From NCBI RefSeq assembly GCF_017876315.1, contig NZ_JAGINU010000004.1, positions 186,001 to 250,000 of the forward strand: a stretch of DNA of 64,000 nucleotides, in the 5' to 3' direction. Positions 1-64,000 of the stretch are shown here, one piece after another. The notes below the pieces were generated by a model. That model made no database searches, was not told the origin of the DNA, and worked only from the letters and a program-made list of their open reading frames with translations. Each line of letters starts with the position of its first letter. Position 1 is the first letter of the stretch. The stretch comes from Pseudonocardia parietis (GTDB lineage: Bacteria; Actinomycetota; Actinomycetes; Mycobacteriales; Pseudonocardiaceae). The position numbers and the translations under genes were made by a program.

Positions 1-53
1 CGGCAGCCAAGGCGGCGCTCAACAGCTCGGGCACCTCGTGCAGAGGGAGATGA

Positions 54-92
54 GCTGTGCGGGACGGCGAGTGTGTGGCCGTCCCGCACAGC
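54..92. terminator. Perfect 15-bp hairpin downstream of the 99-305 gene
   Basis: Bases 54-68 and 78-92 form a perfect 15-bp inverted repeat around a 9-nt loop, immediately after the stop codon of the minus-strand gene ending at 99. There is no T tract, which is usual for high-GC actinobacterial terminators. It may also stop transcription entering from the left edge of the window. Confidence 0.6.
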
Positions 93-98
93 CGGCCC

Positions 99-305
99 TC
101 AGTCGGCGAGCTTGGTGATGGCCTGGGCCCACAGGAAGTACTTGTTGGTGCCCAGGTCGCGGACGGTCTTGATGTTGAAGGCGTCCTTGAGGTGCTGGGC
201 GTCGCCCTCGGAGACGCTGTGGAGGGCGTCGACGGGGGCGTCGGCCAGCTCAGCGATGCTCTTGTCCCCGTAGGCCTTGTCGACCTTGCTCGCGATGTCG
301 CCCAC
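99..305 (-). CDS. Small helix-hairpin-helix-like protein (68 aa)
   Basis: A 68-residue, mostly helical protein. The stretch from about residue 18 to 52 (ELADAPVDALHSVSEGDAQ, then a segment ending TVRDLG) has the Leu/Ala spacing of a helix-hairpin-helix-like fold, a shape often used for DNA or protein contacts. The function is not recognised. The GTG at 305 was chosen because AAGGAG lies six bases upstream; longer upstream readings of the same frame run antisense to the nuclease gene. The gene is divergent from the non-specific nuclease at 501, so a linked role (immunity, chaperone or DNA delivery) is possible but unproven. Its upstream sequence recurs in degenerate form at 55445. Confidence 0.65.
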   Translation of the reverse strand: MGDIASKVDKAYGDKSIAELADAPVDALHSVSEGDAQHLKDAFNIKTVRDLGTNKYFLWAQAITKLAD

Positions 306-428
306 GTTGTCTCCTTCGAGTCGGTGCGGCCGATCCGGCCGCGTCGGTTGCGTGACGACCAACCCTGGCAGTGACGGGGCCTGGTGGCTGGCGGGACGCG
401 CGGGGTGTCGGGTAAACGCAGTTGATCG
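301..428. repeat. Dispersed intergenic repeat, copy A
   Basis: About 128 bases covering the start region of the small minus-strand gene and most of the divergent intergenic space are closely similar to 55445-55562. Shared blocks include CCCACGTTGTCTCC, TCGGTGCGGC, TGGCAGTGACGGGG and GGCGGGACGCGCGG. It probably holds the promoter(s) of the divergent pair at 99-305 and 501-1316. Confidence 0.75.
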
Positions 429-500
429 TTTCGGCGAAGGGCTGGCCACGCACGACAGCCGTGGCCCCTCCAGGCTGTGGGCACCCCTACGGTTGCGGCC

Positions 501-1316
501 ATGAACGCTCCCGAACCGGCTGGCTACAACGCGGACTTCCTCGGGGTGCCTGCGCCGATGCCCACCGCGCCCGGTGTGACGACTGTGGCGCTGGCCTACA
601 CCCACTTCTCCACGCTGCACCGCCCGGACCGTCGCCTCGCCGCGGCCACCGCGGTCGCGATCGACGGTGCGAGCCTGCGTGAGGTGGAGCGTTCTGATGA
701 CTGGCGGCTCGACGACCGGCTCCCGGCCGAGCAGCAGGCCGGCGAGGACATCTACGCCGACAACGACCTGGACCGCGGCCATTTGGTTCGGCGCCGGGAT
801 CCGGTGTGGGGCGAGCAGGCCGAAGCCGAGCGGGCGAATAGCGACACGTTCTTCTACACCAACGCCGCACCGCAGGCGTCGTCGTTCAACCAGGACCGCG
901 AGCTCTGGCTCGGGCTCGAGGACTACCTGCTCGACAACGCCGGGGACCACGACCGCAAGCTCGTCGTGTTCACGGGCCCGGTCCTCGCCGACGATGACCC
1001 GCCCTACCGCGGCTTGGCGGTTCCCCGGCAGTTCTGGAAGATCGGCGGCTTCACCGTCGGTGGCGCATTGGGCACCACTGGCTATCTGCTCGATCAGACC
1101 CCGCAGCTCGGTGCCCTGCAACAGGAGGGCGAGCCGCCGCCGCTGGGGGAGTTTCGGACGTTCCAGGTCCCGGTCGCCCGGATCGGCGAGCTGACTGCCC
1201 TCGACCTCGGCCCGCTGGTTGCGGCCGACCGCATGCCCGTCCCCGCACCCGCGCCGGCTGCGCTCGTCGACCGCGCCGTGCGCCTGACGGCCTACGCCGA
1301 CATCCGAGGTCTGTAG
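501..1316 (+). CDS. DNA/RNA non-specific endonuclease (NucA/NUC family, 271 aa)
   Basis: Predicted metal-dependent nuclease cutting DNA and RNA without sequence preference (beta-beta-alpha-metal fold). The hallmark DRGH is at residues 91-94, with His94 as the expected general base. It is followed by TNAAPQASSFNQ from about residue 120, where Asn121 and the later Asn match the metal-binding motif. A late segment (FWKIGGF) also fits the family. No signal peptide is visible, so it acts in the cytoplasm or leaves by an unconventional route. The ATG at 501 is preferred; an in-frame ATG at 477 adds eight residues. No good ribosome site precedes either, so the message may be leaderless. It is divergent from the small gene at 305. 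Confidence 0.85.
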   Translation: MNAPEPAGYNADFLGVPAPMPTAPGVTTVALAYTHFSTLHRPDRRLAAATAVAIDGASLREVERSDDWRLDDRLPAEQQAGEDIYADNDLDRGHLVRRRDPVWGEQAEAERANSDTFFYTNAAPQASSFNQDRELWLGLEDYLLDNAGDHDRKLVVFTGPVLADDDPPYRGLAVPRQFWKIGGFTVGGALGTTGYLLDQTPQLGALQQEGEPPPLGEFRTFQVPVARIGELTALDLGPLVAADRMPVPAPAPAALVDRAVRLTAYADIRGL

Positions 1317-1502
1317 CGGCCCCCGGCGGCGCACCACGCGAAGTGAGAGTGGCGGCTCGGCGCCTCGGCCAGGGGTCGGAGCTCACCGTGGTCCGGGCGC
1401 GTCCGTGCGGGCAGGGGCACGGCGAGGACACGGCGCCGCTGCAGCTCCTCACGAGCAGGGGGCCGCCGGCGACCCTCGCACGCCGCGCGCCACACTTGTT
1501 CG

Positions 1503-1799
1503 GTGCTCTATGTGGGAGCCCGGGAAATCGCGGGTTCGGACGATCATGAAGGTTACGTTGCGGGCCGCTACCGCAACGGCACCTACAGCGACATCTGGAC
1601 CGATGTCCGCCACGGCGTTGAAGGAACCTTCACCGCCTACGTACCGGCGTGCGAATGCGGATGGCTCGGAGCTGCCCATCAACCCGACGGCCGCGGGCTG
1701 GTAGCTGCACGCACGGAGTGGTTCCACCTCCACTTCCTGCCGTTCGCCACGACCGTCGGTGTCACGCACGTGCGCTTCGAGGACGTCCTCCAGCCGTAG
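1503..1799 (+). CDS. Hypothetical protein (98 aa)
   Basis: A 98-residue soluble protein of unknown function. The sequence looks real: it has balanced composition, aromatic-rich patches (GTYSDIWTDV, EWFHLHFLPF) and two Cys close together in PACECGW that might bind metal. No signal peptide or membrane segment is seen. The GTG at 1503 is the first usable start, with only a weak ribosome site. It stands alone between the nuclease and a short empty stretch. Confidence 0.5.
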   Translation: MLYVGAREIAGSDDHEGYVAGRYRNGTYSDIWTDVRHGVEGTFTAYVPACECGWLGAAHQPDGRGLVAARTEWFHLHFLPFATTVGVTHVRFEDVLQP

Positions 1800-2115
1800 G
1801 CGCAGGGATCGCGCGTCGACCGTCGCTTGCTGAACGCGCCACCGGTAATGGACACGCCGCACGGCCCGACGATCAACCAGCGCACGAACGGTGGCCATTC
1901 TCGAGGGGGGTACTCCACGCCGACGAGAGTGACCTGTACCGCTGCTCCGACATCCGCTGGGTCAGCCAGCAGCTGAGGGCGAGCGGGGCGACATGGTCCG
2001 GGTAGGCGACGGCCTCGAGGGCATACCGACGGCCTACCTGCTACCGGGCGAGTTGACCGGGCCGGCCCCGCTGCTCTCCGGTGGTCACTGGCCAGCACCG
2101 GGTGGCCCCTCCCGG
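1800..2115. other. No gene recognised
   Basis: About 316 bases between two small hypothetical genes. Open frames here have biased composition and no family features. No clear hairpin or promoter stands out. Confidence 0.5.
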
Positions 2116-2352
2116 CTATGCGGTGCGACGGCGAAACCGCTGCTGAACGCCCTGCTTGCTGGTCCCGTACAGCTGCCCGATATCGACCCACCGAACACCT
2201 TCCGCCCGGGCCTGTGCCACGAGTTCGGCTTCCAGCTGCTCGGCCACCTGCCGCAGCCGGCGACCTGCCGACACCCGAGCGGTCACCGTGTCCGCGGACT
2301 CAACCGCCTCCAGAGCAGCTCTGATCTGCGCACAGCTCGTCGCCCCACCCAT
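2116..2352 (-). CDS. Small HTH-type protein (78 aa)
   Basis: A 78-residue protein with a long amphipathic helix (about residues 9-50) followed by a C-terminal segment (WVDIGQLYGTSKQGVQQRFR) that fits a helix-turn-helix in which SKQGVQQRF would be the recognition helix. It is probably a DNA-binding protein of the small actinobacterial type with no known target. The ATG at 2352 has AAGGAGG about ten bases upstream. An inverted repeat at 2381-2401 lies just upstream and could be its own operator. Confidence 0.65.
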   Translation of the reverse strand: MGGATSCAQIRAALEAVESADTVTARVSAGRRLRQVAEQLEAELVAQARAEGVRWVDIGQLYGTSKQGVQQRFRRRTA

Positions 2353-2380
2353 GTTGTCAACGCCTCCTTGACCGCGATCC

Positions 2381-2401
2381 TGGTCAAGGTTACGTTGACC
2401 A
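2381..2401. promoter_or_regulatory. Inverted repeat TGGTCAA-N7-TTGACCA
   Basis: A perfect 7-bp inverted repeat (2381-2387 and 2395-2401) with a 7-nt spacer, 29 bases upstream of the HTH gene start and 46 bases upstream of the lysine-rich ORF on the other strand. The symmetry suits a dimeric repressor. Binding by the neighbouring HTH protein is inference. Confidence 0.45.
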
Positions 2402-2446
2402 AGGTGTAGCTCAGATTACGACCAGCCGAACCGGGGGTGATCATCC

Positions 2447-2500
2447 ATGGCGAAGAAGAAGGACAAGAAGAAGGACAAGAAGGGCAAGAAGAAGAAGTGA
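2447..2500 (+). CDS. Lysine-rich micro-ORF (17 aa)
   Basis: ATG at 2447 opens a 17-residue peptide, MAKKKDKKKDKKGKKKK, ending with TGA at 2500. Thirteen lysines in a row of short repeats, read almost entirely with AAG, is far from chance in GC-rich DNA. A GGGGGTGA stretch precedes the start by five bases, and a perfect hairpin (2526-2572) follows the stop, so it looks like a separate transcription unit. Such a cation-rich peptide could bind nucleic acid or acidic lipid; the function is unknown. Confidence 0.5.
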   Translation: MAKKKDKKKDKKGKKKK

Positions 2501-2525
2501 CCTAGCGGCTCGACACCCGAGCCCT

Positions 2526-2572
2526 GACGGCGCCGCGCCACCTGTGATCACAGCAGTGGGCGCGGCGCCGTC
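2526..2572. terminator. 14-bp GC hairpin after the lysine-rich ORF
   Basis: Bases 2526-2539 and 2559-2572 are a perfect 14-bp inverted repeat. The 19-nt loop itself contains the palindrome TGTGATCACA. It sits 25 bases after the micro-ORF stop and is a good intrinsic terminator candidate in either direction. Confidence 0.6.
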
Positions 2573-3400
2573 GCACCAAGCCCTGGTGTCGCAACCGGGC
2601 GCTCTGTCGCAACCTCAGGCGCTCGACGGTGAGCTCGATCCCGCCCTCCGCGCCGGAGCTTGTACCCGGTCGCCGGATCGAACTCGACCGAGAGCGAGGA
2701 CGGTCGGTCAGAACGATCGCGGCGACCATGACGATCGGCCGAGCTCACGTGACTCACCGTGACAACGGGGGAGGGTTCGACCCTCGTTCTCCCCGTCGAC
2801 ACGCGCTGCTCGTCGATGCCGCGACCGATCGCACGTACGCTCGGGCGCGCCTCGCCCCGGAGGGCAGGTATGCGTCGCGTCCCTCCGGGGAGAGGTCCAC
2901 TGCGGCTTTCAGCGAGTGCCGGGCCCGATGGCCGCTCATCGGTGGGCGCGCACCACATCCACCTCGTCGCCGAGCCAGCCGCTGGCGTCATCGGCGTGTT
3001 CGCCGCCGGCACTGCTGGGGGCACACCCCGAGGTTCGGTTCCCTGCGCTCGTGGCCGCCGCTGACGGTGCCGCAGCCGCAGGCCAACACGATCACGCAGA
3101 GCGGTACCGCGCACGATTGACGATCACTGAGATTCCGCATCTGATGATCACCCCGACAATTCGGTGCGCCGGCCCGGGGTAGTGGGTCTGGTTCGGCGAC
3201 GGTCCGTCCGGGACGCTCCACCTGTCTTCCGGGCCGGCCGCAGCGCTGCGTGGTGCAACGGGGCTCCGCCTTCAGGCGGTTGTCGCCACGGCTGCCGAGG
3301 GACATGCTGGCCGGGTCCGGATGAACGCCGCAGTAGCAATGAGCACTGCGGGAGCACTGGATGAACGCTGAACAAGCTTCGGGTCGACACGCAGAGTGGG
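2573..3400. other. Long stretch without a firm gene
   Basis: About 830 bases with no convincing coding sequence. The only plausible candidate is a 50-residue minus-strand frame (2988-3140) whose N-terminus reads like a lipoprotein signal (a hydrophobic run ending LACG). Its C-terminal half is Arg/Cys-rich and unlike a real protein, so it is not called as a gene. The last 100 bases should hold the promoter for the gene at 3410. Confidence 0.4.
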
Positions 3401-3409
3401 GTGTACGTC

Positions 3410-3919
3410 GTGGCGGGCAAGCAGCGGGCGGCAGAGGTTCACGCCGATGACCGGGAGACGCGTGCTGAACCCGCCGGCGCCACCGGTGGTGCGGACGAGG
3501 CTGCGGCACCGACCGAGGCCTGGGACGTTTCGGAGACCGGCACCGCCACGTCGACCGGAGAGGGACAGGCGGGCCCGTCCGCGGCGAGGCGGCTTGAGGG
3601 TCACCGCTGGGCGACCGTGGACCTGCCGTTCGTGACCGCGGAGTTCCGGGCACCGCAGATGCCGAGCCGGGGGGATCTCGACGCGGCTGCGCATGGGGCC
3701 TGGTCGATGCTGCCGTCGGGCAAGTCGATGTTGTTCCTCGGTGGGTTGGCCGCGACCGCCGTGGCCGGGGTGATCGAGTGGCCGGTGGCGGTGGCGATCG
3801 GTGTCGGGTCGGCCCTGGCCGGCCGGTCCACCGGAAGCTCGGGCTCATCCCAGGAGGCCACCACAGCGGCAGGGACTTCCGACACCGGCACCGGCACTGC
3901 CGCCTCCGGTCCCGCCTGA
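3410..3919 (+). CDS. Small membrane-associated protein upstream of the P-type ATPase (169 aa)
   Basis: The N-terminal 80 residues are acidic, Ala/Thr/Glu-rich and probably disordered. A conserved-looking segment (TVDLPFVTAEFRAPQMP) follows, then one or two membrane helices (about MLFLGGLAATAVAGVIEWPVAVAIGVGSALA, given here in outline) and a Ser/Thr/Gly-rich tail. No enzyme motif is seen. It ends 57 bases before the ATPase and is probably co-transcribed, so an accessory or regulatory role for the pump is likely. GTG at 3410 is chosen; GTG at 3401 is in frame and equally possible. Confidence 0.6.
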   Translation: MAGKQRAAEVHADDRETRAEPAGATGGADEAAAPTEAWDVSETGTATSTGEGQAGPSAARRLEGHRWATVDLPFVTAEFRAPQMPSRGDLDAAAHGAWSMLPSGKSMLFLGGLAATAVAGVIEWPVAVAIGVGSALAGRSTGSSGSSQEATTAAGTSDTGTGTAASGPA

Positions 3920-3976
3920 CCCGGCCGACGCCTTGCGCGTATCTGTAGGCGTCGGTCTGGCGACGACGAGGCTCAC

Positions 3977-6900
3977 GTGTGGCAACGTCTGATCGGGCTG
4001 GCCGGTGACACGGTCGGCACCGCGGTCGGTGCCGTGGCCGGAGTCGTCGAGTTCGTCTCCAGTGCGACCGCGGGTTCGGTGACGACGGCGCCGGGTCGGG
4101 TTCACGTCCCGATCGACGGCGTGCACCACGACGCGGACGCGGCGTCGCGGGCCGAAGAGCTGCTCGTCGCCCACGAGGCGGTGGTGCGGGCCGAGGTCAA
4201 CGCCGCCCTGGGCGATGTCCTGATCGAGTTCGTTCCCGAGCTGATCACGATGGGCGAGGTGACCGAGCTCGTCCGGGCGGCCGAGCAGGCATGCGGGCTC
4301 GCGGCGGCCGCACCGCTGGCACGCCCGGAGCATCCCGGCGCGCCGGGTGGGGTGATGCAGGAGGCGGTCCTGCTCGGGCTTAACGTGGTGGGCCTGGCCT
4401 ACACCGCGGTGGGGCGGGCGCTGCCGTTGGGACCGGCCGCGTTGGGGCTGTCGGTGCTCGCTCACGTCGATGCGGCCCCGGCGTTGCGCTCGCTGTTCAC
4501 CCAGGTCGTGGGCGAGCCTGTGGCGGCCCCGCTGCTGGCTGGTGCGGCGGTGGTCGCCAACACCACGGGGCGCCGGCCGGTCGGGCTGCTCGTCGACGCC
4601 TGCCACCGGTATGCGCTGTACCAGGAAGCCCGGGCTCACCGCGTCACGTGGACGGCGTGGGAGGGCGAGCTCGCCCACCGGCCCGGGGCGTACCGCGCCG
4701 CGCCCGCGCCGGCATGTCCGCGGCCGGTTCCGCTCCCACCCGGGCCGGTGCAGAAGGTCGCGCACACGGCCACGGGGACCGCCCTCGCCGGCGCCGCACT
4801 CCTCACCGCGCTCGGGGTGCATCCGCTGGCCAACGCGGTGCTGGCCGCTGGCTTACCGAAGGCGGCACGGACCGGACAGGACGCCTACGCCGCCGGGCTC
4901 GGCCGCGGCGTCGCCGCGCGAGGAAGTCTGGTGCTCGATCGGTCGGCGCTGCGCCGCCTCGACCGGCTGGACACGGTGGTGCTCGATGCCGATGTGCTCC
5001 GTACCGGGCGACACGGGGTGGAGGAGGTCGTGCCGTTGGAGGGCGACTCCGGCCCGGCTGCGTCCGCGCTGGTCGAACGGGCACATGATCTGGTCGACAG
5101 GCGCCGGCCCGACCGGGCGCGGCGGCGGCAGGGATGGTCGGTCGAGCCGGTGGGCCGTGCGGCAACCGGGTGGATCGCCGAGTTGGCCGCGGAACTGGCG
5201 CATCGGGCGTCCACCGTGCTGTTGCTGCGGCGTGGGGACGACCCGGTCGCGCTCGTCGGTGTGTCCGAGATCCTCGATCCGTTCACCGAAGCCGTTGTGG
5301 CCGCAGCCGGACAGGTCGGGGTGGTGCTGGTGGGCGGGTCCGAGGACCTGGTGCCGCGCACCGACGCCGACGGCGCGGTCCCCGGCGGGGACGACCTCGC
5401 CGAGTCGGTGCGCGAGCTCCAGGCGACCGGCCACGTGGTCGCGGTGCTGAGCGAGCACCACGACGTCGCGCTCGCCGCCGCCGACCTCGGCATCGGCCTC
5501 GTCCCGCCCGGGGGCACCCCGGCCTGGACGGCGGACACGTTGATCCGCACCCTGAGCGAGGCCTGTCTGCTGCTGGAGGCGATCGAGCCAGCGCGCCGGG
5601 TCGGTCGCCGTGCCGCACAGCTCGCTGCCGCTGGGTCGGGGCTCGGTGTGCTGCTCGCCCTGCTCGGGCCTGCGGTCGGCGCCCCTGCGCGCGCCTCGGT
5701 CGCGGTGCACACCGCCGCGCTGTGCGCCTACGGCATCGGCACCTGGTCGGCGATCACGGTCGCCCGCCGGCCCGCACCGGTCGCGACCGACCGGATGCCC
5801 TGGCACGCCATGTCGTCGCGGGCGGTGCTCACCCAGCTCGACAGCGCCCGCAGCGGTCTGGCCGAACCGGAGGCCCGGCGCCGGCGAACGCCACCCCGGC
5901 ACGACGACCACGACGAGATCGGACTTGTCCGGGCCTCGGCCGAGGAACTCGCCAACCCGATCACCACCGCGCTCACCGCCGGCGCCGGGGTGTCGGCGGC
6001 GACCGGCTCGGTACTTGATCCCTTGTCGATCGTGTTCGTGCTCGCGGTGAACGCCCTGATCGGCGGCGTGCAGCGGGTCAGCGCCCAGTCCGCGTTGCGC
6101 ACTCTGCATCGGAGCAGCGCCACCCGGGTGCGTGTGCGGCGCGGCGAGCACGAGGTGGAACACACCGCCGACGAGCTCGTCGGCGGCGATGTGATCCGGC
6201 TGCAGGCCGGCGACGCCGTACCGGCGGACAGCCGGGTGCTGGCCGGTCACGGCCTGGAGATCGACGAGTCGTCGCTGACCGGCGAGTCGGTGCCGGCCTC
6301 GAAGTCGGCGCACGCCACGAGCGCACGCACCCTCGGCGACCGCCGCTCGATGCTCTACGAGGGCACCACCGTGGCCACCGGGCGCGCCGAGGCGGTGGTT
6401 GTCGCGACCGGGGAGCACACCGAAGCGGGCCGGACCCTGCGCGAGAGCGCCGGTCAGGCCCCGCCGACCGGTGTCGAGAGCAGGCTGCGCGAGCTGACCG
6501 CCCGGATCCTGCCCGTCTCGGTCGGGGCCGGCGTCGCCCTCGTCGCGATCGACCTGCTGCGAGGGCGCCCGGCCGGGGTCGCGCTGACGCGGGCGGTGAG
6601 CCTGGCCGTGGCCGCTGTCCCGGAAGGTCTGCCGTTCGTTGCGACGGTGGCTGAGCTCGCGGCCGCCCGCCGGCTCTCGGCCCGCGGAGCACTGGTCCGT
6701 AACCCGTCGACGATCGAAGCCCTCGGCCGGGTGAGCGTGCTGTGTTTCGACAAGACCGGCACCCTCACCGAGGGCCGGATCAGCCTGCGCCAGGTATCCG
6801 ACGGGACCCGCAGCGCCACGGTCGACGAGCCACTCACCACCGATCTGCAGGGCATCGTCTCCACCGCGGTGCGGGCCAGCCCGTTCCGCGCGGACCGGCG

Positions 6901-8332
6901 GCACATCACTCATCAGACCGACCGTGCCGTCCTGCGGGGCGCCCGCGAGCTCGACATCAGCGCGGAGAACGGCCACGCGTTCGTCGAGGCGCTCGACGAG
7001 CTGCCGTTCGAATCTCACCGCGGCTACCACGCCACCTTGTGGCGGGGCCGCAGCGGCAACCGGATCAGCGTCAAGGGCGCCCCTGAAGTCATCCTGCCGC
7101 TGTGCACGACCCGCCGCACCGCGGATACGAGTTCACCCCTCGACGGTGACCGGGCCGCGATCGACGCCGAGGTCCACCGACTGGCCCGCCACGGCCACCG
7201 CGTGCTCGCCGTCGCGCAACGGCCCACGACCGGCAGCAGGCTCGGCGAGGCCGACGTCGCCGAGCTGGAGTTCCGTGGGCTGGTCGGGCTGGTCGACCCG
7301 GTCCGCCCGACCGCCGCGCAGGCGGTCGCCACCCTGCGCGCCGCCGGGGTCGCCATCGTGATGATCACCGGCGACCACCCCAGCACCGCCGAGTCGATCG
7401 CCGCCGAGCTCGACGTCCTCGACGGACGCACCGTCATGACCGGCGCCGAGATGGACGAGCTGACCGACGCCCAGCTCACCGACGCGCTCCCCCGTACCGC
7501 GGTCTTCGCCCGCGTCACCCCCGCGCAGAAGGCCCGCATCGTCGGCTTGCACCAGCAGAGCGGCCATCCCGTGGCCGTTACCGGTGACGGCACCAACGAC
7601 GCCCCGGCGATTCGGCTGGCCGACGTGGGCATCGCGCTGGGAGCCCGTGCCACCCCGGCCGCTCGCGAGGCGGCGGATCTCGTGGTCACCGACGACCGCA
7701 TCGAGACCATCACCGATGCCATCGTGGAGGGGCGCGGGATGTGGGCGTCGGTCCGCGATGCCCTGTCCATCCTGCTCGGCGGTAACCTCGGCGAGATCGC
7801 CTACACCCTGGGCACCGGGCTGTTCGGCCGCGACGCGACCCTCAACGCGCGGCAACTGCTCTTGATCAATCTGCTCACCGATGTGCTACCGGCGATGGCC
7901 GTCGCCGTCCGCCCGCCACCGGACTCCACCCCGGCCGAGCTGCTCGCCCACGGCCCGGAGGCTTCGCTGGGCGCCTCCCTGGACCGCGACATCCAGGTCC
8001 GCGCCGCCATCACCGCCACCGCCGCGGCAGCGGCCTGGATGGCGTCGCGCCCGCTGAGCACCTCCGCCCAGGCCAACACCAGCGGCCTGGTCGCGCTCGT
8101 CGGCAGCCAGCTCGCCCAGACCCTCGTCGTGCGGGGGCGCACCCCGCTGGTCGCCGCCGCCGTCGGCGGTTCGATCGTCCTGCTCGTCGTCGCCGTCCAG
8201 GTCCCCGGAGTCAGCGGGATCGTCGGTTCCACGCCGCTGCTTCCGCATCAGTGGGGCATCGCGCTCACCGCGGCAGCCGCCGCCGGAGGTGCCCAGCTCG
8301 TCGCCCAGCGCCGGCTCGGCGCCACCGGATGA
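3977..8332 (+). CDS. CtpI-like cation-transporting P-type ATPase with degenerate N-terminal half (1451 aa)
   Basis: An integral membrane pump that uses ATP to move a cation. Catalytic motifs are in the C-terminal half: TGES at residues 768-771 (actuator), the PEGLP membrane motif near 885, phosphorylated Asp925 in DKTGTLT, and GDGTNDAP with Asp1204. PEGLP places it with P2-like pumps of the mycobacterial CtpF/CtpI group rather than CPx heavy-metal pumps. About 600 extra N-terminal residues make it twice the usual size, as in CtpI. This half contains LDADVLRTG at Asp337, which aligns with FDKTGTLTEG, and a later segment resembling the GDGTND region, so it looks like a decayed second ATPase unit. 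The ion is not determined. The GTG at 3977 is the first start after the upstream gene. Confidence 0.85.
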   Translation: MWQRLIGLAGDTVGTAVGAVAGVVEFVSSATAGSVTTAPGRVHVPIDGVHHDADAASRAEELLVAHEAVVRAEVNAALGDVLIEFVPELITMGEVTELVRAAEQACGLAAAAPLARPEHPGAPGGVMQEAVLLGLNVVGLAYTAVGRALPLGPAALGLSVLAHVDAAPALRSLFTQVVGEPVAAPLLAGAAVVANTTGRRPVGLLVDACHRYALYQEARAHRVTWTAWEGELAHRPGAYRAAPAPACPRPVPLPPGPVQKVAHTATGTALAGAALLTALGVHPLANAVLAAGLPKAARTGQDAYAAGLGRGVAARGSLVLDRSALRRLDRLDTVVLDADVLRTGRHGVEEVVPLEGDSGPAASALVERAHDLVDRRRPDRARRRQGWSVEPVGRAATGWIAELAAELAHRASTVLLLRRGDDPVALVGVSEILDPFTEAVVAAAGQVGVVLVGGSEDLVPRTDADGAVPGGDDLAESVRELQATGHVVAVLSEHHDVALAAADLGIGLVPPGGTPAWTADTLIRTLSEACLLLEAIEPARRVGRRAAQLAAAGSGLGVLLALLGPAVGAPARASVAVHTAALCAYGIGTWSAITVARRPAPVATDRMPWHAMSSRAVLTQLDSARSGLAEPEARRRRTPPRHDDHDEIGLVRASAEELANPITTALTAGAGVSAATGSVLDPLSIVFVLAVNALIGGVQRVSAQSALRTLHRSSATRVRVRRGEHEVEHTADELVGGDVIRLQAGDAVPADSRVLAGHGLEIDESSLTGESVPASKSAHATSARTLGDRRSMLYEGTTVATGRAEAVVVATGEHTEAGRTLRESAGQAPPTGVESRLRELTARILPVSVGAGVALVAIDLLRGRPAGVALTRAVSLAVAAVPEGLPFVATVAELAAARRLSARGALVRNPSTIEALGRVSVLCFDKTGTLTEGRISLRQVSDGTRSATVDEPLTTDLQGIVSTAVRASPFRADRRHITHQTDRAVLRGARELDISAENGHAFVEALDELPFESHRGYHATLWRGRSGNRISVKGAPEVILPLCTTRRTADTSSPLDGDRAAIDAEVHRLARHGHRVLAVAQRPTTGSRLGEADVAELEFRGLVGLVDPVRPTAAQAVATLRAAGVAIVMITGDHPSTAESIAAELDVLDGRTVMTGAEMDELTDAQLTDALPRTAVFARVTPAQKARIVGLHQQSGHPVAVTGDGTNDAPAIRLADVGIALGARATPAAREAADLVVTDDRIETITDAIVEGRGMWASVRDALSILLGGNLGEIAYTLGTGLFGRDATLNARQLLLINLLTDVLPAMAVAVRPPPDSTPAELLAHGPEASLGASLDRDIQVRAAITATAAAAAWMASRPLSTSAQANTSGLVALVGSQLAQTLVVRGRTPLVAAAVGGSIVLLVVAVQVPGVSGIVGSTPLLPHQWGIALTAAAAAGGAQLVAQRRLGATG

Positions 8333-8438
8333 CCACTGACCAACGCTCGTCACTTTCTGGCAACCGGATGTGCAGCCGCCCGGCCCGTATCGCTCACCGG
8401 CGTCGGTGACGCTGTGTGTCGTCGATCGGAAGGTGGGC

Positions 8439-8555
8439 ATGATGAACGAGTTCTTCGGTGCGGTACTGGTCGCGGTGGCGGCGGCCCTGCTGGAACGCCT
8501 GGCCGTCCACCTCATGCACTCCCTGCGGGGTGCGATGCGTCCCGCCATCGCCTGA
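8439..8555 (+). CDS. Small single-helix membrane peptide (38 aa)
   Basis: Reads MMNEFFGAVLVAVAAALLER and then a short basic, His/Arg-rich end. One hydrophobic helix of about 18 residues suggests membrane insertion. GGAAGGTGGG precedes the ATG at 8439. It lies 106 bases after the P-type ATPase on the same strand. Single-helix peptides are known to modulate P-type ATPases in other organisms (for example KdpF), so a pump-associated role is possible but inferred. Confidence 0.5.
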   Translation: MMNEFFGAVLVAVAAALLERLAVHLMHSLRGAMRPAIA

Positions 8556-8592
8556 CCCGGGGCGAAGGCCACCGGCGCGCCCTGGCCTCCGA

Positions 8593-8632
8593 CGCGGGCA
8601 CAGCAAGGGGTGTGTCCGCGTTGTCGGGGACC
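8593..8632. terminator. Imperfect hairpin between convergent units
   Basis: A GC stem formed by GACGCGGGCACA and TGTGTCCGCGTTGTC, with a small bulge, lies between the plus-strand membrane peptide and the end of the minus-strand desaturase operon. It is a weak bidirectional terminator candidate. Confidence 0.3.
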
Positions 8633-8702
8633 CGCTCCTCGTCGGACGGTGGTTCCTGGCAGTGGTCGCCGCACCCTGAGCTTCGACGCGTCGAGAACGA
8701 GC

Positions 8703-9536
8703 TCACGCCACCGTGCGTGCTGCCGCCACGAAGGCCATCAGCTCGTCGAGCTTGTCGGTTCGCGCTGCCGTCGCCCGGTCGAGGACGTGGATCAGGCTGT
8801 CGTAGGCGTCGGTGTGGTCGTAGCGGGCGGTGTCGGCGATCTTCAGTGCCCACCGCCAGTAGCCGCGCATCGTGTCCGCGAGTGGCATCCGGAAGGTCGC
8901 GATCACGTCCCGGATCGGTTCGACGACGGCGTCCCCGTGGTGGCGCAGGTACCGGCTGACGACGTCGGCCATGAATGTGAAGTGGCGTGCCTCGTCCCGC
9001 GAGAGCCGGGTCAGGACATCGGTGAGCACCGGCTCGTCGATGGCAGCCCGGAGCTGCTGGTAGTAGATCTGGGTGGCCTTCTCCTGCACCAGTGCATAGG
9101 CGAAGAACTGCACCGGGTGCTCGTAGGGCAGCTCGAACCGTTGCGCCCCGACCTCGGCGAGGGATCCCCGTAGCGTGTCGCGGTCGGTAATGCCGGATGC
9201 CGCCTGGTAGCGGGCCAGTGCGCGGGCGTGGGTGTCCTCCTCCGAGGCCCAGCGCACGGTGAAGTGGTACAGCTCGCGGTTGTGGGCGAACACCTCCGGT
9301 TCCACGGTGTCATCGACTGGGAAATGCCGGTGATAGATGTCGAAGTAGCCGGGTAGGTGGTCCTCGATGACGGTCACGAACTCGACGGCCGAGCGCTGTC
9401 CTTCGGTGAGCCGGTCGGCGTCGGCGGCGTCCCAGGCGAAGGTGGTCTCCGCGTCCCAACGTCGCCCCGGGGTCGTCGCTGCGAGGTAGGTGTCCACGGC
9501 GGGTGCGAGCTGGGCGGCGGTCAGGAGTCGGTTCAC
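8703..9536 (-). CDS. Soluble acyl-ACP desaturase-like diiron protein (277 aa)
   Basis: Ferritin-like diiron enzyme of the acyl-ACP desaturase (DesA/FAB2) family, expected to insert a double bond (or hydroxylate) on a chain held by an acyl carrier protein. The iron ligands are visible: VIEDHLPGYF matches the EDNLPSYHR motif of mycobacterial DesA, EEDTHARAL gives the EExxH motif and DEARHFTFM the second DExRH motif. The length is normal for the bacterial family. GTG at 9536 overlaps the TGA of the methyltransferase by four bases; longer upstream readings run antisense through that gene. Last gene of the left-arm operon, with the ACP at 10366 as likely substrate carrier. Confidence 0.85.
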   Translation of the reverse strand: MNRLLTAAQLAPAVDTYLAATTPGRRWDAETTFAWDAADADRLTEGQRSAVEFVTVIEDHLPGYFDIYHRHFPVDDTVEPEVFAHNRELYHFTVRWASEEDTHARALARYQAASGITDRDTLRGSLAEVGAQRFELPYEHPVQFFAYALVQEKATQIYYQQLRAAIDEPVLTDVLTRLSRDEARHFTFMADVVSRYLRHHGDAVVEPIRDVIATFRMPLADTMRGYWRWALKIADTARYDHTDAYDSLIHVLDRATAARTDKLDELMAFVAAARTVA

Positions 9537-10369
9537 CGCGCGTTCCGCAGCACGAGTGCGTAGTGCTTGGTGGTGTAGCCCCACCCGGCGTTGGACACGT
9601 CCAGGTAGTGCGTCAGCCGGGACGTGATCCCCGGTTCGATCGCGTCGAGCCGTGCAGCTGCGGCGCCTACGTTCTGCGCCCACTGTTCGATGGTGCGGTG
9701 GTAGTGCCTGGTCAGATCGAGGCTGGTCTCCACGGAGAAGCCGGCGTCTTCGGCGGCGGCGACCAGCTCGGAGAGGGGGCGCAGCTCGCCGTTGCCGAAG
9801 ATGGTCTCCCGCACGAAGTCGGTTCCGTCTACCTGGTTGAACCGGGCGCGGATCGCCGCGTTACGAAAACAGGATTCCGAGACGTACATCCGGCCGCCGC
9901 GGCGCAGCAGGCTTCGGGCTTTGGCGAGCGCCGCGGGCAGGTCGGGCATGTGTATCACCGAGCCCAGCGCGGTGACGGCGTCGAGGTCGTGTGGCAGGTC
10001 CTGCGCGGTCTCGAAGGGGCTGGTGATCATCCGGACGCGGTTGGCCAGGCCGCGTCGGCGCGCCCGCTGCTCGACGAACTCCTGCTGGCGTGGGGCCGGG
10101 CTGATCCCGGTGACGGTGCAGCCTCGAACGTCGGCGAGGTGTAGGACCAGCGCACCCCATCCCGATCCGATGTCCAGCACCCGTGAGCGGTCGTCGGCGT
10201 GGATCATGTCGGCGACGAGGTTCATCTTCTGACGCTGGGCGAGGTCGAGGGTCTCCTCGCCGGTGGCGTACCAGCCGGAGCTGTACTTGCGGGTCTCGCC
10301 CAAGAACAGCCCGAACACCCGCGGGTCGAGGTCGTAGTGCTGGTTGGTCGGATGCTCGAGGACGGTCAC
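9533..10369 (-). CDS. CFA-type SAM methyltransferase (278 aa)
   Basis: Class I S-adenosylmethionine methyltransferase of the cyclopropane-fatty-acid synthase superfamily. The N-terminal NQHYDLDPRVFGLFLG matches the HYD motif of CFA/mycolic acid methyltransferases, and VLDIGSGWGALVLHLA is SAM motif I. Such enzymes methylate or cyclopropanate a double bond in an acyl chain; which of these happens here is not decided. The natural substrate could be the product of the adjacent desaturase on the adjacent ACP. The ATG overlaps the ACP gene end by four bases. A second member of the family is at 44700. Confidence 0.8.
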   Translation of the reverse strand: MTVLEHPTNQHYDLDPRVFGLFLGETRKYSSGWYATGEETLDLAQRQKMNLVADMIHADDRSRVLDIGSGWGALVLHLADVRGCTVTGISPAPRQQEFVEQRARRRGLANRVRMITSPFETAQDLPHDLDAVTALGSVIHMPDLPAALAKARSLLRRGGRMYVSESCFRNAAIRARFNQVDGTDFVRETIFGNGELRPLSELVAAAEDAGFSVETSLDLTRHYHRTIEQWAQNVGAAAARLDAIEPGITSRLTHYLDVSNAGWGYTTKHYALVLRNAR

Positions 10370-10626
10370 AGCTTCAGCGCCTTCTGCAGCACACCGGCGA
10401 TCTCGGCGATCGTGCTGACGCCGAAGACGTCCTCGTCTTCGAGCTGCACGTCGTACTCGCGCTCGATGCGCGCAATCAGCCGCAGCACTTTGATGGAGTC
10501 CGCACCCTCGACCTCACGAAGGTCGGTGTCGGTGCCCAGCTGCGGCGCCGGGACGGCGAGGACCTCGGCGACGATCCGGCGAACGGCCTGGGTGATCTGG
10601 TCGATGGTCGGCAGGGAGGTGGTCAT
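10366..10626 (-). CDS. Stand-alone acyl carrier protein (86 aa)
   Basis: Four-helix acyl carrier protein with the phosphopantetheine site Ser in ADSIKVLRLI at about residue 44. The DSIK context is closer to Pfa/polyketide carriers than to the primary DSLD fatty-acid ACP. It probably holds the acyl chain that the FAAL at 11881 loads and that the desaturases and methyltransferase act on. ATGA overlaps join it to both neighbours. No phosphopantetheinyl transferase was seen in the window, so a gene elsewhere must activate it. Confidence 0.9.
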   Translation of the reverse strand: MTTSLPTIDQITQAVRRIVAEVLAVPAPQLGTDTDLREVEGADSIKVLRLIARIEREYDVQLEDEDVFGVSTIAEIAGVLQKALKL

Positions 10627-11060
10627 GACGCGCTCCTGGGCAGAGGGTGGTAGGTGGCGGTGGCGCTCGCGACGAGGTCGTCGTGGGCGTCGGTCACGTC
10701 GGCCACGGCGCCGATCAGGTCAGGGGTGCGGGAGATCAGGGCGGCGGTGACCCGGTAGGGGAGTCCGGTATGGACGGTGTCGACGTAGCGCATGCGCAGG
10801 CTCGTGGTGACCGCCGGGCGGTCGGCGCGCAGCACGATCAGGTTGCCCATGGTCTCGTCGCAGATCAGTGCGACGATGCCGCCGTGCACCACGTCGGGGT
10901 AGGACTCGTAGTGGTGGCCGAGGGCGAAGTCGGTCCGCAGGCCGGGGCCCTCGGCGGTGAAGGTCAACCCGAGTCCGTGCGGGTTACCCGGCGCGCACCC
11001 GAAGCAGTGGTGGTCTGCGCGCGTGCTCCAGGGCAGGGCGATCTGCGCGACGGTGGTCAT
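10623..11060 (-). CDS. PaaI-type hotdog thioesterase (145 aa)
   Basis: Single hotdog domain. An N-terminal Cys-containing loop (HHCFGCAPGNPHGLGL) is typical of PaaI-like acyl thioesterases in actinobacteria, and the catalytic-type segment DVVHGGIVALICDETMG carries the HGG motif with an acidic residue in the following helix. It would hydrolyse an acyl thioester, either releasing the product or editing a mis-loaded ACP. It is translationally coupled to the ACP (ATGA) and to the upstream diiron gene. Confidence 0.8.
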   Translation of the reverse strand: MTTVAQIALPWSTRADHHCFGCAPGNPHGLGLTFTAEGPGLRTDFALGHHYESYPDVVHGGIVALICDETMGNLIVLRADRPAVTTSLRMRYVDTVHTGLPYRVTAALISRTPDLIGAVADVTDAHDDLVASATATYHPLPRSAS

Positions 11061-11875
11061 GCCAACGCCTCGGCCAGTGCGCGGCGGACCTTCCCGTTGC
11101 TCGACAGGTCGCGGTCGGTGAGCGAGCCGATGGTCTTGCGGATCTTGTCCTGCAGTTCGTCGAGCTCGCCGGTGCCCGCCAGCTGGTCGAGGAACAGCTG
11201 GAAGCCCGTGTCGATGGTCTCGTGGCCCTCGAGGGCGTCGAGGCCGGACTTGAACACGCTGACGGGGTGGGTGATCGTGTCGTTGCAGGTGTAGAAGTAC
11301 AGCGTCTCCAACACGCTCGCGAGCTCGTCGGGGTGCTGCTCGAGGCGCTGCGCGGCAAAATGCCGGAACTCGCGGGCGTGTGCGGCCTCGTCTCGGCTGG
11401 CGCGCAGCAGCAGGTCGGCGAGTACCGGCTCGGCCACCCAGTTCGCGACGGCGCGGTAGACGTGGTTGACCGTCAGTTCGGAGATGATGTTGGTAGCCAG
11501 GGTCGCCGACGGTGTGGAGCCAGGTTCGTAGGGCGCGCGCATCGCGGCGACGGCACGGGAGTCCACGTCCTGGCCCACGGCCTGTAGCCAGGAGGTGAAG
11601 GCGTAGTGGTGTTGGACTTCCTGGTAGCCCCAGATCACGGCGAAGGCGGAGAAGTCGTAGTCGTCGGCGAACTCGTTGAGAAAGCCGTGTACGGCGGCGA
11701 TGACGTTGGATTCGCCCATGACCGCGCTCTTGACCAGCGTGACGTGCTCGGGCTTGACCAGGGATCGGTCGATGGCGGTCAGGTCGAGCTGGGCCAGCTT
11801 CCAGTGACCACGGTCGTAGTGGCGGAAGATGTCCAGGCTGTGCATGGCGTCCATGCCGGGGATCGTGTTGGTCAT
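11057..11875 (-). CDS. Second ferritin-like diiron protein, acyl-ACP desaturase-like (272 aa)
   Basis: A helical diiron protein related to the 8703-9536 product but clearly diverged. Candidate ligands are Glu in MGESNVIAAV, EVQHH in GYQEVQHHYAF, and DEAAH in SRDEAAHAREF. The helix containing the first Glu lacks the EDNLP motif. It may be a desaturase with different regiochemistry or an oxygenase (hydroxylase, or N-oxygenase on an amine tail). ATG at 11875 is preceded by GAGAGGTGA and starts five bases after the FAAL stop, so the genes are co-translated. Confidence 0.75.
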   Translation of the reverse strand: MTNTIPGMDAMHSLDIFRHYDRGHWKLAQLDLTAIDRSLVKPEHVTLVKSAVMGESNVIAAVHGFLNEFADDYDFSAFAVIWGYQEVQHHYAFTSWLQAVGQDVDSRAVAAMRAPYEPGSTPSATLATNIISELTVNHVYRAVANWVAEPVLADLLLRASRDEAAHAREFRHFAAQRLEQHPDELASVLETLYFYTCNDTITHPVSVFKSGLDALEGHETIDTGFQLFLDQLAGTGELDELQDKIRKTIGSLTDRDLSSNGKVRRALAEALA

Positions 11876-11880
11876 GTCGA

Positions 11881-13500
11881 TCACCTCTCGAGGAGCGCGG
11901 CTGTGGCCAGTCGGCGCAGCTTGCCGCTGGTGGTGCGGGGCAGGGAGTCGGGTGCGGTGAGGTGGACCGTCAGCGCCGACAGGTCCAGCGCGCGGCGTAT
12001 GCGCGCGGAGATTGCGTGGCGCAGGGCCTCGTGCTCCGCCTCGGGCGCGGCCGTTTCGACGACGATCGCGATGTGCTCGCAGGGTTCGAGGACGGCGAGG
12101 GCAACGCACCGCCCGCGGCGGACGCCGTCGATCGCGGCGGCCTCGGCCTCGACGTCTGCGGGGTAGATGTTGACCCCGCGGACTGTGATCATCTCCTTGG
12201 TGCGGCCGACGAAGAACAGCTCGCCGGCCCGCAGGTAGCCCAGGTCGCCGGTGCGTAGCCAGCCGTCCTCGGTGAATGGGCGGGAGCCGTCGAGGTAGCC
12301 GCTGGTCACGGCCGCGCCGCGGAGCTCGATCTCGCCGACGGTCCCCTCCGGCGCGCCACCGGCGATCCGAATCGCCATGCCGGGTACGGGCCGGCCCAAT
12401 CCCACGATCTCCTTCGCTGTGCCGGAGGCTCGGGGCGCGACCACCGTCGCGCCGGCGAGGGCTTCTCGGTCGATGCAGTCGATGATGGGCGCGCGCCCGA
12501 GCGGCGGCAGGGTCGCGACGAGCGTGGCTTCGGCCATGCCGTAGCCGGGGGTCATGGCCTCGGCGCGGAAGCCCGCGTGTTCGAACCGCGTGGCGAACGC
12601 CGCGATCGACTCCGGGCGGATGATTTCCGCGCCGTTGAAGCAGACCCGCCAGGCGGCGAGGTCGAGGTCCTGTTGCGGGGTGTCGAGGAGCGCGTCGAAC
12701 GCGAAGTTCGGCATGGTCGAGATGGTCGAGCGGGTGGCGGCGAACTCGGCCAGCCACCGGCCGGGGTCCTTCACGAACGCGGTGGGGTTCCACAGGTTGA
12801 TCGGGATGCCGGTGAAGATCCCGGTCAGGGTGCCGAACAGGCCCATGTCGTGGAACAGCGGCAGCCAGGACGCGTGCGCGTCCCCCGGGCCGATGGCGAT
12901 GGCCTCGGTGATCGACTCTGCGCAGGCCAGGATGTTGGTGTGGGTGAGCACCACGCCCTTTGGTGCTGCGGTGCTGCCGGAGGTGAACTGGAGCACGGCG
13001 GGGGTGGCCGGGTCGACGGTGCGTGGGGGCAGCTCGGGTCCGGGCGTGGTGAGCGTGGTGGAGTCGTGGAGCGTGCCCGCACCGAACTGCGCTGCGCGGG
13101 CGCCGAGCATCCGGGTGACGCTGTTCGACACGACGAGGTGCGACATGGCTGCCGCGGCGACGATCCGGGCGGTCCGGGCGCCGTACTCGGCGAGATCACG
13201 CAGGCCTGCGGGCAGGGGTAGCGGGCAGACGGCCGCGCCGAGGCGGGAGGCGGCGAAGACGGTCTGCAGGAACTCGGGGCCGTTGGGCGCGAGGATCCCG
13301 ATCGCGTCCCCGGGGGCGGCGTGCAGGCGCGCGGCCATCCGTTTCGAGGAGGCGACGAGCTCGGCGTAGGTCAGCACTGATCTGTCGGAGTGGAAGCGGA
13401 TGACCTGGTCCGGGCTGTCGGCGGCGACGGCGTCGAGCCGCTCGTGCAGGGTCGGTTCGCTGCGGGGTGCGACGCGACCGAGGGCGGGCTCTGCGCTCAT
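11881..13500 (-). CDS. Fatty acyl-AMP ligase, FAAL (539 aa)
   Basis: Adenylate-forming enzyme that activates a free fatty acid as acyl-AMP and, in this family, passes it to a carrier protein instead of CoA. Motifs: FTSGSTAAPKGVVLTH (phosphate loop), FNGAEIIRPES and GYGMAEATLV, both characteristic of FAALs, then a TGDLG motif and the hinge region in the last 120 residues. ATG at 13500 overlaps the flavoprotein stop by four bases; an in-frame ATG at 13512 lies inside the upstream gene. The ACP at 10366 is the obvious acceptor. A second FAAL lies at 47376, so two separate acyl chains may be activated in this locus. Confidence 0.85.
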   Translation of the reverse strand: MSAEPALGRVAPRSEPTLHERLDAVAADSPDQVIRFHSDRSVLTYAELVASSKRMAARLHAAPGDAIGILAPNGPEFLQTVFAASRLGAAVCPLPLPAGLRDLAEYGARTARIVAAAAMSHLVVSNSVTRMLGARAAQFGAGTLHDSTTLTTPGPELPPRTVDPATPAVLQFTSGSTAAPKGVVLTHTNILACAESITEAIAIGPGDAHASWLPLFHDMGLFGTLTGIFTGIPINLWNPTAFVKDPGRWLAEFAATRSTISTMPNFAFDALLDTPQQDLDLAAWRVCFNGAEIIRPESIAAFATRFEHAGFRAEAMTPGYGMAEATLVATLPPLGRAPIIDCIDREALAGATVVAPRASGTAKEIVGLGRPVPGMAIRIAGGAPEGTVGEIELRGAAVTSGYLDGSRPFTEDGWLRTGDLGYLRAGELFFVGRTKEMITVRGVNIYPADVEAEAAAIDGVRRGRCVALAVLEPCEHIAIVVETAAPEAEHEALRHAISARIRRALDLSALTVHLTAPDSLPRTTSGKLRRLATAALLER

Positions 13501-14780
13501 GTCGCCATCCATGTTCGCTGCTCGTGGTGGATTGCCCGGTCGGCGCCGGGGCGCAGCACCCGAGCCAGCAGTGACGGGGCGAGCAACGCGGACGCGGGGT
13601 CGGCCAGGTTCGCGACGCGGATCAGGGCCCGCGCGACCACGGGATCGCAGTGCCCGACCCGCTGGACCCGGGTCACGTAGGAGTCGAGTATCCGGGCGGG
13701 CAGCGGGCGGGTACCCGGCACCTCGGGCAGGGCGAGGTCGGCGCGCGTCGCGATCTGCCAGGCCGCGCGGCACAGCCGGCCGATCGCGCGGTGCAGGTCG
13801 CGGGCCCGGTGCCCGTCCCAGCTGCGCAGGGCGGTGGCCTGCTGCGCGGCGAGCGTCATGCCCTGGGCGTAGAGCGGGTTGAGGCTGCACACGGCGTCCC
13901 CGATCACCGCGAGTCCTTCCGGCAGGCAGCGTTGCAGGTCGTAGCGGCGGTGCCGGGAGCCACGGAACCGGTAGGGGACCGGGTCGTCGAGGGGCTCGGC
14001 GTGCGCCACGAGGTCACCTATTGGCCCGGTGGGTAGGGAGGCGGCGAACGCTCGGAACCCGGCGTCGTCGACCGGCGGGTGATCACTAAGCAGCCCGGCC
14101 AGGGTGACCAGCCAGCGGTCGCCTTCGACGGCCATCGCCCCGCCACCGCGCGAGCGCGGCACGGTCGAGACCAGCGCGTTGCGGTCGCCGCCGAGATCGC
14201 CGGGGTGTCTGCGGTAGAGCCGGGTCGCGTAGCCGAGGTCGACATCGACTCGGTGCTCGCGCGGGCGGCCCAGTCCCACTTCGGTCAGCCAATCCGGCAG
14301 CCGGGAGGCCCGACCGGAGGCGTCCACGACGAGGTCGGCGGGCAGGACCGTGCCGTCGGCGAGCCCGACGGCCCGGACGTGGCCGGCGTCGAGTTCCAGG
14401 CTCACCGCCGTCGCGCACACAATCTCGGCGAGGGTCCGGTGGCGCAGCACGTCCTCGATCAGCGGCCGGGAGGCGAGCACCGATCGCAGACCGGTGTCGG
14501 TCGGATGCAGTCGCCTGCCGTGCATGTACCAGCGGGTGTCTACGAGGGGTTCGGCGGTGAGCGCGCCGGCGGCGACGAGGTCGTCGGTGAAGCCGGGATG
14601 CAACTCTTCCACGATCCGGCGGCCTCGGTCGAGCAGCCCGTGCAGGTGCCGGCCCTGCGGGACGCCGCGGCGGGCGCCGGAGCCGGTGTCGCGCTCGACG
14701 ACGGTCACCGGCCCGCGCTCGGCGAGCACGCGCGCAGCCAGCAGCCCGGCTACACCGCCGCCGATCACGATCGAGCGCAT
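13497..14780 (-). CDS. FAD-dependent mono-oxygenase, epoxidase-like (427 aa)
   Basis: Rossmann FAD-binding N-terminus (IVIGGGVAGLLAARVLAERG), then GVPQGRHLHGLLDRG near residue 40. The GVPQGRHxHxLL pattern is seen in polyether epoxidases of the MonCI/LasC type and related flavin mono-oxygenases, and a GDAVCSLNPLYAQGM segment closes the FAD site. It could epoxidise or hydroxylate a double bond in the acyl chain. A halogenase or reductase role is less likely because no halogenase WxWxIP motif is seen. ATG at 14780 directly abuts the upstream TAG. Confidence 0.75.
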   Translation of the reverse strand: MRSIVIGGGVAGLLAARVLAERGPVTVVERDTGSGARRGVPQGRHLHGLLDRGRRIVEELHPGFTDDLVAAGALTAEPLVDTRWYMHGRRLHPTDTGLRSVLASRPLIEDVLRHRTLAEIVCATAVSLELDAGHVRAVGLADGTVLPADLVVDASGRASRLPDWLTEVGLGRPREHRVDVDLGYATRLYRRHPGDLGGDRNALVSTVPRSRGGGAMAVEGDRWLVTLAGLLSDHPPVDDAGFRAFAASLPTGPIGDLVAHAEPLDDPVPYRFRGSRHRRYDLQRCLPEGLAVIGDAVCSLNPLYAQGMTLAAQQATALRSWDGHRARDLHRAIGRLCRAAWQIATRADLALPEVPGTRPLPARILDSYVTRVQRVGHCDPVVARALIRVANLADPASALLAPSLLARVLRPGADRAIHHEQRTWMAT

Positions 14781-15212
14781 CTAGAGCCCCAGGATCTCGG
14801 GGACGGTCGCCAGCGTTCGTAGCCGGTCGAGCGGGTCGGCGACCAGCTTGCGCGTGGCGAGGTTGAGCAGCCCGGAGACGCTGCGGACCTCGGCGGCCAC
14901 CGTGCCGTCCTCGAGCCGGGTCAGCGGCTGGGTGATTCGTGCGGTCTTGCCGTGGCCCCACTCGAACTCGCAGCCGACGGTGACCTGGTCGTCATAGCGC
15001 AGCTCGCGGCGGTAGGAGATCGTCGTCTCCAGCATGATCGGCATGACTCCGTCGGTGAGCAGGGTCTGCGCGGACAGCCCAGCGGCTCGCAGGCTCTCCC
15101 ACCGGGCGTGCTCGGCGTAGTCGAGGTAGACGGTGTGCCGGACGTGGCCGAGGGCGTCGATCTCGTAGCCGCGCACGGTCAGCTCAGTGAGGTGCGTGGT
15201 GGGGGCGCTCAT
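14781..15212 (-). CDS. 4HBT/YbgC-type hotdog thioesterase (143 aa)
   Basis: Hotdog acyl thioesterase with the family motif YEIDALGHVRHTVYLDYAEH, in which the Asp before the helix is the usual catalytic residue of 4-hydroxybenzoyl-CoA type enzymes. It resembles FatA/YbgC-like enzymes that free an acyl chain from CoA or ACP. First gene of the left-arm operon. ATG at 15212 is chosen, with GAGG a few bases upstream; an ATG at 15248 is in frame but less conserved-looking. It is divergent from the P450 at 15376, and the 160-bp gap should hold both promoters. Confidence 0.8.
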   Translation of the reverse strand: MSAPTTHLTELTVRGYEIDALGHVRHTVYLDYAEHARWESLRAAGLSAQTLLTDGVMPIMLETTISYRRELRYDDQVTVGCEFEWGHGKTARITQPLTRLEDGTVAAEVRSVSGLLNLATRKLVADPLDRLRTLATVPEILGL

Positions 15213-15375
15213 GAGCCTCAGCGCACCAATTCCTCGAGGCGTGGTCAACGCGTCGACGGTGCCAGAATCGTGCCATCAGTAATGCTGATCGAGGTTGGAT
15301 GAACGGCGGCATCTTGTCGTCTCCCGGCTACTTCGCCGACAGTTCCGAGACGATGTTCCCGGGTGGGCTTGAAGG

Positions 15376-16578
15376 ATGACGACCGAACTGTTCCCGCCCG
15401 TGTTCGACGCCTTCGCCCCCGAACACCGACCTGACCCCTACTCTCGCTACGCGCTCGTGCGGGAGGCGACGCCGTTTCTCGACAGCGGTTTCGGGGTGGA
15501 GTTTGTGACCCGCCACTCCGAGTGCACCCAGATCCTGTCCGAGACGTTGTGGAGCCACCAGGACGAGGCCGAGCTCTTCCATCCCGAGGCGGCCAAGGTC
15601 GACCTGCCGACCTCGTTCTTGTGGATGGACCCGCCGGACCACACTCGATTGCGCCGGCTGGTGAGCAAGGCGTTCACTCCCACGAGCGTGACAGATCTGC
15701 GCCCGCGGATCACTGCGCTGGTGACCGAGCTGCTCGACGCGGCACTGCAGGGCGGCACGATCGAGGCCATCGAGGCGATCGCCTACCCGCTGCCGCTCAT
15801 TGTCATCTGCGAGCTGCTCGGGGTGGAGGACACCGAGCTGGTGCACCGGGTCGGCCCGCATCTTGCCCGCGGCTTCGATCCGGACTTCGTGCTCTCCCCC
15901 CAGGAGTGCATCGCGCGCGACCAGGCGTCGCGCGAGATCCTGCAGCACTTTCGTGAGCTGATCGCCGAGCGTCGGGAGCGGCCGAAGAACGACCTGGTCA
16001 GTGGACTGATCCAGGTCTATGACTCCGGGGATGTGCTCACCGAGGACGAGATGCTCGCGACGTGTGTGACGATGCTCATCGCGGGTCACGAGACCACGGT
16101 GAACATGGTCGGTAACGGCCTGCTCGCCTTCGTCCGCAATCCCGACCAGCTCGCCCTGCTCCGGGAGGACCCGTCGCTGGCCGGCCCCGCGGTCGACGAA
16201 ATCCTGCGGTTCGACTCTCCGGTGCACATGACGACGCGGACCGCCAAGCGGGACCTGGTGGTGGGCGGACGGACTTTCGCCGAGGGGCACAACGTCTGTG
16301 TGCTCGTCGGCTCGGCGAATCGTGACCCGCGCGCGTTCGACAACCCTGATGCCTTCGATGTCACCCGCTACGCGGGTTCGGCCGCCACCGCGCGACATCT
16401 CGGTTTCGCGTTGGGCATTCACTACTGCATGGGCGCGGCCCTGGCCCGGTTGGAGGGCGAGATCCTGTTCGCCATGCTCGCCCGCCGGGTGCAGACTCTC
16501 GAGCTTGCCGGCGACCCGGTCTATCGACCGAACCTGCTCATCCGTGGCCTCAAGGAATTGCCGATGCGGATGGCGTGA
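15376..16578 (+). CDS. Cytochrome P450 (400 aa)
   Basis: Soluble bacterial P450. The oxygen-activation helix reads AGHETTVN, the heme loop FALGIHYCMGAALARLEG with the axial ligand Cys351, and an ExxR pair (EILRF with a downstream Arg) is present. The early segment MWMDPPDH-type (LWMDPPDHTRLRRLVSKAF) is the usual heme-propionate region. It probably hydroxylates or epoxidises the lipid product or its precursor. The electron source is unknown; the VanB-type reductase at 22001 is one nearby candidate. It is divergent from the left-arm operon and ends at a hairpin facing the ABC transporter operon. Confidence 0.9.
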   Translation: MTTELFPPVFDAFAPEHRPDPYSRYALVREATPFLDSGFGVEFVTRHSECTQILSETLWSHQDEAELFHPEAAKVDLPTSFLWMDPPDHTRLRRLVSKAFTPTSVTDLRPRITALVTELLDAALQGGTIEAIEAIAYPLPLIVICELLGVEDTELVHRVGPHLARGFDPDFVLSPQECIARDQASREILQHFRELIAERRERPKNDLVSGLIQVYDSGDVLTEDEMLATCVTMLIAGHETTVNMVGNGLLAFVRNPDQLALLREDPSLAGPAVDEILRFDSPVHMTTRTAKRDLVVGGRTFAEGHNVCVLVGSANRDPRAFDNPDAFDVTRYAGSAATARHLGFALGIHYCMGAALARLEGEILFAMLARRVQTLELAGDPVYRPNLLIRGLKELPMRMA

Positions 16579-16585
16579 ACGCGCC

Positions 16586-16613
16586 GGGGAGGGCGGCCGC
16601 GACCGCCCTCCCC
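16586..16613. terminator. Bidirectional terminator between P450 and ABC operon
   Basis: Perfect 11-bp GC stem (16586-16596 with 16603-16613) and a 6-nt loop, placed exactly between the two convergent stop codons. Confidence 0.75.
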
Positions 16614-16617
16614 CGTG

Positions 16618-17496
16618 TCATTTCAATCCGGATCTGACGAATCCGTCCACGATTCTGCGCTGCAGGAGGAGATAGAGCATCAGAACAGGTAGGCAGGCCA
16701 GTCCGGCGGTCGCCATCAGCGGGCCCCAGTCGTTGCCCTCGGTGCCCATGAAGCTGCGCAGTCCGAGCTGGAGGACGGCGTTGCTGCGTTGCAGGACGAG
16801 GGCGGGCCAGAAGTACTCGTTCCAGGCGTTGACGAACAGCAGCACGCCGAGGGCGGCCAGCGCGGGGCCGAGGTTGGGCACGACGACGGTCCAGAGCGTC
16901 GACCAGGCGTTGCGGCCGTCCATCCGGGCGGCCTCGAGTAGCTCGTGGGGGACCGATCGGACGTGGGAGCGGAGCATGATCACCGCGAGGGCGGAGCACA
17001 GGTTCGGGATGATCACCCCGGCGATGGTGTTGAGCGCGCTCAGCTGGTTGAGCAGGACGTAGTTGGGCAGCATCGTGACCTGGAACGGCACCAACCAGGT
17101 GGCGACGAAGACCAGGTAGAGGGCGTTCTGGAAGCGGAAGCGCCAGGCCGCGAAGGCGTAGCCGGCCAGTAGCCCGGTGAGAAGTTGGCCCAGGGCGATC
17201 ATTGCGGCCATCACGAAGGTGTTGACCAGCAGGCGCGGCATGTCGACTGCGCCCCAGGCCTGGGCGTAGTTCGCCCCGGACAGCGGCCAGGGGAAGGGGT
17301 TGAGGGAGTAGACGTCCTCGGGTGCGCGAAGTGAGGTGGCGTAGAGCCAGTAGATCGGCACGATGCAGGCCAGGCCGAGCAGGGCGAGCACCGTGTGGCC
17401 GAGGACGGCGCGGAGCCGGGATTCCCGCAGGACGGTCGGCGCGTGCGAGGGGGCGTGCGCGGGGGTGGGGACCTCGGTGAGCAGTTCAGGAGTCAT
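16618..17496 (-). CDS. ugpE: ABC transporter permease, UgpE/MalG type (292 aa)
   Basis: Inner-membrane permease with six predicted helices and the EAA loop segment (LLEAARMDGRNAWSTLWTVV) near residue 190, which docks on the ATPase. It pairs with the permease at 17486 in a carbohydrate/glycerophosphodiester-type importer. The start overlaps the end of that gene by 11 bases. The ugp name is by family resemblance and the phosphodiesterase in the operon; sugar transport is the main alternative. Confidence 0.8.
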   Translation of the reverse strand: MTPELLTEVPTPAHAPSHAPTVLRESRLRAVLGHTVLALLGLACIVPIYWLYATSLRAPEDVYSLNPFPWPLSGANYAQAWGAVDMPRLLVNTFVMAAMIALGQLLTGLLAGYAFAAWRFRFQNALYLVFVATWLVPFQVTMLPNYVLLNQLSALNTIAGVIIPNLCSALAVIMLRSHVRSVPHELLEAARMDGRNAWSTLWTVVVPNLGPALAALGVLLFVNAWNEYFWPALVLQRSNAVLQLGLRSFMGTEGNDWGPLMATAGLACLPVLMLYLLLQRRIVDGFVRSGLK

Positions 17497-18478
17497 GGAA
17501 GGTCAGCCGTTCGGTGAGGCGGACCAGGAGCAGGGCGATCAGTCCGAACCCGAGGAAGAAGATCATGCCTGCGGCGGCGCCGAGTCCGGCGTCGAAGGAC
17601 CCGAAGGCGTAGTCCCAGAGCAGGTAGTAGACGTTGGTGGTGGCGCCGGAGGGTCCACCGTGGGTGAGGGTGTTGACCAGGGGGAAACTCCACTGGGCGG
17701 CGAGCAGCAAGGTCATGAGCAGCAGGAAGGACAGGGTCGGGGACAGCAGCGGCAGGGTGATCCAGCGGGTGGTCTGCCAGCGGGTGGCGCCGTCGAGTGA
17801 CGCGGCGGCGGAGTACTCGGAGTCGATGCCGGCCAGTCCGGCGGCGACGACGAGGGTGGCGAAGCCGAGGACGTGCCAGCCGGTGATCACGATGATGGCG
17901 ATCTGGGCGGGTCCGGGTTCCTGTAGCCAGTTGGTGGTGGTGCCGAGGAGTTGGTTGACCAGCCCGCCGCGCGGGTCGAGCATCCACTGCCACACTGCGG
18001 CCCCCGCGACCGGCGCGACGAGCATTGGTGCGAAGACCAGCGCCTGGTAGACCGTCGCGGCCCTGCCGTGTACCTGCCGGGCGAGCAGGCCGACGATGGT
18101 GGGGACGACGAGGGTGAACGGCAGCAGCCCCAGGATGAGTACGGCGGTGCGACCGAGCGCGTCCGGGAAGTCCGGCAGGTCGAAGAGCCGCTCGTAGTTG
18201 GCGAAGCCGACGAACTCGGCCGGGCTGGTGGGCAGCAGGTTCCAGGAGAAGAACGACAGCTGCACGGTGGTGACCAGCGGCCGGTAGATCCAGATGACGA
18301 GCAGCGCGAGGCCGGGGAGCAGGAACAGGTACGGCGGCACCGCTCGGGCGATCCGTTTCGCCGGCGGGACCCGGACCGCGGCCGGCGCGTCGAGCCGTGG
18401 TGGGGCCGCGACCTCGACGAACCGGGCGGGCCCGTTCCCGCCGGGCCCGCCGGGGGCGGTCTCGAGCACCGTTGTCAC
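17486..18478 (-). CDS. ugpA: ABC transporter permease, UgpA/MalF type (330 aa)
   Basis: Permease with a roughly 45-residue cytoplasmic N-terminus rich in Pro/Ala and six membrane helices beginning with YLFLLPGLALLVIWIY. The EAA loop is in YSAAASLDGATRWQTTRWIT. It forms the channel together with the 16618 product. GTG at 18478 overlaps the phosphodiesterase TGA by four bases; longer readings run through that gene in another frame. Confidence 0.8.
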   Translation of the reverse strand: MTTVLETAPGGPGGNGPARFVEVAAPPRLDAPAAVRVPPAKRIARAVPPYLFLLPGLALLVIWIYRPLVTTVQLSFFSWNLLPTSPAEFVGFANYERLFDLPDFPDALGRTAVLILGLLPFTLVVPTIVGLLARQVHGRAATVYQALVFAPMLVAPVAGAAVWQWMLDPRGGLVNQLLGTTTNWLQEPGPAQIAIIVITGWHVLGFATLVVAAGLAGIDSEYSAAASLDGATRWQTTRWITLPLLSPTLSFLLLMTLLLAAQWSFPLVNTLTHGGPSGATTNVYYLLWDYAFGSFDAGLGAAAGMIFFLGFGLIALLLVRLTERLTFHDS

Positions 18479-19293
18479 GACGGGATCCGTTCGGTCATCC
18501 ACGCGATTCGCTCGGCGGCATCGACGTCGTAGACCGACGCGCCGCCGAGTGGCACCGCGGTGGCGACCGCGGTGTCGGCGAACAGGTCGACCCGGCTGAT
18601 CGCCGCCCCGGAGACACCGCGTAGCCGCCCGGCCGGCGCGACGGCGTCGACCTGGTAGATCAGCGCGGGCGCCACCCACACCGGGATCCCGGCGAGGGCT
18701 CCGGCGCCGGCGTGGTGGGCGTGCCCGCAGACGATCATCCGGACGTCGGATCCGGCCAGCACTCCGGCGAGCTTCTCGGGCTCGCGCAACCGCAGCAGGT
18801 CCACCGAGCTCACCGGGGAGCGCAGCGGCGGATGGTGCAGCACGAGCACGGTTCCCTCCGGTGCCGGGGTGGTGAGCTCGGCGCCGAGCCACTCCAGTTG
18901 CGCGGGCTCGATGCGGCCGTGGTGGTGGCCGGGGATGGTGCTGTCCAGGGCGATGATCCGGGCGCCGCCCACCCACACGACGCGATCGGGTGTGCCGAAC
19001 GCGTCGGTGAAGGGGCCGAGGGCGTCGTGGTTGCCCATCAGCGGAACGATCGGGACACCGGCGAGGCCCGCAATGTCGCCGTCCAGCAGCGCACTCAGGG
19101 TGGCGTAGGCGTCCGGTTCGCCGGCGCCGGCCAGGTCACCGGGCAGCAGCAGGGCGTCGGGGCGTGTTCCGGCACCGATGCGGGTCAGTGCGCGGCGCAG
19201 TGTGTCGGCCGATGCCGGATCGGCGCCCAGGTGGGTGTCCGAGACGATGGCCAGGTAGGCCCGCGCACCGGATACCGCTGTGCGCGGTGTCAC
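18475..19293 (-). CDS. Calcineurin-like metallophosphoesterase, CpdA/GpdQ-like (272 aa)
   Basis: Binuclear metallophosphoesterase. All motifs are present: DTHLG near residue 20 (D-x-H), GDLAGAGE, GNHD, and GHAHHAG near residue 200. This set matches class III cyclic nucleotide and glycerophosphodiester phosphodiesterases. Sitting inside a Ugp-like importer operon, it most likely cleaves an imported glycerophosphodiester to sn-glycerol 3-phosphate; cAMP hydrolysis is the alternative. No signal peptide is seen, so it is cytoplasmic. It is coupled on both sides by GTGA overlaps. Confidence 0.8.
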   Translation of the reverse strand: MTPRTAVSGARAYLAIVSDTHLGADPASADTLRRALTRIGAGTRPDALLLPGDLAGAGEPDAYATLSALLDGDIAGLAGVPIVPLMGNHDALGPFTDAFGTPDRVVWVGGARIIALDSTIPGHHHGRIEPAQLEWLGAELTTPAPEGTVLVLHHPPLRSPVSSVDLLRLREPEKLAGVLAGSDVRMIVCGHAHHAGAGALAGIPVWVAPALIYQVDAVAPAGRLRGVSGAAISRVDLFADTAVATAVPLGGASVYDVDAAERIAWMTERIPS

Positions 19294-20657
19294 GGTGTCC
19301 CGGTGGGGATGAGCGCCTGTCCGCGCTGCTGCGCCTCGGTCAGGGTGGCCTGCGGGTCGGCGCCCTGGAGGACGACCTGCTCGACGGCGTCCATCATCCC
19401 GTCGCGGATCTGCAGGTAGTCGGTGCCGGGGAAGGAGATCCACGGCTCCATGCGGTGGAGCTGCTCGATGTTCGTGCCGGTCGTCGGGTTGGCGGCGGCC
19501 CAGTCCTTGAGCGTGGAGTCCATCAGGCCGGTGCGCAGCGGCAGGTAGCCGATGTTCTGCGCGATCTGGGTGAAGGCCTCGTCGCTGGTCAGAAAGGTGA
19601 TCAGTTCCCACGCCGCACGCTGCTCGGCGGGGTCGTCCGAGAGCACATACAGTGCGGCGCCGGAGTTCGTCGGGACCGCCGGGGTGTCACCGAAGGACGG
19701 TGTGGGTGCACCGTGCAGTTCCCAGCCTGCGCCCTTGGCGCCCTTGCCGAAGGTGCCCTGCAGGGAGGACGACTCGAGGATCATGGCGAGCTCGCCGCGG
19801 GCGAAGGTCTCGACGGCCTGCTGCTGGCTGAACTTCGGGCTGGCCCCGCTCTCGACCATGTCGGCGAGCATGGACACGGCCTGCACGGAGGCCGGTTCGG
19901 CGTACTGCAGGGTGGTGCGGTCTTCGGAGAGCACCCGGCCGCCGTTGGAGCGGATGATGCTCTGCAGGCACCAGTCCTTGGCTTGTGTGGTCACGCAGTC
20001 GGCGTAGGCGCCCTCCTTGCCGGTGGTGGCCTTGATCTGTGTTGCGGCCTCGGCGACCTCGGTCCAGGTGGCGGGCGGTCGTGCCGGGTCGAGTCCGGCG
20101 GCGGTGAACAGCGAGGCGTTGTAGTAGAGCACCGGTGTGGACAGCACGAACGGCATCCCGTAGGTCTTGGCGTTGTGCTCCCCCAGGGACGCGGCGGCGG
20201 GGGCGTAGGGATTCGGTCCGCCGAGTGCCTGGCTGAGTGCCTCGGCGCCGACGAGGTCGTCGAGGGGTTTGGCGCCGACCTGGTCGACGACGAAGCCCAT
20301 GTCGGAGAACCCGATCTGGGCCACGTCGGGGGCATTGCCGGTCGCGGCCTGGGTCTGCACGCTCGACACGGCGTCCGCGGCCGGGTTCGAGCTGGTGCCC
20401 TGCGGTTTCTGCGCGGTCACGGTGATGTTCGGGTGCTCGGCGTGGAACCGTGCGAGCAGGCCGTTGAAGGTGTCGGTCCAGGGCCCGGCCTGGCCGAAGT
20501 TGTAGGACTCGAAGGTGATCGACACCTGCTGGTCGGGGGCCAGCTCGGGGGCACGTTCGACGGTGTCGGCGGCGGTGCCGACCGAGCCGCCGACACCACA
20601 GCCTGCGAGCAGTGTGGCCGCGGCGACCGCGGTCGCGATCAGACGGGGGGTACGCAC
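19290..20657 (-). CDS. ugpB: ABC transporter solute-binding lipoprotein, UgpB type (455 aa)
   Basis: Extracellular substrate-binding protein anchored by lipid. The signal ends in the lipobox LLAGCG, with Cys at about residue 19. Family features include FNGLLARFHAEHPNITV near the start of the mature protein and FARGELAMILESS, typical of the family 1 sugar/glycerol-3-phosphate binders. GTG at 20657 has a strong AGGAGG seven bases upstream. It lies 22 bases after the ATPase gene in one operon. Confidence 0.85.
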   Translation of the reverse strand: MRTPRLIATAVAAATLLAGCGVGGSVGTAADTVERAPELAPDQQVSITFESYNFGQAGPWTDTFNGLLARFHAEHPNITVTAQKPQGTSSNPAADAVSSVQTQAATGNAPDVAQIGFSDMGFVVDQVGAKPLDDLVGAEALSQALGGPNPYAPAAASLGEHNAKTYGMPFVLSTPVLYYNASLFTAAGLDPARPPATWTEVAEAATQIKATTGKEGAYADCVTTQAKDWCLQSIIRSNGGRVLSEDRTTLQYAEPASVQAVSMLADMVESGASPKFSQQQAVETFARGELAMILESSSLQGTFGKGAKGAGWELHGAPTPSFGDTPAVPTNSGAALYVLSDDPAEQRAAWELITFLTSDEAFTQIAQNIGYLPLRTGLMDSTLKDWAAANPTTGTNIEQLHRMEPWISFPGTDYLQIRDGMMDAVEQVVLQGADPQATLTEAQQRGQALIPTGTP

Positions 20658-20679
20658 GGGTTCCTCCTGTAGCGGGGTG

Positions 20680-21777
20680 TCAGACCGCGACGGTGGCGCG
20701 GTCGGGATCGGGGGTGCGCACCAGGCGACGGCCACTGGTGGCGGAGAACAGGTGGACGCGGTCGGGCTCGCAGGTGAGCGTGATGTGGTCGCCGACGGCC
20801 AGGCAGAGTGGGCGGGGCCCGCGAACCGCGACCCGGCCCGCGCCGATCTCGACGTGGGCGACCTCCTCGCCGCCGAGGTTCTCGACGTGGCGGACCGTGC
20901 CGCGCAGCTGCGTGTCACCGGCGCCGACCCGCAGGTGCTCGGGCCGGACCCCGACGAGGACATCGCGGCCGCCGGAGTCGCCTAGGACCCCGAGCGGGAT
21001 GTCGATGCCGTCGCCCTGGGCGCGCAGCTCGCCATCGGCGCTGCGCAGCTGCGCTGCGAGCAATCCGATCGCGGGGGAGCCGATGAACCCGGCGACGAAG
21101 GTCGAGGCCGGGGCGTCGTAGACCTGCTCGGGTGTGCCGACCTGTTCGAGGCGCCCACCGTTGAGCACCGCGATCCGGGTCGCCATGGTCATTGCTTCGA
21201 TCTGGTCGTGGGTGACGTAGACGAACGTGGAACCCAGCCGCCGGTGCAGGTCGCTCAACTCGCCGCGGGTCGCGGTACGCAGTGTGGCGTCGAGGTTGGA
21301 CAGTGGTTCGTCGAGCAGGAACGCGCCCGGGTCGCGCACCAGCGCCCGACCGAGCGCGACGCGCTGGCGTTGGCCGCCCGACAGCGCCCGCGGGCGGCGG
21401 TCGAGCAACTGCTCGAGCCCGAGCACGGCGGCGACCTCGGCGATCTTCGCGTCGGCGTCCTTGCGGCGGCGGGTGCGCAGCGGGAAGCCGATGTTCTTCG
21501 CGACGGTCAGGTGCGGGTAGAGCGCGTAGCTCTGAAAGACCATCGCCAGGTTCCGCTCGCGGGGGGCAGCGGCGGTGATGTCACGGTCGTCGAGCAGGAT
21601 GCGGCCGCCGCTCGGGGCGGTCAGCCCGGCGATCATGCGCAGGAGAGTGGACTTCCCGCAGCCGGACGGGCCGAGCAGAACCAGGAATTCGCCGTCGGCC
21701 ACGTCGAGCGAGATCCCGTCGACCGCAGCCACGTCGCCGAAGCGGCGGGTCAGGCCCTCGATCTGGATACGGCTCAC
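20680..21777 (-). CDS. ugpC: ABC transporter ATPase, UgpC/MalK type (365 aa)
   Basis: ATPase subunit that drives the importer. Walker A GPSGCGKST, the signature ALSGGQRQRVALGRAL, Walker B FLLDEPLSNLDA and the switch His in VTHDQIEAM are all present. A C-terminal TOBE/regulatory domain begins around residue 240. First gene of the five-gene operon; GTG at 21777 has AAGGAG upstream. One such ATPase can serve several importers. Confidence 0.9.
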   Translation of the reverse strand: MSRIQIEGLTRRFGDVAAVDGISLDVADGEFLVLLGPSGCGKSTLLRMIAGLTAPSGGRILLDDRDITAAAPRERNLAMVFQSYALYPHLTVAKNIGFPLRTRRRKDADAKIAEVAAVLGLEQLLDRRPRALSGGQRQRVALGRALVRDPGAFLLDEPLSNLDATLRTATRGELSDLHRRLGSTFVYVTHDQIEAMTMATRIAVLNGGRLEQVGTPEQVYDAPASTFVAGFIGSPAIGLLAAQLRSADGELRAQGDGIDIPLGVLGDSGGRDVLVGVRPEHLRVGAGDTQLRGTVRHVENLGGEEVAHVEIGAGRVAVRGPRPLCLAVGDHITLTCEPDRVHLFSATSGRRLVRTPDPDRATVAV

Positions 21778-22000
21778 CGGAGTCTCCTTCTGGGGTCGGG
21801 TCGGCGTGCTCGGGTCGGGTGTGCTCGGGTCGCAGTGGCCGGATCGCCGCGGCGGTTGCGCGGATGTCAGCAGTACGGGATGGCCCGGGGGTGAACGGTG
21901 GGCGTCGGCTGGGCGGTGCGGGCGCTTCCGCGGCCGGCCCGTGACCGTCGGCAGCGGCCCTGAGCAGCGACGATCGGGGATCGTGGCGGATCGATCGGAA
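21778..22000. promoter_or_regulatory. Upstream region of the ABC operon
   Basis: About 220 bases between the VanB-type reductase stop and the ugpC start. It includes a direct repeat of GTGCTCGGGTCG near 21806-21832. No clear promoter hexamers were recognised, but the operon start must be driven from here or by read-through from the reductase. Confidence 0.3.
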
Positions 22001-22888
22001 CTACAGGTCGACCACGAGCCGGGCCCCGCGAGCACGGGAGACGCAGATCATCATCACCTCGCCCGCCTCGCGGTCGACGGCGTCGAGCAGGGAGTCGCGA
22101 TGCTCGGGCTCGCCGTCCAGTACTGCTGTCTCGCAGGTACCGCAGGTACCTGCGAGACAGGACTGCAGCACGTCGATCCCCGCCGCCTCGGCGGCGGCGA
22201 GCAGGCTGGCCCCTGCGGGCACCTGCACGGTGACCCCGCTGCGGGCCAGCACCGCCTCGAACGGCCGCTGCGGGAGGTCGAGTTCGACCGGAGTGAAGCG
22301 CTCGACATGAGCGGTCGGGCAGGCGGCGAGCAGGGCATCGAGCATCGGGGCGGGCCCACACCCGTAGATCGCGGCCCCCGGGGCGTCGGCGACGGCGGCG
22401 CGCAGGTCGAGTAGGCCGCCCGCCTGGACCGTCACCCGCGGGTCGGGCTCCACGCGTTCGAGGTAGGCCATTGACGCCCGGGATCGACCGCCGTAGAGCA
22501 GCCGCCACGGGGCTCCGGCCGCGTCGGCGGCGGCAATCATCGGCAGGATGGGGGTGATGCCGATCCCGCCTGCGACGAACAGGTAGCGCGCAGCGGGCGC
22601 CAGCGGGAAGTGGTTGCGGGGTTCGCTGATCTCTATTCGGTCGCCCACGCCGAGGTGGTCGTGGACGAACGCCGAGCCGCCGCGGCCTGCGGGCTCGCGC
22701 AGCACGGCGATCCGGTAGACGGAGTCGTCGCGACTCCGGCCGCACAGCGAGTACTGCCGCACGAGCCCGGGGGCCAGGTGCAGCTCGACGTGTGCGCCGG
22801 GGGTCCAAGTGGGTAGGTCGGGGCTGGACAGCTCGAGCTCCACGACGTCGTCGGCGACCGTCCGGCGGGAGGAGATCTCACACAGCAC
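22001..22888 (-). CDS. VanB-type ferredoxin reductase (295 aa)
   Basis: Phthalate-dioxygenase-reductase family: an N-terminal flavin-binding barrel (RQYSLCG), an NAD-binding middle (GGIGITPILPM) and a C-terminal plant-type [2Fe-2S] domain with CLAGTCGTCET plus a later Cys in MMICVSRA. It moves electrons from NAD(P)H through FMN and the cluster to an oxygenase. No Rieske oxygenase partner is nearby, so it may serve the P450s or diiron enzymes of the lipid locus. GTG at 22888 is chosen because the N-terminus (VLCEISSRRTVADDVVELEL) starts as in relatives; an ATG at 23011 is in frame. It is divergent from the LysR gene. Confidence 0.8.
   Translation of the reverse strand: MLCEISSRRTVADDVVELELSSPDLPTWTPGAHVELHLAPGLVRQYSLCGRSRDDSVYRIAVLREPAGRGGSAFVHDHLGVGDRIEISEPRNHFPLAPAARYLFVAGGIGITPILPMIAAADAAGAPWRLLYGGRSRASMAYLERVEPDPRVTVQAGGLLDLRAAVADAPGAAIYGCGPAPMLDALLAACPTAHVERFTPVELDLPQRPFEAVLARSGVTVQVPAGASLLAAAEAAGIDVLQSCLAGTCGTCETAVLDGEPEHRDSLLDAVDREAGEVMMICVSRARGARLVVDL
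22126..22160. repeat. Perfect 16-bp palindrome inside the [2Fe-2S] codons
   Basis: CTGTCTCGCAGGTACC at 22126-22141 is exactly complementary to 22145-22160 with a 3-nt loop. It lies within the reductase gene and encodes the AGTCGTCET cluster-binding loop. Confidence 0.8.
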
Positions 22889-22940
22889 GGGGCGCGACGC
22901 TAGGCCCGCCCGAGGCCGGTGAACCTGGCGAATGGGAACG

Positions 22941-22956
22941 CCGATCGTGTGATCGG
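22941..22956. promoter_or_regulatory. Candidate LysR operator CCGATC-N4-GATCGG
   Basis: A perfect 6-bp inverted repeat with a 4-nt spacer in the 209-bp gap between the divergent reductase and LysR genes. Position and symmetry fit a LysR-type regulator controlling both genes. Confidence 0.5.
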
Positions 22957-23097
22957 TTCGGCATGACCGGCTTATGGGGCGCTGAGCTGGGCAAGCACCC
23001 GAGGGGCACACCGGCGGTCACGCAACGTTCGTCTGCTCGTCGTCCGGCGCCGACCGGGGCGGCCTAGCGTGCGCTTCGCACCGTCGGGAGGAGACTC

Positions 23098-24018
23098 ATG
23101 GAGATCCGGTATCTACGTTCCTTCCTGGCGATCGCCGAGGAGCTGCATTTCGGGCGCGCGGCCCAGCGCCTGCACGTCGCGCAGCCGTCGGTGTCCCAGC
23201 AGCTGCAGCGCCTCGAACGTGATGTCGGGGTGGAGCTGGTGCAGCGCAGTTCGCACGAGGTGCGGCTGACCCCGGCGGGCGCGGCGTTCCGCGACGAAGC
23301 CCGCAAGCTCCTCGAGCAGCTGGATCGGGCGATCGCCGCGGCCCGGGCAGTGGCATCCGGGCGGGCGGGCACGCTCAATATCGGCTTCAACTTCCCCGCG
23401 GGCCAGGATGTGTTGCCCGCGGCGTTGGCGGCGTTGAACTCCGAGCATCCGCGGGTGCAGACCCAGCTGTGGGAACGCCGGACCGGCCCGCAGCTCGACG
23501 GCGTGCTCTCCGGGGAGCTGGATGTCGCGTTCGTCTACGGCCGCCCGGTCAGCCCGCACCTGTCGTCGACCGAGCTGATGACTGTGCCGATCGTGGCGGT
23601 GGTGGGGGAGCGGCATCCCTGGGCCGGTCGCGAGTCGATGCCGATGCGCATGCTCGACCGCCAGCCGTGCTTGCTGTTTCGCCGTGAACAGAGCCCCGCC
23701 ATGTACGACGCGATCATGGGCGCCGCCGACCGGGCGGATATCAAGCTGACCGTCACCGCCGAGGTCGACGACCCGGTCGCGACCGGTGTGCTGGTCGCCG
23801 CACGGCAGGTGATCGGATTCTCCTCGGCCTCACGGGCGGCCCGTGCGCCTGCCCAGGGTCTGGTCGCGGTGCAGCTGACCGCGCCGGCCCCGACCCTGGG
23901 CGTGCATGTGGTGTGGCGGTCGGCCGACCGCACGCCTCTGGTGGAGGCGATGCTCGGCGCTCTGAAGACCGCGGGCCCGTTCACGTTCACCTGGCCGCGC
24001 ACACCTTCGCAGCGGTGA
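23098..24018 (+). CDS. LysR-family transcriptional regulator (306 aa)
   Basis: DNA-binding regulator with an N-terminal winged helix-turn-helix (residues about 1-60; FLAIAEELHFGRAAQRLHVA then QPSVSQQLQRLE) and a C-terminal periplasmic-binding-like effector domain. It resembles the CatR/BenM subgroup that senses small aromatic or carboxylic acids. ATG at 23098 has GGAGGAG at good distance. It is the only classical transcription factor seen between the two arms of the lipid locus and most likely controls the divergent VanB-type reductase; wider control is unproven. Confidence 0.85.
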   Translation: MEIRYLRSFLAIAEELHFGRAAQRLHVAQPSVSQQLQRLERDVGVELVQRSSHEVRLTPAGAAFRDEARKLLEQLDRAIAAARAVASGRAGTLNIGFNFPAGQDVLPAALAALNSEHPRVQTQLWERRTGPQLDGVLSGELDVAFVYGRPVSPHLSSTELMTVPIVAVVGERHPWAGRESMPMRMLDRQPCLLFRREQSPAMYDAIMGAADRADIKLTVTAEVDDPVATGVLVAARQVIGFSSASRAARAPAQGLVAVQLTAPAPTLGVHVVWRSADRTPLVEAMLGALKTAGPFTFTWPRTPSQR

Positions 24019-24161
24019 TCGAGCCCCAGCAGCGGCGATAGGCGCGGCGCATCGGCCGTTCGGCAGTCGCTGCTTGCCGGGGTCACCCCGGTCGGTCACG
24101 GTGGCGGCGACGGCCGATGATCGGTCGCCGCTACGAGATCTGCGCAGTGGGGGAGGTGCCC

Positions 24162-25019
24162 GTGCGACTCACGGTGCTCGGATGCCGGTCGGGGATGCCG
24201 GCCGAGGGACAGGCCAGCTCCGGCTACCTGGTGGAGTCCGACGAGCGGACTCGGATGCTGGTGGACTGCGGTCCCGGTGTCGCCACCGCCCTGTCCACCG
24301 ACGATCCGGTCTTGGACGCGGTCGTGATCAGCCACCTGCACTCCGACCACTGCTACGACCTGCTGCCGCTGGGGAAGGCACTGCTCTACCGGCGCCTGCG
24401 CGAGGCCATCGGCGACCGCGCGGGTGACCCCGTCTCCGCCGCCCGACATCTCGACCTGAGCGGACCGCGCCTGCCACTGTATGTGCCGCACGGCGGGCGC
24501 GCGGTGCTCGACCGACTCGCCTCACTGTTCCCGGTCACCACGATGCCGCTGCTGGACCGGGTCTTCGACCTGGCCTTCGACGTGGTCGAGTACGCGGCGG
24601 ACGACGAGATCGAGATCGGCGATGCCCGGGTCTCGCTGCACCCGCTGCGCCACGTCGCCGCCAACTGCGGGATCCGCGTCGACACCGCGCGCTCGTCGCT
24701 GGCCTACACCGGCGACACCGGGGTCACGCCCGGGCTGCTCCCGCTCGCCGACGGGGTCGATCTGCTGCTCGCCGAGGCCACTCTGGCCGAGACCGACACC
24801 GGGCCCCACGGCCACCTGTCCGGTGCCGACGCCGGGCGGGCCGCGGCCGAGGCCGGAGTCGGCGAGCTCGTGCTCACTCATTTCATCTCCTCCGACCCTG
24901 CCTGGCTGGCGGCCCGCCGCGACGACGCGGCCACCGCCTTCCCGGGCCCGATCCGCATCGCCGAGCCGGGCCTGCGCGTCGACACCTGTCCGGCACCGGC
25001 GCCGGTCACCCGCGGCTGA
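24162..25019 (+). CDS. MBL-fold metallohydrolase, RNase Z-like (285 aa)
   Basis: Metallo-beta-lactamase fold hydrolase with the zinc motif SHLHSDHCYDL near residue 60, the later His in HPLRHVA, Asp in YTGDTG and a C-terminal LTHF. The pattern fits RNase Z/arylsulfatase-like MBL proteins. In actinobacterial lipid or polyketide loci such proteins sometimes act as thioesterases, so ester or thioester hydrolysis is possible. GTG at 24162 is chosen for the GGGGGAGG just upstream. It ends 31 bases before the acyl-CoA synthetase gene and is likely co-transcribed with it. Confidence 0.75.
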   Translation: MRLTVLGCRSGMPAEGQASSGYLVESDERTRMLVDCGPGVATALSTDDPVLDAVVISHLHSDHCYDLLPLGKALLYRRLREAIGDRAGDPVSAARHLDLSGPRLPLYVPHGGRAVLDRLASLFPVTTMPLLDRVFDLAFDVVEYAADDEIEIGDARVSLHPLRHVAANCGIRVDTARSSLAYTGDTGVTPGLLPLADGVDLLLAEATLAETDTGPHGHLSGADAGRAAAEAGVGELVLTHFISSDPAWLAARRDDAATAFPGPIRIAEPGLRVDTCPAPAPVTRG

Positions 25020-25050
25020 CGCCCAGGCCTCTGTAGTTGGGAGGCCACCC

Positions 25051-26661
25051 GTGACCACCGTTTTCAACCCGCCGCTTGTCCAGCTGCCCCGGGCCGGCGG
25101 CATCGCCGCCGAGGTCCTGCACGGGCTCGACGCCACAGGCGAGCGGCCCGTTCTCTGTTCGATGCGCGACCGAATCTGGCACGATCTGTCGGCCCGCGAG
25201 GTCGCCGCGCTCGTCCGCGCGGTGGCCGCGGGTCTGCAGGTCGATGGGCTCGTGACCGGCGAGCGGGTCGCACTGTTCGGCGCCAACACGCCGGAGTGGG
25301 TCGTGCTCGACCTCGCTGTGCTGCTTGCCGGTGCGGTCACCGTGCCGATCTACCCGACCGCTTCGCGGGTCCAGGTCGAGCACGTACTCGCCGACTCCGG
25401 CGCGACGCGGGTGTTCGCCCAGACTCCGGCGCAGGTGACACTGTCCGGCGGCGAGCCGTTCGACCAGGCACTGACTCGGCTCGCCGCGGCGGGGGCGAAC
25501 GGACCCACGCCCGATCCGGGCGCGATCGCCGCCGAGGACATCGCCACCATCGTCTACACCAGCGGCACCACCGGGGCGCCCAAGGGCTGCGTGCTGACCC
25601 ACCGCAATCTGTTCGCCGCGGCCGGGAACGTGGTCGCCTACCTGCCTGAGCTGTTCGCCACCGACGACGCGTCCACGCTGCTGTTCCTCCCGCTCTCGCA
25701 TGTGTTCGGGCGGGTCAGCGCGTTGGGCTGTCTCTGGGCAGGAGTGCGGACGGGGCTGCTCGCCTCGGCCGCCGAGCTGACCAGCGAGCTGGCGCGGTTC
25801 CGGCCGTCCTTCCTGGTCCTGGTGCCCTATGCGTTGGAGAAGCTGCGCAAGGGGGCGCGGGTGGGCGGCCTGACCCCGCAGCTCGAAGCCGAGGCCGTCG
25901 CGGCCGGTGCCCGGTGGTCCGGGCCGGTCGCGGACGCGCTGCGGGCCACCCTCGGCGGCCGACTCGACCACGTGATCTGCGGTGGCGCCTCGCTCGACCC
26001 GACCACCGCCGCGTTCACTGCCGCGCTCGGGGTGCAGGTGCTCGGCGCCTACGGGCTGACCGAGACCACGACGGTGGTCAGCATGAGCGCGCCGGGCGCG
26101 GTCAGGCCCGGCCGGGTCGGTCGTGCGCTGCCCGGCGGCGAGATCATGATCGCCGAGGACGGCGAGATCCTGGTCCGCGGGGAGCAGGTCTCGCCCGGTT
26201 ACTGGCCGCTTGCCGGCTCGGCACAGTCCGGCGGGCCCGGGCCCTGGCTGCGCACCGGCGACCTCGGCGGCCTCGACCGAGAGGGGTTCCTCACGATCAC
26301 CGGCCGCCGCAAGGAGACCATCGTGACCAGCGGCGGCAAGAACGTCGCACCGGAACCACTCGAGGACCGCATCCGGTTGCACTCCGGGATCGCACATGCC
26401 GTCGTCGTGGGGGAGGGCCGACCGTACGTGACGGCCCTGATCTTCCTCGACCCCGACGCCGACCCCGACGCCGACGCTGACGTCCGGGGCGCGGTCGACG
26501 ATGCCAACACCCTGGTCTCGCGTGCGGAGTCCATCCGCCGTTTCACGGTCGTGGACGGCACGTTGTCCGCGGCCGATGGCACCTTGACCCCGAGTCTCAA
26601 GCTGCGCCGCGCCGTGATCGCCGAGCGCTACGCGGCCGAGATCGAGTCTCTCTATACGTGA
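25051..26661 (+). CDS. Long-chain acyl-CoA synthetase, FadD15-like (536 aa)
   Basis: AMP-forming ligase that activates long-chain fatty acids with ATP and CoA. Motifs: IVYTSGTTGAPKGCVLTH, GAYGLTETTTVVS, RTGDLG and the hinge ITGRRKETIVTSGGKNVAPE, which is diagnostic for FadD15/FACS rather than FAAL. An acidic DPDADPDADADV repeat lies near residue 470. GTG at 25051 has GGGAGG upstream. It could recycle or supply fatty acids for the lipid locus. A strong hairpin follows the stop. Confidence 0.85.
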   Translation: MTTVFNPPLVQLPRAGGIAAEVLHGLDATGERPVLCSMRDRIWHDLSAREVAALVRAVAAGLQVDGLVTGERVALFGANTPEWVVLDLAVLLAGAVTVPIYPTASRVQVEHVLADSGATRVFAQTPAQVTLSGGEPFDQALTRLAAAGANGPTPDPGAIAAEDIATIVYTSGTTGAPKGCVLTHRNLFAAAGNVVAYLPELFATDDASTLLFLPLSHVFGRVSALGCLWAGVRTGLLASAAELTSELARFRPSFLVLVPYALEKLRKGARVGGLTPQLEAEAVAAGARWSGPVADALRATLGGRLDHVICGGASLDPTTAAFTAALGVQVLGAYGLTETTTVVSMSAPGAVRPGRVGRALPGGEIMIAEDGEILVRGEQVSPGYWPLAGSAQSGGPGPWLRTGDLGGLDREGFLTITGRRKETIVTSGGKNVAPEPLEDRIRLHSGIAHAVVVGEGRPYVTALIFLDPDADPDADADVRGAVDDANTLVSRAESIRRFTVVDGTLSAADGTLTPSLKLRRAVIAERYAAEIESLYT

Positions 26662-26665
26662 CCGG

Positions 26666-26701
26666 CCGCGTCCACCGCGCGGAACGGCGCGGTGGACGCG
26701 G
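26666..26701. terminator. Perfect 15-bp hairpin after the acyl-CoA synthetase
   Basis: Bases 26666-26680 pair exactly with 26687-26701 around a 6-nt loop, starting five bases after the stop codon. It also faces the end of the convergent thioesterase gene. Confidence 0.8.
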
Positions 26702-26786
26702 ATGAGCTCCTGCGGCTGCTGTTCAGCATGTGGGGCCGCGCGCCCGCGCGCTCGCCCCGTCCTGAGCAGGAGGCTGCGACGAGCTG

Positions 26787-27323
26787 CTAGGCCGCTGCGT
26801 CGCCCATCCATGCCACGTAGTCGAGGTCGACGCGGGCGATCAGGACGTCGGCGTCGTCGTGCAGGACCGCGACGCCGCTGAGTTCGAAACGCTCCGCGTT
26901 GCTGCGGGCCAGGACGGCATCGGTGGCGGTCTTGTCGATCGTGGCGCGGGCGCGGAGGTGACCCTTACCCGGCTTGAGGAACGCGATCTTCGACGAGCGC
27001 AGCACGAACCCTTGCAGCTGCAGGATCCGCGGGGCCATGGCCCCGGAGAACGCGGCGGCGCCCGCGACCTCTGCGGCGAGGAACAGCGCGCCCGCGTGCA
27101 CGGTGCCGAAGTGGTTCTCCAACTCGCCACGGACCGGCAGCTCGGCCTGTCCGTGCTCGGCGCTCAGCCCGGTCACCCGCACACCGACGTGGTTGTTGAA
27201 CGGGACCATGGTGTCGACGACCTTGCGCAGCTGCTCGAGGTCGATGGTGGCGGCGCCGGTCTCGGTGAGCCGCGCTGACTCGGCGGCGACGACTGCGGCC
27301 AGTGGATTGGTCGTGAATGCCAT
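26787..27323 (-). CDS. DUF4442-type hotdog thioesterase (178 aa)
   Basis: Hotdog-fold protein of the YiiD/DUF4442 type. It has a helical N-terminus, then VPFNNHVGVRVTGLSAEHG and HFGTVHAGALFLAAEVAG, where the HAG loop and following Glu form the expected active site. It probably hydrolyses acyl-CoA or acyl-ACP. ATG at 27323 is chosen although its ribosome site is weak; other in-frame starts up to 27392 exist. It is transcribed away from the large plus-strand operon and shares the AT-richer divergent region with it. Confidence 0.7.
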   Translation of the reverse strand: MAFTTNPLAAVVAAESARLTETGAATIDLEQLRKVVDTMVPFNNHVGVRVTGLSAEHGQAELPVRGELENHFGTVHAGALFLAAEVAGAAAFSGAMAPRILQLQGFVLRSSKIAFLKPGKGHLRARATIDKTATDAVLARSNAERFELSGVAVLHDDADVLIARVDLDYVAWMGDAAA

Positions 27324-27472
27324 GCCGACCATTACCACCGATGCGAGTGACCGTCGGGTGAACAACGCAGTCCTGAATGGCGACGAATACACGGGATCCG
27401 AACGGCGAATTGCCTGGTTGATCGGGGTCGTGCATGACGCGATAGTGTGCCCGCATCGTTCGCGAGGACGCG

Positions 27473-27501
27473 TTGACTTCTATTCTGCGCGCCCGTAGAC
27501 A
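27473..27501 (+). promoter_or_regulatory. Sigma70-type promoter candidate for the lipid synthase operon
   Basis: TTGACT (27473-27478), a 17-nt spacer and TAGACA (27496-27501), close to the vegetative consensus. It lies in a locally AT-richer patch 109 bases before the first gene of the operon. Confidence 0.55.
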
Positions 27502-27609
27502 CATTTCTCGTACCGCCTGAGAGCCTGTGCCGTTCCTGCCCCGTCGACGGCGACGGTGACCTACCTGCACCGGGATCGGCCGTCACCTTCGGGGAGCTGA
27601 CGAAGAGCT

Positions 27610-28815
27610 ATGAACGAGCCCTACGACGCGATCGTGGTCGGCGCACGCTGCGCCGGCTCACCGGTTGCCATGTTGCTGGCCCGGCGCGGACACCGGGTGC
27701 TGGTCGTCGACCGGACCGCGTTGCCCGCTGACACCGTCTCGACCCACTACCTGCAGCAGTACGGCCTGGCCCGGCTGCAGGCATGGGGTTTGCTCGATGA
27801 GGTGCGCGCCACCGGCGCCCCTCCGATCACGTCCATGACGATCTCCTACGACGATGCGGTGATCTGCGGGTTCGCCGACCCGATCGACGGGATCACTGCG
27901 ACGCTCGCGCCGCGGCGTACCGCGCTTGATCCGGTGCTGCTGCGCGCGGCCGAGGCCGCGGGCGCCGAGGTCCGCCTCGGCGTCGCGTTGCGGGATCTGA
28001 TCGTCGAGGACGGCGTCGTGCGCGGCGTCCGGCTGCAAAGCGCGGACGGCGAGCTGGTCGAGGAGCGCGCCCGGGTGGTCATCGGCGCCGACGGGGCCAG
28101 GTCCCGGGTCGCCGAGGCCGTCGGTGCGGGGACCTACGACGTCGTCGAGCCATCCTGCTTCATCTACTACAGCTACTGGACCGGTGTCCCGGACACCGGC
28201 TTCCACAGCCGGATCGGGCTGAACCAGCAGCAGGTCGGGCTCTGGCCCACCAACGACGACCGCACCATGGTCGCTGTGATGCGCACCCGTGACCGGTATC
28301 CGGAGTTCCGCCGGGACGTGGAGCGCAACTTCCACGAGGTGTGCGAGCAGGTCGTCCCGGATCTCGCCGAGCAGGTCCGCGCCGGCGAGCAGGTCGAGCG
28401 CTTCATCGGCATCCGCTACCCGGACAACTACTATCGCGTCTCCGCCGGACCGGGCTGGGCGCTGGTCGGGGACGCCGGCTACCACAAGGACCCGTTCACG
28501 GGCAAGGGCATGTCCGACGCCTTCACCCACGCCGAGCTGCTCGCCGAGAAGATCGCGCAGGGGTTGGCCGGGCGCCCCATGGGCGATGCGTTGACCGAGT
28601 ACACGATGACCCGCGACGCCGAGACCCAGGGCGCCTACCGGTTCACCACGATGATCTCCGACCTCGCTCTCACGCCGGAGTTGCAGGGCCTGTTCCGCGC
28701 GGTCAGCGGTAACGATCCGGCCACCCGCCAGTTCCTGTCCATGGTCGGCGGCGGGATCAGCGGCGAGGACTTCTTTGCCCCCGCCAACATCGGCACGATC
28801 ATGGCGGCCGCCTGA
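27610..28815 (+). CDS. FAD-dependent oxidoreductase, geranylgeranyl reductase-like (401 aa)
   Basis: Flavoprotein with the dinucleotide motif VVGARCAGSPVAMLLARRGH at the N-terminus, an Asp-Gly motif (GADGARSRVAEAVGA) near residue 160 and the FAD-closing motif LVGDAGYHKDPFTGKGMSDA near 295. The family includes double-bond reductases (GGR type) and hydroxylases, so it could saturate or oxygenate the acyl chain. First gene of the 22-kb operon; ATG at 27610 has only a modest purine-rich site. Its stop overlaps the next start as TGATG. Confidence 0.75.
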   Translation: MNEPYDAIVVGARCAGSPVAMLLARRGHRVLVVDRTALPADTVSTHYLQQYGLARLQAWGLLDEVRATGAPPITSMTISYDDAVICGFADPIDGITATLAPRRTALDPVLLRAAEAAGAEVRLGVALRDLIVEDGVVRGVRLQSADGELVEERARVVIGADGARSRVAEAVGAGTYDVVEPSCFIYYSYWTGVPDTGFHSRIGLNQQQVGLWPTNDDRTMVAVMRTRDRYPEFRRDVERNFHEVCEQVVPDLAEQVRAGEQVERFIGIRYPDNYYRVSAGPGWALVGDAGYHKDPFTGKGMSDAFTHAELLAEKIAQGLAGRPMGDALTEYTMTRDAETQGAYRFTTMISDLALTPELQGLFRAVSGNDPATRQFLSMVGGGISGEDFFAPANIGTIMAAA

Positions 28816-29396
28816 TGAGCGGCTACCGGATGGTCGTGATCGGTGACAGCTTCGCCGAGGGTCGCGGCGACCCCGATCCCGCGGGCGGGTTCGTCGGCTG
28901 GGTGCCCCGGGTCGCGCACCGGCTCGCGATCCCCGCTGCGGACGTTCTCAACCTCGGTGCGTACGGCGCCACCACGCAGGACGTCGTGGATCAACAGCTG
29001 GATAAGATCGCCGATGTGGATACCCCGCTGTTGGGGATCGCGGTCGGCGGTAACGACCTGGTCCGCGCCTACGACCCCGACGGGTTCCGGCGCAACCTGA
29101 GGACCGTCTTCGACGCCGTTGCCGCTGCGGGGCGGCGGGTCTTCACCCATGACTATCCCGACATCCCCGGTAAGCTGCCCGGTCTTGCCGAGGAGCAGCG
29201 CAGCGCCCTGCAGGTCCGTTTCGCCGAGGCCAATGCGTTCCTGGCCGGGCTCTGCGCCGAGCGCGGCGTCCTGCGGTACGAGCTGTCCACCGCGGCGCTC
29301 TGCGCGGACCCGGACATGTGGTACCCGGACGGTATCCACCCGTCCGCGCTGGGACACCGCACCATCGCCGACGAGATCGCCGCACTGCTCGCCTGA
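28815..29396 (+). CDS. SGNH/GDSL hydrolase (193 aa)
   Basis: Esterase or thioesterase of the SGNH family. Block I GDSFAEG (nucleophile Ser near residue 11), block III GGND near residue 78, and block V DGIHPSALGH near residue 175 with the catalytic Asp-His are all visible. There is no signal peptide, so it is cytoplasmic. Within a lipid operon it may release or trim an acyl product. It is coupled to the flavoprotein by a TGATG junction and followed by an 81-base gap before the synthase. Confidence 0.8.
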   Translation: MSGYRMVVIGDSFAEGRGDPDPAGGFVGWVPRVAHRLAIPAADVLNLGAYGATTQDVVDQQLDKIADVDTPLLGIAVGGNDLVRAYDPDGFRRNLRTVFDAVAAAGRRVFTHDYPDIPGKLPGLAEEQRSALQVRFAEANAFLAGLCAERGVLRYELSTAALCADPDMWYPDGIHPSALGHRTIADEIAALLA

Positions 29397-29477
29397 GCCT
29401 ATTTGCCTACATTCCCGGTTCACCTCGAGTGAATCGGCGACGACGGCTGCCGAGAATTCACGCTGAAAAGAGGACTC

Positions 29478-32400
29478 GTGTCCGACTCCCCGGCCCGGAT
29501 CGGCCGCCGCACGGCGGACGAACCCATTGCGATCATCGGTATGGCGGGGCTGTTCCCGATGGCCCGCAACTACCGCGACTACTGGCAGAACATTCTCGAC
29601 GGCCTCGACTGCACCTGCGAGGTCCCCGAGACCCACTGGCGCCCCGAGGACTACTTCGACCCGACGCCGTCGACCGACCCGTCGCACCCGGACACGACCT
29701 ACTGCACCCGCGGCGGGTTTGTGCCCGAGACCCGGTTCTCTCCCGGTGAGTTCGGTATGCCGCCGAACCAGCTCGAGGTGACCACCACCGTCCAGCTGCT
29801 GAGCCTGGTCGTGGCCCGCGACCTGCTCCGCGACGCCGGCGCGGTGACCGGCTCCGGCAACGCGGGCTGGTACGACCCGGCTCGTACCGGTGTCACGCTC
29901 GGCGTGACCGGCCCGATGCCACTGACCCACCCGATGGCCGCGCGGCTGGAGACCCCGGTACTCAAGGAGGTCGTGCGCAGTTGCGGCCTGTCGGACGCCG
30001 ACGCCGAGGCCATCGCGCAGAAGTACCTGTTGGCGTTCCCGCCGTGGGAGGAGAACACCTTCCCGGGCCTGCTCGGCAACGTCACCGCGGGCCGCATCGC
30101 CAACCGGTTCGACCTGGGCGGCATGAACTGCGCGGTCGACGCCGCCTGCGCGAGCTCGCTGTCTGCGCTGCGCATGGCTGCCGCCGAGCTCGCCGAGGGC
30201 CGCGCCGACCTGATGATCACCGGCGGCTGCGACACCGAGAACACCGTCTTCGGCTACATGTGCTTCTCCCGTACCCAGGCCTTGTCGAAGAGCGGGCGCA
30301 TCAAGCCCTTCGACGACAGTGCCGACGGCACGCTGGTCGGTGAGGGCATCGGGATGCTCGCCCTGAAGCGACTCGCCGACGCCGAGCGCGATGGCGACCG
30401 GGTCTACGCGGTCGTGCAGGGTATCGGCTCCTCCTCCGACGGGCGGTTCGGCAGCATCTACGCGCCGCGGGCCTCCGGCCAGGAGCTTGCGCTGCGCCGC
30501 GCCTACACCGACGCCGGGGTCTCCCCGGCCTCGGTCGAGCTGTTCGAGGGGCACGCGACCGGCACTGCGGTGGGTGACCGCACCGAGCTCACCGCGCTCG
30601 GCACCGTGCTCGGCGAGGCCACCGACGAGATCGGCTACGCCGCGATCGGCAGTGTGAAGTCACAGATCGGACACACGAAGGGCGCCGCGGGCACCGCGAG
30701 CCTGATGAAGCTCGCGCTTGCGTTGCGGCACAAGGTGTTGCCGCCCACGATCAACATCGAGACGCCGAACACCGCTCTCGACGGGCACGCGCTCTACCCG
30801 AACACCACGACGCGCCCCTGGATCCGCGACCCGCGTCGACCGGTCCGCCGCGCCGCCGCGTCGGCGATGGGCTTCGGCGGGACCAACTTCCACGTGGTGC
30901 TGGAGGAGGCTGATCCCGAGCGTCCGCGTACCGCGCACCGCGGGCCCCGCGCGCACGTCTGGCACGCACCCAACCGGCACGCGCTGGTGGCCGCGCTGGA
31001 CTCTGCGCCCGCCGACGGCGCGATTCCCGCCGGTGATGCCCGGATCGGGTTCGTCTCCCGTACCGACGCCGAGGCCGACGAGTTGCGAGAGCTGGCCGTA
31101 GCACTGCTGAGCTCTATGGATGAGGAGCACTGGTCGCACCCGAAGGGCATCTGGTTCCGCTCCACGGCGCTGCCCGAGCTCAAGGTCGCCGCGTTGTTCG
31201 CCGGCCAGGGCAGCCAGTACGTCGAGATGGGTCGCCAGGCCGCAATCGACCTCCCGCCCGTGGGCGCCGCCTTCGACGCGGCCAACGCCGGGTTCGCCGA
31301 TGCAGGCTCGGACACCCTCGCCGCTGCTGTGTTCCCGCCGCCGACGGTCGCGGAGGGCCCTGCGACGCCCGAGGAGTCGCTGCGGCGCACCGACTACGCC
31401 CAGCCCGCGATCGGTGCTCTGACGGCCGGCCAGTACGCGGTGCTACGCGACTTCGGCCTGGCGCCCGCGGGCTTCCTGGGACACAGCTACGGCGAGCTCG
31501 CCGCGTTGTGGGCCGCCGGGTCGCTGTCTGAGGCCGACTTCCACGCCCTGTCGCGCGCCCGCGGACGCGCGATGGCGCCGCCCGCCGACGTCGAGGGCTA
31601 TGACCCGGGAACGATGGCGGCCGTCTCGGCCTCCCGTGAGGTCGTCGAGGATGTCCTGGCGGGCATCGACGGCGTGGTCGTGTGCAACCACAACGCCCCC
31701 GCACAGGTGGTCATCGGCGGCTGCGGCGCGGCCGTGTCCGCCGCGGTCGCCGAGTTCTCGCTTCGTGGGCTCGTGGCGAAGGAGCTGCCGGTCGCCGCCG
31801 CCTTCCACACCTCGCATGTCGACCACGCGGTCGAGGCGTTTCGCGCGGCGGTCTCGGCGGTCGAGGTCGGCGCGCCGGGCGCCCTGGTGGTGGCGAACAG
31901 CCCGGATGCCTCCTACGGCGCCGATGTGGAGGCCAACCGGTCGGTGCTGGCTGAGCAGCTGCGCAGGCCGGTCGAGTTCGTCCGTGGACTCGAGCGCCTG
32001 GCCGCCGAGGGTGCAACGGTCTTCGTGGAGTTCGGACCGAAGTCGGTCCTGACAGGACTGGTCGAGCGCACACTGGGTGAGCGAGCGATCGCGATCGCCA
32101 CCGACGCCGGCCCAACAGGCGACTCGGCGGCCGCGCTGCTCGGTGCAGCCGTCCAGCTGGTCGTGCTCGGCGCCCCGCTGACCGGCCTCGACCGCTTCGC
32201 CGCGGAGCCGTTCGCCGACGTCGAACCCACCGGTATGACGGTCACGCTGACCGGTACGACTCACCGGCCCGGCTCCCGGACCGCCGCCTACCAGGATGCC
32301 CTGAGCAACGGCTATCGGGTCGAGCTCGCGGCTGCTGCCGCTCCCGGCGCTCTCGGCCCCCCGGTTCCCGAGTCCGAGGCGTCGGGTGCGGTCGCTGCAG

Positions 32401-35400
32401 GCGGGAATTGCGCACCTGGTGCGGGGAGCCCCTTCGGCGCCCCCGCACCGAGCGCTGCGGCGATCACCGACGCGGCGGTCGCCCTGTCCGGCGCGCCCTC
32501 GCCCCGGCCGCCGGCCGAAGGGCCCGCCGTGCCCACCACCCCGTCTGGCGATCCCTTGGCCGACCACATCGACCTGCACGCCCGCTACCTCGACAGCCAG
32601 CTCCGCATCGCCGAAGGCCTGGTCGAGGTTCTGCGCACTCAGGGCGACCAGGCAGACCCCCAGGTGCACGCCGGCGTCCGGGCGATCGCCGACTCCGCGG
32701 TGGCGATCAGCCGCGGCCACACCCACGCCAATGAGGTGTTGTCCCGCATGAGCGGACTCACCGGAGCCGCCCGTGGCCTGGCGGCCGGGGACCCCGAGGT
32801 GGACCGGCACGGTAGTGCGGTCGGCGGCCAGATCTTCGCCGCCGGGGCCCCGGCCTTCCCCGTGCCCCTCGCCCCAGCTGACCCGCCGATGGCAGCACCG
32901 GCCACACCCGTCTCGGCCGCTGCTTCGGCCACGGTCTCCTTTACTTCCCCCGCTCCCACCGACGGCATCGCCACCGACGGCACCGCCACCGATGGTGGGC
33001 GCGATTGCGCCTCCGCTGGTCCGGGCCCCGACGCGGTCCGCTCGGCCCTGCTCGCGGTCGTGTCGGAGAAGACCGGCTACCCGGTCGACATGATCGAGCC
33101 CGGCATGGACCTGGAGGCCGACCTGGGGATCGACTCGATCAAGCGGGTGCAGATCCTGGGCGCGGTCGCCGAGCAGATCCCGAGCCTGCCGGCGGTAGGC
33201 CCGGAGCAACTCGCGGAGGCGCGGTCGGTGAACGACATCGTCGGCATCCTCGCCGCCACGCCGGCCGCTGCATCGGCGAGCACCCTCGCCGGGCCTGCCG
33301 GTCCCGACGCCGACTCAGTCCGCTCGGCCCTGCTGGCGGTGGTGTCGGAGAAGACCGGCTACCCGGTGGAGATGGTCGAGCCGGGCATGGACCTGGAGGC
33401 CGACCTGGGGATCGACTCGATCAAGCGGGTGCAGATCCTGGGCGCGGTCGCCGAGCGGATCCCGAGCCTGCCGGCGGTGGGCCCGGAACAGCTCGCGGAG
33501 CTGCGGTCGGTGAACGACATCGTCGGCATCCTCACCGTCCCCGTCCCCGTCCCCGTCCCCGTTCCCGCCTCGGCCGGGGGCGAGAGCGTCACACCGTCGG
33601 GAGTGGACCCCGACTCGGTCCGCTCGGCCCTGCTGGCGGTGGTGTCGGAGAAGACGGGTTACCCGGTGGAGATGGTCGAGCCGGGCATGGACCTGGAGGC
33701 CGACCTGGGGATCGACTCGATCAAGCGGGTGCAGATCCTGGGTGCGGTGGCCGAGCGGGTTCCCGGCGTTGCCCCGGTCGGGCCCGAGCAGCTCGCGGAG
33801 CTGCGCTCGGTCGACGACATCGTCGGCGTCCTCGCCGGTGGCCCGGCCGTCGGCCAGGATGTCGGCCCGGCCGCGGTCGTCGAGCCCGAGCGTGTGGTCG
33901 ATACCCGCCCGCATCGCTTTACCATTGATCTCGCTGCGCTCCCGCCGGTCGATCGGCGCACGAGTCCGTTCGCGGCGGCCCCGGTGGCCTGGCTCGTCGA
34001 ACGCGGCACGAGCGCACCGGCTGCGCTGGTGAACGGGCTGCAGAACCGCGGCTGGAGCGTCACCAGCGAGCGCCCCGAGCAGTTGGACGCGGTGCTGCTC
34101 CTGGCAGGCCCGCATACCGACGCCGAGCAGTTGCTGACCGATGCCGTCGGCACGGCCGCAGCCGCCGTCGAGGCGCTGCGTCGCACCGCGCAGAGTTCCC
34201 GCGCGGCCTTCCTCACCGTCACGCGCATCGACGGCGGCCTGGGCCACCGCGGCACCGCCGACCTGGGGCTGGCCTTGCAGGGCGGACTTAGCGGTCTGAC
34301 CAAGACTCTCGCCCGCGAGGCGCCGACGGTGTTCGCCCGGGCCCTCGACGTTGCACCCGGGCTCGACGACGCCGCGCTCGCCGGTGTCGTGCTCGCCGAG
34401 CTGCACGACTCGGATCTGGTTGCCGAGGTCGGGGTCGACGCCGACCTGGCCCGGTGGACGCCGGTCCGCACCGACCGTGGTCTGGCCGGTGTCGAGCCGA
34501 GGATGCCGGGTCTGACCGCCGATGACGTCGTTCTGGTCACCGGTGGTGCCCGCGGTGTCACCGCCGCCTGCGTGATCGCCCTCGCCGAGCGCGTCTCTGC
34601 GGAGTTCCTCCTGCTGGGCCGCACTACCGGAGTCGACGAGCCCGAGCCGGCCTGGGCCGGCGGAGTACCGGACGACGGGCTCAAGGCGGCCTTGATCGCC
34701 GAGTTGCGCAACGGCTCCGGCGGTGTCGGACCCAAGGAGGTCGAACGCGAGGTCGCCACGCTGAGGGCGCGCCGGGAGATCAGCTCCACTCTGGGCGCGG
34801 TCCGCGCCGCGGGCGCCCGGGTGCGTTACCTGGCCGCCGATGTCGCTGACGCCGACGCGGTTCGTGCCGTGCTCGGTGCGGACGCCGCTCGGGTCACCAC
34901 GCTGGTACATGGCGCCGGCGCGCTGGCCGACGCCGCACTCGCGGACAAGACGGCGGAAGCCGTCGGACGGGTGCTTGGGCCGAAGATCGCTGGCCTGCGC
35001 GGGGCTCTCGAGGCGGTACAGACCTCCCCGCGGGTCGTGGTGTTCGGCTCGGTCGCCGGGGTGCTGGGCAACCCGGGGCAGGCCGACTACGCCGCGGCCA
35101 ACGAGGCGCTCGACCGCGCCGCCGCGACGCTGGACGGCACCGCGATCCACTGGGGCGCGTGGGACGGCGGCATGGTCACCCCGCAGCTCAAGGAGCTCTT
35201 CGCCGCGCGCGGGGTCGCCCTGCTCGACCCTGCGACCGGCACGGCCGCGTTCGTCGAGGAGATCGGCAATGGGGAACGGTCGGTGCTCGTCGCCCCCGGC
35301 GGCGCGCTCGCCCCGGTTTTCCCGGAGCCGGTCGGTGAGGTCACCCTCCGTCGTGACACCCATCTGCTGACCCGCGACGCCGTCGTCGCCGATCACCGCA

Positions 35401-36173
35401 TCGGCGCTCACCCGGTGTTGCCGCTCTCGGCGGCCATCGGCTGGATGGCCCGCTCGGCCGAACGGGCCCACCGCGATGTGATGGTTGTCGGGCTCCGCGA
35501 TGTCGGCGTGCACCACGGGATCGTGCTCGACGGCACCGAGCCCGGAGAGCTTGAGCTGACTCTCGACCGCGGCACCGTGGAGGGCGCCACCGTGAGCGTG
35601 CGCGCGTGGATCGGGTCGAGCAGGCCGCACTTCAGCGCGACCCTGCTGCTCGCCGCCGCCCCGCTCAGTGCGCCGACGGCGCAGACCTGGGCGCCCATCG
35701 ACGGCGCCGACGGCCTGCAGGTCTACCGCGACGCCGACCTGTTCCATGGCCCGCTGCTGCAGGGCTTGCGCCGGGTGATCGTGCGGGAACCGACCCGCCT
35801 GGTCGCCGAGTGCGAGCTGGCCGACTACCCGTTGGCCGGCGGTGGCTGGGCCGCGGAGTTGCACAGCCCGGTCCTCGGCGACGTCGTCCTGCAGGTCGCG
35901 TCCGTGCTGGGGGTCTGGCACCAGCAGGCGGGTTGTCTGCCGCTCTCGGTCGGCGCCGTCGATCTCTACGCCCCGATCCCCGACGGCGCGCCGTTCCGGG
36001 TGATCGTCGACGACCTGCGCCCGACTACCGGCGGTGTCACCGTGAACGCCACTGTGACCGACCCCAGCGGCCGGGTCCTGCAGCGTTGGACGGACGTCGG
36101 CGCGGTCAGCACCCCGGACATGGCCGCCAAGTTCGCCGAGGCGGTCCAGGTCTGGAACGAGGAGACGCGATGA
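29478..36173 (+). CDS. Pfa-type iterative synthase, KS-AT-ACP-ACP-ACP-KR-DH (2231 aa)
   Basis: Giant multidomain synthase of the PfaA (PUFA/secondary lipid) type. KS, about 15-475: catalytic Cys224 in DAACASS, His359 in EGHATGTAVGD, His399 in SQIGHTKGAAG. AT, about 570-880: nucleophile Ser670 in GHSYGEL, probably malonyl-specific. A long Ala/Pro-rich linker follows. Three tandem ACPs carry Ser1220, Ser1314 and Ser1414, each in LGIDSIKRVQIL, the signature of Pfa carriers. KR, about 1680-1940: VTGGARGV and Tyr1871 in DYAAANEALD. A C-terminal DH-like hotdog, about 1960-2200, has DHRIGAHPVLP and FHGPLLQGL. It repeatedly extends and partly reduces an acyl chain. GTG at 29478 follows AAAAGAGGA. It overlaps the next gene as ATGA. 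A phosphopantetheinyl transferase must come from elsewhere. Confidence 0.9.
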   Translation: MSDSPARIGRRTADEPIAIIGMAGLFPMARNYRDYWQNILDGLDCTCEVPETHWRPEDYFDPTPSTDPSHPDTTYCTRGGFVPETRFSPGEFGMPPNQLEVTTTVQLLSLVVARDLLRDAGAVTGSGNAGWYDPARTGVTLGVTGPMPLTHPMAARLETPVLKEVVRSCGLSDADAEAIAQKYLLAFPPWEENTFPGLLGNVTAGRIANRFDLGGMNCAVDAACASSLSALRMAAAELAEGRADLMITGGCDTENTVFGYMCFSRTQALSKSGRIKPFDDSADGTLVGEGIGMLALKRLADAERDGDRVYAVVQGIGSSSDGRFGSIYAPRASGQELALRRAYTDAGVSPASVELFEGHATGTAVGDRTELTALGTVLGEATDEIGYAAIGSVKSQIGHTKGAAGTASLMKLALALRHKVLPPTINIETPNTALDGHALYPNTTTRPWIRDPRRPVRRAAASAMGFGGTNFHVVLEEADPERPRTAHRGPRAHVWHAPNRHALVAALDSAPADGAIPAGDARIGFVSRTDAEADELRELAVALLSSMDEEHWSHPKGIWFRSTALPELKVAALFAGQGSQYVEMGRQAAIDLPPVGAAFDAANAGFADAGSDTLAAAVFPPPTVAEGPATPEESLRRTDYAQPAIGALTAGQYAVLRDFGLAPAGFLGHSYGELAALWAAGSLSEADFHALSRARGRAMAPPADVEGYDPGTMAAVSASREVVEDVLAGIDGVVVCNHNAPAQVVIGGCGAAVSAAVAEFSLRGLVAKELPVAAAFHTSHVDHAVEAFRAAVSAVEVGAPGALVVANSPDASYGADVEANRSVLAEQLRRPVEFVRGLERLAAEGATVFVEFGPKSVLTGLVERTLGERAIAIATDAGPTGDSAAALLGAAVQLVVLGAPLTGLDRFAAEPFADVEPTGMTVTLTGTTHRPGSRTAAYQDALSNGYRVELAAAAAPGALGPPVPESEASGAVAAGGNCAPGAGSPFGAPAPSAAAITDAAVALSGAPSPRPPAEGPAVPTTPSGDPLADHIDLHARYLDSQLRIAEGLVEVLRTQGDQADPQVHAGVRAIADSAVAISRGHTHANEVLSRMSGLTGAARGLAAGDPEVDRHGSAVGGQIFAAGAPAFPVPLAPADPPMAAPATPVSAAASATVSFTSPAPTDGIATDGTATDGGRDCASAGPGPDAVRSALLAVVSEKTGYPVDMIEPGMDLEADLGIDSIKRVQILGAVAEQIPSLPAVGPEQLAEARSVNDIVGILAATPAAASASTLAGPAGPDADSVRSALLAVVSEKTGYPVEMVEPGMDLEADLGIDSIKRVQILGAVAERIPSLPAVGPEQLAELRSVNDIVGILTVPVPVPVPVPASAGGESVTPSGVDPDSVRSALLAVVSEKTGYPVEMVEPGMDLEADLGIDSIKRVQILGAVAERVPGVAPVGPEQLAELRSVDDIVGVLAGGPAVGQDVGPAAVVEPERVVDTRPHRFTIDLAALPPVDRRTSPFAAAPVAWLVERGTSAPAALVNGLQNRGWSVTSERPEQLDAVLLLAGPHTDAEQLLTDAVGTAAAAVEALRRTAQSSRAAFLTVTRIDGGLGHRGTADLGLALQGGLSGLTKTLAREAPTVFARALDVAPGLDDAALAGVVLAELHDSDLVAEVGVDADLARWTPVRTDRGLAGVEPRMPGLTADDVVLVTGGARGVTAACVIALAERVSAEFLLLGRTTGVDEPEPAWAGGVPDDGLKAALIAELRNGSGGVGPKEVEREVATLRARREISSTLGAVRAAGARVRYLAADVADADAVRAVLGADAARVTTLVHGAGALADAALADKTAEAVGRVLGPKIAGLRGALEAVQTSPRVVVFGSVAGVLGNPGQADYAAANEALDRAAATLDGTAIHWGAWDGGMVTPQLKELFAARGVALLDPATGTAAFVEEIGNGERSVLVAPGGALAPVFPEPVGEVTLRRDTHLLTRDAVVADHRIGAHPVLPLSAAIGWMARSAERAHRDVMVVGLRDVGVHHGIVLDGTEPGELELTLDRGTVEGATVSVRAWIGSSRPHFSATLLLAAAPLSAPTAQTWAPIDGADGLQVYRDADLFHGPLLQGLRRVIVREPTRLVAECELADYPLAGGGWAAELHSPVLGDVVLQVASVLGVWHQQAGCLPLSVGAVDLYAPIPDGAPFRVIVDDLRPTTGGVTVNATVTDPSGRVLQRWTDVGAVSTPDMAAKFAEAVQVWNEETR
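33028..33835 (+). repeat. Three tandem ACP-encoding repeats
   Basis: Three copies at about 33028-33255, 33308-33535 and 33608-33835. Copies 2 and 3 are offset by exactly 300 bases and differ at only a few positions over about 150 bases around the phosphopantetheine Ser; copy 1 is more diverged. Recent duplication or gene conversion is implied. Confidence 0.85.
33537..33566 (+). repeat. GTCCCC hexanucleotide microsatellite
   Basis: Four exact GTCCCC units plus one GTTCCC variant encode a Val-Pro repeat in the linker between ACP2 and ACP3. In-frame slippage would change linker length by two residues per unit. Confidence 0.8.
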
Positions 36174-38257
36174 GCTTCGATCAGATCACCTTCGACGGCG
36201 ACCCTTTCGACGCCCTCGCCGCAGGCCATGATCCGCAGCCGGACAGCGTGACGGTCACCGCCGCACCCCGCGCCACGTCCGGTGCCGCCGCTGACGCGGC
36301 GCCCGGGGCGGCCGACCCGGCGTCCTCCGGGGAGGACCTCGCAGCCCGGGTGGTCGGCGCACTGCGCGCCGAACTGGTCACGGCGCACCGCTCCGCGATC
36401 GAGGTGCAGGCGGCCTGGCAGACGACGGCGCTGACCGCGCTACAGGCCGGGCGGCCGGTACCGGCCGCCCGGGTGCTGCCGGCCCGGGCCGGCAGCGCGC
36501 CGATCGAGCCCACGGGGCACCGGGCCGCGGCCCTGACCCTCGCCTCGCCGCGCCTGTCCCTGCTTCCCGCTGGGTATCGGCCCGAAGGTGGGCTGGAGCC
36601 CCTCGCCCCGGCGCTGGTATCCACGCTGGACACCGCTGCGCTGGACGTGCTACGGCGCGGCGACCTGGCCGCTGTGTTCGGCCCGCGCCACGAGCGTGGC
36701 GAGCCGGGACCGACCCTGAGCGGTGGGCCGCTGCAGGCCGTCACCGAGGTGCGGGCCGGTGGCCCGGTCGGCGTCGCCGTGCTCCGCGGCGTCGCCACCG
36801 CCCCGGCGGACGCCACTGAGCTGCGGGCCCTGGCCACCCAGGTCGGGCAGGTAATTGCCGGTTGGCTCGGACTCGCGACGGTGGTGCCGGGCGCCCGGTT
36901 CGTCGCCGAGGGCGGCACCGTCACCGCCGAGACCGCGCCCTCGGGCGAGGTCGAGGTGCGCGCCGAGGTGAGCGCCGCCGATCTTCTTCCACGCCCCTGG
37001 GTGCGGGTCGACGTCGAGTGCCCCGCGGGCCTGGTCACCGGCCTCGACGTCGCGGTCCGCGAGAAGCCTGGCACCCCGCTGGGCACCCGCCGCGGCGGCA
37101 ATCCGCCCGCGCTTCCGGTGCGCCGCGGCGTCACCGGGCGTCTTGCCGCCGTCGACGAGCTCGCGTTGGCCACCGCCTCGGCCGGGGACCTGCAGATGGC
37201 CCTCGGCCCGGAGTTCGCCCGCTACGCCGAGGTCCGGGCGACCCGCCCGCCCGCGGGTGGGCTGCGGCTGGTCGGACGGGTCATGGAGGTCCACGGCACC
37301 CGCGGCGATCTCCTCCAGGGCACCGGCGAGACGGAGTACGACTCCGCCGCCGACGCCTGGTACTACGGCGCCGCGCCCAGCCCGACCGTGCCGAACGTCA
37401 TCCTGATGGAGACCTCGCTGCAGTCGGCCCTGCTGCTGGGCTATCACCTCGGCGCCACGCTCACCGACCCCGAGGAGGACTACAGCCTGCGCAACCTGGA
37501 CGGCAGCGCCACCCTGCACCGCGAAGTCGATCTGCGCGGCCGCACGATCGTCCAGCGCTCGCAGCTGCTGTCCACGACCGTCCTGTCCGGCGCGGTACTG
37601 CAGAGTCTGGCCTACGAGCTCTGGCTCGACGGCGAGGACCGCGACCGGATGGCTCCGTTCTACTCCGGGCGCTCGCTGTTCGGGTTTTTCAACGCCACCG
37701 CGCTGGCCAACCAGACCGGCCTGGACAACGGCACCTATGTCCCCACCTGGCTCGAGCAGCACCCGACCCTGGCCCGGACCGTCGCGGGTGGACGGACCGG
37801 TGCGCGCGATGAGCTGGACCTGGTGCGGGATCTGGAGGTCGTCGACGGCGGCGGCCGCCACGGCCAGGGATATCTGCGGGCGTCGCGGATCGTGCACGAC
37901 TCCGACTGGTTCTTCGCCCGACACTTCCACCTCGACCCCGTCATGCCCGGCTCGCTGGGTGTCGAGGCGGTGATCCAGGCGATGCAGGAATGGCTGGTGG
38001 ACACCGGCGCGATCGACGAGCTGGCCGAGCCGGAGTTCGTGGTTCCCGCCGGAGTGGAGTTGTCCTGGCGCTATCGCGGCCAGATTCTCGCCGCGGACGG
38101 CGAGATGACCCTCGAAGTACATGTCAAGCAGGTCCAGCGGCGTCCCGGGCGGGTCCGCGTCGTCGCCGACGCCTCGGTCTGGAAGCCGGGCCTGCGGATC
38201 TACGAGCTGACCGACGTCGCCGCCGAGGCGCGCGAGAAGGGAGCACCCGCGTGGTGA
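36170..38257 (+). CDS. PfaC-like FabA-type dehydratase without KS-CLF (695 aa)
   Basis: Matches the dehydratase end of PfaC-type proteins. The C-terminal hotdog has WFFARHFHLDPVMPGSLGVEA (about residues 578-598) with catalytic His585 and the helix Glu. A preceding hotdog (about 340-500) reads WYYGAA at the equivalent place followed by VPNVILMETSLQ; it lacks the His, as a structural partner domain would. The first 330 residues hold a weak, decayed echo of the same unit. The KS and chain-length-factor domains that normally start PfaC are absent. It dehydrates, and perhaps isomerises, hydroxyacyl chains made by the 29478 synthase. ATGA overlap upstream and GTGA downstream. Confidence 0.8.
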   Translation: MSFDQITFDGDPFDALAAGHDPQPDSVTVTAAPRATSGAAADAAPGAADPASSGEDLAARVVGALRAELVTAHRSAIEVQAAWQTTALTALQAGRPVPAARVLPARAGSAPIEPTGHRAAALTLASPRLSLLPAGYRPEGGLEPLAPALVSTLDTAALDVLRRGDLAAVFGPRHERGEPGPTLSGGPLQAVTEVRAGGPVGVAVLRGVATAPADATELRALATQVGQVIAGWLGLATVVPGARFVAEGGTVTAETAPSGEVEVRAEVSAADLLPRPWVRVDVECPAGLVTGLDVAVREKPGTPLGTRRGGNPPALPVRRGVTGRLAAVDELALATASAGDLQMALGPEFARYAEVRATRPPAGGLRLVGRVMEVHGTRGDLLQGTGETEYDSAADAWYYGAAPSPTVPNVILMETSLQSALLLGYHLGATLTDPEEDYSLRNLDGSATLHREVDLRGRTIVQRSQLLSTTVLSGAVLQSLAYELWLDGEDRDRMAPFYSGRSLFGFFNATALANQTGLDNGTYVPTWLEQHPTLARTVAGGRTGARDELDLVRDLEVVDGGGRHGQGYLRASRIVHDSDWFFARHFHLDPVMPGSLGVEAVIQAMQEWLVDTGAIDELAEPEFVVPAGVELSWRYRGQILAADGEMTLEVHVKQVQRRPGRVRVVADASVWKPGLRIYELTDVAAEAREKGAPAW

Positions 38258-39834
38258 CCCACACCCTGCCCGGGCCCCATCTCGACGCGCTGTCGCGCGG
38301 CGAGGGGCCGGCCCGGACCCCGGACGAGCTCTACCAGGTCCTCGCCGATCTGGACCGACCCGTGTTCGTCGTCCGCGACGAGCGTGGCGTCGCCGCGACC
38401 AACTACCCCGACGGAGCCCACCGCCCCGGGGTGCAGGTGCTCGCGGCGACCGGCCCGCTGCCGCCCGCCCGGCTGGGTGCCGCCGCGTTCCACCGCACCC
38501 ACGGTGTGCGGCTGGCCTACCACGCCGGCGCCATGGCGCACGGCATCGCGTCGGCTGAGATGGTGACCGCCCTGGCCCGCGCCGGGGTCCTGGCCAGCTT
38601 CGGCGCGGCGGGGCTGGTCGCGGAAAAGGTCGATGCCGGCCTCACCGCGATCACCCGGGACGCACCCGGGCGCCCGTTCGCGTGCAACCTCATCCATAGC
38701 CCGAGCGAGCTCGCCATGGAGCGCTCGACGGTGGATCTCTGCCTGCGGCACGGGGTCAGCACGGTCGAGGCTTCGGCGTTCCTGGCGCTGACCCCGGAGA
38801 TCGTCCGTTACCGTGCGCTCGGGTTGTCCCGTGCCGCCGACGGCTCCCTCCGGATCGGGCACCATGTGATCGCCAAGGTGTCGCGCACCGAGATCGCCGA
38901 GCTGTTTCTGGCGCCGGCACCCGAGCCGATCCTGCGGCGGCTGGTGGAGGAGGGTCGGATCACCGGTGAGCAGGCCGCGCTCGCCGCGGCCGTGCCGCTG
39001 GCCGATGACATCACCGCCGAGGCGGATTCCGGCGGGCACACCGACCGCCGGCCGCTGCCGGTGCTGTTGGGCGAGCTGCTGCGGCTGCGCGACCGGCTCG
39101 ACACGCGGGTCCGGATCGGCGCCGCGGGCGGGATCGGGACCCCGCAGGCGGTGGCGGCGGCGTTCGCCCAGGGCGCCGACTACGTCGTCACCGGCTCGGT
39201 CAACCAAGCCTGCGTGGAGTCGGGTCAGTCCACGGCGGCCAAGGAACTGCTCGGTCAGGCTGAGGTGACCGACTGCGAGATGGCGCCCGCGAGCGACATG
39301 TTTGAGCTCGGTGTGGACGTGCAGGTGCTGCGCCGTGGCACGATGTTCGGCTCCCGCGCCCGTCGCCTCTATGACCTCTACCGCCGCCACGACGGCCTCG
39401 ACGACCTGCCGGCCGAGGAGCGGGAGTCGCTGGAGCGCACCGTGTTCCGTCGCCCGCTCGAGGACGTGTGGGCCGAGACGGTGGACTACTTCACCCGCCG
39501 CGACCCCGACCAGATCGCCCGCGCCGCCGAGAACCCCAAGCGCCGCATGGCTTTGGTGTTCCGGTGGTACCTGGGGCTGTCGTCGAACTGGGCCGCCGGT
39601 GGCGTCGAGGACCGCAAGGCCGACTACCAGATCTGGTGCGGCGCCGCGATGGGTGCTGCCAACAGCTGGCTGGCCGGTACTCCGCTCGAACCCGTCGGCG
39701 CTCGCACGGTCGCGGGCATCGCCGAGAACCTCATGCGTGGCGCGGCCTTCCACAGCCGGGTCACCACCCTGCGCCAGGCGGGCGTCAGTCTGCCCGCTCG
39801 GTGCGCCGCCCACCGACCGGAGGTCGTTGCGTGA
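38254..39834 (+). CDS. PfaD-type trans-acting enoyl reductase (526 aa)
   Basis: FMN-dependent enoyl reductase of the 2-nitropropane-dioxygenase-like fold used in trans by Pfa synthases. Typical segments: [29 protein letters not shown] with the substrate-channel region, a barrel strand [18 protein letters not shown], and the Pfa-specific [20 protein letters not shown] and [18 protein letters not shown] near the C-terminus. It reduces selected enoyl intermediates and so sets which double bonds survive. GTG at 38254 overlaps the dehydratase TGA; GTG at 38251 is the alternative. Confidence 0.9.
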
Positions 39835-41549
39835 CCGAGACCCTGCCTGCCCCGCCGCTGCCCCACCCCGATGTATCGCGCCCTGCCGACTGGGTGCTGT
39901 GCTCGGGCTGTAGCGAGATGGTCTACGCCAAGCGTCTGCGCCGCACCCTCGGCGTCTGCCCCGAATGCGCCTACCACCACCCGCTCACCGCGCCGCAGCG
40001 CCTGAGCTGGCTGCTCGACGAGGGCTCCGTTCGGGCTCTGCCGACGGGCCGCCACGAGACCGACCACCTCGGGTTTGTCGATTCCCGGCCCTACCCTGAT
40101 CGCCTGCGCGACGCCCGCCGCCGCACCGGGCTGGATGAGGCCGTGGTGTGTGCGCGCGGCCGGATCGACGGTCATCCGGTCGTCGTGGCGGCCATGGACT
40201 TCCGGTTCCTCGGTGGCTCGCTCGGCGCCGCGGTCGGTGAGGCGATCACCCGCGTCTGCGAGGTCGCGGAGGCCGAGCGGATCCCGGTGCTGCTGGTCAG
40301 CGCGTCGGGTGGGGCGCGGATGCAGGAGGGCATCGTGGCCCTGATGCAGATGGCCAAGACGAGCCAGGCACTGCGCCGGCTCGACGAGGCCGGCATCCTC
40401 ACGATCTCGCTGATCACCGACCCGACCTACGGTGGCGTCGCCGCGAGCTTTGCCACCCTGTGCGATGTCATCGTGGCCGAGCCGGGAGCCCGGCTCGGGT
40501 TCGCGGGTCCCCGGGTGATTGCCCAGACCATCGGTGAGACCTTGCCCGAGGGCTTCCAGACCGCCGAGTACCTGCTCGAGCATGGGATCATCGACCTGAT
40601 CAGCCCGCGGGCCGAGTTGCGCGGGGTTCTGGCGAAGCTGCTGGCCGTCGGGGCCGGGAACGCGGCGGTCGCCGGTGAGCCCGCGCAGGTGTTGGTCCGC
40701 GACGTCGCCGAGCTGCCCGAGCGCCACCCCTGGGAGGCCGTGCGCGCCGCGCGCCGCTTCGGACGCCCCACCACTTTGGACTACGCACATCTTCTGCTGG
40801 AGGACTTCACCGAGCTGCACGGTGACCGGATGGCCGCCGACTGCGCGGCCATGGTCTGTGGGCTCGGCACACTGGCCGGGATGCCGATCGTGCTCGTCGG
40901 CACGCAGAAGGGCCGCACCCCCGCCGAGCTGCCCCAGCGCAACTACGCCATGTCCACCCCGGCCGGCTACCGCAAGGCGGCCCGGGCGATGCGCCTGGCC
41001 GCGAAGCTGGGCCTGCCGGTCGTCAGCCTGGTCGACACCTCGGGCGCCTACCCCGGCGTCGCGGCCGAGGAACAGGGCCAGGCTGTGGCCATCGCGGAGA
41101 ACCTGCGACTGCTCTCCGGCCTACCGGTGCCGGTGGTCGCGGTGGTGACCGGGGAGGGCGGCAGCGGGGGCGCCCTCGCTCTGGCCGTCGCGGACGAGGT
41201 ACTGATGTGTGCGAACGCGGTGTACTCGGTGATCACGCCCGAGGGCTGCGCCTCCATCCTCTGGAAAGACGCCGGGGCCGCCCCGCGAGCCGCGGAGGCC
41301 TTGCGGGTCGACGCCCGCTCGTTGCTCGGGCTCGGCGTCGTCGACGGTGTGGTGCCCGAGGCCGAGCACGGCGATCACCTCACCGCTGCGGAGAACCTCG
41401 GCTCCGCGCTCGTCACCAGCCTGCTGCCGCTGTCGCGTATGGATGCCGCCACACGAACCGCCCGGCGCCACGAGCGGTTCCGCCGCTTCGGCGCCCCGCA
41501 AAGTTCCGACACCACCGAGGCCACTGAGCGGATCGGGGCGACGGTGTGA
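39831..41549 (+). CDS. Acetyl-CoA carboxylase carboxyltransferase, fused beta-alpha (AccD-AccA) (572 aa)
   Basis: Transfers CO2 from carboxybiotin to acetyl-CoA to make malonyl-CoA. The N-terminal half is AccD-like with a zinc ribbon (Cys24, Cys27, Cys43, Cys46) and [11 protein letters not shown]; the C-terminal half is AccA-like ([21 protein letters not shown] and [15 protein letters not shown]). The two subunits, separate in most bacteria, are fused. With accB and accC next door it forms a complete enzyme dedicated to this operon, presumably feeding the malonyl-dependent synthase. GTGA overlaps on both sides. Confidence 0.9.
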
Positions 41550-42136
41550 GCGAGCTCGAACAGATCCTCACCACTTTGCATCGCGCCGCCGCGGCCATGG
41601 TCGCGGACCCGCGGCCGCCGGCGCGGATTCGTCTCGGTGCCCACGGGGTCGATTTGGAGTGGGAGCTGGTCCCGGCCGGTGCCGTGGAGGCCGCGGGCAC
41701 GGGGGCCGGCCGGACCTTCGCCGTCGCTGCGGACGCGTCGGCCGGTGCGCTTCTGACATCGAGCCCTGCGGGTGGCCCCGCGCTCACCGGCGCGGGCAGC
41801 GCCACCTCCGGTGCCCCGGTGGCAGGTGGGATTGGGCCGGTGGGCCCCGTGGGGGCAGCGAGTGCGGTGGGCGACACCGCCGCCGTCACCGTCGAGCACA
41901 CCCTCATCACCGCGCCGACGGTCGGGGTGTTCTACCGGGCTCCCGAACCCGGCGCGGTCGCCTTTGTGGACACCGGAGACCTCATCACGTCCGGTCAGCA
42001 GGTCGGCATCGTCGAGGCGATGAAGCTGATGATTCCCGTGCACGCCGATCGCGGCGGCCGGGTCGTCGAGGTTCGGTGCGCCGACGCCACCGCGGTCGAG
42101 TTCGGAGCACCGTTGTTCGCTGTGGCGGTGGACTAG
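41546..42136 (+). CDS. accB: Biotin carboxyl carrier protein (196 aa)
   Basis: Carries biotin between the carboxylase and carboxyltransferase. The biotinyl domain occupies the last 80 residues with the attachment Lys160 in EAMKLM, preceded by a 70-residue Ala/Gly/Pro-rich flexible linker and an N-terminal helix. A biotin-domain thumb-like insertion ([12 protein letters not shown]) marks it as AccB rather than a lipoyl protein. GTG at 41546 overlaps the upstream TGA; its own TAG overlaps accC by one base. Confidence 0.9.
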
Positions 42137-43503
42137 TGCACACCGTCTTGATCGCGAACCGTGGCGAGATCGCCCTGCGGGTGCTGCGGACCTGCCGGGA
42201 GATGGGTCTGCGCACGGTCGCGGTGTACTCCCAGGTCGACGACGGTTCGGCCGTGGTCGGCGAGGCCGATGAGACCGTGCGGATCGGGCCCGGACCCGCC
42301 CGGCGCAGCTACAACCACATCCCTGCGGTGATTGAGGCCGCCCGGATGACCGGCGCCGACGCCATCCATCCCGGCTACGGCTTCCTGTCGGAGAATCCCG
42401 ACTTCGCCGAGGTCTGCGCGGCCGAGGGCATCACGTTCGTCGGGCCCCCGCCGGAGGTCATGGAACGCCTGGGTGACAAGGCTTCCGCCCGTGCGGCGAT
42501 GGTCGCTGCCGGGTTCCCGCTGCTTCCGGGCAGCACCGACGCGATCGACGACCCGGACGCCGCGAAGTCGTTCGCCGACGAGATCGGTTACCCGATCATC
42601 ATCAAGGCTGTCGCCGGAGGTGGCGGCCGCGGGATGGCCGTTGTGCGGGATCCGCGGGAGTTCACCGAGACCTATCGCCGCACCCGGGCGGGTGCGGCGG
42701 CGGTGTTCGGCGACGGGCGGGTCTACGTGGAGCGCTACCTCGACTCCGCCCGCCACGTCGAGATTCAGGTGCTGTGCGACACCCACGGCAACGGGGTCCA
42801 CCTGGGCGCGCGGGACTGCTCGGTGCAGCGCCGCCACCAGAAGCTCGTCGAGGAGACCCCGGCGCCCGGGCTGTCCGACGATGCGCAGCGGGAGATCGGT
42901 GAGTCGGCGGTGCGCGCGGTGCTCTCGGTCGGATACGTCGGCGCCGGCACCGTCGAGATGCTCGTCGACACCGCGTGTGCGCACTACTTCATGGAGGTCA
43001 ACTGCCGGCTGCAGGTCGAGCATCCGGTGACCGAGATGGTGACCGGCATCGACCTGGTCGCCGAACAGCTTCGCGTCGCGATGGGGGAGCCGCTGCGGTT
43101 CACCCAGGACGGGATCCGGTTTCACGGGGTGGCCGTCGAGTGCCGGATCAACGCCGAGGACCCCGTCAAGGACTTCGCTCCCACCCCGGGGCTGTTGGAG
43201 TCGGTGGAACTGCCCGGTGGCCCGTTCGTGCGGGTGGACACCCACGTCGCGGCGGGCAGTCGGATCCCGTCGGAGTACGACTCGCTGCTGGCCAAGGTGA
43301 TCACCTGGGCGCCGGATCGCGACGCCGCGTTGCGCCGGATGGACCGCGCGCTGGCCGAGACCCGGCTGCGGGGCGAGCGCATCGCGACCACCGCGGGCTT
43401 TCTCCGCGAGGTGCTCGCCGAACCCGACTTCCGGGCCGGACGGCACGACACCGGCCTGCTGGACCGCATGAAGGACCGACCTTTGGGAGGAGTGGCGGTA
43501 TGA
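42136..43503 (+). CDS. accC: Acetyl-CoA carboxylase biotin carboxylase (455 aa)
   Basis: ATP-grasp enzyme that carboxylates biotin on AccB. N-terminal LIANRGEIALRVLRTCRE, the Gly-rich ATP lid KAVAGGGGRGM, the catalytic Glu-Asn region FMEVNCRLQVEHPVTEM and the ARDCSVQRRHQK segment are all present. The length is that of a stand-alone AccC, so it is not the long actinobacterial AccA3-type fusion used in primary metabolism. GTG at 42136 in TAGTG couples it to accB; ATGA couples it to the desaturase. Confidence 0.9.
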   Translation: MHTVLIANRGEIALRVLRTCREMGLRTVAVYSQVDDGSAVVGEADETVRIGPGPARRSYNHIPAVIEAARMTGADAIHPGYGFLSENPDFAEVCAAEGITFVGPPPEVMERLGDKASARAAMVAAGFPLLPGSTDAIDDPDAAKSFADEIGYPIIIKAVAGGGGRGMAVVRDPREFTETYRRTRAGAAAVFGDGRVYVERYLDSARHVEIQVLCDTHGNGVHLGARDCSVQRRHQKLVEETPAPGLSDDAQREIGESAVRAVLSVGYVGAGTVEMLVDTACAHYFMEVNCRLQVEHPVTEMVTGIDLVAEQLRVAMGEPLRFTQDGIRFHGVAVECRINAEDPVKDFAPTPGLLESVELPGGPFVRVDTHVAAGSRIPSEYDSLLAKVITWAPDRDAALRRMDRALAETRLRGERIATTAGFLREVLAEPDFRAGRHDTGLLDRMKDRPLGGVAV

Positions 43504-44444
43504 CCGTGATCGAACGGCCCGAGCCGCGGAGGAAGACGATCTCGAGCCCCTACATCCACCGTTTACAGCGCAAGCACTTCCTGCTCTTCGACATCGCACC
43601 GATCATCGGGGCCGTTGCGGCGGTGGCGTTTTTGTGGGTGCACCCTTTCGGCTGGACCGAGGCTGCCCTGCTGTTCGCCGGATGGCTGGTCACCGGGCTC
43701 GGGGTGACCGTGGGTTATCACCGGTTGTTCACCCACCGCACTTTCACGGCGACGCCCGCAGTGCAGGCGGTGCTCGCCGTCCTCGGTTCCATGGCGGGCC
43801 AAGGCGCGGTCATCTCGTGGGTGGCGCTGCACCGCCGTCATCACGAGTACTCCGACCGCGAGGGTGACCCGCACTCGCCGAACCTGTCCGGCGGCGGTCT
43901 CGTCGGCGCGATGCGGGGCCTCGCACACTCGCATTTCCTGTGGATGCGCCGCCACGAATACCCCAACGTCGTCCACTACGCCCCGGATCTGATCAAGAAC
44001 CGGGCGCTGGTGAAGGTCGCACGGCTCTACTACTGGTGGGTCGGGTTGGGCCTGGTGATCCCGACGGTGATCGGTGGGCTCGTCGACCTCTCGTGGCACG
44101 GGGCGGTGTCCGGGCTGCTGTGGGGTGGGTTCGTGCGGATCTTCGTGCTGGAGCACATCGTCTGGGCGATCAACTCCTTCCTGCACATGGTTGGGACCAA
44201 GCCCTTCGAGTCACGAGAGAACAGCCGCAACGGCGGCGTGTTCGCGCTGATCACCCTGGGCGAGTCGTGGCACAACAATCACCACGCCTTCCCGGAGTCC
44301 CCGTCGTTCGGCCTGGACTGGTATCGGCTCGATCCCGGGTTCTGGCTGATCAAGGTCCTTCAGGTCGCCGGTCTGGTCTGGGACCTCAAGACCCCGTCCG
44401 AGGAGCGCCGCGAGTCTCGGCGCATCCGATCTGTAGGAGCCTGA
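43500..44444 (+). CDS. Membrane fatty acid desaturase, DesA3/OLE1 type (314 aa)
   Basis: Integral membrane diiron desaturase. The three His boxes are HRLFTH (about residue 75), HRRHHEY (about 112) and HNNHHAF (about 260), with four predicted membrane helices. The pattern is that of delta-9 acyl-CoA desaturases such as mycobacterial DesA3. It would add a double bond to a CoA- or lipid-bound chain, and electrons would come from a separate reductase. It overlaps accC by four bases and is followed one base later by the ACP start. Confidence 0.9.
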   Translation: MTVIERPEPRRKTISSPYIHRLQRKHFLLFDIAPIIGAVAAVAFLWVHPFGWTEAALLFAGWLVTGLGVTVGYHRLFTHRTFTATPAVQAVLAVLGSMAGQGAVISWVALHRRHHEYSDREGDPHSPNLSGGGLVGAMRGLAHSHFLWMRRHEYPNVVHYAPDLIKNRALVKVARLYYWWVGLGLVIPTVIGGLVDLSWHGAVSGLLWGGFVRIFVLEHIVWAINSFLHMVGTKPFESRENSRNGGVFALITLGESWHNNHHAFPESPSFGLDWYRLDPGFWLIKVLQVAGLVWDLKTPSEERRESRRIRSVGA

Positions 44445-44445
44445 C

Positions 44446-44703
44446 ATGGGCGAAACGGTGGCTACGGACATCGCGTCGATCGTCGAGTGGTGCCGCGGGT
44501 ACCTCGCCGACCTGCTCGACACACCCCTTGCCGAGATCGACCCGGATGCCGACTTCGATCGTCTCGGCGTGGACTCCGCGCTCGCGGTGTCCTTGCTGAT
44601 CGAGGTCGAGGAGCGTTACGGGGTGGACATCGCCCCGGAGGAGCTCTTCGAGGACCCGACGATCAGTGCGGTGGCCGCGTACCTTCACCAGAGGTCGAGA
44701 TGA
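44446..44703 (+). CDS. Second stand-alone acyl carrier protein (85 aa)
   Basis: Acyl carrier protein with the phosphopantetheine Ser in LGVDSALAV at about residue 45. It differs from the left-arm ACP (DSIK) and resembles modular-type carriers that follow FAALs. It is the likely acceptor for the FAAL at 47376 and substrate platform for the methyltransferase at 44700 and P450 at 45512. ATG at 44446 begins just after the desaturase stop; ATGA overlap with the next gene. Confidence 0.9.
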   Translation: MGETVATDIASIVEWCRGYLADLLDTPLAEIDPDADFDRLGVDSALAVSLLIEVEERYGVDIAPEELFEDPTISAVAAYLHQRSR

Positions 44704-45515
44704 GCTCTGCAGAGGCCATCCGCCGCCATTACGACGTCGGCAACGACTTCTACCGGCTCTGGCTCGACCCGACGCTGAGCTACTCCTGTGCGTGGCGGTC
44801 CGGGGCCGACTCGCTCGAACAGGCACAGGAGCACAAGCTCCGCCGCCACCTCGCAGTCGCCGGTGCCCGGCGTCGGCTGCTCGATGTGGGATGTGGCTGG
44901 GGTGGGGTCCTGGCGCGTGCCGGGGTGCCCGCGGTGGGGCTCACCCTGTCGGCCGCCCAGGGCGCACACGTCGCGGCACTAGGGTTGCCGAACGTCGAGG
45001 TGCGGGTGGAGGATTGGCGCGATCACGTGCCCGTCGAGCCCTACGACGGGATCGTGTCCATCGGCGCGTTCGAGCACTTCGCCGCACCCGGTGCCGACAA
45101 GGTCGCCATCTACCGGGAGTTCTTCACCCGGTGTCGGGAATGGCTATCCGGTGGTGCGTTGTCCCTGCAGACCATCGCCTACGCGGACATGGACCCGGCC
45201 GAGGCGAGCGCGTTCATGCAGCAGGAGATCTTCCGCGACGCTGAACTGCCCACCCTCGCTGAGATCGCTGCGGCTGCCGAGGGGGTCTTGGAGATCACGT
45301 CGATGTCCAACGGTCGTCTCGACTATGCCTGGACCTGCGCGCAATGGGCGCGCCGGCTCAAGGCCCACCGGGGCGAAGCACGCGAGTTGGTCGGTGCCGA
45401 GACGGTGGCCCGCTATGAGCGCTACCTGACGATGTCGTCGTTCGGCTTCCGGATGAGCAAGCTGGCCTTGTACCGGATCACCCTGCGGCCCTATGGCTCC
45501 CGGTGGGGCGCATGA
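44700..45515 (+). CDS. CFA-type SAM methyltransferase, second copy (271 aa)
   Basis: Cyclopropane-fatty-acid synthase family. N-terminal RRHYDVGNDFYRLWLDPTLS is the classic CFA/MmaA start, LLDVGCGWGGVLA is SAM motif I, and SIGAFEHFA is the conserved active-site region around the bicarbonate-binding Glu-His. The N-terminal motif is closer to true CFA synthases than in the 9533 gene. It may cyclopropanate or branch-methylate the double bond made by the preceding desaturase. ATGA overlaps on both sides. Confidence 0.85.
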   Translation: MSSAEAIRRHYDVGNDFYRLWLDPTLSYSCAWRSGADSLEQAQEHKLRRHLAVAGARRRLLDVGCGWGGVLARAGVPAVGLTLSAAQGAHVAALGLPNVEVRVEDWRDHVPVEPYDGIVSIGAFEHFAAPGADKVAIYREFFTRCREWLSGGALSLQTIAYADMDPAEASAFMQQEIFRDAELPTLAEIAAAAEGVLEITSMSNGRLDYAWTCAQWARRLKAHRGEARELVGAETVARYERYLTMSSFGFRMSKLALYRITLRPYGSRWGA

Positions 45516-46669
45516 GGTTCAACCCGTTCGCCGCGGGCTTTCGGCAGGACCCGTACCCGCACTATGCCGCGCTGCGCGAGGCCGGCCCCACTCGCTCCCT
45601 CGGCATGTGGGTGCTGGCCCGCCACGCCGACGTCCTGGCCGTCCTGCGGGACCGGAGCTTCAGCGCCGAGCTGATCCCTGCCCTGGTGGCCCGCCGCGGT
45701 GGGGAGCTCGAGCAGATCCTGCGGCTCGGCCGAGCGTCGCTCGTGTTCACCGACGACCCGGCTCATGCACGGCTGCGCGGCCTGGTGAATCGGGTGTTCA
45801 CACCCGCGGCGGTCGCCGATCTGCAGCCGATGATCACCGAGATCGCCCGGCGCCGGACGGAGGGGCTGCGGGCCGATTTGATGAGCGAGGTGGCCGCGCC
45901 GCTGCCGGTCGAGGTGCTGTGCCGGTGGCTGGGTCTGCCCGCCGCGCTGCACGGCCGGGTTGCGGGTTGGACCCACGACATTCGGTCCCTCCTTGAGCCG
46001 GGGCTGCTGAACAGCGACGATCTCGCGCGCGTCGCGGACGTCGTCGAGAGCTTCGTGTCCGTGCTGGTCGCGGTCCTCCGCGATGCACCGCCCGGTTTGC
46101 TCACCGACCTTGCCACCGCCGGGACCGCTGGGGGCGATCGGCTCACCGAGGAGGAGACCGCCCTGTTGGGGATCATGTGCTGCGTGGCGGGCACCGAGAC
46201 CACCTCCGCGCTGATCGGCAACGTCGCGCTCGCCGTCCTGCGTCGACCCGGCGGGATCGCCGCAGGCTCGGCCCCGACAGTTGTCCGCGAAACCCTGCGC
46301 TACGACAGCCCGCTGCAGATGACCAAGCGGATCGCTACCCGTGACGTCGAGATCGGCGGGACGCGGATCGCTGCGGGTGATCAGGTTCTGCTGTGTCTGG
46401 CTGCGGCCAATCGCGACCCGGCGGTGTTCGCGGACCCGGACACCTTCGACCCGACCCGCGAACCCTGCCCGCATCTCGGCTTCGGGTTCGGGATGCACGG
46501 CTGCCTGGGCAGCACCCTGGCCGAGATGCAGGCCTGCGCGGTGCTCGACGCCCTGGCTAAGGGGCCTGACCTGCGGCTCACGGGCACGGTGTCGTGGCAG
46601 ACCGACAGCCTCATCGTGCGTGCCCCTCGAACGCTCCCGGTGGTCGCGGTCCCGGTCGGTGCGCGATGA
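45512..46669 (+). CDS. Cytochrome P450, second copy (385 aa)
   Basis: P450 with a short N-terminus (NPFAAGFRQDPYPHYAALRE), the I-helix motif AGTETTSALIG, the ExxR region (RETLRYDSPLQM) and heme loop GFGMHGCLGSTLAEMQ with ligand Cys331. The I-helix Thr is kept, so oxygen chemistry is expected. It sits between an ACP/methyltransferase pair and a type II thioesterase, which suggests oxidation of an ACP-bound or freshly released acyl chain. Coupled by ATGA on both sides. Confidence 0.9.
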   Translation: MRFNPFAAGFRQDPYPHYAALREAGPTRSLGMWVLARHADVLAVLRDRSFSAELIPALVARRGGELEQILRLGRASLVFTDDPAHARLRGLVNRVFTPAAVADLQPMITEIARRRTEGLRADLMSEVAAPLPVEVLCRWLGLPAALHGRVAGWTHDIRSLLEPGLLNSDDLARVADVVESFVSVLVAVLRDAPPGLLTDLATAGTAGGDRLTEEETALLGIMCCVAGTETTSALIGNVALAVLRRPGGIAAGSAPTVVRETLRYDSPLQMTKRIATRDVEIGGTRIAAGDQVLLCLAAANRDPAVFADPDTFDPTREPCPHLGFGFGMHGCLGSTLAEMQACAVLDALAKGPDLRLTGTVSWQTDSLIVRAPRTLPVVAVPVGAR

Positions 46670-47379
46670 CCGCGGTGCCTGTCCGCCGCAGGCTCCGCGA
46701 CACGCCACCGGTGGAGGGGACCGCGCTGGTGTGCTTGCCCCATGCCGGGGCGGGAGCGGCGTCGTTCGCGCGGTGGCTGGGGTTGTTCGATGCACCGATC
46801 GGGGTGGTGCGGGCCCAGCTTCCCGGCCGCGAGGACTGCGCAAGCGAGGAGCCGCTGCGCCGCGTCGCCGACGCCGTCGAGCTGCTTTTTCCCGAGGTGG
46901 CGGCGCTACCGCGGGTCGCGCTCTACGGGCACAGCATGGGGGCGGTGATCGCCTTCGAGCTGGCCAGGGCGCTGGCCGCAGCCGGCCGGGCGCCCGCACA
47001 CCTGTTCGTCTCCGGGCGTCGCGCCCCGCACTGTCGGGCCCGGCACCGCGGCATTCACCGCCTGCCCGATGCAGAGTTCGCCGAGGCGTTGGGCAGCGCC
47101 GTCATCGGTCCACCCCACTTTCTTCGCTACGCCCTGGCGCTCACCCGCGCCGACCTCACCCTGTCCGAGGACTACTCGGGAGCAGCGGACCCGCGAGTGC
47201 CGTGCCCGATCACGGCCTTCCACGGCCGGGACGACCCGATCGTGGCCGTCGACGAGGTGCAGGCCTGGTCGGCCGCGACCACCGGCACGTTCACGCTGCA
47301 CCTGCTCGAGGGCGAGCACCTGTTCCACCAGCCGCGACGCCGCGAGCTCGCGGCGCTCATGACGGGAGCGCTCACGTGA
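46666..47379 (+). CDS. Type II thioesterase (237 aa)
   Basis: Alpha/beta hydrolase of the TEII (GrsT) family. It starts LVCLPHAGAGAASFARW, carries the nucleophile elbow GHSMGAVIAFELAR (Ser near residue 90), the Asp in HGRDDPIV and the His in EGEHLF. Such enzymes clear stalled or wrongly primed acyl groups from carrier proteins. Placed between a P450 and the FAAL, it probably edits the stand-alone ACP and the three synthase ACPs. ATGA and GTGA overlaps. Confidence 0.9.
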   Translation: MTAVPVRRRLRDTPPVEGTALVCLPHAGAGAASFARWLGLFDAPIGVVRAQLPGREDCASEEPLRRVADAVELLFPEVAALPRVALYGHSMGAVIAFELARALAAAGRAPAHLFVSGRRAPHCRARHRGIHRLPDAEFAEALGSAVIGPPHFLRYALALTRADLTLSEDYSGAADPRVPCPITAFHGRDDPIVAVDEVQAWSAATTGTFTLHLLEGEHLFHQPRRRELAALMTGALT

Positions 47380-49109
47380 TCGTGCCGGAGGTGTTGGCGA
47401 GTCGCGCCGCGCAGTCGCCCCGCCGGACCGCCTACGTGTTCGTCGACGAGGGCGGCGAGGAGACCCGGGTGCTGAGCTACGCCGAGCTGCACGATCGTGC
47501 GCTGGGGGTCGCCGCAGCGCTGCCGTGCCGTCCGGGGGAGCGGGCGTTGCTCGCATTTCCGCAGTGCCCCGAGTTCGTGATCGCGTTCCTCGGCTGCCTC
47601 TACGCCGGAGTGGTGGCGGTGCCGGTGAACCCGCCGCGGCGCAACCGGGCGCAGGAGGCGACGGCGGCCGTGGTGGGGGACTCGGCGCCATCGGTGGTGC
47701 TCACGCTGCGGTCGTCCATCCCGCCGTTGCAGCAGATACTGGCCGGTCCATTTGCGTGGCTCGCGGTCGACGAGGTCGAACCCGCCCGAGGTGCTCCCGT
47801 GGCTCGGCGGCCCGGGGACCTCGCGTTCCTGCAGTACACCTCGGGCTCGACGTCCACTCCCAAGGGTGTCATGGTCTCGCACGGCAATCTGGCCGCGAAC
47901 CAGGAGATGATCGCCGCCGCGTTCGGGCACGACGAGGACTCGACCGTCGTCGGTTGGGCGCCCTTCTTCCACGACCAGGGCCTGATTGGCAACCTGCTGC
48001 AGCCCCTGTGGGTGGGCGCTCGGGCGATCATGATGTCGCCCATGGCGTTCGTGCGCCGGCCCCTGCTCTGGCTCGAAACGATCTCCCGGTATCGGGCGCA
48101 CACCAGCGGCGGTCCGAACTTCGCCTTCGACGCCTGTGTGAGTGCCGCTTCCCGAGGACCGGTCCCGGCCATCGACCTGAGCTGCTGGAAGGTCGCCTTC
48201 AACGGCGCCGAGCCGGTCCGGCCGGAGACCGTGCGGGCGTTCACTGCGACGTTCGCCCCGCATGGGTTCACTGCCGCCGCGATGCACCCCTGCTACGGCC
48301 TGGCCGAGGCAACGCTGATTGTGACGAGCACCGGTAAGCTCCGCGGTCCGCGGGTTCTGCCCGCCGATGCCGCCGCACTCGAGATCGATGCCACGACTCG
48401 GGCAGCGCCCGCGGGGGGTCGGGTCCGCGAGCTCGCCGGTTCCGGGCAGGTACTTGCCGGGGAGACCGTCCGGATCGTGGACCCGCAGTCGTTGCGGCCG
48501 TGCCCGCCCACAGCGGTCGGCGAGATCTGGGTGGCCGGCCCTGCTGTGGCACAGGGCTACTGGCGTCGTCCCGAGGCGAGCGCGGACACCTTCCGCGCCC
48601 GGATCGACGGCGAACCGGACGACTACCTACGCACCGGGGATCTCGGCGTCATCGAGGACGGCGAGCTCTACGTGGTGGGGCGGGTCAAGGACCTCGCGAT
48701 CATTCGTGGGCGTAACTACTACCCCCACGATGTGGAGCACACGGTCGCCTCGGCCCATCCCGCGCTGCAGCCTGGTGCCGGTGCCGCCTTTGCCGTCCCC
48801 GGCGCGGAGGGTGAACGACTCGTCGTCGTGCAGGAGGTCCGACGCGAGCACCGACGATGCGGCGATCCCCGCGAGGTCCTCGCAGCGGTGCGCGCTGCGC
48901 TCGCGCAGGAGCACGAGCTCTCCCTGGCCGAGCTCGTCGTCACCCTGCCGGGACGGGTTCCGAAAACCAGCAGCGGCAAGGTCCGCCGCGCCGCCGCCGC
49001 GGCGATCCACGCCGCTGAGGGATTCGACCGTTGGTCACCTGTTGCCCGCCCGTCGGCTACCGGAGTGCAGCAGGGTGCGCTCGTGCAGCCCGACGCCGAA
49101 GGAGTCTGA
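47376..49109 (+). CDS. Fatty acyl-AMP ligase, second copy (577 aa)
   Basis: FAAL with QYTSGSTSTPKGVMVSHGNL, FNGAEPVRPETVRAF, CYGLAEATLIVTS, RTGDLGVIEDGELYVVGRVK and a C-terminal domain with KTSSGKVRR. The NGAEPV and YGLAEATL segments are strong FAAL hallmarks (FadD32-like). It activates a fatty acid as acyl-AMP and loads a carrier, probably the ACP at 44446. It may supply the starter for the synthase or attach a separate chain. GTG at 47376 overlaps the thioesterase TGA. Confidence 0.9.
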   Translation: MIVPEVLASRAAQSPRRTAYVFVDEGGEETRVLSYAELHDRALGVAAALPCRPGERALLAFPQCPEFVIAFLGCLYAGVVAVPVNPPRRNRAQEATAAVVGDSAPSVVLTLRSSIPPLQQILAGPFAWLAVDEVEPARGAPVARRPGDLAFLQYTSGSTSTPKGVMVSHGNLAANQEMIAAAFGHDEDSTVVGWAPFFHDQGLIGNLLQPLWVGARAIMMSPMAFVRRPLLWLETISRYRAHTSGGPNFAFDACVSAASRGPVPAIDLSCWKVAFNGAEPVRPETVRAFTATFAPHGFTAAAMHPCYGLAEATLIVTSTGKLRGPRVLPADAAALEIDATTRAAPAGGRVRELAGSGQVLAGETVRIVDPQSLRPCPPTAVGEIWVAGPAVAQGYWRRPEASADTFRARIDGEPDDYLRTGDLGVIEDGELYVVGRVKDLAIIRGRNYYPHDVEHTVASAHPALQPGAGAAFAVPGAEGERLVVVQEVRREHRRCGDPREVLAAVRAALAQEHELSLAELVVTLPGRVPKTSSGKVRRAAAAAIHAAEGFDRWSPVARPSATGVQQGALVQPDAEGV

Positions 49110-49540
49110 TGAACAGCCCCAACCCCGACTTCGCCGAGGCTGTGCGCACGGCGATCGTCACCATGCCTGCCGCGGCCCACCTCGGATTCACCTTCGGCGC
49201 GCTGGCCCCGGGGGCGGCCGAACTGGTGCTGTCGGTACGCCCCGAGCACACCCAGCACAACGGCTACGTCGCCGGCAGCGTGATTGGCGCCCTCGCCGAC
49301 TTCGCGGGTGGCTCGGCGGCGGGCACGCTCCTGCCGGTCGGCTGGGTGTCTATGACGTCGGACTACACGGTCAAGTTCCTCGCGCCGGCGACGGGCGACA
49401 CGGTGTTCGCCCGAGGCCGGGTGCTGAAGGTCGGCCGGGCCATCTCGGTCGCCGCGGCGGACGTCGTCACTCTGGACGGTGGATCGGAGACCCTGTGCGC
49501 CACGGCCCTGGTCACCTTGCGGAACCTCGAGGTGAACTGA
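49109..49540 (+). CDS. PaaI/DUF4442-type hotdog thioesterase (143 aa)
   Basis: Single hotdog domain with HLGFTFGALAPGAAELVLSV and HNGYVAGSVIGALADFAGG, where the N-G-Y-V-A-G loop and the Asp in the following helix occupy the PaaI active-site place. The usual HGG His is replaced by Asn-Gly, so activity may differ from classical PaaI. Last gene of the operon, joined to the FAAL by TGATG, and only 20 bases before the ISL3 end. Confidence 0.75.
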   Translation: MNSPNPDFAEAVRTAIVTMPAAAHLGFTFGALAPGAAELVLSVRPEHTQHNGYVAGSVIGALADFAGGSAAGTLLPVGWVSMTSDYTVKFLAPATGDTVFARGRVLKVGRAISVAAADVVTLDGGSETLCATALVTLRNLEVN

Positions 49541-49560
49541 AGCCGCATCTGGAACCAAAA

Positions 49561-50859
49561 GGGCTCTTCCGGAAATGGAGTGCAGGTGAGGGCGTGAGCG
49601 ACCGCGGGAGTCGGGTCGTGTCGCTGCACTGAGGCGGGCCCCGAGAAGTTGATGATGAAGGTTCCTACGCCGAACATCGTCGAACACCCCGGGGACCCGA
49701 TGTCGCAGCCTACGTGCCCGCCTGCCCAGATCGTGGCCGACACGATCGTCCGTACCGTCGAGCTCGGTGTGCGGATCACCGACGCCGCGCTGGACGGTGA
49801 GACGACGGTGGTGTGGTGCGAGCTGATCACCGACGGGCCCGACGTGTGTCCGGGGTGCGGGTTGGTCGGGGTCTACCGGGACAGCACCGAGCGCCGCGTC
49901 TGTGACGTCCCGGTGGTCGGGCATCCTCTCGTGCTGCGGGTCCGGGTTCCGCGCTACCGGTGTGTGCATGACGGTTGCGCCCGCGAGATCTTCGCTCATG
50001 ACTCGGCTCGCCTGGCCCGCCCCGGGGCCTCGACCACCCGGCGTTGCGCGGACTATGTGTTGCGCCGCTTGGCGATCGACAAGGCCACCGTCGCCGCGGT
50101 CGCCCGGGAGCTCGGCCGGAGCTGGGACACCGTGAACAGCGTCGCGGTCGCCGCGACCGAGCAGCTGCTGCTGCGCGCCGGCCCCGCCCGGCTCGACGGG
50201 GTGCAGGTGATCGGGGTCGACGAGCACAAGTGGGCCCACGTGTTCGGCGCCGCGGGCGACGGGTTCGTCACCGTGATCACCGACCTCACCGAGGTCGTCG
50301 CGGGCCGAGGACCGGCACGGCTGCTCGACGTGGTCGCGGACCGCTCGGCGGCAGCCTTGAAGACCTGGCTCGACGACCGCGACCAGGCCTTCCGCGACGG
50401 GGTCCGGGTCGTGGCGATGGACGGGTTCGGCGGCTACAAGAACGCCGCCACCGACGCCGTCCCGGACGCGGTCACCGTGATGGACCCATTCCACGTCGTC
50501 GCCCTCGCCGGCGCGAAGCTCGACCTGTGTCGCCAACGCGTCCAGCAGGACACCCTCGGCCACCGAGGCCGCACCGGTGACCCGCTCTACCGGGCACGTC
50601 GCACCCTGCGCACCCGCCTCGCGCTGCTCACCGACCGCCAACGCGCCCGGCTCGAGGCGGTGTTCGCCGCCGACGAGCACGTCGCGGTCGAAGTCACGTG
50701 GTGGGCCTACCAGCAGATCATCGCCGCCTACGCCGACCAGAACCGTCAACGCGGCAAGACCCTGCTCACCGCCGTGATCGACCGGCTGCGCACAGGACTA
50801 CCGGCCGGGCTCGACGAGCTCGCCACCCTGGGAGGTCGCGTCCGCGGAGGTGGTGGATG
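49561..50859. mobile_element. ISL3-family insertion sequence, 3' end missing
   Basis: The left terminal repeat begins GGGCTCTTCCGGAAATGGAG, typical of ISL3 elements, followed by a transposase gene. The right part, including the C-terminal transposase domain and right repeat, is lost where the IS256-family element begins at 50860. The missing part was not found beyond 52192. Confidence 0.75.
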
Positions 50860-50866
50860 GAGATAG
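49652..50866 (+). pseudogene. ISL3-family transposase, truncated
   Basis: DDE transposase of the ISL3 family. It has an N-terminal zinc-binding part (CPGCGLVG, then VPRYRCVHDGC), a helix-turn-helix around residues 135-165 and catalytic Asp in VIGVDEHKW and AMDGFGGYKNA. The frame runs into the neighbouring IS256 repeat and ends in a foreign GRVRGGGGWR tail, so the C-terminal region with the last catalytic Glu is gone and the enzyme should be dead. ATG at 49652 is chosen; TTG at 49649 and ATG at 49700 are alternatives. Confidence 0.8.
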
Positions 50867-52192
50867 CCACCGCGTGATCCTTCCCGGGGGTCAATCTAGG
50901 CGCTGATCGCGCCAGGGGACACCTCCTCGGACGCGGTCGGTCGGTCGATCGCGGCCCGGGCCTTGGCCAGAACCTCGAGCCCGATGTAGCGGCGGGCCTC
51001 GGCCCATTCGTCGGTCTGCTCGGCCAGCACGGCGCCGACCAGGCGGATCACGGCGGTGCGATCGGGGAAGATCCCGACCACGTCGGTGCGCCGGCGAATC
51101 TCCTTGTTCAATCGCTCCTGAGGGTTGTTCGACCAGATCTGGCGCCACAGCTCCCGTGGAAACGTCGTGAACGCCAGCAGGTCGGCTCGGGCCTCGGCGA
51201 GGTGCTCGGCCGCGGCAGGGAACTTCGCCTCCAGCCCGTCGACGACCCGCTCGAACTGGGCGTGCACCGACGCAGCGTCGGGCTGGTCGAAGACCGTGCG
51301 CAGCAGGGTGAGCACCCAGGGCTGGGCCGACTTCGGGACCTTCGCAGCCAGGTTGCGGGCGTAGTGGGTGCCACACCGCTGCCACGCCGCCCCGGGCAGC
51401 GTGGCCTCGATCGCACCGACCAGGCCCTGGTGGGCATCAGAGGTCACCAACCCGACCCCCGACAGGCCCCGAGCCACCAGCGAGCGCAGGAACGCCAGCC
51501 AGCCCGCACCGTCCTCCCCGGACACGACATCGAGGCCGAGGACCTCCCGTTGCCCGTCAGCGGTGACTCCGACCGCGACCAAGGCGTGCACGATCACCGT
51601 CCGCCCGTTCTCCCGCACCTTCTGAGTCAAGGCATCGAGCCAGAGGAACGTGTAAGGGCTGGCGTCGAGTGGACGTGATCGGAACGCTTCGACTTGGGCG
51701 TCGAGAGACTTGGACATCTCACTGACCTGCGACTTCGACAACTGCGTGATCCCCAGCTGCCCGACCAGCTTCTCCACCCGCCTCGTGGACACGCCCAGCA
51801 AGTAGCTGGTGGCCACGACCGACACCAGCGCCTGTTCAGCCCGTCGACGGCGTTCGAGCAGCCACTCCGGGAAGTACGTCCCGGTTCGCAGCTTCGGGAT
51901 CGCCAGCTCCACCGTTCCCGCGCGGGTGTCCCAGTCCCGGGCCCGATAACCGTTGCGCGAGTTCATCCGCCCGTCGCTGCGCTCGCGATACCCGGCGCCG
52001 CACACCGCGTCGGCCTCCGCGGACATCAACGCCTCGGCGAACCCCTTCACCATCGACCGGAGCAGGTCCGGACTCGCCTCGGCGAGCCGGTCATCGAGCC
52101 AGCCCACCACATCGTTCACACTGTCTGACGCGGCCATCGCGTCTCCTCCCTCGAGAACCAGAGCACTCGAAGGATCACGCGGTGGCCGTCTC
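50860..52192. mobile_element. IS256-family insertion sequence (1333 bp)
   Basis: Complete element bounded by about 24-bp imperfect inverted repeats: GAGATAGCCACCGCGTGATC at the left and, on the other strand, GAGACGGCCACCGCGTGATC at the right, differing at two positions. The 8-9 bases outside the two ends do not match, so no target-site duplication is visible. Confidence 0.85.
50896..52137 (-). CDS. IS256-family transposase (413 aa)
   Basis: Mutator-like DDE transposase. Catalytic residues lie in FLWLDALTQKVRENG (first Asp), LVTSDAHQGL (second Asp) and NPQERLNKEIRRR (Glu). The Cys/His segment CGTHYARNL is typical of the family. It is full length, with no frameshift. ATG at 52137 is preceded by GGAGGAG and lies 55 bases inside the right end. 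It is likely functional. Confidence 0.9.
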   Translation of the reverse strand: MAASDSVNDVVGWLDDRLAEASPDLLRSMVKGFAEALMSAEADAVCGAGYRERSDGRMNSRNGYRARDWDTRAGTVELAIPKLRTGTYFPEWLLERRRRAEQALVSVVATSYLLGVSTRRVEKLVGQLGITQLSKSQVSEMSKSLDAQVEAFRSRPLDASPYTFLWLDALTQKVRENGRTVIVHALVAVGVTADGQREVLGLDVVSGEDGAGWLAFLRSLVARGLSGVGLVTSDAHQGLVGAIEATLPGAAWQRCGTHYARNLAAKVPKSAQPWVLTLLRTVFDQPDAASVHAQFERVVDGLEAKFPAAAEHLAEARADLLAFTTFPRELWRQIWSNNPQERLNKEIRRRTDVVGIFPDRTAVIRLVGAVLAEQTDEWAEARRYIGLEVLAKARAAIDRPTASEEVSPGAISA

Positions 52193-52393
52193 ACATCCCG
52201 ACGCCACGCCGTTGAACAGCAACTACGCCGTACACCACGTCCCTGGACGCAACCGGACGCGTCCGATCGTCTCGTCCATAGTGATGATGTAGCGGCGTTC
52301 CGCCTACGACGACGCTCCGTGGTGCTAACGCTGCGTTCTGCACAACCGAGGGGAGGGTTGCCGAGAAAGTGACGGTGGTCCGGGGGTCCGAAG
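52193..52393. promoter_or_regulatory. Upstream region of the zinc-ribbon operon
   Basis: About 200 bases between IS256 and the next operon. No ISL3 remainder is recognised and no clear promoter hexamers were found; the IS insertion may have replaced the original upstream sequence. Confidence 0.3.
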
Positions 52394-54169
52394 ATGACGA
52401 CCGACGAGCGCGAGTCGTCCCGTGCGGTGTGCGCGACGTGTTCCTACGTCAACGACATCGGCGACCGCTTCTGCGGACGGTGCGGCCGTTCGACGGGGGC
52501 GAGCGTCCCGCCCCGCGCGGAGCCATCCCGCCGGCAGGTCGACTTCAGCACTCGGTACCTGTCGGCCGCCGCCCAGTTGGACCCGAAGTTCGCCGAGGCA
52601 GCCATCGCGGAGTCTCTGGTTGAGCGGACGCGGGCGATCGCCCCCTCCCCGGGGATCAGTTCGGCGACCGTCCTCCGCGAAGCTGTCGCCGCACGGGCGC
52701 GCCGACGGCTCCGGGACGCGATCCTCGTGGCGCTGGTGGTTGCGGTGTTCGTGACTTCTGCGCAGGCCGCGATGGTCTGGCTGGTCCTCGCGAGCGTCGG
52801 CGTCACGGTGTTCGGGATGACCGGCCGGACGCGGAGATGGCCCGTGATCGTGGCCGGCGTGCTGGCCGTGGTCGTGTTGGTCCCGCTGGTCCTGATTGGG
52901 ACCGGCCTGGTGCCGGTCGACGGTGTCGACCAGCAGTTCGGGAACACTCGGCAGGTAGTCGTCCTGCTGTTCCTGGCGGCCGGGGTAGCGGCGGTCTGCC
53001 TGGTCGACGAGGCGCTGGTGGAGAGTCTGGTCCGTGACCGGTTCCGGCCGTCGACGTTCGCGCCCGCCGTCGTGCTCCCGTCCGGATGGGAACGGACGGT
53101 GCGCATGTTCGGGACCCGGCGCTGGGAGGGTGCCCTCGGCCGGGTGGCCGAGGCCGACGAGCGGTACCGGCGGGCCCACGACGAGGCGGACGTGATCGTC
53201 TACCGGGAGCGGATCCCGTTCGTTGGGTCCGGCCCGGTCGTCGACGACAAGATCGTTGCACTGCCGCTGACCCCGGGGACCGCACCAGACGGGACGAGGC
53301 TCGTGCCCCGGCCGTTCGCCGCGTCCGACCTGCACGCGCACGTGGCGGCCGTCGTCGGCGAGCTGCGCGACTCGGTGGCCCTGGCCCCGAGCCGACGGCT
53401 GTCCGCGATGACGATCCGGGAGCAGGTCCTGATCTCCGCGGAGCGTCTGGTGACGAACCTGCACCGCCAGCCGCAAGCTGCCGTGCTACCCGACGTCGCC
53501 GGCCCCCCGGTGACGCACCTGCGACTCGCCGACGTCCGTCACCTCGCGGACCGGCCCGAGGAGTGGATCCGCTACCACCGCTGCTTCCGCGTCGAGGCCT
53601 GGGACCACGACCTCGCGACGTCGACCTACTTCACCGCCGGGACCGACGCCCGGATGCTCTACCTCGAGTGGACGCACTGCGTGCTGTACCCGATCAAGGA
53701 GCGATACCGGGAGATTGACCGCACGCCGCAGTTCGGGGCCGTGCTGCGCGGGCTCGGTGTCGCGTTCGTTCTGCCGGTGACGCTGGGTGAACGAGCGCGG
53801 CGGGTCGTCCACTACTTCCGGCGGATGCCCCAGCGTCCGGGCGACTTGGTCCCGGCCAAGTACGGGGCGGGCAGAAGCCTGCGCGAGCTCGGCTCGGATC
53901 CGGGGGCGCAGGACTTCTTCCAGGACGCCGACGCTGTCCGATACGTCGGGATCATCGAGCGGGCCGTCTACCGCGCGGTGGGCCGGTTCCTGGAAGACCG
54001 CGGCTACTCCGTCGTCGACTTCATGGAAGTCGCGAAGGCCTCGATCACGAACAACACGGTGGCGGTCAGCGGTGGCACGTTCGCCGGCGGGCTGTCCGTC
54101 GGCATCGGCACCGTCACCCAGCAGAACAACCAGGGCGAGAACAGTCCGAGGGGGAGGAAGAAGCCATGA
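52394..54169 (+). CDS. Zinc-ribbon membrane protein with C-terminal Gly-rich motif (591 aa)
   Basis: Unrecognised family. Residues 13-30 form a zinc ribbon (Cys13, Cys16, Cys27, Cys30). Four or so hydrophobic helices lie at about 109-205, then a 350-residue cytoplasmic region with no known motif. The tail (about 558-580) reads NTVAVSGGTFAGGLSVGIGT followed by QQNN, very like the N-terminus of the next protein. Such a shared short Gly-rich motif, at the C-end of one protein and N-end of its neighbour, resembles amyloid/RHIM-type signalling pairs. ATG at 52394; ATGA overlap with the next gene. Confidence 0.7.
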   Translation: MTTDERESSRAVCATCSYVNDIGDRFCGRCGRSTGASVPPRAEPSRRQVDFSTRYLSAAAQLDPKFAEAAIAESLVERTRAIAPSPGISSATVLREAVAARARRRLRDAILVALVVAVFVTSAQAAMVWLVLASVGVTVFGMTGRTRRWPVIVAGVLAVVVLVPLVLIGTGLVPVDGVDQQFGNTRQVVVLLFLAAGVAAVCLVDEALVESLVRDRFRPSTFAPAVVLPSGWERTVRMFGTRRWEGALGRVAEADERYRRAHDEADVIVYRERIPFVGSGPVVDDKIVALPLTPGTAPDGTRLVPRPFAASDLHAHVAAVVGELRDSVALAPSRRLSAMTIREQVLISAERLVTNLHRQPQAAVLPDVAGPPVTHLRLADVRHLADRPEEWIRYHRCFRVEAWDHDLATSTYFTAGTDARMLYLEWTHCVLYPIKERYREIDRTPQFGAVLRGLGVAFVLPVTLGERARRVVHYFRRMPQRPGDLVPAKYGAGRSLRELGSDPGAQDFFQDADAVRYVGIIERAVYRAVGRFLEDRGYSVVDFMEVAKASITNNTVAVSGGTFAGGLSVGIGTVTQQNNQGENSPRGRKKP

Positions 54170-54543
54170 CCGCGAGCACCGGGTCCTCAGGTGACTCTGT
54201 CATCCGCATCGGCGGTGGCACGTTCACGGGCGGCACCGCGATCGGCATCGGCACGACGAGCCAGGTGACCAACGTCGGCCCCCCGCCTGAGCGGGCCGAC
54301 CTCCGGACCGCGCTGGAGGAGGTCCGCGAGCGGATCGTGGCCGGCGGCCGGGACGAGTCCGAGCGGATCGAGCTCCGCGCCGACGTACAGGCGATCCTGC
54401 GGGAGCTCGAGCGTGACGAGCCGCGGCCCGCCGTCGTCCGGAGCCGGTGGGACGCCGTCCGCGCCGTCCTCGGGAAGGTCCTCGACCACAGCGGTGAGCT
54501 CATGAAGATCACCGAAATTGTCGCGAACCAGTTCGCCGCTTGA
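54166..54543 (+). CDS. Small helical protein with N-terminal Gly-rich motif (125 aa)
   Basis: Residues about 11-32 (SVIRIGGGTFTGGTAIGIGT, then SQVTN) repeat the motif at the end of the 591-residue neighbour. The rest is charged and helical (about 45-120), with LRTALEEVRERIVAGG and VQAILRELERDEPRP resembling the helical C-terminal domains that accompany amyloid-like motifs in bacterial signalling proteins. No enzyme motif is seen. It is probably an adaptor that assembles with the membrane protein through the shared motif. This is inference from sequence pattern only. Confidence 0.65.
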   Translation: MTASTGSSGDSVIRIGGGTFTGGTAIGIGTTSQVTNVGPPPERADLRTALEEVRERIVAGGRDESERIELRADVQAILRELERDEPRPAVVRSRWDAVRAVLGKVLDHSGELMKITEIVANQFAA

Positions 54544-54545
54544 CG

Positions 54546-55301
54546 ATGAGCCACTGCGAATCGTGCGGGCGCGGGCTACGCGCGGAGGCGCAGTTCTGCC
54601 CGGAGTGCGGCATACGCGTCGAGGAGACCCGCGACTTCGACGGCCACGGTGGCGGGCACGCTGATCGACCGTCCGGGCCGAGCGTCACCGGGTTGCGCCG
54701 GGGCGTCGTACCTGCGCTGGCCGCCGCGGCCGCGGTGGTGCTGGTCGCGGGCGGTGTCGGGATTTATCTCCTTGCCCGGCCCGGGCCAAGTCCCACAACC
54801 CCGACCAGCTCGCCGCCGATCGCGACCACCGCGCCGATGGCCTCGCCTCCGATCACGATGACCAAGCCGCGTACGGCGACCCCCTGGACGAGCGTGCCTT
54901 GGACGTCGACCGCACCCCCCACGTACGTCTCGGACGAGCAGTGGCTCCGGGACCAGGCCGGCTATGACTACCCGACCGCCGAAGCCTACTTGGGCTACTG
55001 GCTACCTCAGGTCTCTTCGAAGAGGATCGGGTCCGACGGCTACGACGCGGCCGCGATCGTCCAGGACTACCGTGACTCCGTGGAAAGTCGGCCCGACACG
55101 CGTTTTCTCCTCGTAGGGTCAGACGACTTCGCGAGCTTCACCGGCTCGGGGTACTGGGTCACCCTGGCCGCGCGTCCGTTCTCCACCGCGGCGGAGGCGA
55201 ACGCGTGGTGCGACGCCGAGGACTACCCCGTGCAGAACTGCTACGCGAAACGACTTTCACAAACCGAGGGACCGGTCGGTAACTCCGTGCCGCGGGGATG
55301 A
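54546..55301 (+). CDS. Zinc-ribbon single-pass membrane protein (251 aa)
   Basis: N-terminal zinc ribbon with two CxxC pairs (CESCGRGL and CPECGIRV), one membrane helix at about residues 55-78 (VVPALAAAAAVVLVAGGVGI), a Pro/Thr-rich extracytoplasmic linker to about 125, and a C-terminal domain ending with YWVTLAARPFSTAAEANAWC and two further Cys that could form a disulfide. The outer domain looks like an envelope-binding module of unknown ligand. ATG at 54546 is chosen; a TTG at 54540 overlaps the previous stop. It is probably the third gene of the operon. Confidence 0.65.
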   Translation: MSHCESCGRGLRAEAQFCPECGIRVEETRDFDGHGGGHADRPSGPSVTGLRRGVVPALAAAAAVVLVAGGVGIYLLARPGPSPTTPTSSPPIATTAPMASPPITMTKPRTATPWTSVPWTSTAPPTYVSDEQWLRDQAGYDYPTAEAYLGYWLPQVSSKRIGSDGYDAAAIVQDYRDSVESRPDTRFLLVGSDDFASFTGSGYWVTLAARPFSTAAEANAWCDAEDYPVQNCYAKRLSQTEGPVGNSVPRG

Positions 55302-55444
55302 GCGGGGCAGGTGGCTGCGAAACCCTTCACCAATCCACGCGGCCGGGCGCGACGAGTCCCCGTCGACGGCCTCGACGAGTAGATCGCGGTGTGAGTTCAG
55401 CGGAGGGCGTGATCGGGAAATCCTGGGCACCGACGTGCCACCGG

Positions 55445-55562
55445 CCCACGTTGTCTCCTCCGATTCGGTGCGGCTGGTCCGGCCGCATCGATTGTGTGGT
55501 CATCAGCCTGGCAGTGACGGGGTCTGGTGGCCGGCGGGACGCGCGGCAAATGCGTTTGATCG
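55445..55562. repeat. Dispersed intergenic repeat, copy B
   Basis: Degenerate second copy of 301-428. The GGAGACAACGTGGGC start block of the small 99-305 gene is kept, but the reading frame after the GTG no longer resembles that gene. Confidence 0.75.
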
Positions 55563-55736
55563 ATCGGCAGAGGGTGCTGTCTGCGGGGCAGATGGCTGTC
55601 AGTTCTGGCAGGTGACGATGGCATAGGTGTCCTCCGCAGAGATCTCTGAGATGTCGAGGCCCGCACGCTCTTCGTACGAGATCGGGGCGCTCCCGGGGTT
55701 CTGGGCGCGGAGACATCGGCGAAAGTCATGCCGCGT

Positions 55737-55940
55737 TCATCCGGCAGCCCTACGGTCGCCGCCATGAACGAGCAGCTGCACACTCGCCGAGCAGCTCGCC
55801 GTAGAACTCGCTGACGGTCTTGTCCTGGTTTCCCAGACGGCGATTCGGCGCGCGAGGCTCTGGTCCTTCGGCAGCTGTTCGCCCCGGGCGCGTGGCAGGG
55901 GCTCGTAGCTCGTGGACCCGGTGTTCTGGTCGTGGTCCAT
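55737..55940 (-). pseudogene. Possible broken small gene
   Basis: ATG at 55940 with CAGGAA upstream opens MDHDQNTGSTSYEPLPRARG and continues plausibly for about 37 residues. After that the natural-looking sequence (QDKTVSEFYGELLGE) carries on in another frame, suggesting a frameshift. The family is not recognised. Confidence 0.25.
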
Positions 55941-56033
55941 CTGCAGTTCCTGCCCCGCGCCACACCTCGGGGCCGGCGGGGCCCGCCCGCACGGTGGCGG
56001 GACAGGCGTCGGCGTTGGTTCCTCGGTGGTTGG

Positions 56034-56318
56034 TCAGACGGGGGTGGCGTCGAGATCCTGCGCCAGCAGTTCGGCCAGCGCGTCCAGTGCGGATTCGCCG
56101 TCGGCGTCGTCAGTCGAGGTCAGGACGACCTCCTCGCCGGACTGCACGCCCAGTCCCATGACGGACAGGATGGAGGCGGCGTCCACCGGTCCGCGGGTGC
56201 CGTCGGCGGTCGCGATCTGAATCTTGACGGACCGCTGCTGGGCGGCAGTGCAGAACAGCTTGGCGGGGCGGGCGTGCAGCCCCACGGACGAACCGATCTT
56301 CACACGGCGCTCTGCCAT
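56034..56318 (-). CDS. ptsH: Phosphocarrier protein HPr (94 aa)
   Basis: Carries phosphate from Enzyme I to EIIA of the sugar phosphotransferase system. The active His15 is in VGLHARPA, and DAASILSVMGLG matches the second conserved block, though actinobacterial HPr is generally not Ser-regulated. Last gene of the fructose operon, 30 bases after the EIIBC stop. The length is standard. Confidence 0.95.
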   Translation of the reverse strand: MAERRVKIGSSVGLHARPAKLFCTAAQQRSVKIQIATADGTRGPVDAASILSVMGLGVQSGEEVVLTSTDDADGESALDALAELLAQDLDATPV

Positions 56319-56348
56319 GTCGTGCTCCTCTTCGTTGCTGGGTGCGGG

Positions 56349-57848
56349 TCAGCCCGCGACCGGGGTGGCGGACGGGGTGGATGCGGCTGGTTCGGCGTCC
56401 TTGGCGGCGGGTGTGCGGCGGGCCGACTTCAGGCCGATCACCAGCGCGGCCGAGACGGCGGTGCCGGCGAGGATCGCGAGCAGGTAGGGGAACGGGTTAC
56501 CGATCAGTGGGACCACGAAGATCCCGCCGTGCGGGGCTCGCAGGGTCGAGCCGAACGCCATCGACAGCGAGCCGGTGACCGCGGAGCCGGCCATGATCGA
56601 CGGGATCACCCGCAGCGGGTCGGCTGCGGCGAACGGGATCGCGCCTTCGGTGATGAACGAGGCGCCCAGCAGCCAGGCGGCGCGGCCGTTCTCCTGCTCG
56701 ATCTGGCTGAACTGGCTCCTGCGGAGGGCGGTGGCCAGTGCCAGCGCCAGTGGCGGGGTCATGCCGGCGGCCATCACCGCAGCCATGATCATCAGCGAGG
56801 TTTCGGAGCCGGTGGACAGGCCTGCGACGGCGAAGGCGTATGCGGCCTTGTTCACCGGGCCGCCCATGTCGAAGGCCACCATCAGGCCGAGTAGCGCACC
56901 GAGCAGGATCGCGTTGGTGCCGGACAGGCTGTTCAGCCAGTTGGTGAGGCCGGTCGTGGCTGCGGCGAGGGGTTGTCCGAGGAGCAGGAACATGACCGTG
57001 CCCACGATCGCGGTGCCGATCAGCGGGAGTACCAGCACCGGCATGATGCCGGCCAGCGCACGCGGTGGCTGCCACAGCTTGAGGCCGTAGATGAGGGCAC
57101 CGGCCAGCAGGCCGGCGACCAGGCCGCCGAGGAAGCCCGCCTGGGTGTCGACGGCGATCATGCCGCCGACGAAGCCGGGTACCAGGGCGGGTCGATCGGC
57201 GATGGCGTAGGCGATGAAGCCGGCCAGTACCGGGACGAGGAAGCCGAAGGCCAGGGTGCCGATCTGGAATGACAGCGCGGCCCACGAGGTCAGCGAGCCC
57301 GGGTCGAAGTTGATCGAGGAGACGTTGTCCTCACCGATCGAGACGATGTCCGGTGCGTCGGAGATCTGGTAGCCGCCGAGCGCGAAGCTCAGGGCGATCA
57401 GCAGGCCGCCGGCGGCGACGAACGGGATGATGTAGGAGACGCCGGTCATCAGCCAGCCGCGTAGCTTCGCGCCGAAGCCGGTTGTGACGCCCATGTCTGC
57501 GCCGTCCGGGGCGGTCGCGGGGGCGGGGGTGTGCTTGGGCTGCTCGGTGGCCTTGGTGACGGCCTGCTCGATCAGGCCGGGCGCGCCGCCGATGGCCTTC
57601 TTGACCGGCGCGGCGACGGTCGGGAGGTGTGCGAAGCGTTCCTTGTCCCGCACTTCGACGTCGGCGGCCAGGATGATCGCGTCCGCGGCGTCGAGCTGCT
57701 GCTGGGTGAAGGGTGTGGAGCCGGCCGAGCCCTGGGTCTCGACCACGATCTCGTGGCCGGCTTCCTCCGCGGCGGCCTCGAGGGCCTCGGCGGCCATGTA
57801 GGTGTGCGCGATGCCGGTCGGGCACGCGGTCACGGCGAGGAGCTTCAC
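56349..57848 (-). CDS. fruA: PTS fructose-specific EIIBC component (499 aa)
   Basis: Membrane permease that imports and phosphorylates fructose to fructose 1-phosphate. The EIIB domain occupies residues 1-100 with phosphorylated Cys9 in ACPTGIAHT, then an Ala/Pro linker, and EIIC (about 125-480) with eight or more membrane helices, including PFVAAGGLLIALSFALGGY. EIIA is a separate gene, unlike E. coli FruA/FruB organisation. The start overlaps the EIIA stop by four bases. Confidence 0.95.
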   Translation of the reverse strand: MKLLAVTACPTGIAHTYMAAEALEAAAEEAGHEIVVETQGSAGSTPFTQQQLDAADAIILAADVEVRDKERFAHLPTVAAPVKKAIGGAPGLIEQAVTKATEQPKHTPAPATAPDGADMGVTTGFGAKLRGWLMTGVSYIIPFVAAGGLLIALSFALGGYQISDAPDIVSIGEDNVSSINFDPGSLTSWAALSFQIGTLAFGFLVPVLAGFIAYAIADRPALVPGFVGGMIAVDTQAGFLGGLVAGLLAGALIYGLKLWQPPRALAGIMPVLVLPLIGTAIVGTVMFLLLGQPLAAATTGLTNWLNSLSGTNAILLGALLGLMVAFDMGGPVNKAAYAFAVAGLSTGSETSLMIMAAVMAAGMTPPLALALATALRRSQFSQIEQENGRAAWLLGASFITEGAIPFAAADPLRVIPSIMAGSAVTGSLSMAFGSTLRAPHGGIFVVPLIGNPFPYLLAILAGTAVSAALVIGLKSARRTPAAKDAEPAASTPSATPVAG

Positions 57849-58294
57849 GCTCCCACCTCCTGCTGGATGAACGACGCGACGGCGGCGGGATCGGTGGCAC
57901 CCAGGAGCTCGTGTTTGAAGGAGGCACGGACCAGGCGGCGGGCCAGCGCGGCCAGCACGGTCATGTGGTCGGTGCTCCCGCCCTCCGGGGCGGCGATCAT
58001 GAAGATCAGGTTGGCGTGGCCGTCCTCGGCGCCGAAGTCGACGCCGGTGCTGCTGCGGCCGAACGCGAGGCTCGGCTCGGTGACGGCGGTCGACCGGCAG
58101 TGCGGGATGCCGATCCCGCCCTCGAGGCCGGTCGGCATCTGGGCCTCGCGGGCCTCGATGTCGGCCAGGAACCGGTCCAGGTCGGTGACCCGGCCGGCGT
58201 CGACCAGGCGTCCGGCCAGCGCGGCGACGGTGGCCTTGCGGTCGGCCGACGGCACGTCGAGGTCGACCAGATCAGCGGTGATCAGTGCAGTCAT
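57845..58294 (-). CDS. PTS fructose-specific EIIA component (149 aa)
   Basis: EIIA of the fructose/mannitol family. It receives phosphate from HPr on His65 (GGIGIPHCRS) and hands it to EIIB. The single domain runs the whole length. ATG at 58294 overlaps the fruK stop as ATGA; longer frames upstream are antisense or out of frame with fruK. Confidence 0.9.
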   Translation of the reverse strand: MTALITADLVDLDVPSADRKATVAALAGRLVDAGRVTDLDRFLADIEAREAQMPTGLEGGIGIPHCRSTAVTEPSLAFGRSSTGVDFGAEDGHANLIFMIAAPEGGSTDHMTVLAALARRLVRASFKHELLGATDPAAVASFIQQEVGA

Positions 58295-59277
58295 GCGGCA
58301 TCTCCCGAGAGGGCGAGGGTGACGTCGGGCGTGGGTGCCAGTTCGACGTCGTCGAGTCGGATGTCGGCCGGGCCCGGCGTGGCGGAGCCGGGCAGGCGGC
58401 AGGCGGCGGCGCCGTAGGCGACGGCGTGTCGAAGGGCGTCTGGGCCTTCTCCGCCCGCGGCCAGGAACCCGGCCAGGGTGGAGTCGCCGGCGCCGACCGT
58501 GCTGCGCACGGTGATTGCAGGGGTTCGGGCGTGGTACTCGCCGGACCGGTCGATCAGCAGGGCGCCGCCGGCGCCCAGGCTGACAAGCACCGCGCCGATG
58601 CCGCGGGCGCGCAGCTCGCGCGCGGCCAGCAGGACGTCGCCGAGGCTGCCCAGTGGGCGTCCGACGAGTTCGGTCAGCTCGGCGTGGTTGGGTTTCACGA
58701 GGTCGGGTGCGGCGGCCACCGCGTGGTGCAGCGGCGTGCCCGAGGTGTCGATCGCGATCCGCAGGCCGGGCCTGCGACAGCGCCGCACGAGCTCGGCGTG
58801 GTAGTCGTCGTCGACCCCGGCCGGCAGCGAACCGCAGCTGACCAGCCAGCTCGCGCCTGTACCCAGGGCACACGCCCGGTCGGTCAGCGCCGCGGCCTCC
58901 GCGGCCGACAGCCGCGGCCCCTGCTCGTTAATCTTGGTGGTGACGCCGTTTGGTTCGACCAGCGTGAGGTTGACGCGGGTCGCCTCGGTGATCGGGACGG
59001 TCACGGTGGTGACGTCGGTCGGTTCCAGCAGTCCGGCCAGCCGTTCGCCGGGGGTCATCCCGGCCGGCAGCAGCGCGACGACGCGGCGCCCGGCCGCGGC
59101 CAGGGCGCGTGCGACGTTGACGCCCTTGCCGCCCGGGTCGACGCGGACCGAGCTCGCCCGGTGAACCGCACCCCGGACCAGGTGCGGTAGCTCGATGGTG
59201 CGGTCCAGGCTCGGGTTCGGTGTGACCGTGACGAACAACGGCGGTGTCGCGGAACGCTCGTGGGCGGACGGGGTCAT
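58291..59277 (-). CDS. fruK: 1-phosphofructokinase (328 aa)
   Basis: PfkB-family kinase converting fructose 1-phosphate to fructose 1,6-bisphosphate. Substrate motif VTPNPSLDRTIELP, PGGKGVNVARALAAAG, and the catalytic GAGDSTLAGF near residue 255 are all present. ATG at 59277 overlaps the regulator stop by four bases. Its position between regulator and EIIA is typical of actinobacterial fru operons. Confidence 0.95.
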   Translation of the reverse strand: MTPSAHERSATPPLFVTVTPNPSLDRTIELPHLVRGAVHRASSVRVDPGGKGVNVARALAAAGRRVVALLPAGMTPGERLAGLLEPTDVTTVTVPITEATRVNLTLVEPNGVTTKINEQGPRLSAAEAAALTDRACALGTGASWLVSCGSLPAGVDDDYHAELVRRCRRPGLRIAIDTSGTPLHHAVAAAPDLVKPNHAELTELVGRPLGSLGDVLLAARELRARGIGAVLVSLGAGGALLIDRSGEYHARTPAITVRSTVGAGDSTLAGFLAAGGEGPDALRHAVAYGAAACRLPGSATPGPADIRLDDVELAPTPDVTLALSGDAA

Positions 59278-60035
59278 GCGCGTATCACCTTGGGTCCGGT
59301 GGCCTCCAGCGCGTCGACCTCCGCGGGATCGAGGCCGGTATCGGTGATCAGGGTGTCGATCGAGTCCAGCGTCGCGAAGCGGACGAACTGGTCGGAGCCG
59401 AACTTGCTCGCGTCGGCGACGACCACCGAGCGCCGGGAGGCGCGGAGCATCGCCTGTTTGGTGGCGCCCTCGTCCGGGTCCGGGGTGGTGAACCCGCGGG
59501 CGGCCGAGAAGCCGTTGGTGCCGAGAAATGCCACGTCGACGGTGAGGCCGGCGAGCAGGCTGACGGCCCAGTCGTCGACAGTGGCCAGGGTCGTCGCGCG
59601 TACCCGCCCGCCGAGCAGGCGCAGGTGCACGTTCGGGCGCCCGGCCAGCGACGACGCGATCGGCAGCGAGTTGGTGACGACGGTGATGTCCCGCTCTCGC
59701 GGGAGCACGTTGGCGAGGCGGGCCGTGGTGGTGCCGGCGTCGATCAGGATCGTGGCGGCGTTGCCGAGCTCGGCGAGCGCGGCCTTGGCGATCCGCTCCT
59801 TCTCCGCGCCGTACTGGGTGTCGCGCTGCCCCACGCCCGGCTCGAAGTCGAGCAAGTCCGACGGGATGGCCCCGCCGTGGACCCGGCGGACCAGGCCCTG
59901 CCGTTCGAGTCCACCCAGGTCCCGGCGGATCGTCTCGGGCGTGACGTCGAGTTCCTCGGCGACAGCGGCTACGTCGATCCGGCCCCGGTCGCGGGTTCGG
60001 TCGAGCAGCCACTGCTGACGCTCCGCTGCATACAT
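59274..60035 (-). CDS. fruR: DeoR-family repressor of fructose utilisation (253 aa)
   Basis: N-terminal winged helix (ERQQWLLDRTRDRGRIDVAA, then VTPETIRRDLGGLERQGLVR) and a C-terminal DeoR sugar-phosphate sensor domain (LIDAGTTTARLA and DVAFLGTNGFS). It likely senses fructose 1-phosphate and represses its own operon and the divergent ptsI. The start at 60035 faces ptsI across a 98-bp gap that carries repeated TGTTTG motifs. Confidence 0.85.
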   Translation of the reverse strand: MYAAERQQWLLDRTRDRGRIDVAAVAEELDVTPETIRRDLGGLERQGLVRRVHGGAIPSDLLDFEPGVGQRDTQYGAEKERIAKAALAELGNAATILIDAGTTTARLANVLPRERDITVVTNSLPIASSLAGRPNVHLRLLGGRVRATTLATVDDWAVSLLAGLTVDVAFLGTNGFSAARGFTTPDPDEGATKQAMLRASRRSVVVADASKFGSDQFVRFATLDSIDTLITDTGLDPAEVDALEATGPKVIRA

Positions 60036-60133
60036 CTTTGTTTGCCCCCGACTTGGTGCTTGCTTGTGTCTGAGTATGTGGGTTCTACTGTGTTTGTCAA
60101 CGGGTCACGCCGAAGTCGCCCAGGGAGCCCTCC
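60036..60133. promoter_or_regulatory. fruR-ptsI divergent promoter and operator region
   Basis: 98 bases, AT-richer than the flanks. Two TGTTTG hexamers (60039-60044 and 60091-60096) and a related TTGCTTG (60060-60066) could be operator sites for the DeoR-family repressor. One site lies beside each start codon. Confidence 0.5.
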
Positions 60134-61789
60134 ATGCCGAGCACGTTGAACGGAATCCCCGCGAGCCCCGGCCGCGCGGGCGGCCGCGTCGTCCGGGTCG
60201 CCGAGCCGCCGGGTGAGCCGGCCGCCGCGCCCGAGCCGGTGGACCCGGTCGCCGAGGCAGCGCGGATCGCGCCCGCCGTCGAGTTGGTGTCGCAGCGGCT
60301 CACCGCCCGTGCCGCGACCGTCTCCGGGGACGCGCGGGAGGTACTCGAGGCCACCGTGACGATGGTCGGTGACCCCGCGCTGCTGGAGAACGCGCAGCAG
60401 CTGGTCACCGGGCAGGGCCGGCCGGCCGCCCGCGCGGTGTGGGAGGCGGCCAACCAGTTCGCGCAGATGCTGAGCGCGATGGGCGGTTACATGGCCGAGC
60501 GCGCCCGTGACGTTCACGACGTTCGGGACCGCATCGTCGCCGAGCTGCTCGGGCTTCCCGCGCCGGGTGTGGCCGACCTGGAGGCTCCGGCCGTTCTGGT
60601 CGCATCCGATCTCGCGCCGGCCGACACCGCCGGGCTGCGGCCGGGCGTCGCGCTCGCGCTGGTCACCGAGCAGGGCGGCCCGACCAGCCACACCGCGATC
60701 CTCGCCCGCTCCCTGGGGATCCCGGCGGTCGTGGGTTGTGCGCGGGCGTGGAGCCTGGGCGAGGGTGCGGCCGTGACCGTCGACGGCGGTACCGGTGAGG
60801 TCCGCGAGGTCGGGACGCTCGACGAGGCGGCCGCCTTCGCGGCGGCGGCATCGGTGACCGCCGAGTGGGACGGCGTGGGTCGTACCGCGGACGGCCACGT
60901 GGTCGCGCTGCTGGCCAACGTCGGCGACGGCCCGGGGGCGGCGAAGGGCGCGGCCGACGGCGCCGAGGGTGTGGGACTGTTCCGCACCGAGCTGGCGTTC
61001 CTCGCCGCCACCGAGGAGCCGTCCGAGGTTCGGCAGCGGGAGATCTACACGGCCGTGCTGTCCGCGTTCGCCGGGAAGCCGGTCACCGCACGCACGCTGG
61101 ATGCCGGCGCTGACAAGCCGCTGCCCTTCCTGTCCCTCGACGGCGAGCCCAACCCGGCGCTGGGCGTGCGCGGCCTGCGCACCGCCCGGGTCGCCGGCAA
61201 TGGTTCGGGCGTGCTGGACCGCCAGCTCTCGTCGCTGGCTGCGGCGGCGAAGGAGACCGGTGTCGCGCTCAAGGTGATGGCGCCGATGGTCGCCACCGCC
61301 GAGGAGGCCGGCTGGTTCGTGCAGCGCTGCCGGGCGCACGGCATCACCGAGGCCGGCGTCATGATCGAGGTTCCGGCGGCGGTTCTCACCGGGGACGAGA
61401 TCATGCGCGAGGTCGACTTCGTCTCGGTGGGCACGAACGACCTGGCGCAGTACCTGTTCGCGGCGGACCGGCAGTCCGGGCCGATGGCGGCGCTCAACGA
61501 CCCCTGGCAGCCGGCGCTGCTACGCCTGGTCGGGATGCTCGGCGAATCCTCGGCCCGGACCGGGACGCCGGTCGGGGTCTGTGGCGAGGCTGCGGCAGAC
61601 CCGGAACTGGCCCCGGTCCTGGTCGGGCTCGGTGTCGCGAGCTTGTCGATGGGGTCCGGCGCGCTCGCCGCCGTGGGGGCCCGGCTGGGCGGGCTGACCG
61701 TCGACCAGTGCCGGGAGCGCGCCCGGGCCGCCTGCGCAGCGGCCGACCCGATCGCCGCCCGGCGGGCCGTGGCCGCACTGGACGGCTGA
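60134..61789 (+). CDS. ptsI: Phosphoenolpyruvate-protein phosphotransferase, Enzyme I (551 aa)
   Basis: Starts the PTS cascade by taking phosphate from PEP onto His186 (GGPTSHTAILARSLGIP) and passing it to HPr. The PEP-binding barrel has GLFRTELAFLAA, the Arg/Asp segment LDAGADKPLPFL, and GTNDLAQYLFAADR near the C-terminus. ATG at 60134 is preceded by CAGGGAG. Slightly shorter than E. coli EI (575), as is common in actinobacteria. Confidence 0.95.
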   Translation: MPSTLNGIPASPGRAGGRVVRVAEPPGEPAAAPEPVDPVAEAARIAPAVELVSQRLTARAATVSGDAREVLEATVTMVGDPALLENAQQLVTGQGRPAARAVWEAANQFAQMLSAMGGYMAERARDVHDVRDRIVAELLGLPAPGVADLEAPAVLVASDLAPADTAGLRPGVALALVTEQGGPTSHTAILARSLGIPAVVGCARAWSLGEGAAVTVDGGTGEVREVGTLDEAAAFAAAASVTAEWDGVGRTADGHVVALLANVGDGPGAAKGAADGAEGVGLFRTELAFLAATEEPSEVRQREIYTAVLSAFAGKPVTARTLDAGADKPLPFLSLDGEPNPALGVRGLRTARVAGNGSGVLDRQLSSLAAAAKETGVALKVMAPMVATAEEAGWFVQRCRAHGITEAGVMIEVPAAVLTGDEIMREVDFVSVGTNDLAQYLFAADRQSGPMAALNDPWQPALLRLVGMLGESSARTGTPVGVCGEAAADPELAPVLVGLGVASLSMGSGALAAVGARLGGLTVDQCRERARAACAAADPIAARRAVAALDG

Positions 61790-62419
61790 GAACGGCGGAC
61801 CTCGCCGGGCCATTTACCGCCAAGGGCTCGGTGCGTCCTACCGGGTCCAGGTACAGGGGCGCGGACGAGCCGCGGCCGGTGGGCAGCCGGCCGATGGTGA
61901 ATCGTCCTGGGTGGGGGAGAGGCTCTGATCCAGCAAGGAGCCATGCGCGACCAGGCCCGCTCCAGCGAGCGGGCGACGATGTCCCTCGACGACCCACTGC
62001 GGGCCGCCTCGGCAGACCCGGGATCTGACCCACCGTCCCACCGAGGATCGTAGAACGGTGATCACTCTGCTCGAGCCCGCGACCTGTTCGATCTCCGAGG
62101 CGGACACCCTCACCGACCTGTGAGTCGTCACCGCGATCGACGACCCGATCGCCCTCGGAGAGGCCGCCGCCCGCGCCAGCGATCCTGGCACGACCTCGAT
62201 CTCGCGCCCCGGTACGCGACAAATCGGTCGGGGACAACGGTGTCACCGGCTGCAGCCAGGGCATGAGCGGTGGCGAACCCGAGTCTCGCCGCGTCAGCGC
62301 CCCGACGCGCGGCTCGGAACAGGCGAAGCATCGCCTACCTCGGCCGCTCAAGCCGTGCGTGGGGTAGATTGTCTGCGGAGAGCGGGCGAAGCGACGTCTG
62401 GGACGAGGGAGGTACGGCG
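61790..62419. other. Region with decayed coding sequence
   Basis: About 630 bases without an intact gene. On the minus strand near 62050-62180 a stretch reading SSIAVTTHRSVRVSASEIEQ, then VAGSSRVITVL, weakly resembles the C-terminal end of PIN-domain toxins and may be a toxin remnant; the match is too short to call. The Fic module promoter should lie at the right end. Confidence 0.35.
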
Positions 62420-62638
62420 ATGCTGGACCAGCAGAATCGAGCCGGTGTCTCCATTGGTCGGGCCCCGTTGCCGCCGCCGACCTGGGATCATGCAGCTCGT
62501 GACGCGATTGCGTCGGTGCGGGCGGAGGGCCTGGATCCTGGCCCCGACACGGTCGCTGCGCTGCGGGCGATCGGCGCAGGAGAGTGCAGTGCCGAGGACG
62601 CCGTCGCGGCGATCCTCGCTCCCTACCGCACGGCGTGA
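62420..62638 (+). CDS. Fic antitoxin, VbhA/FicA-like (72 aa)
   Basis: Small helical partner of the adjacent Fic protein. The inhibitory motif (S/T)xxxE(G/N) is present as SVRAEG (Ser32, Glu36, Gly37) in an N-terminal helix, where the Glu would block ATP positioning in the Fic active site. The C-terminal half (DTVAALRAIGAGECSAEDAV) fits the antitoxin VbhA-type fold. ATG at 62420 has GAGGGAGG upstream. GTGA overlap with the toxin gene ensures antitoxin is made first. Confidence 0.85.
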   Translation: MLDQQNRAGVSIGRAPLPPPTWDHAARDAIASVRAEGLDPGPDTVAALRAIGAGECSAEDAVAAILAPYRTA

Positions 62639-63210
62639 GCTGGGATCCCGACCTCGACCTCGAGCACGGCGTTCTCACGAACCTGCAGGGCATCACCGAC
62701 CGTTGCGAGCTGTCCCGGGTCGAAGCACAGGTAACCGCAATCCGGATCGCCGAGCTCGCGGCCGATCCACCGCGCGGACGGTTCGACCTTCCGCACCTGC
62801 AGGCGATCCACTACAAGATCTTCGCCGACTTGTACCCGTTCGCCGGCCAGATCCGCCGGGTGCGACTCGGGAAGGCCGGCACTCTGTTCTGTCTGCCGGA
62901 GCAGGTCGTTGCGTACGCGGCAGTTGTGTTCGACCATCGCACCGATCCTGCACGGCTGCGGGAGCTCGAGCGGGCCGAGGTCGTCGATCTGCTCACCGCC
63001 CTGATGGCTGACATGGTGTTCTTGCACCCGTTTCGCGAGGGCAACGGGCGCGCGACGCGCGCCTACCTGCAGCTGCTCGCCACGGCTGGCGGGTGGCCAC
63101 TGTCGTGGACCGGGCTGGGGCGCGACGACAACGCGCGGGCCGGCCGCGAGGCCTGCGCCGGAGATGTGAGCTTGCTTCGCGCCATTCTGGATCGTCATCT
63201 CGGAACGTGA
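62635..63210 (+). CDS. fic: Fic-domain adenylyltransferase toxin (191 aa)
   Basis: Class I Fic protein that transfers AMP from ATP to target proteins, in known cases gyrase and topoisomerase IV. The catalytic motif HPFREGNGRATR is intact with His131 as base. The flap region LPHLQAIHYKIFADLYPFAG precedes it. It has no inhibitory helix of its own, as expected for a class I enzyme silenced by a separate antitoxin. GTG at 62635 overlaps the antitoxin TGA. Confidence 0.9.
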   Translation: MSWDPDLDLEHGVLTNLQGITDRCELSRVEAQVTAIRIAELAADPPRGRFDLPHLQAIHYKIFADLYPFAGQIRRVRLGKAGTLFCLPEQVVAYAAVVFDHRTDPARLRELERAEVVDLLTALMADMVFLHPFREGNGRATRAYLQLLATAGGWPLSWTGLGRDDNARAGREACAGDVSLLRAILDRHLGT

Positions 63211-63672
63211 CCGGGTGAGCGCCATAGCGGTCCTTGGACGTGCCGGTGATCGGCTGGCGATGCCCGCGAGCAGCGACCTCGACGCTCCCGAGGGCCCGCC
63301 CCGAGCTGTTGTCCGAGGTCGGAGCGACACCTATCGCTATTTTCGGAGGCGCCGTGTCGGGCCTCTGGGCGTGGCATCGCGCCGTTCATCCCGCCTGCGA
63401 ACGTCCGTCCCGACGGGATCGTGCTCTGGTTCCGGCATTTCTTCGCCGCGCTGGCGGCCACATACCCGGTACTGCTCCAGCACTGCGGTGAGCAGCGCCC
63501 CGATGCCATCGTCTACGACGCGACGAACTGGCCGGCTCGGCTGATCGCACGGGAGCTGGACATCCCCGCGGTACGGACGGTGCCGAACCTGGCCGAGAAC
63601 CAGTCCTACTCCGAAGTCGATCAGGCTCCCGCGTGTACGGCCTCTTTGGTCGGGCGGTCGTCGTGGGCCTGA
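63211..63672 (+). pseudogene. Remnant of an MGT-type glycosyltransferase
   Basis: Pieces of a macrolide-type UDP-glycosyltransferase N-terminal domain in more than one frame: RPELLSEVGATPIAIFGG in the frame starting at 63234, and ALAATYPVLLQHCGEQRPDA then IVYDATNWPARLIARELDIP in the frame starting at 63421. The C-terminal sugar-nucleotide half is absent. Sequence after about 63640 is unrelated and leads into the IS3-family end, which probably cut the gene. Confidence 0.6.
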
Positions 63673-64000
63673 ACGTAGGGAGCGGTGTTCGAACGGATCG
63701 GTGAGCTTGGCCCCCTGCGCCGGACACTGACGGAGTGGGGTCAGTGATCTTGGTCTGGCGGGATCTGGGCTGCTTCGTAGTCGACCGGGCTGAGCATTCC
63801 GATGCTGGAGTGACGCCTGATCGGATTGTACCAGCACTCTATCCACTCGAATATCGCGTTGGCAAGATCGGCGCGGGTTTTCCAGGTTCTTGAGTCGAGC
63901 AGTTCTAGCTGCAGCGTCCCCCAGAAGGACTCGACCATCGAGTTGTCGTAACAATCGCCGATCGAGCCCATGGAGCCGACGAGTCCGGCATCTATCAGCC
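63673..64000. mobile_element. End of an IS3-family element, cut by the window edge
   Basis: The element end lies between about 63690 and 63740, where TGAGCTTGGCCCCCTGCGCC and GGAGTGGGGTCAG flank the transposase stop. The element continues beyond 64000, so its other terminal repeat cannot be seen. Confidence 0.7.
63741..64000 (-). CDS. IS3-family transposase OrfB, C-terminal part
   Basis: The integrase-like (rve) C-terminus: SIGDCYDNSMVESFWGTLQL contains the last catalytic Glu, followed by WYNPIRRHSSIGMLSPVDYE. The reading frame is open to the window edge and extends beyond it. It looks intact in this part. Confidence 0.9.
   Translation of the reverse strand, partial: LIDAGLVGSMGSIGDCYDNSMVESFWGTLQLELLDSRTWKTRADLANAIFEWIECWYNPIRRHSSIGMLSPVDYEAAQIPPDQDH

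Follow-up and report, generated by a model that had tools for sequence, protein, structure and literature searches.

A locus of Pseudonocardia parietis carries two fatty acyl-AMP ligases (FAALs), each with an acyl carrier protein (ACP) and chain-modifying enzymes, which raises the question of whether two acyl chains are made for joining, whether two products arise side by side, or whether one lipid is modified in more than one way. The locus occupies positions 8703–49540 of the 64,000-nucleotide stretch of DNA that was analysed (the window). An earlier note on this DNA had described two parallel arms, each with a FAAL, a stand-alone ACP, a CFA-family methyltransferase, a P450, a desaturase, a flavoprotein and a hotdog enzyme, with the synthase on the right only. 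That inventory is accurate (Table 1), and one conserved locus does hold two tracks for activating and tailoring acyl chains, separate in both FAAL and ACP; the interpretation as a whole is partly supported. The lipid cluster is better read as three modules, namely a core, a left cassette and a right cassette, than as two mirror-image arms. It is common to Pseudonocardia, Nocardia, Amycolatopsis and their relatives, and combines one fatty-acid synthase with two modifying sets that are lost or gained separately.

Table 1. Genes of the locus, with positions in the window, strand, assignment and evidence (n/11 regions: compared regions in which the gene was found).
Gene	Position	Strand	Assignment	Evidence
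LaDes	8703–~9540	-	Acyl-ACP desaturase-type diiron protein, start uncertain	PF03405 64.8 bits (cut-off 22.7)
LbCMA	9533–10369	-	CFA-superfamily methyltransferase without tested CFA active-site residues	PF02353 129 bits
LcACP	10366–10626	-	Stand-alone acyl carrier protein	PF00550; GADSI serine motif
LdTE	10623–11060	-	Hotdog thioesterase-like	PF03061 20.5 bits, just below 20.6 cut-off
LeDiFe	11057–11875	-	Second diiron protein, acyl-ACP-desaturase fold	Fold and ligand pattern
LfFAAL	11881–~13512	-	Fatty acyl-AMP ligase	PF00501 (whole-genome scan); FAAL-type spacer
LgFAD	13497–14780	-	FAD-dependent oxidoreductase/halogenase-like	PF04820 33.4 bits; 9/11 regions
Lh4HBT2	14781–~15221	-	Hotdog thioesterase	PF13279 68.6 bits; 6/11 regions
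LiP450	15376–16578	+	Cytochrome P450	PF00067
MaPerm	16618–17496	-	Ugp/MalG-type ABC permease	PF00528; UgpE-like, under cut-off; 11/11 regions
MbPerm	17486–18480	-	Second ABC permease	PF00528; 11/11 regions
McMPE	18475–19380	-	Rv0805-like phosphodiesterase	PDB Rv0805 2.6e-49, then 2zo9/2dxl phosphohydrolase; 8/11 regions
MdSBP	19290–20650	-	UgpB-like solute-binding protein	PDB UgpB 3.8e-24, 6r1b UgpB lipoprotein 1.3e-21; 10/11 regions
MeABC	20680–21780	-	ABC ATPase with TOBE_2	PF00005, PF08402
MfFer2	22001–23011	-	2Fe-2S reductase, possible electron donor	PF00111
MgLysR	23098–24018	+	LysR regulator	PF03466, PF00126
	24117–25019	+	MBL-fold hydrolase (cyclic-nucleotide PDE/RNase Z-like)	PF12706 87.8 bits; NF041851 under cut-off; 7/11 regions
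MhFadD	25080–26661	+	CoA-ligase-type acyl-CoA synthetase, start uncertain	PF00501, PF23562
RaDUF4442	26787–27392	-	Hotdog protein	PF14539
RbFAD	27610–28815	+	FAD protein, geranylgeranyl-reductase/monooxygenase-like (core)	PF01494
RcGDSL	28815–29396	+	GDSL esterase/lipase	PF13472
RdPKS	29478–36173	+	PfaA-type synthase, KS-AT-ACP3-KR-DH	TIGR02813 1596.7 bits (cut-off 1010.1)
ReFabA	36170–38257	+	FabA-like dehydratase subunit, probably two or more hotdogs	PF07977; FabA matches
RfPfaD	38254–39834	+	PfaD-type enoyl reductase	TIGR02814 609 bits (cut-off 449)
RgAccDA	39831–41549	+	Fused AccD-AccA carboxyltransferase	TIGR00515 343 bits > 317 cut-off; TIGR00513 305 < 319
RhBCCP	41546–42136	+	Biotin carrier protein	PF00364
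RiBC	42136–43503	+	Biotin carboxylase	Biotin_carb_N, CPSase_L_D2, Biotin_carb_C; NF006367 604 > 597
RjDes	43500–44444	+	Membrane fatty acid desaturase	PF00487; three histidine boxes
RjjACP	44446–44703	+	Stand-alone acyl carrier protein	PF00550 68.1 bits
RkCMA	44700–45515	+	CFA-type methyltransferase with active-site Cys and Glu	PF02353 190 bits; best PDB CmaA2 1.3e-32
RlP450	45503–46669	+	Cytochrome P450	PF00067; heme motif
RmTEII	46666–47379	+	Type II thioesterase	PF00975 110 bits; 4/11 regions
RnFAAL	47376–49109	+	Fatty acyl-AMP ligase	Best PDB FAALs (7r7e 5e-149, FadD23, FadD32); FAAL-type spacer
RoTE	49109–49540	+	Hotdog thioesterase	PF03061 39.9 bits; 5/11 regions; not found in G420

The core consists of the Pfa-type ("PUFA-like") synthase, its own acetyl-CoA carboxylase, FadD, a GDSL protein, a FAD protein, a LysR regulator and a Ugp-like importer with a phosphodiesterase. 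The left cassette has six genes (FAAL, ACP, two soluble diiron acyl-ACP-desaturase-type proteins, methyltransferase and hotdog thioesterase), and the right cassette holds a FAAL, an ACP, a membrane desaturase, a methyltransferase, a P450 and two thioesterases. The two-arm division was dropped because the transporter, LysR, FadD and the flavoprotein formerly counted to the right arm are also found at loci that lack the right cassette, as well as in genome G420, which has no left cassette; they belong to the shared core. That flavoprotein, RbFAD, was itself found in regions lacking the right cassette and in one lacking the left. With the starts chosen, genes overlap by 1–13 bases at 11 of the 12 junctions, such that the synthase, the carboxylase and the right cassette form one overlapping run and most left genes another. 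A plasmid comparison of 22 kb (8001–30000) matched 80 records, mostly in the ABC-transporter genes; in the 20 rows listed, coverage of the query did not exceed 3%, and 12 of the 80 records reached at least 80% identity. The synthase RdPKS displays three ACP serine motifs, the tandem arrangement of PfaA, and one KS; no chain-length-factor domain was seen. The adjoining ReFabA gave FabA-type dehydratase matches only, with neither KS nor KS-CLF over 36170–38257, and is not of the PfaC type; its low-confidence model (pLDDT 55.5) contributed hotdog matches and nothing else.

All the genes that had been named for the left side are present, and a second diiron protein, LeDiFe, had been overlooked. 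LaDes shows both the PF03405 profile and the diiron ligand pattern of a soluble acyl-ACP desaturase (E59, E101xxH104, E153 and E183xxH186, invariant in 32 rows), with DesA2 as its best PDB match (1za0, E 4e-9). LeDiFe matched nothing in Pfam or NCBIfam, the family profile of these desaturases included; it does combine their fold with the ligand pattern E54, E85xxH88, E132 and E162xxH165, invariant in 37 sequences. The best Foldseek match of its model (pLDDT 90.5) was stearoyl-ACP desaturase (1oq9, TM 0.66), and the next were R2-like oxidases. As an enzyme placed by modelled fold and ligand pattern, LeDiFe may be some other oxidase rather than a desaturase.

The cassettes had been thought to duplicate function but not sequence. 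This applies to the ACPs, desaturases, thioesterases and flavoproteins: left and right ACPs gave no match, the desaturases and thioesterases matched over 7–11 residues only, and the flavoproteins over 48 residues (E 0.015). It does not apply to the FAALs (34% identity, E 4e-66), the P450s (33%, E 2e-52) and the methyltransferases (27%, E 1e-13), which are distant homologues. Left and right FAALs form separate clades (support 100/100 and 100/98), as do the methyltransferases in a quick tree (support 100). Three rows that BLAST had labelled as left FAAL, two from G016 and one from G141, were placed apart in the FAAL tree and are taken, from their size, as NRPS adenylation domains. FAALs carry a specific insertion after the YG.AE motif. 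The spacer from this motif to the next shared one spans 44 residues in the left FAAL and 45 in the right, compared with 18 in MhFadD, which is without the insertion and forms a separate clade. The nearest solved relatives of both enzymes are FAALs, not CoA ligases, and for LfFAAL these (3pbk, 2.5e-66; FadD32; FadD23) rank above the CoA ligases.

The two methyltransferases are not the equivalents that they had been taken for. The bicarbonate site of CFA synthase includes C139 and E239 in E. coli (available text of PMC3132707). The right enzyme keeps this Cys (YSC) and Glu (EHF) in all 12 distinct rows, and all 12 have Gln at the His position, a feature shared with the cotton enzymes. In the left enzyme, the Cys is replaced by Ser or Ala and the Glu by Val or Ile in each of 31 distinct rows; its best PDB matches are MmaA1 and UmaA, and then N-methyltransferases.

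The modules were followed through other genomes, many of them drafts, with one marker gene each: the left diiron protein, PfaD for the synthase and the right methyltransferase. Of 55 genomes, 49 chosen for the left protein and six Pseudonocardia chosen for PfaD, 47 hold the left protein together with PfaD at 60% or more. PfaD matches below 60% were not taken as orthologues, a partial match of 190 residues in G128 was counted, and Kutzneria (G165) was included in the 47 despite a distant PfaD homologue with other neighbours, 9.36 Mb off in linear coordinates and not flanked by the rest of the core. Both markers share a contig in 34 genomes, with 15–66 kb between them in 33 of these. In an order sample of 397 genomes, chosen for neither marker, PfaD at 62% or more occurs in seven besides the window's genome and the full-length left protein at 69% or more in six, all six of which have both markers (Fisher p 9e-12, computed without kinship correction). 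The 62% cut-off was picked after viewing the list; at 60%, the left protein is in 6 of 11. This tally leaves the window's genome out of the first cells and possibly still in the total, and scores G196 (49%) as left-absent and G453, with two fragments of 70% and 61%, as having the left protein alone. The left and synthase markers are kept together across genera more than by chance. Left cassette and core accompany each other through rearrangements in Pseudonocardia, Nocardia, Amycolatopsis, Actinokineospora, Actinomycetospora and Thermocatellispora, and Pseudonocardia G009 retains both in a shuffled gene order. Left-cassette loci lie on at least 71 contigs, 43 of them titled Nocardia, a lower bound since the scan used two short exact peptide patterns; 42 of 49 genomes checked from these loci have PfaD at 60% or more.

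The right methyltransferase, at 60% or more, is present in 25 of the 47 genomes. Among the other 22, 21 have no match at E ≤ 1e-60 and one (G137) has a 52% match; matches of 51–52% (G156, G137) were left uncounted. G420 holds the core and the right cassette with no left cassette, the only genome sampled with right without left; it misses the last hotdog gene, and its carboxylase matches are weak (biotin carboxylase 51%; carboxyltransferase 29% over 130 residues). The earlier note had named, as a sign against itself, related genomes with one arm lacking the other far apart and with no metabolite in common. G420 and the 22 genomes present the gene-content part of this sign. In Nocardia G332, the right cassette lies 446 kb from PfaD. 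In Streptomyces, Actinokineospora, Kutzneria and others, the left six-gene operon stands alone, with its neighbourhood free of a Pfa synthase. PfaD relatives at 60% come without either cassette in G314, G356, G336 and G185, and the presence of this synthase family is thus by itself no predictor of the cassettes.

The earlier note knew of no described pathway with this set. Our search, which mostly did not reach subscription papers, likewise found no description of the whole assembly or account of the combination; a PfaA-like synthase, on the other hand, has been described in Nocardia. This is "cluster #11" from N. brasiliensis IFM 10487, a predicted PUFA synthase in the accessible part of PMC4035055, where desaturase, acyl-AMP ligase, cyclopropane and PfaD do not occur. 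It is probably this synthase. A record titled N. brasiliensis IFM 10847 carries a left-cassette locus, and its genome has a single PfaD match (62%). Pfa-type secondary lipid synthases include actinobacterial types L, M and Q without known product, and fused pfaBC types (Shulse & Allen 2011, PMC3098273, in the portion available). The locus shares with Pfa synthases the PfaA-type KS-AT-tandem ACP-KR protein and the PfaD reductase, and differs in the extra DH on the PfaA protein, its own acetyl-CoA carboxylase, the Ugp-like importer and the two FAAL/ACP cassettes. A Pfa set includes a PfaC-type KS-CLF-DH2 protein; neither a PfaC KS-CLF nor PfaB was seen in the locus.

Other known systems resemble parts of the cluster. 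The meromycolate modification of mycolic acids employs DesA1/DesA2, CmaA/MmaA, AcpM and FadD32 on ACP-bound substrates. Soluble acyl-ACP desaturase-type proteins, CMAS-family methyltransferases, ACP-bound substrates and a FAAL are common to both, and the solved structures closest to the cluster enzymes include DesA2 and CmaA2/MmaA1. The cluster differs in occurring also in Pseudonocardia, Amycolatopsis and Actinokineospora, which to our knowledge have no mycolic acids. Pks13 was ruled out (NF040607, 348 vs 2100 bits), and no FadD32 cut-off was passed by the FAALs. All three marker types of the JamABC alkyne cassette (FAAL, membrane fatty acid desaturase and ACP) are in the right cassette, along with a thioesterase; this trio (47376–49109, 43500–44444 and 44446–44703) was identified through Pfam and PDB and not through the InterPro entries in the available part of PMC8406139. 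In comparison with JamABC and polyyne cassettes, it adds a CFA-type methyltransferase and a P450, and alkyne formation is not indicated; a polyyne cassette, which would hold two further desaturases and a rubredoxin, was ruled out on the one membrane desaturase and on the lack of a rubredoxin in the frames scanned (8703–49540). The importer is Ugp-like in its binding protein nearest to UgpB, two permeases, TOBE_2 ATPase and adjoining phosphodiesterase, at scores below the Ugp equivalog cut-offs (UgpB 99 vs 411, UgpE 124 vs 297). For an amycomicin-type pathway, which was also considered, the accessible text of PMC13273461 names AmcQ, AmcB and three P450s; the Pfam tables of the locus contain nothing named isonitrile-forming.

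We consider it somewhat probable that this is one orphan lipid cluster of three exchangeable modules, in which either track is optional and each adds its own modification to the acyl part or parts of one lipid family. The iterative synthase (KS-AT-ACP3-KR-DH), with the FabA-like dehydratase and PfaD, would produce an acyl chain, fed by the in-locus carboxylase and accompanied by the GDSL hydrolase, FadD, the flavoprotein, LysR and the importer with its phosphodiesterase. The left FAAL would load a free fatty acid onto ACP-1, the two soluble diiron enzymes and the methyltransferase without the cyclopropane-synthase site may modify the bound chain, and the hotdog thioesterase would release it. 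On the right, the second FAAL would load ACP-2, the membrane desaturase would form a double bond at which the canonical CFA-type methyltransferase may put a methylene or methyl, the P450 would oxidise, and the thioesterases would release the product. Some species hold the left cassette only, one sampled genome the right only, and others both. Gene content, conservation, separability and the active-site patterns are observed, whereas we infer the reactions, substrates and step order, as well as any action of the cassettes on the chain that the synthase makes. The left cassette may act on another chain, given its stand-alone operon with no Pfa synthase nearby. A further proposal, to which we give somewhat less than even weight, is that the six left genes constitute a new self-contained operon for ACP-tethered fatty-acid modification. 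Its FAAL would load a dedicated ACP, a diiron enzyme of an unnamed family and a second desaturase-type enzyme would oxidise the chain, and a CFA-family enzyme would perform a non-cyclopropane alkylation, the operon having been joined, in different lineages, to a Pfa-type synthase and to a second, chemically different FAAL cassette as exchangeable components of a lipid assembly line.

The acyl-ACP of JamABC primes its polyketide synthase, and it is conceivable, if rather unlikely, that each cassette here supplies a modified acyl-ACP as the starter of the Pfa synthase, to be extended with malonyl units from the in-locus carboxylase. Trios of FAAL, ACP and desaturase are known cassettes (PMC8406139, in its available part), the right cassette overlaps the synthase–carboxylase run gene by gene in the window, and the single KS without a chain-length factor is in line with such priming. 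However, the thioesterases in both cassettes suggest release over hand-over, in other genomes the left cassette forms an operon by itself, and the core occurs with either cassette alone. The model of the earlier note, two chains tailored apart and then joined into a diacyl lipid or ester, appears improbable. Two FAAL/ACP pairs with different desaturase types would suit it, and the importer and phosphodiesterase could supply a glycerol-phosphate backbone, but each cassette is dispensable, occurring with the synthase and without the other, and this separability argues against obligate joining. Moreover, no joining enzyme was recognised in the frames scanned (8703–49540), where no NRPS condensation domain, wax-ester synthase or extra ketosynthase was found at E ≤ 0.001.

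Two adjacent pathways that run independently, yield two products and have only the region in common would accord with the left cassette alone in Streptomyces and Kutzneria, the remote PfaD homologue of the latter, and a right cassette as far as 446 kb away; the retention of left cassette and core together across six genera despite rearrangements makes this very unlikely. We know of no role for FAAL/ACP/methyltransferase/P450 cassettes in polyunsaturated-fatty-acid synthesis, and PfaC KS-CLF and PfaB were not seen. A plain cluster of that kind with ordinary lipid-remodelling genes, as predicted for Nocardia cluster #11 in the accessible text of PMC4035055 and as the passing of the PfaA and PfaD family cut-offs might suggest, is scarcely credible to us.

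The cluster matters for Nocardia, a genus that includes pathogens and accounts for most of the left-cassette loci found. Strains that naturally have the left cassette only, the right only or both lend themselves to a comparison of lipids that would reveal the contribution of each cassette, and the left cassette could yield new enzymes that modify carrier-bound fatty acids.

The core of the cluster encodes a Pfa-type synthase, whose PfaA- and PfaD-type proteins score above their family cut-offs (see table). Domain and structure-model matches to the FabA-type protein between them revealed neither a ketosynthase nor a chain-length factor. Downstream lies an E. coli-style acetyl-CoA carboxylase, comprising a fused AccD-AccA, BCCP and biotin carboxylase. 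With the chosen starts, 11 of the 12 junctions in 29478-49540 overlap by 1-13 bases, mostly by four, and these overlaps suggest translational coupling between synthase and right cassette in this genome; most left genes overlap as well. We called the genes of the window (C4:186001-250000, on contig C4 of 463,583 bases, in a genome of 8.1 Mb on four contigs) from open frames and codon-position GC, and scanned the main frames against Pfam and 20 of them against NCBIfam. Both arms hold every function that the earlier note had named for them (FAAL, stand-alone ACP, methyltransferase, P450, desaturase, flavoprotein and hotdog thioesterase), and the genes absent from that note are marked in the table. 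Two phosphodiesterase-type hydrolases lie within the one lipid cluster. The P-type ATPase gene and its small upstream neighbor may also be members, since the same pair adjoins the right cassette in Amycolatopsis deserti. The host contig, which carries two transposases immediately after the right cassette, measures 463.6 kb; in another Pseudonocardia genome (G009) the cluster sits on a 6.27-Mb contig.

Coordinates and assignments of features in the window
Feature	Coordinates	Remarks
P-type ATPase gene (1451 aa) and small upstream gene	3401-8332	Adjoin left arm
Second diiron protein, left arm	11057-11875	Absent from earlier note
Phosphodiesterase-type hydrolase, Rv0805-like	18475-19380	
Phosphodiesterase-type hydrolase, MBL-fold	24117-25019	Sub-threshold match to cyclic-nucleotide PDE
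Third AMP-binding enzyme, CoA-ligase type, middle	about 25080-26661	Absent from earlier note
PfaA-type synthase protein	29478-36173	1597 bits vs cut-off of 1010; KS, AT, three ACPs, KR, DH
FabA-type dehydratase with hotdog repeats	36170-38257	Structure model of low confidence
PfaD-type protein	38254-39834	Above PfaD cut-off
Type II thioesterase, right arm	46666-47379	Absent from earlier note
Two transposases (ISL3, Mutator types)	49649-52194	
PTS genes (IIB, IIA, PtsI-like), DeoR regulator	56349-61789	Look unrelated to lipid genes

The two arms had been described as a duplication of function but not of sequence. In blastp comparisons between them, this description held for the ACPs, desaturases and thioesterases, which gave no useful alignment, whereas the FAALs (34% identity), P450s (33%) and methyltransferases (27%) proved to be distant homologues; the flavoproteins aligned over 48 residues only (E 0.015). 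The desaturases belong to different types: a soluble diiron enzyme of acyl-ACP type on the left, with DesA2 as its nearest structure, and a membrane enzyme (PF00487) on the right. A ligase tree of 66 rows sets off all 12 right FAALs by a branch at 100/100 and clusters the 32 left FAALs at 100/98, with the FadD rows separate. A quick tree of the methyltransferases (46 rows) splits left from right at 100. These separate clades indicate that each set is an old independent lineage, common to several genera through descent or transfer. The second diiron protein of the left arm has no match in Pfam or NCBIfam. Its E54, E85xxH88, E132 and E162xxH165 are unchanged across 37 sequences, and a pattern of the same type is unchanged in 32 rows of the left desaturase. 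The top structural matches to its model (pLDDT 90.5) are stearoyl-ACP desaturases (1oq9, E 3e-5, TM 0.66), with R2-like oxidases second.

The left and right methyltransferases (METHYLTRANSFERASES) are, judged by their active-site residues, different in kind. According to PMC3132707, all non-plant enzymes conserve the residues that are C139, E239, H266, I268 and Y317 in the cyclopropane synthase of E. coli, and a mycobacterial structure has a bicarbonate ion bound at their site. The Cys and Glu are retained in 12 of 12 distinct rows of the right methyltransferase, which has Gln at the His position, like the cotton enzymes. In the left methyltransferase the Cys is replaced by Ser or Ala and the Glu by Val or Ile in 31 of 31 distinct rows, and because of these replacements it is unlikely to form cyclopropanes via the known route. 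Among solved structures, MmaA1, UmaA and plant N-methyltransferases come nearest to the left enzyme, followed narrowly by cyclopropane synthases.

A scan of public genome contigs with two short peptide patterns gave at least 71 loci for the left protein. By record title, these are 43 from Nocardia, eight from Actinokineospora, six from Amycolatopsis, five from Pseudonocardia, four from Streptomyces and one each from Actinomycetospora, Thermocatellispora, Kutzneria, Solihabitans and an Acidobacteriaceae MAG; the six-gene set on this last contig (L096) reflects either a binning error or transfer. FAAL, diiron protein, thioesterase, ACP and methyltransferase occur together in 70 of the 71, and all six left genes in 68, the exceptions (L084, L101, L115) being loci that end there. 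Among 120 relatives, six other Pseudonocardia genomes carry the left diiron protein at 81-93%, and five of the six carry PfaD at 65-90%; the exception, G029, is a draft broken into about 1250 contigs. Left protein and PfaD (at least 60%) were both present in 47 of 55 genomes (49 with left loci plus six Pseudonocardia), on the same contig in 34 and 15-66 kb apart in 33 of these; in Kutzneria they lie 9.36 Mb apart on one contig and the Pfa neighborhood is different. Of the other eight genomes, six have just the left protein; G162 carries both the left and the right marker plus a PfaD of 54%, and G046 lacks both markers and has a PfaD of 55%. In an order sample of 397 genomes, selected for neither protein, PfaD reached at least 62% in seven besides that of the window, six of them with the left protein and the seventh being G420. 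At a cut-off of 60% the left protein was present in 6 of 11. The four genomes added by this lower cut-off (G314, G356, G336, G185) carry Pfa synthases, and the sequence examined around these contains neither cassette and no transporter, GDSL, FAD or FadD gene.

We then compared 11 regions, the window and ten picked for having the left genes on a long contig. All 11 contain five of the six left genes, both permeases, the LysR and GDSL genes and the three proteins each of synthase and carboxylase; the left FAAL was called in ten, and tblastn found it in G009 also. Of the right cassette, desaturase, ACP and methyltransferase are present in six regions, the last hotdog in five and the type II thioesterase in four. 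The earlier note had proposed co-occurrence of both arms in relatives as a check, and both do occur in several genomes, but the left cassette stands without the right in G009 and G016, the right without the left in G420, and the two apart in G332. Among named species, Pseudonocardia kujensis and Amycolatopsis deserti have both cassettes, and Pseudonocardia xinjiangensis, Actinokineospora auranticolor and Thermocatellispora tengchongensis have the left one only. At E <= 1e-60, a genome-wide search of G009 and G016 gave no right methyltransferase and, for FAAL, the left one only; the gene order of G009 is scrambled (biotin carboxylase next to the left P450, transporter at the far end), with core and left set retained. 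G420 has the core and the right cassette minus the last hotdog, with weak carboxylase matches and no left cassette. In G332, of the genus group of the N. rosealba genome, left cassette and core are together and the entire right cassette lies 446 kb from PfaD. The six left genes stand in Streptomyces, Solihabitans and some Actinokineospora downstream of two small proteins, a P450 and, in most cases, a phosphopantetheinyl transferase, and these loci contain no Pfa synthase. This stand-alone operon start is seen at L077:5272-8351 (one small protein MaoC-like, the other without a Pfam match), with equivalents in L069, L094, L101, L103, L104, L112 and L115. PfaD is absent genome-wide at E <= 1e-20 from G136, G144, G156, G158 and G168, and its homologues in G162 and G163 are at 54% and 47%. 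Where the window holds the right cassette, P. xinjiangensis (G016:C221:153716-170000, L031) has two P450s and apparent large PKS/NRPS genes (977, 1790, 1106 and 769 aa), so labeled from reading of the sequences. Two Nocardia regions (G141:C11:992787, 996098, 998290, and equivalents in G161) hold extra genes not in the window, read in the same way as a hotdog protein, an acyl-CoA-dehydrogenase-like protein and an alpha/beta hydrolase.

The PfaA-like synthase of Nocardia 'cluster #11' is a predicted PUFA maker, with no PUFA found in Nocardia so far, according to PMC4035055. It is probably the synthase of the present cluster, because the N. brasiliensis genome (G137) has a single PfaD match. Actinobacterial Pfa-type clusters without known product were catalogued earlier (PMC3098273). 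The combination of this synthase with two cassettes was found described nowhere in the literature searched, most subscription journals being outside its coverage. The left cassette may be newer in kind than the whole cluster, whose synthase type is already described.

The earlier note had offered two chains tailored separately and then joined as one explanation of the paired arms. The cassettes are separable across genomes, and obligate joining of two chains is therefore unlikely; no joining gene was found among the frames scanned. The most parsimonious interpretation is a single lipid family, the acyl part of which would be built by the Pfa-type synthase and modified by optional cassettes on two dedicated carrier proteins. 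Its main rival assigns a starter-unit role to one cassette or to both. A UgpB-like importer recurs (binding protein in 10 of 11 regions), as does an Rv0805-like phosphodiesterase (in 8 of 11), and their recurrence may point to a headgroup of glycerophosphodiester or sugar type.
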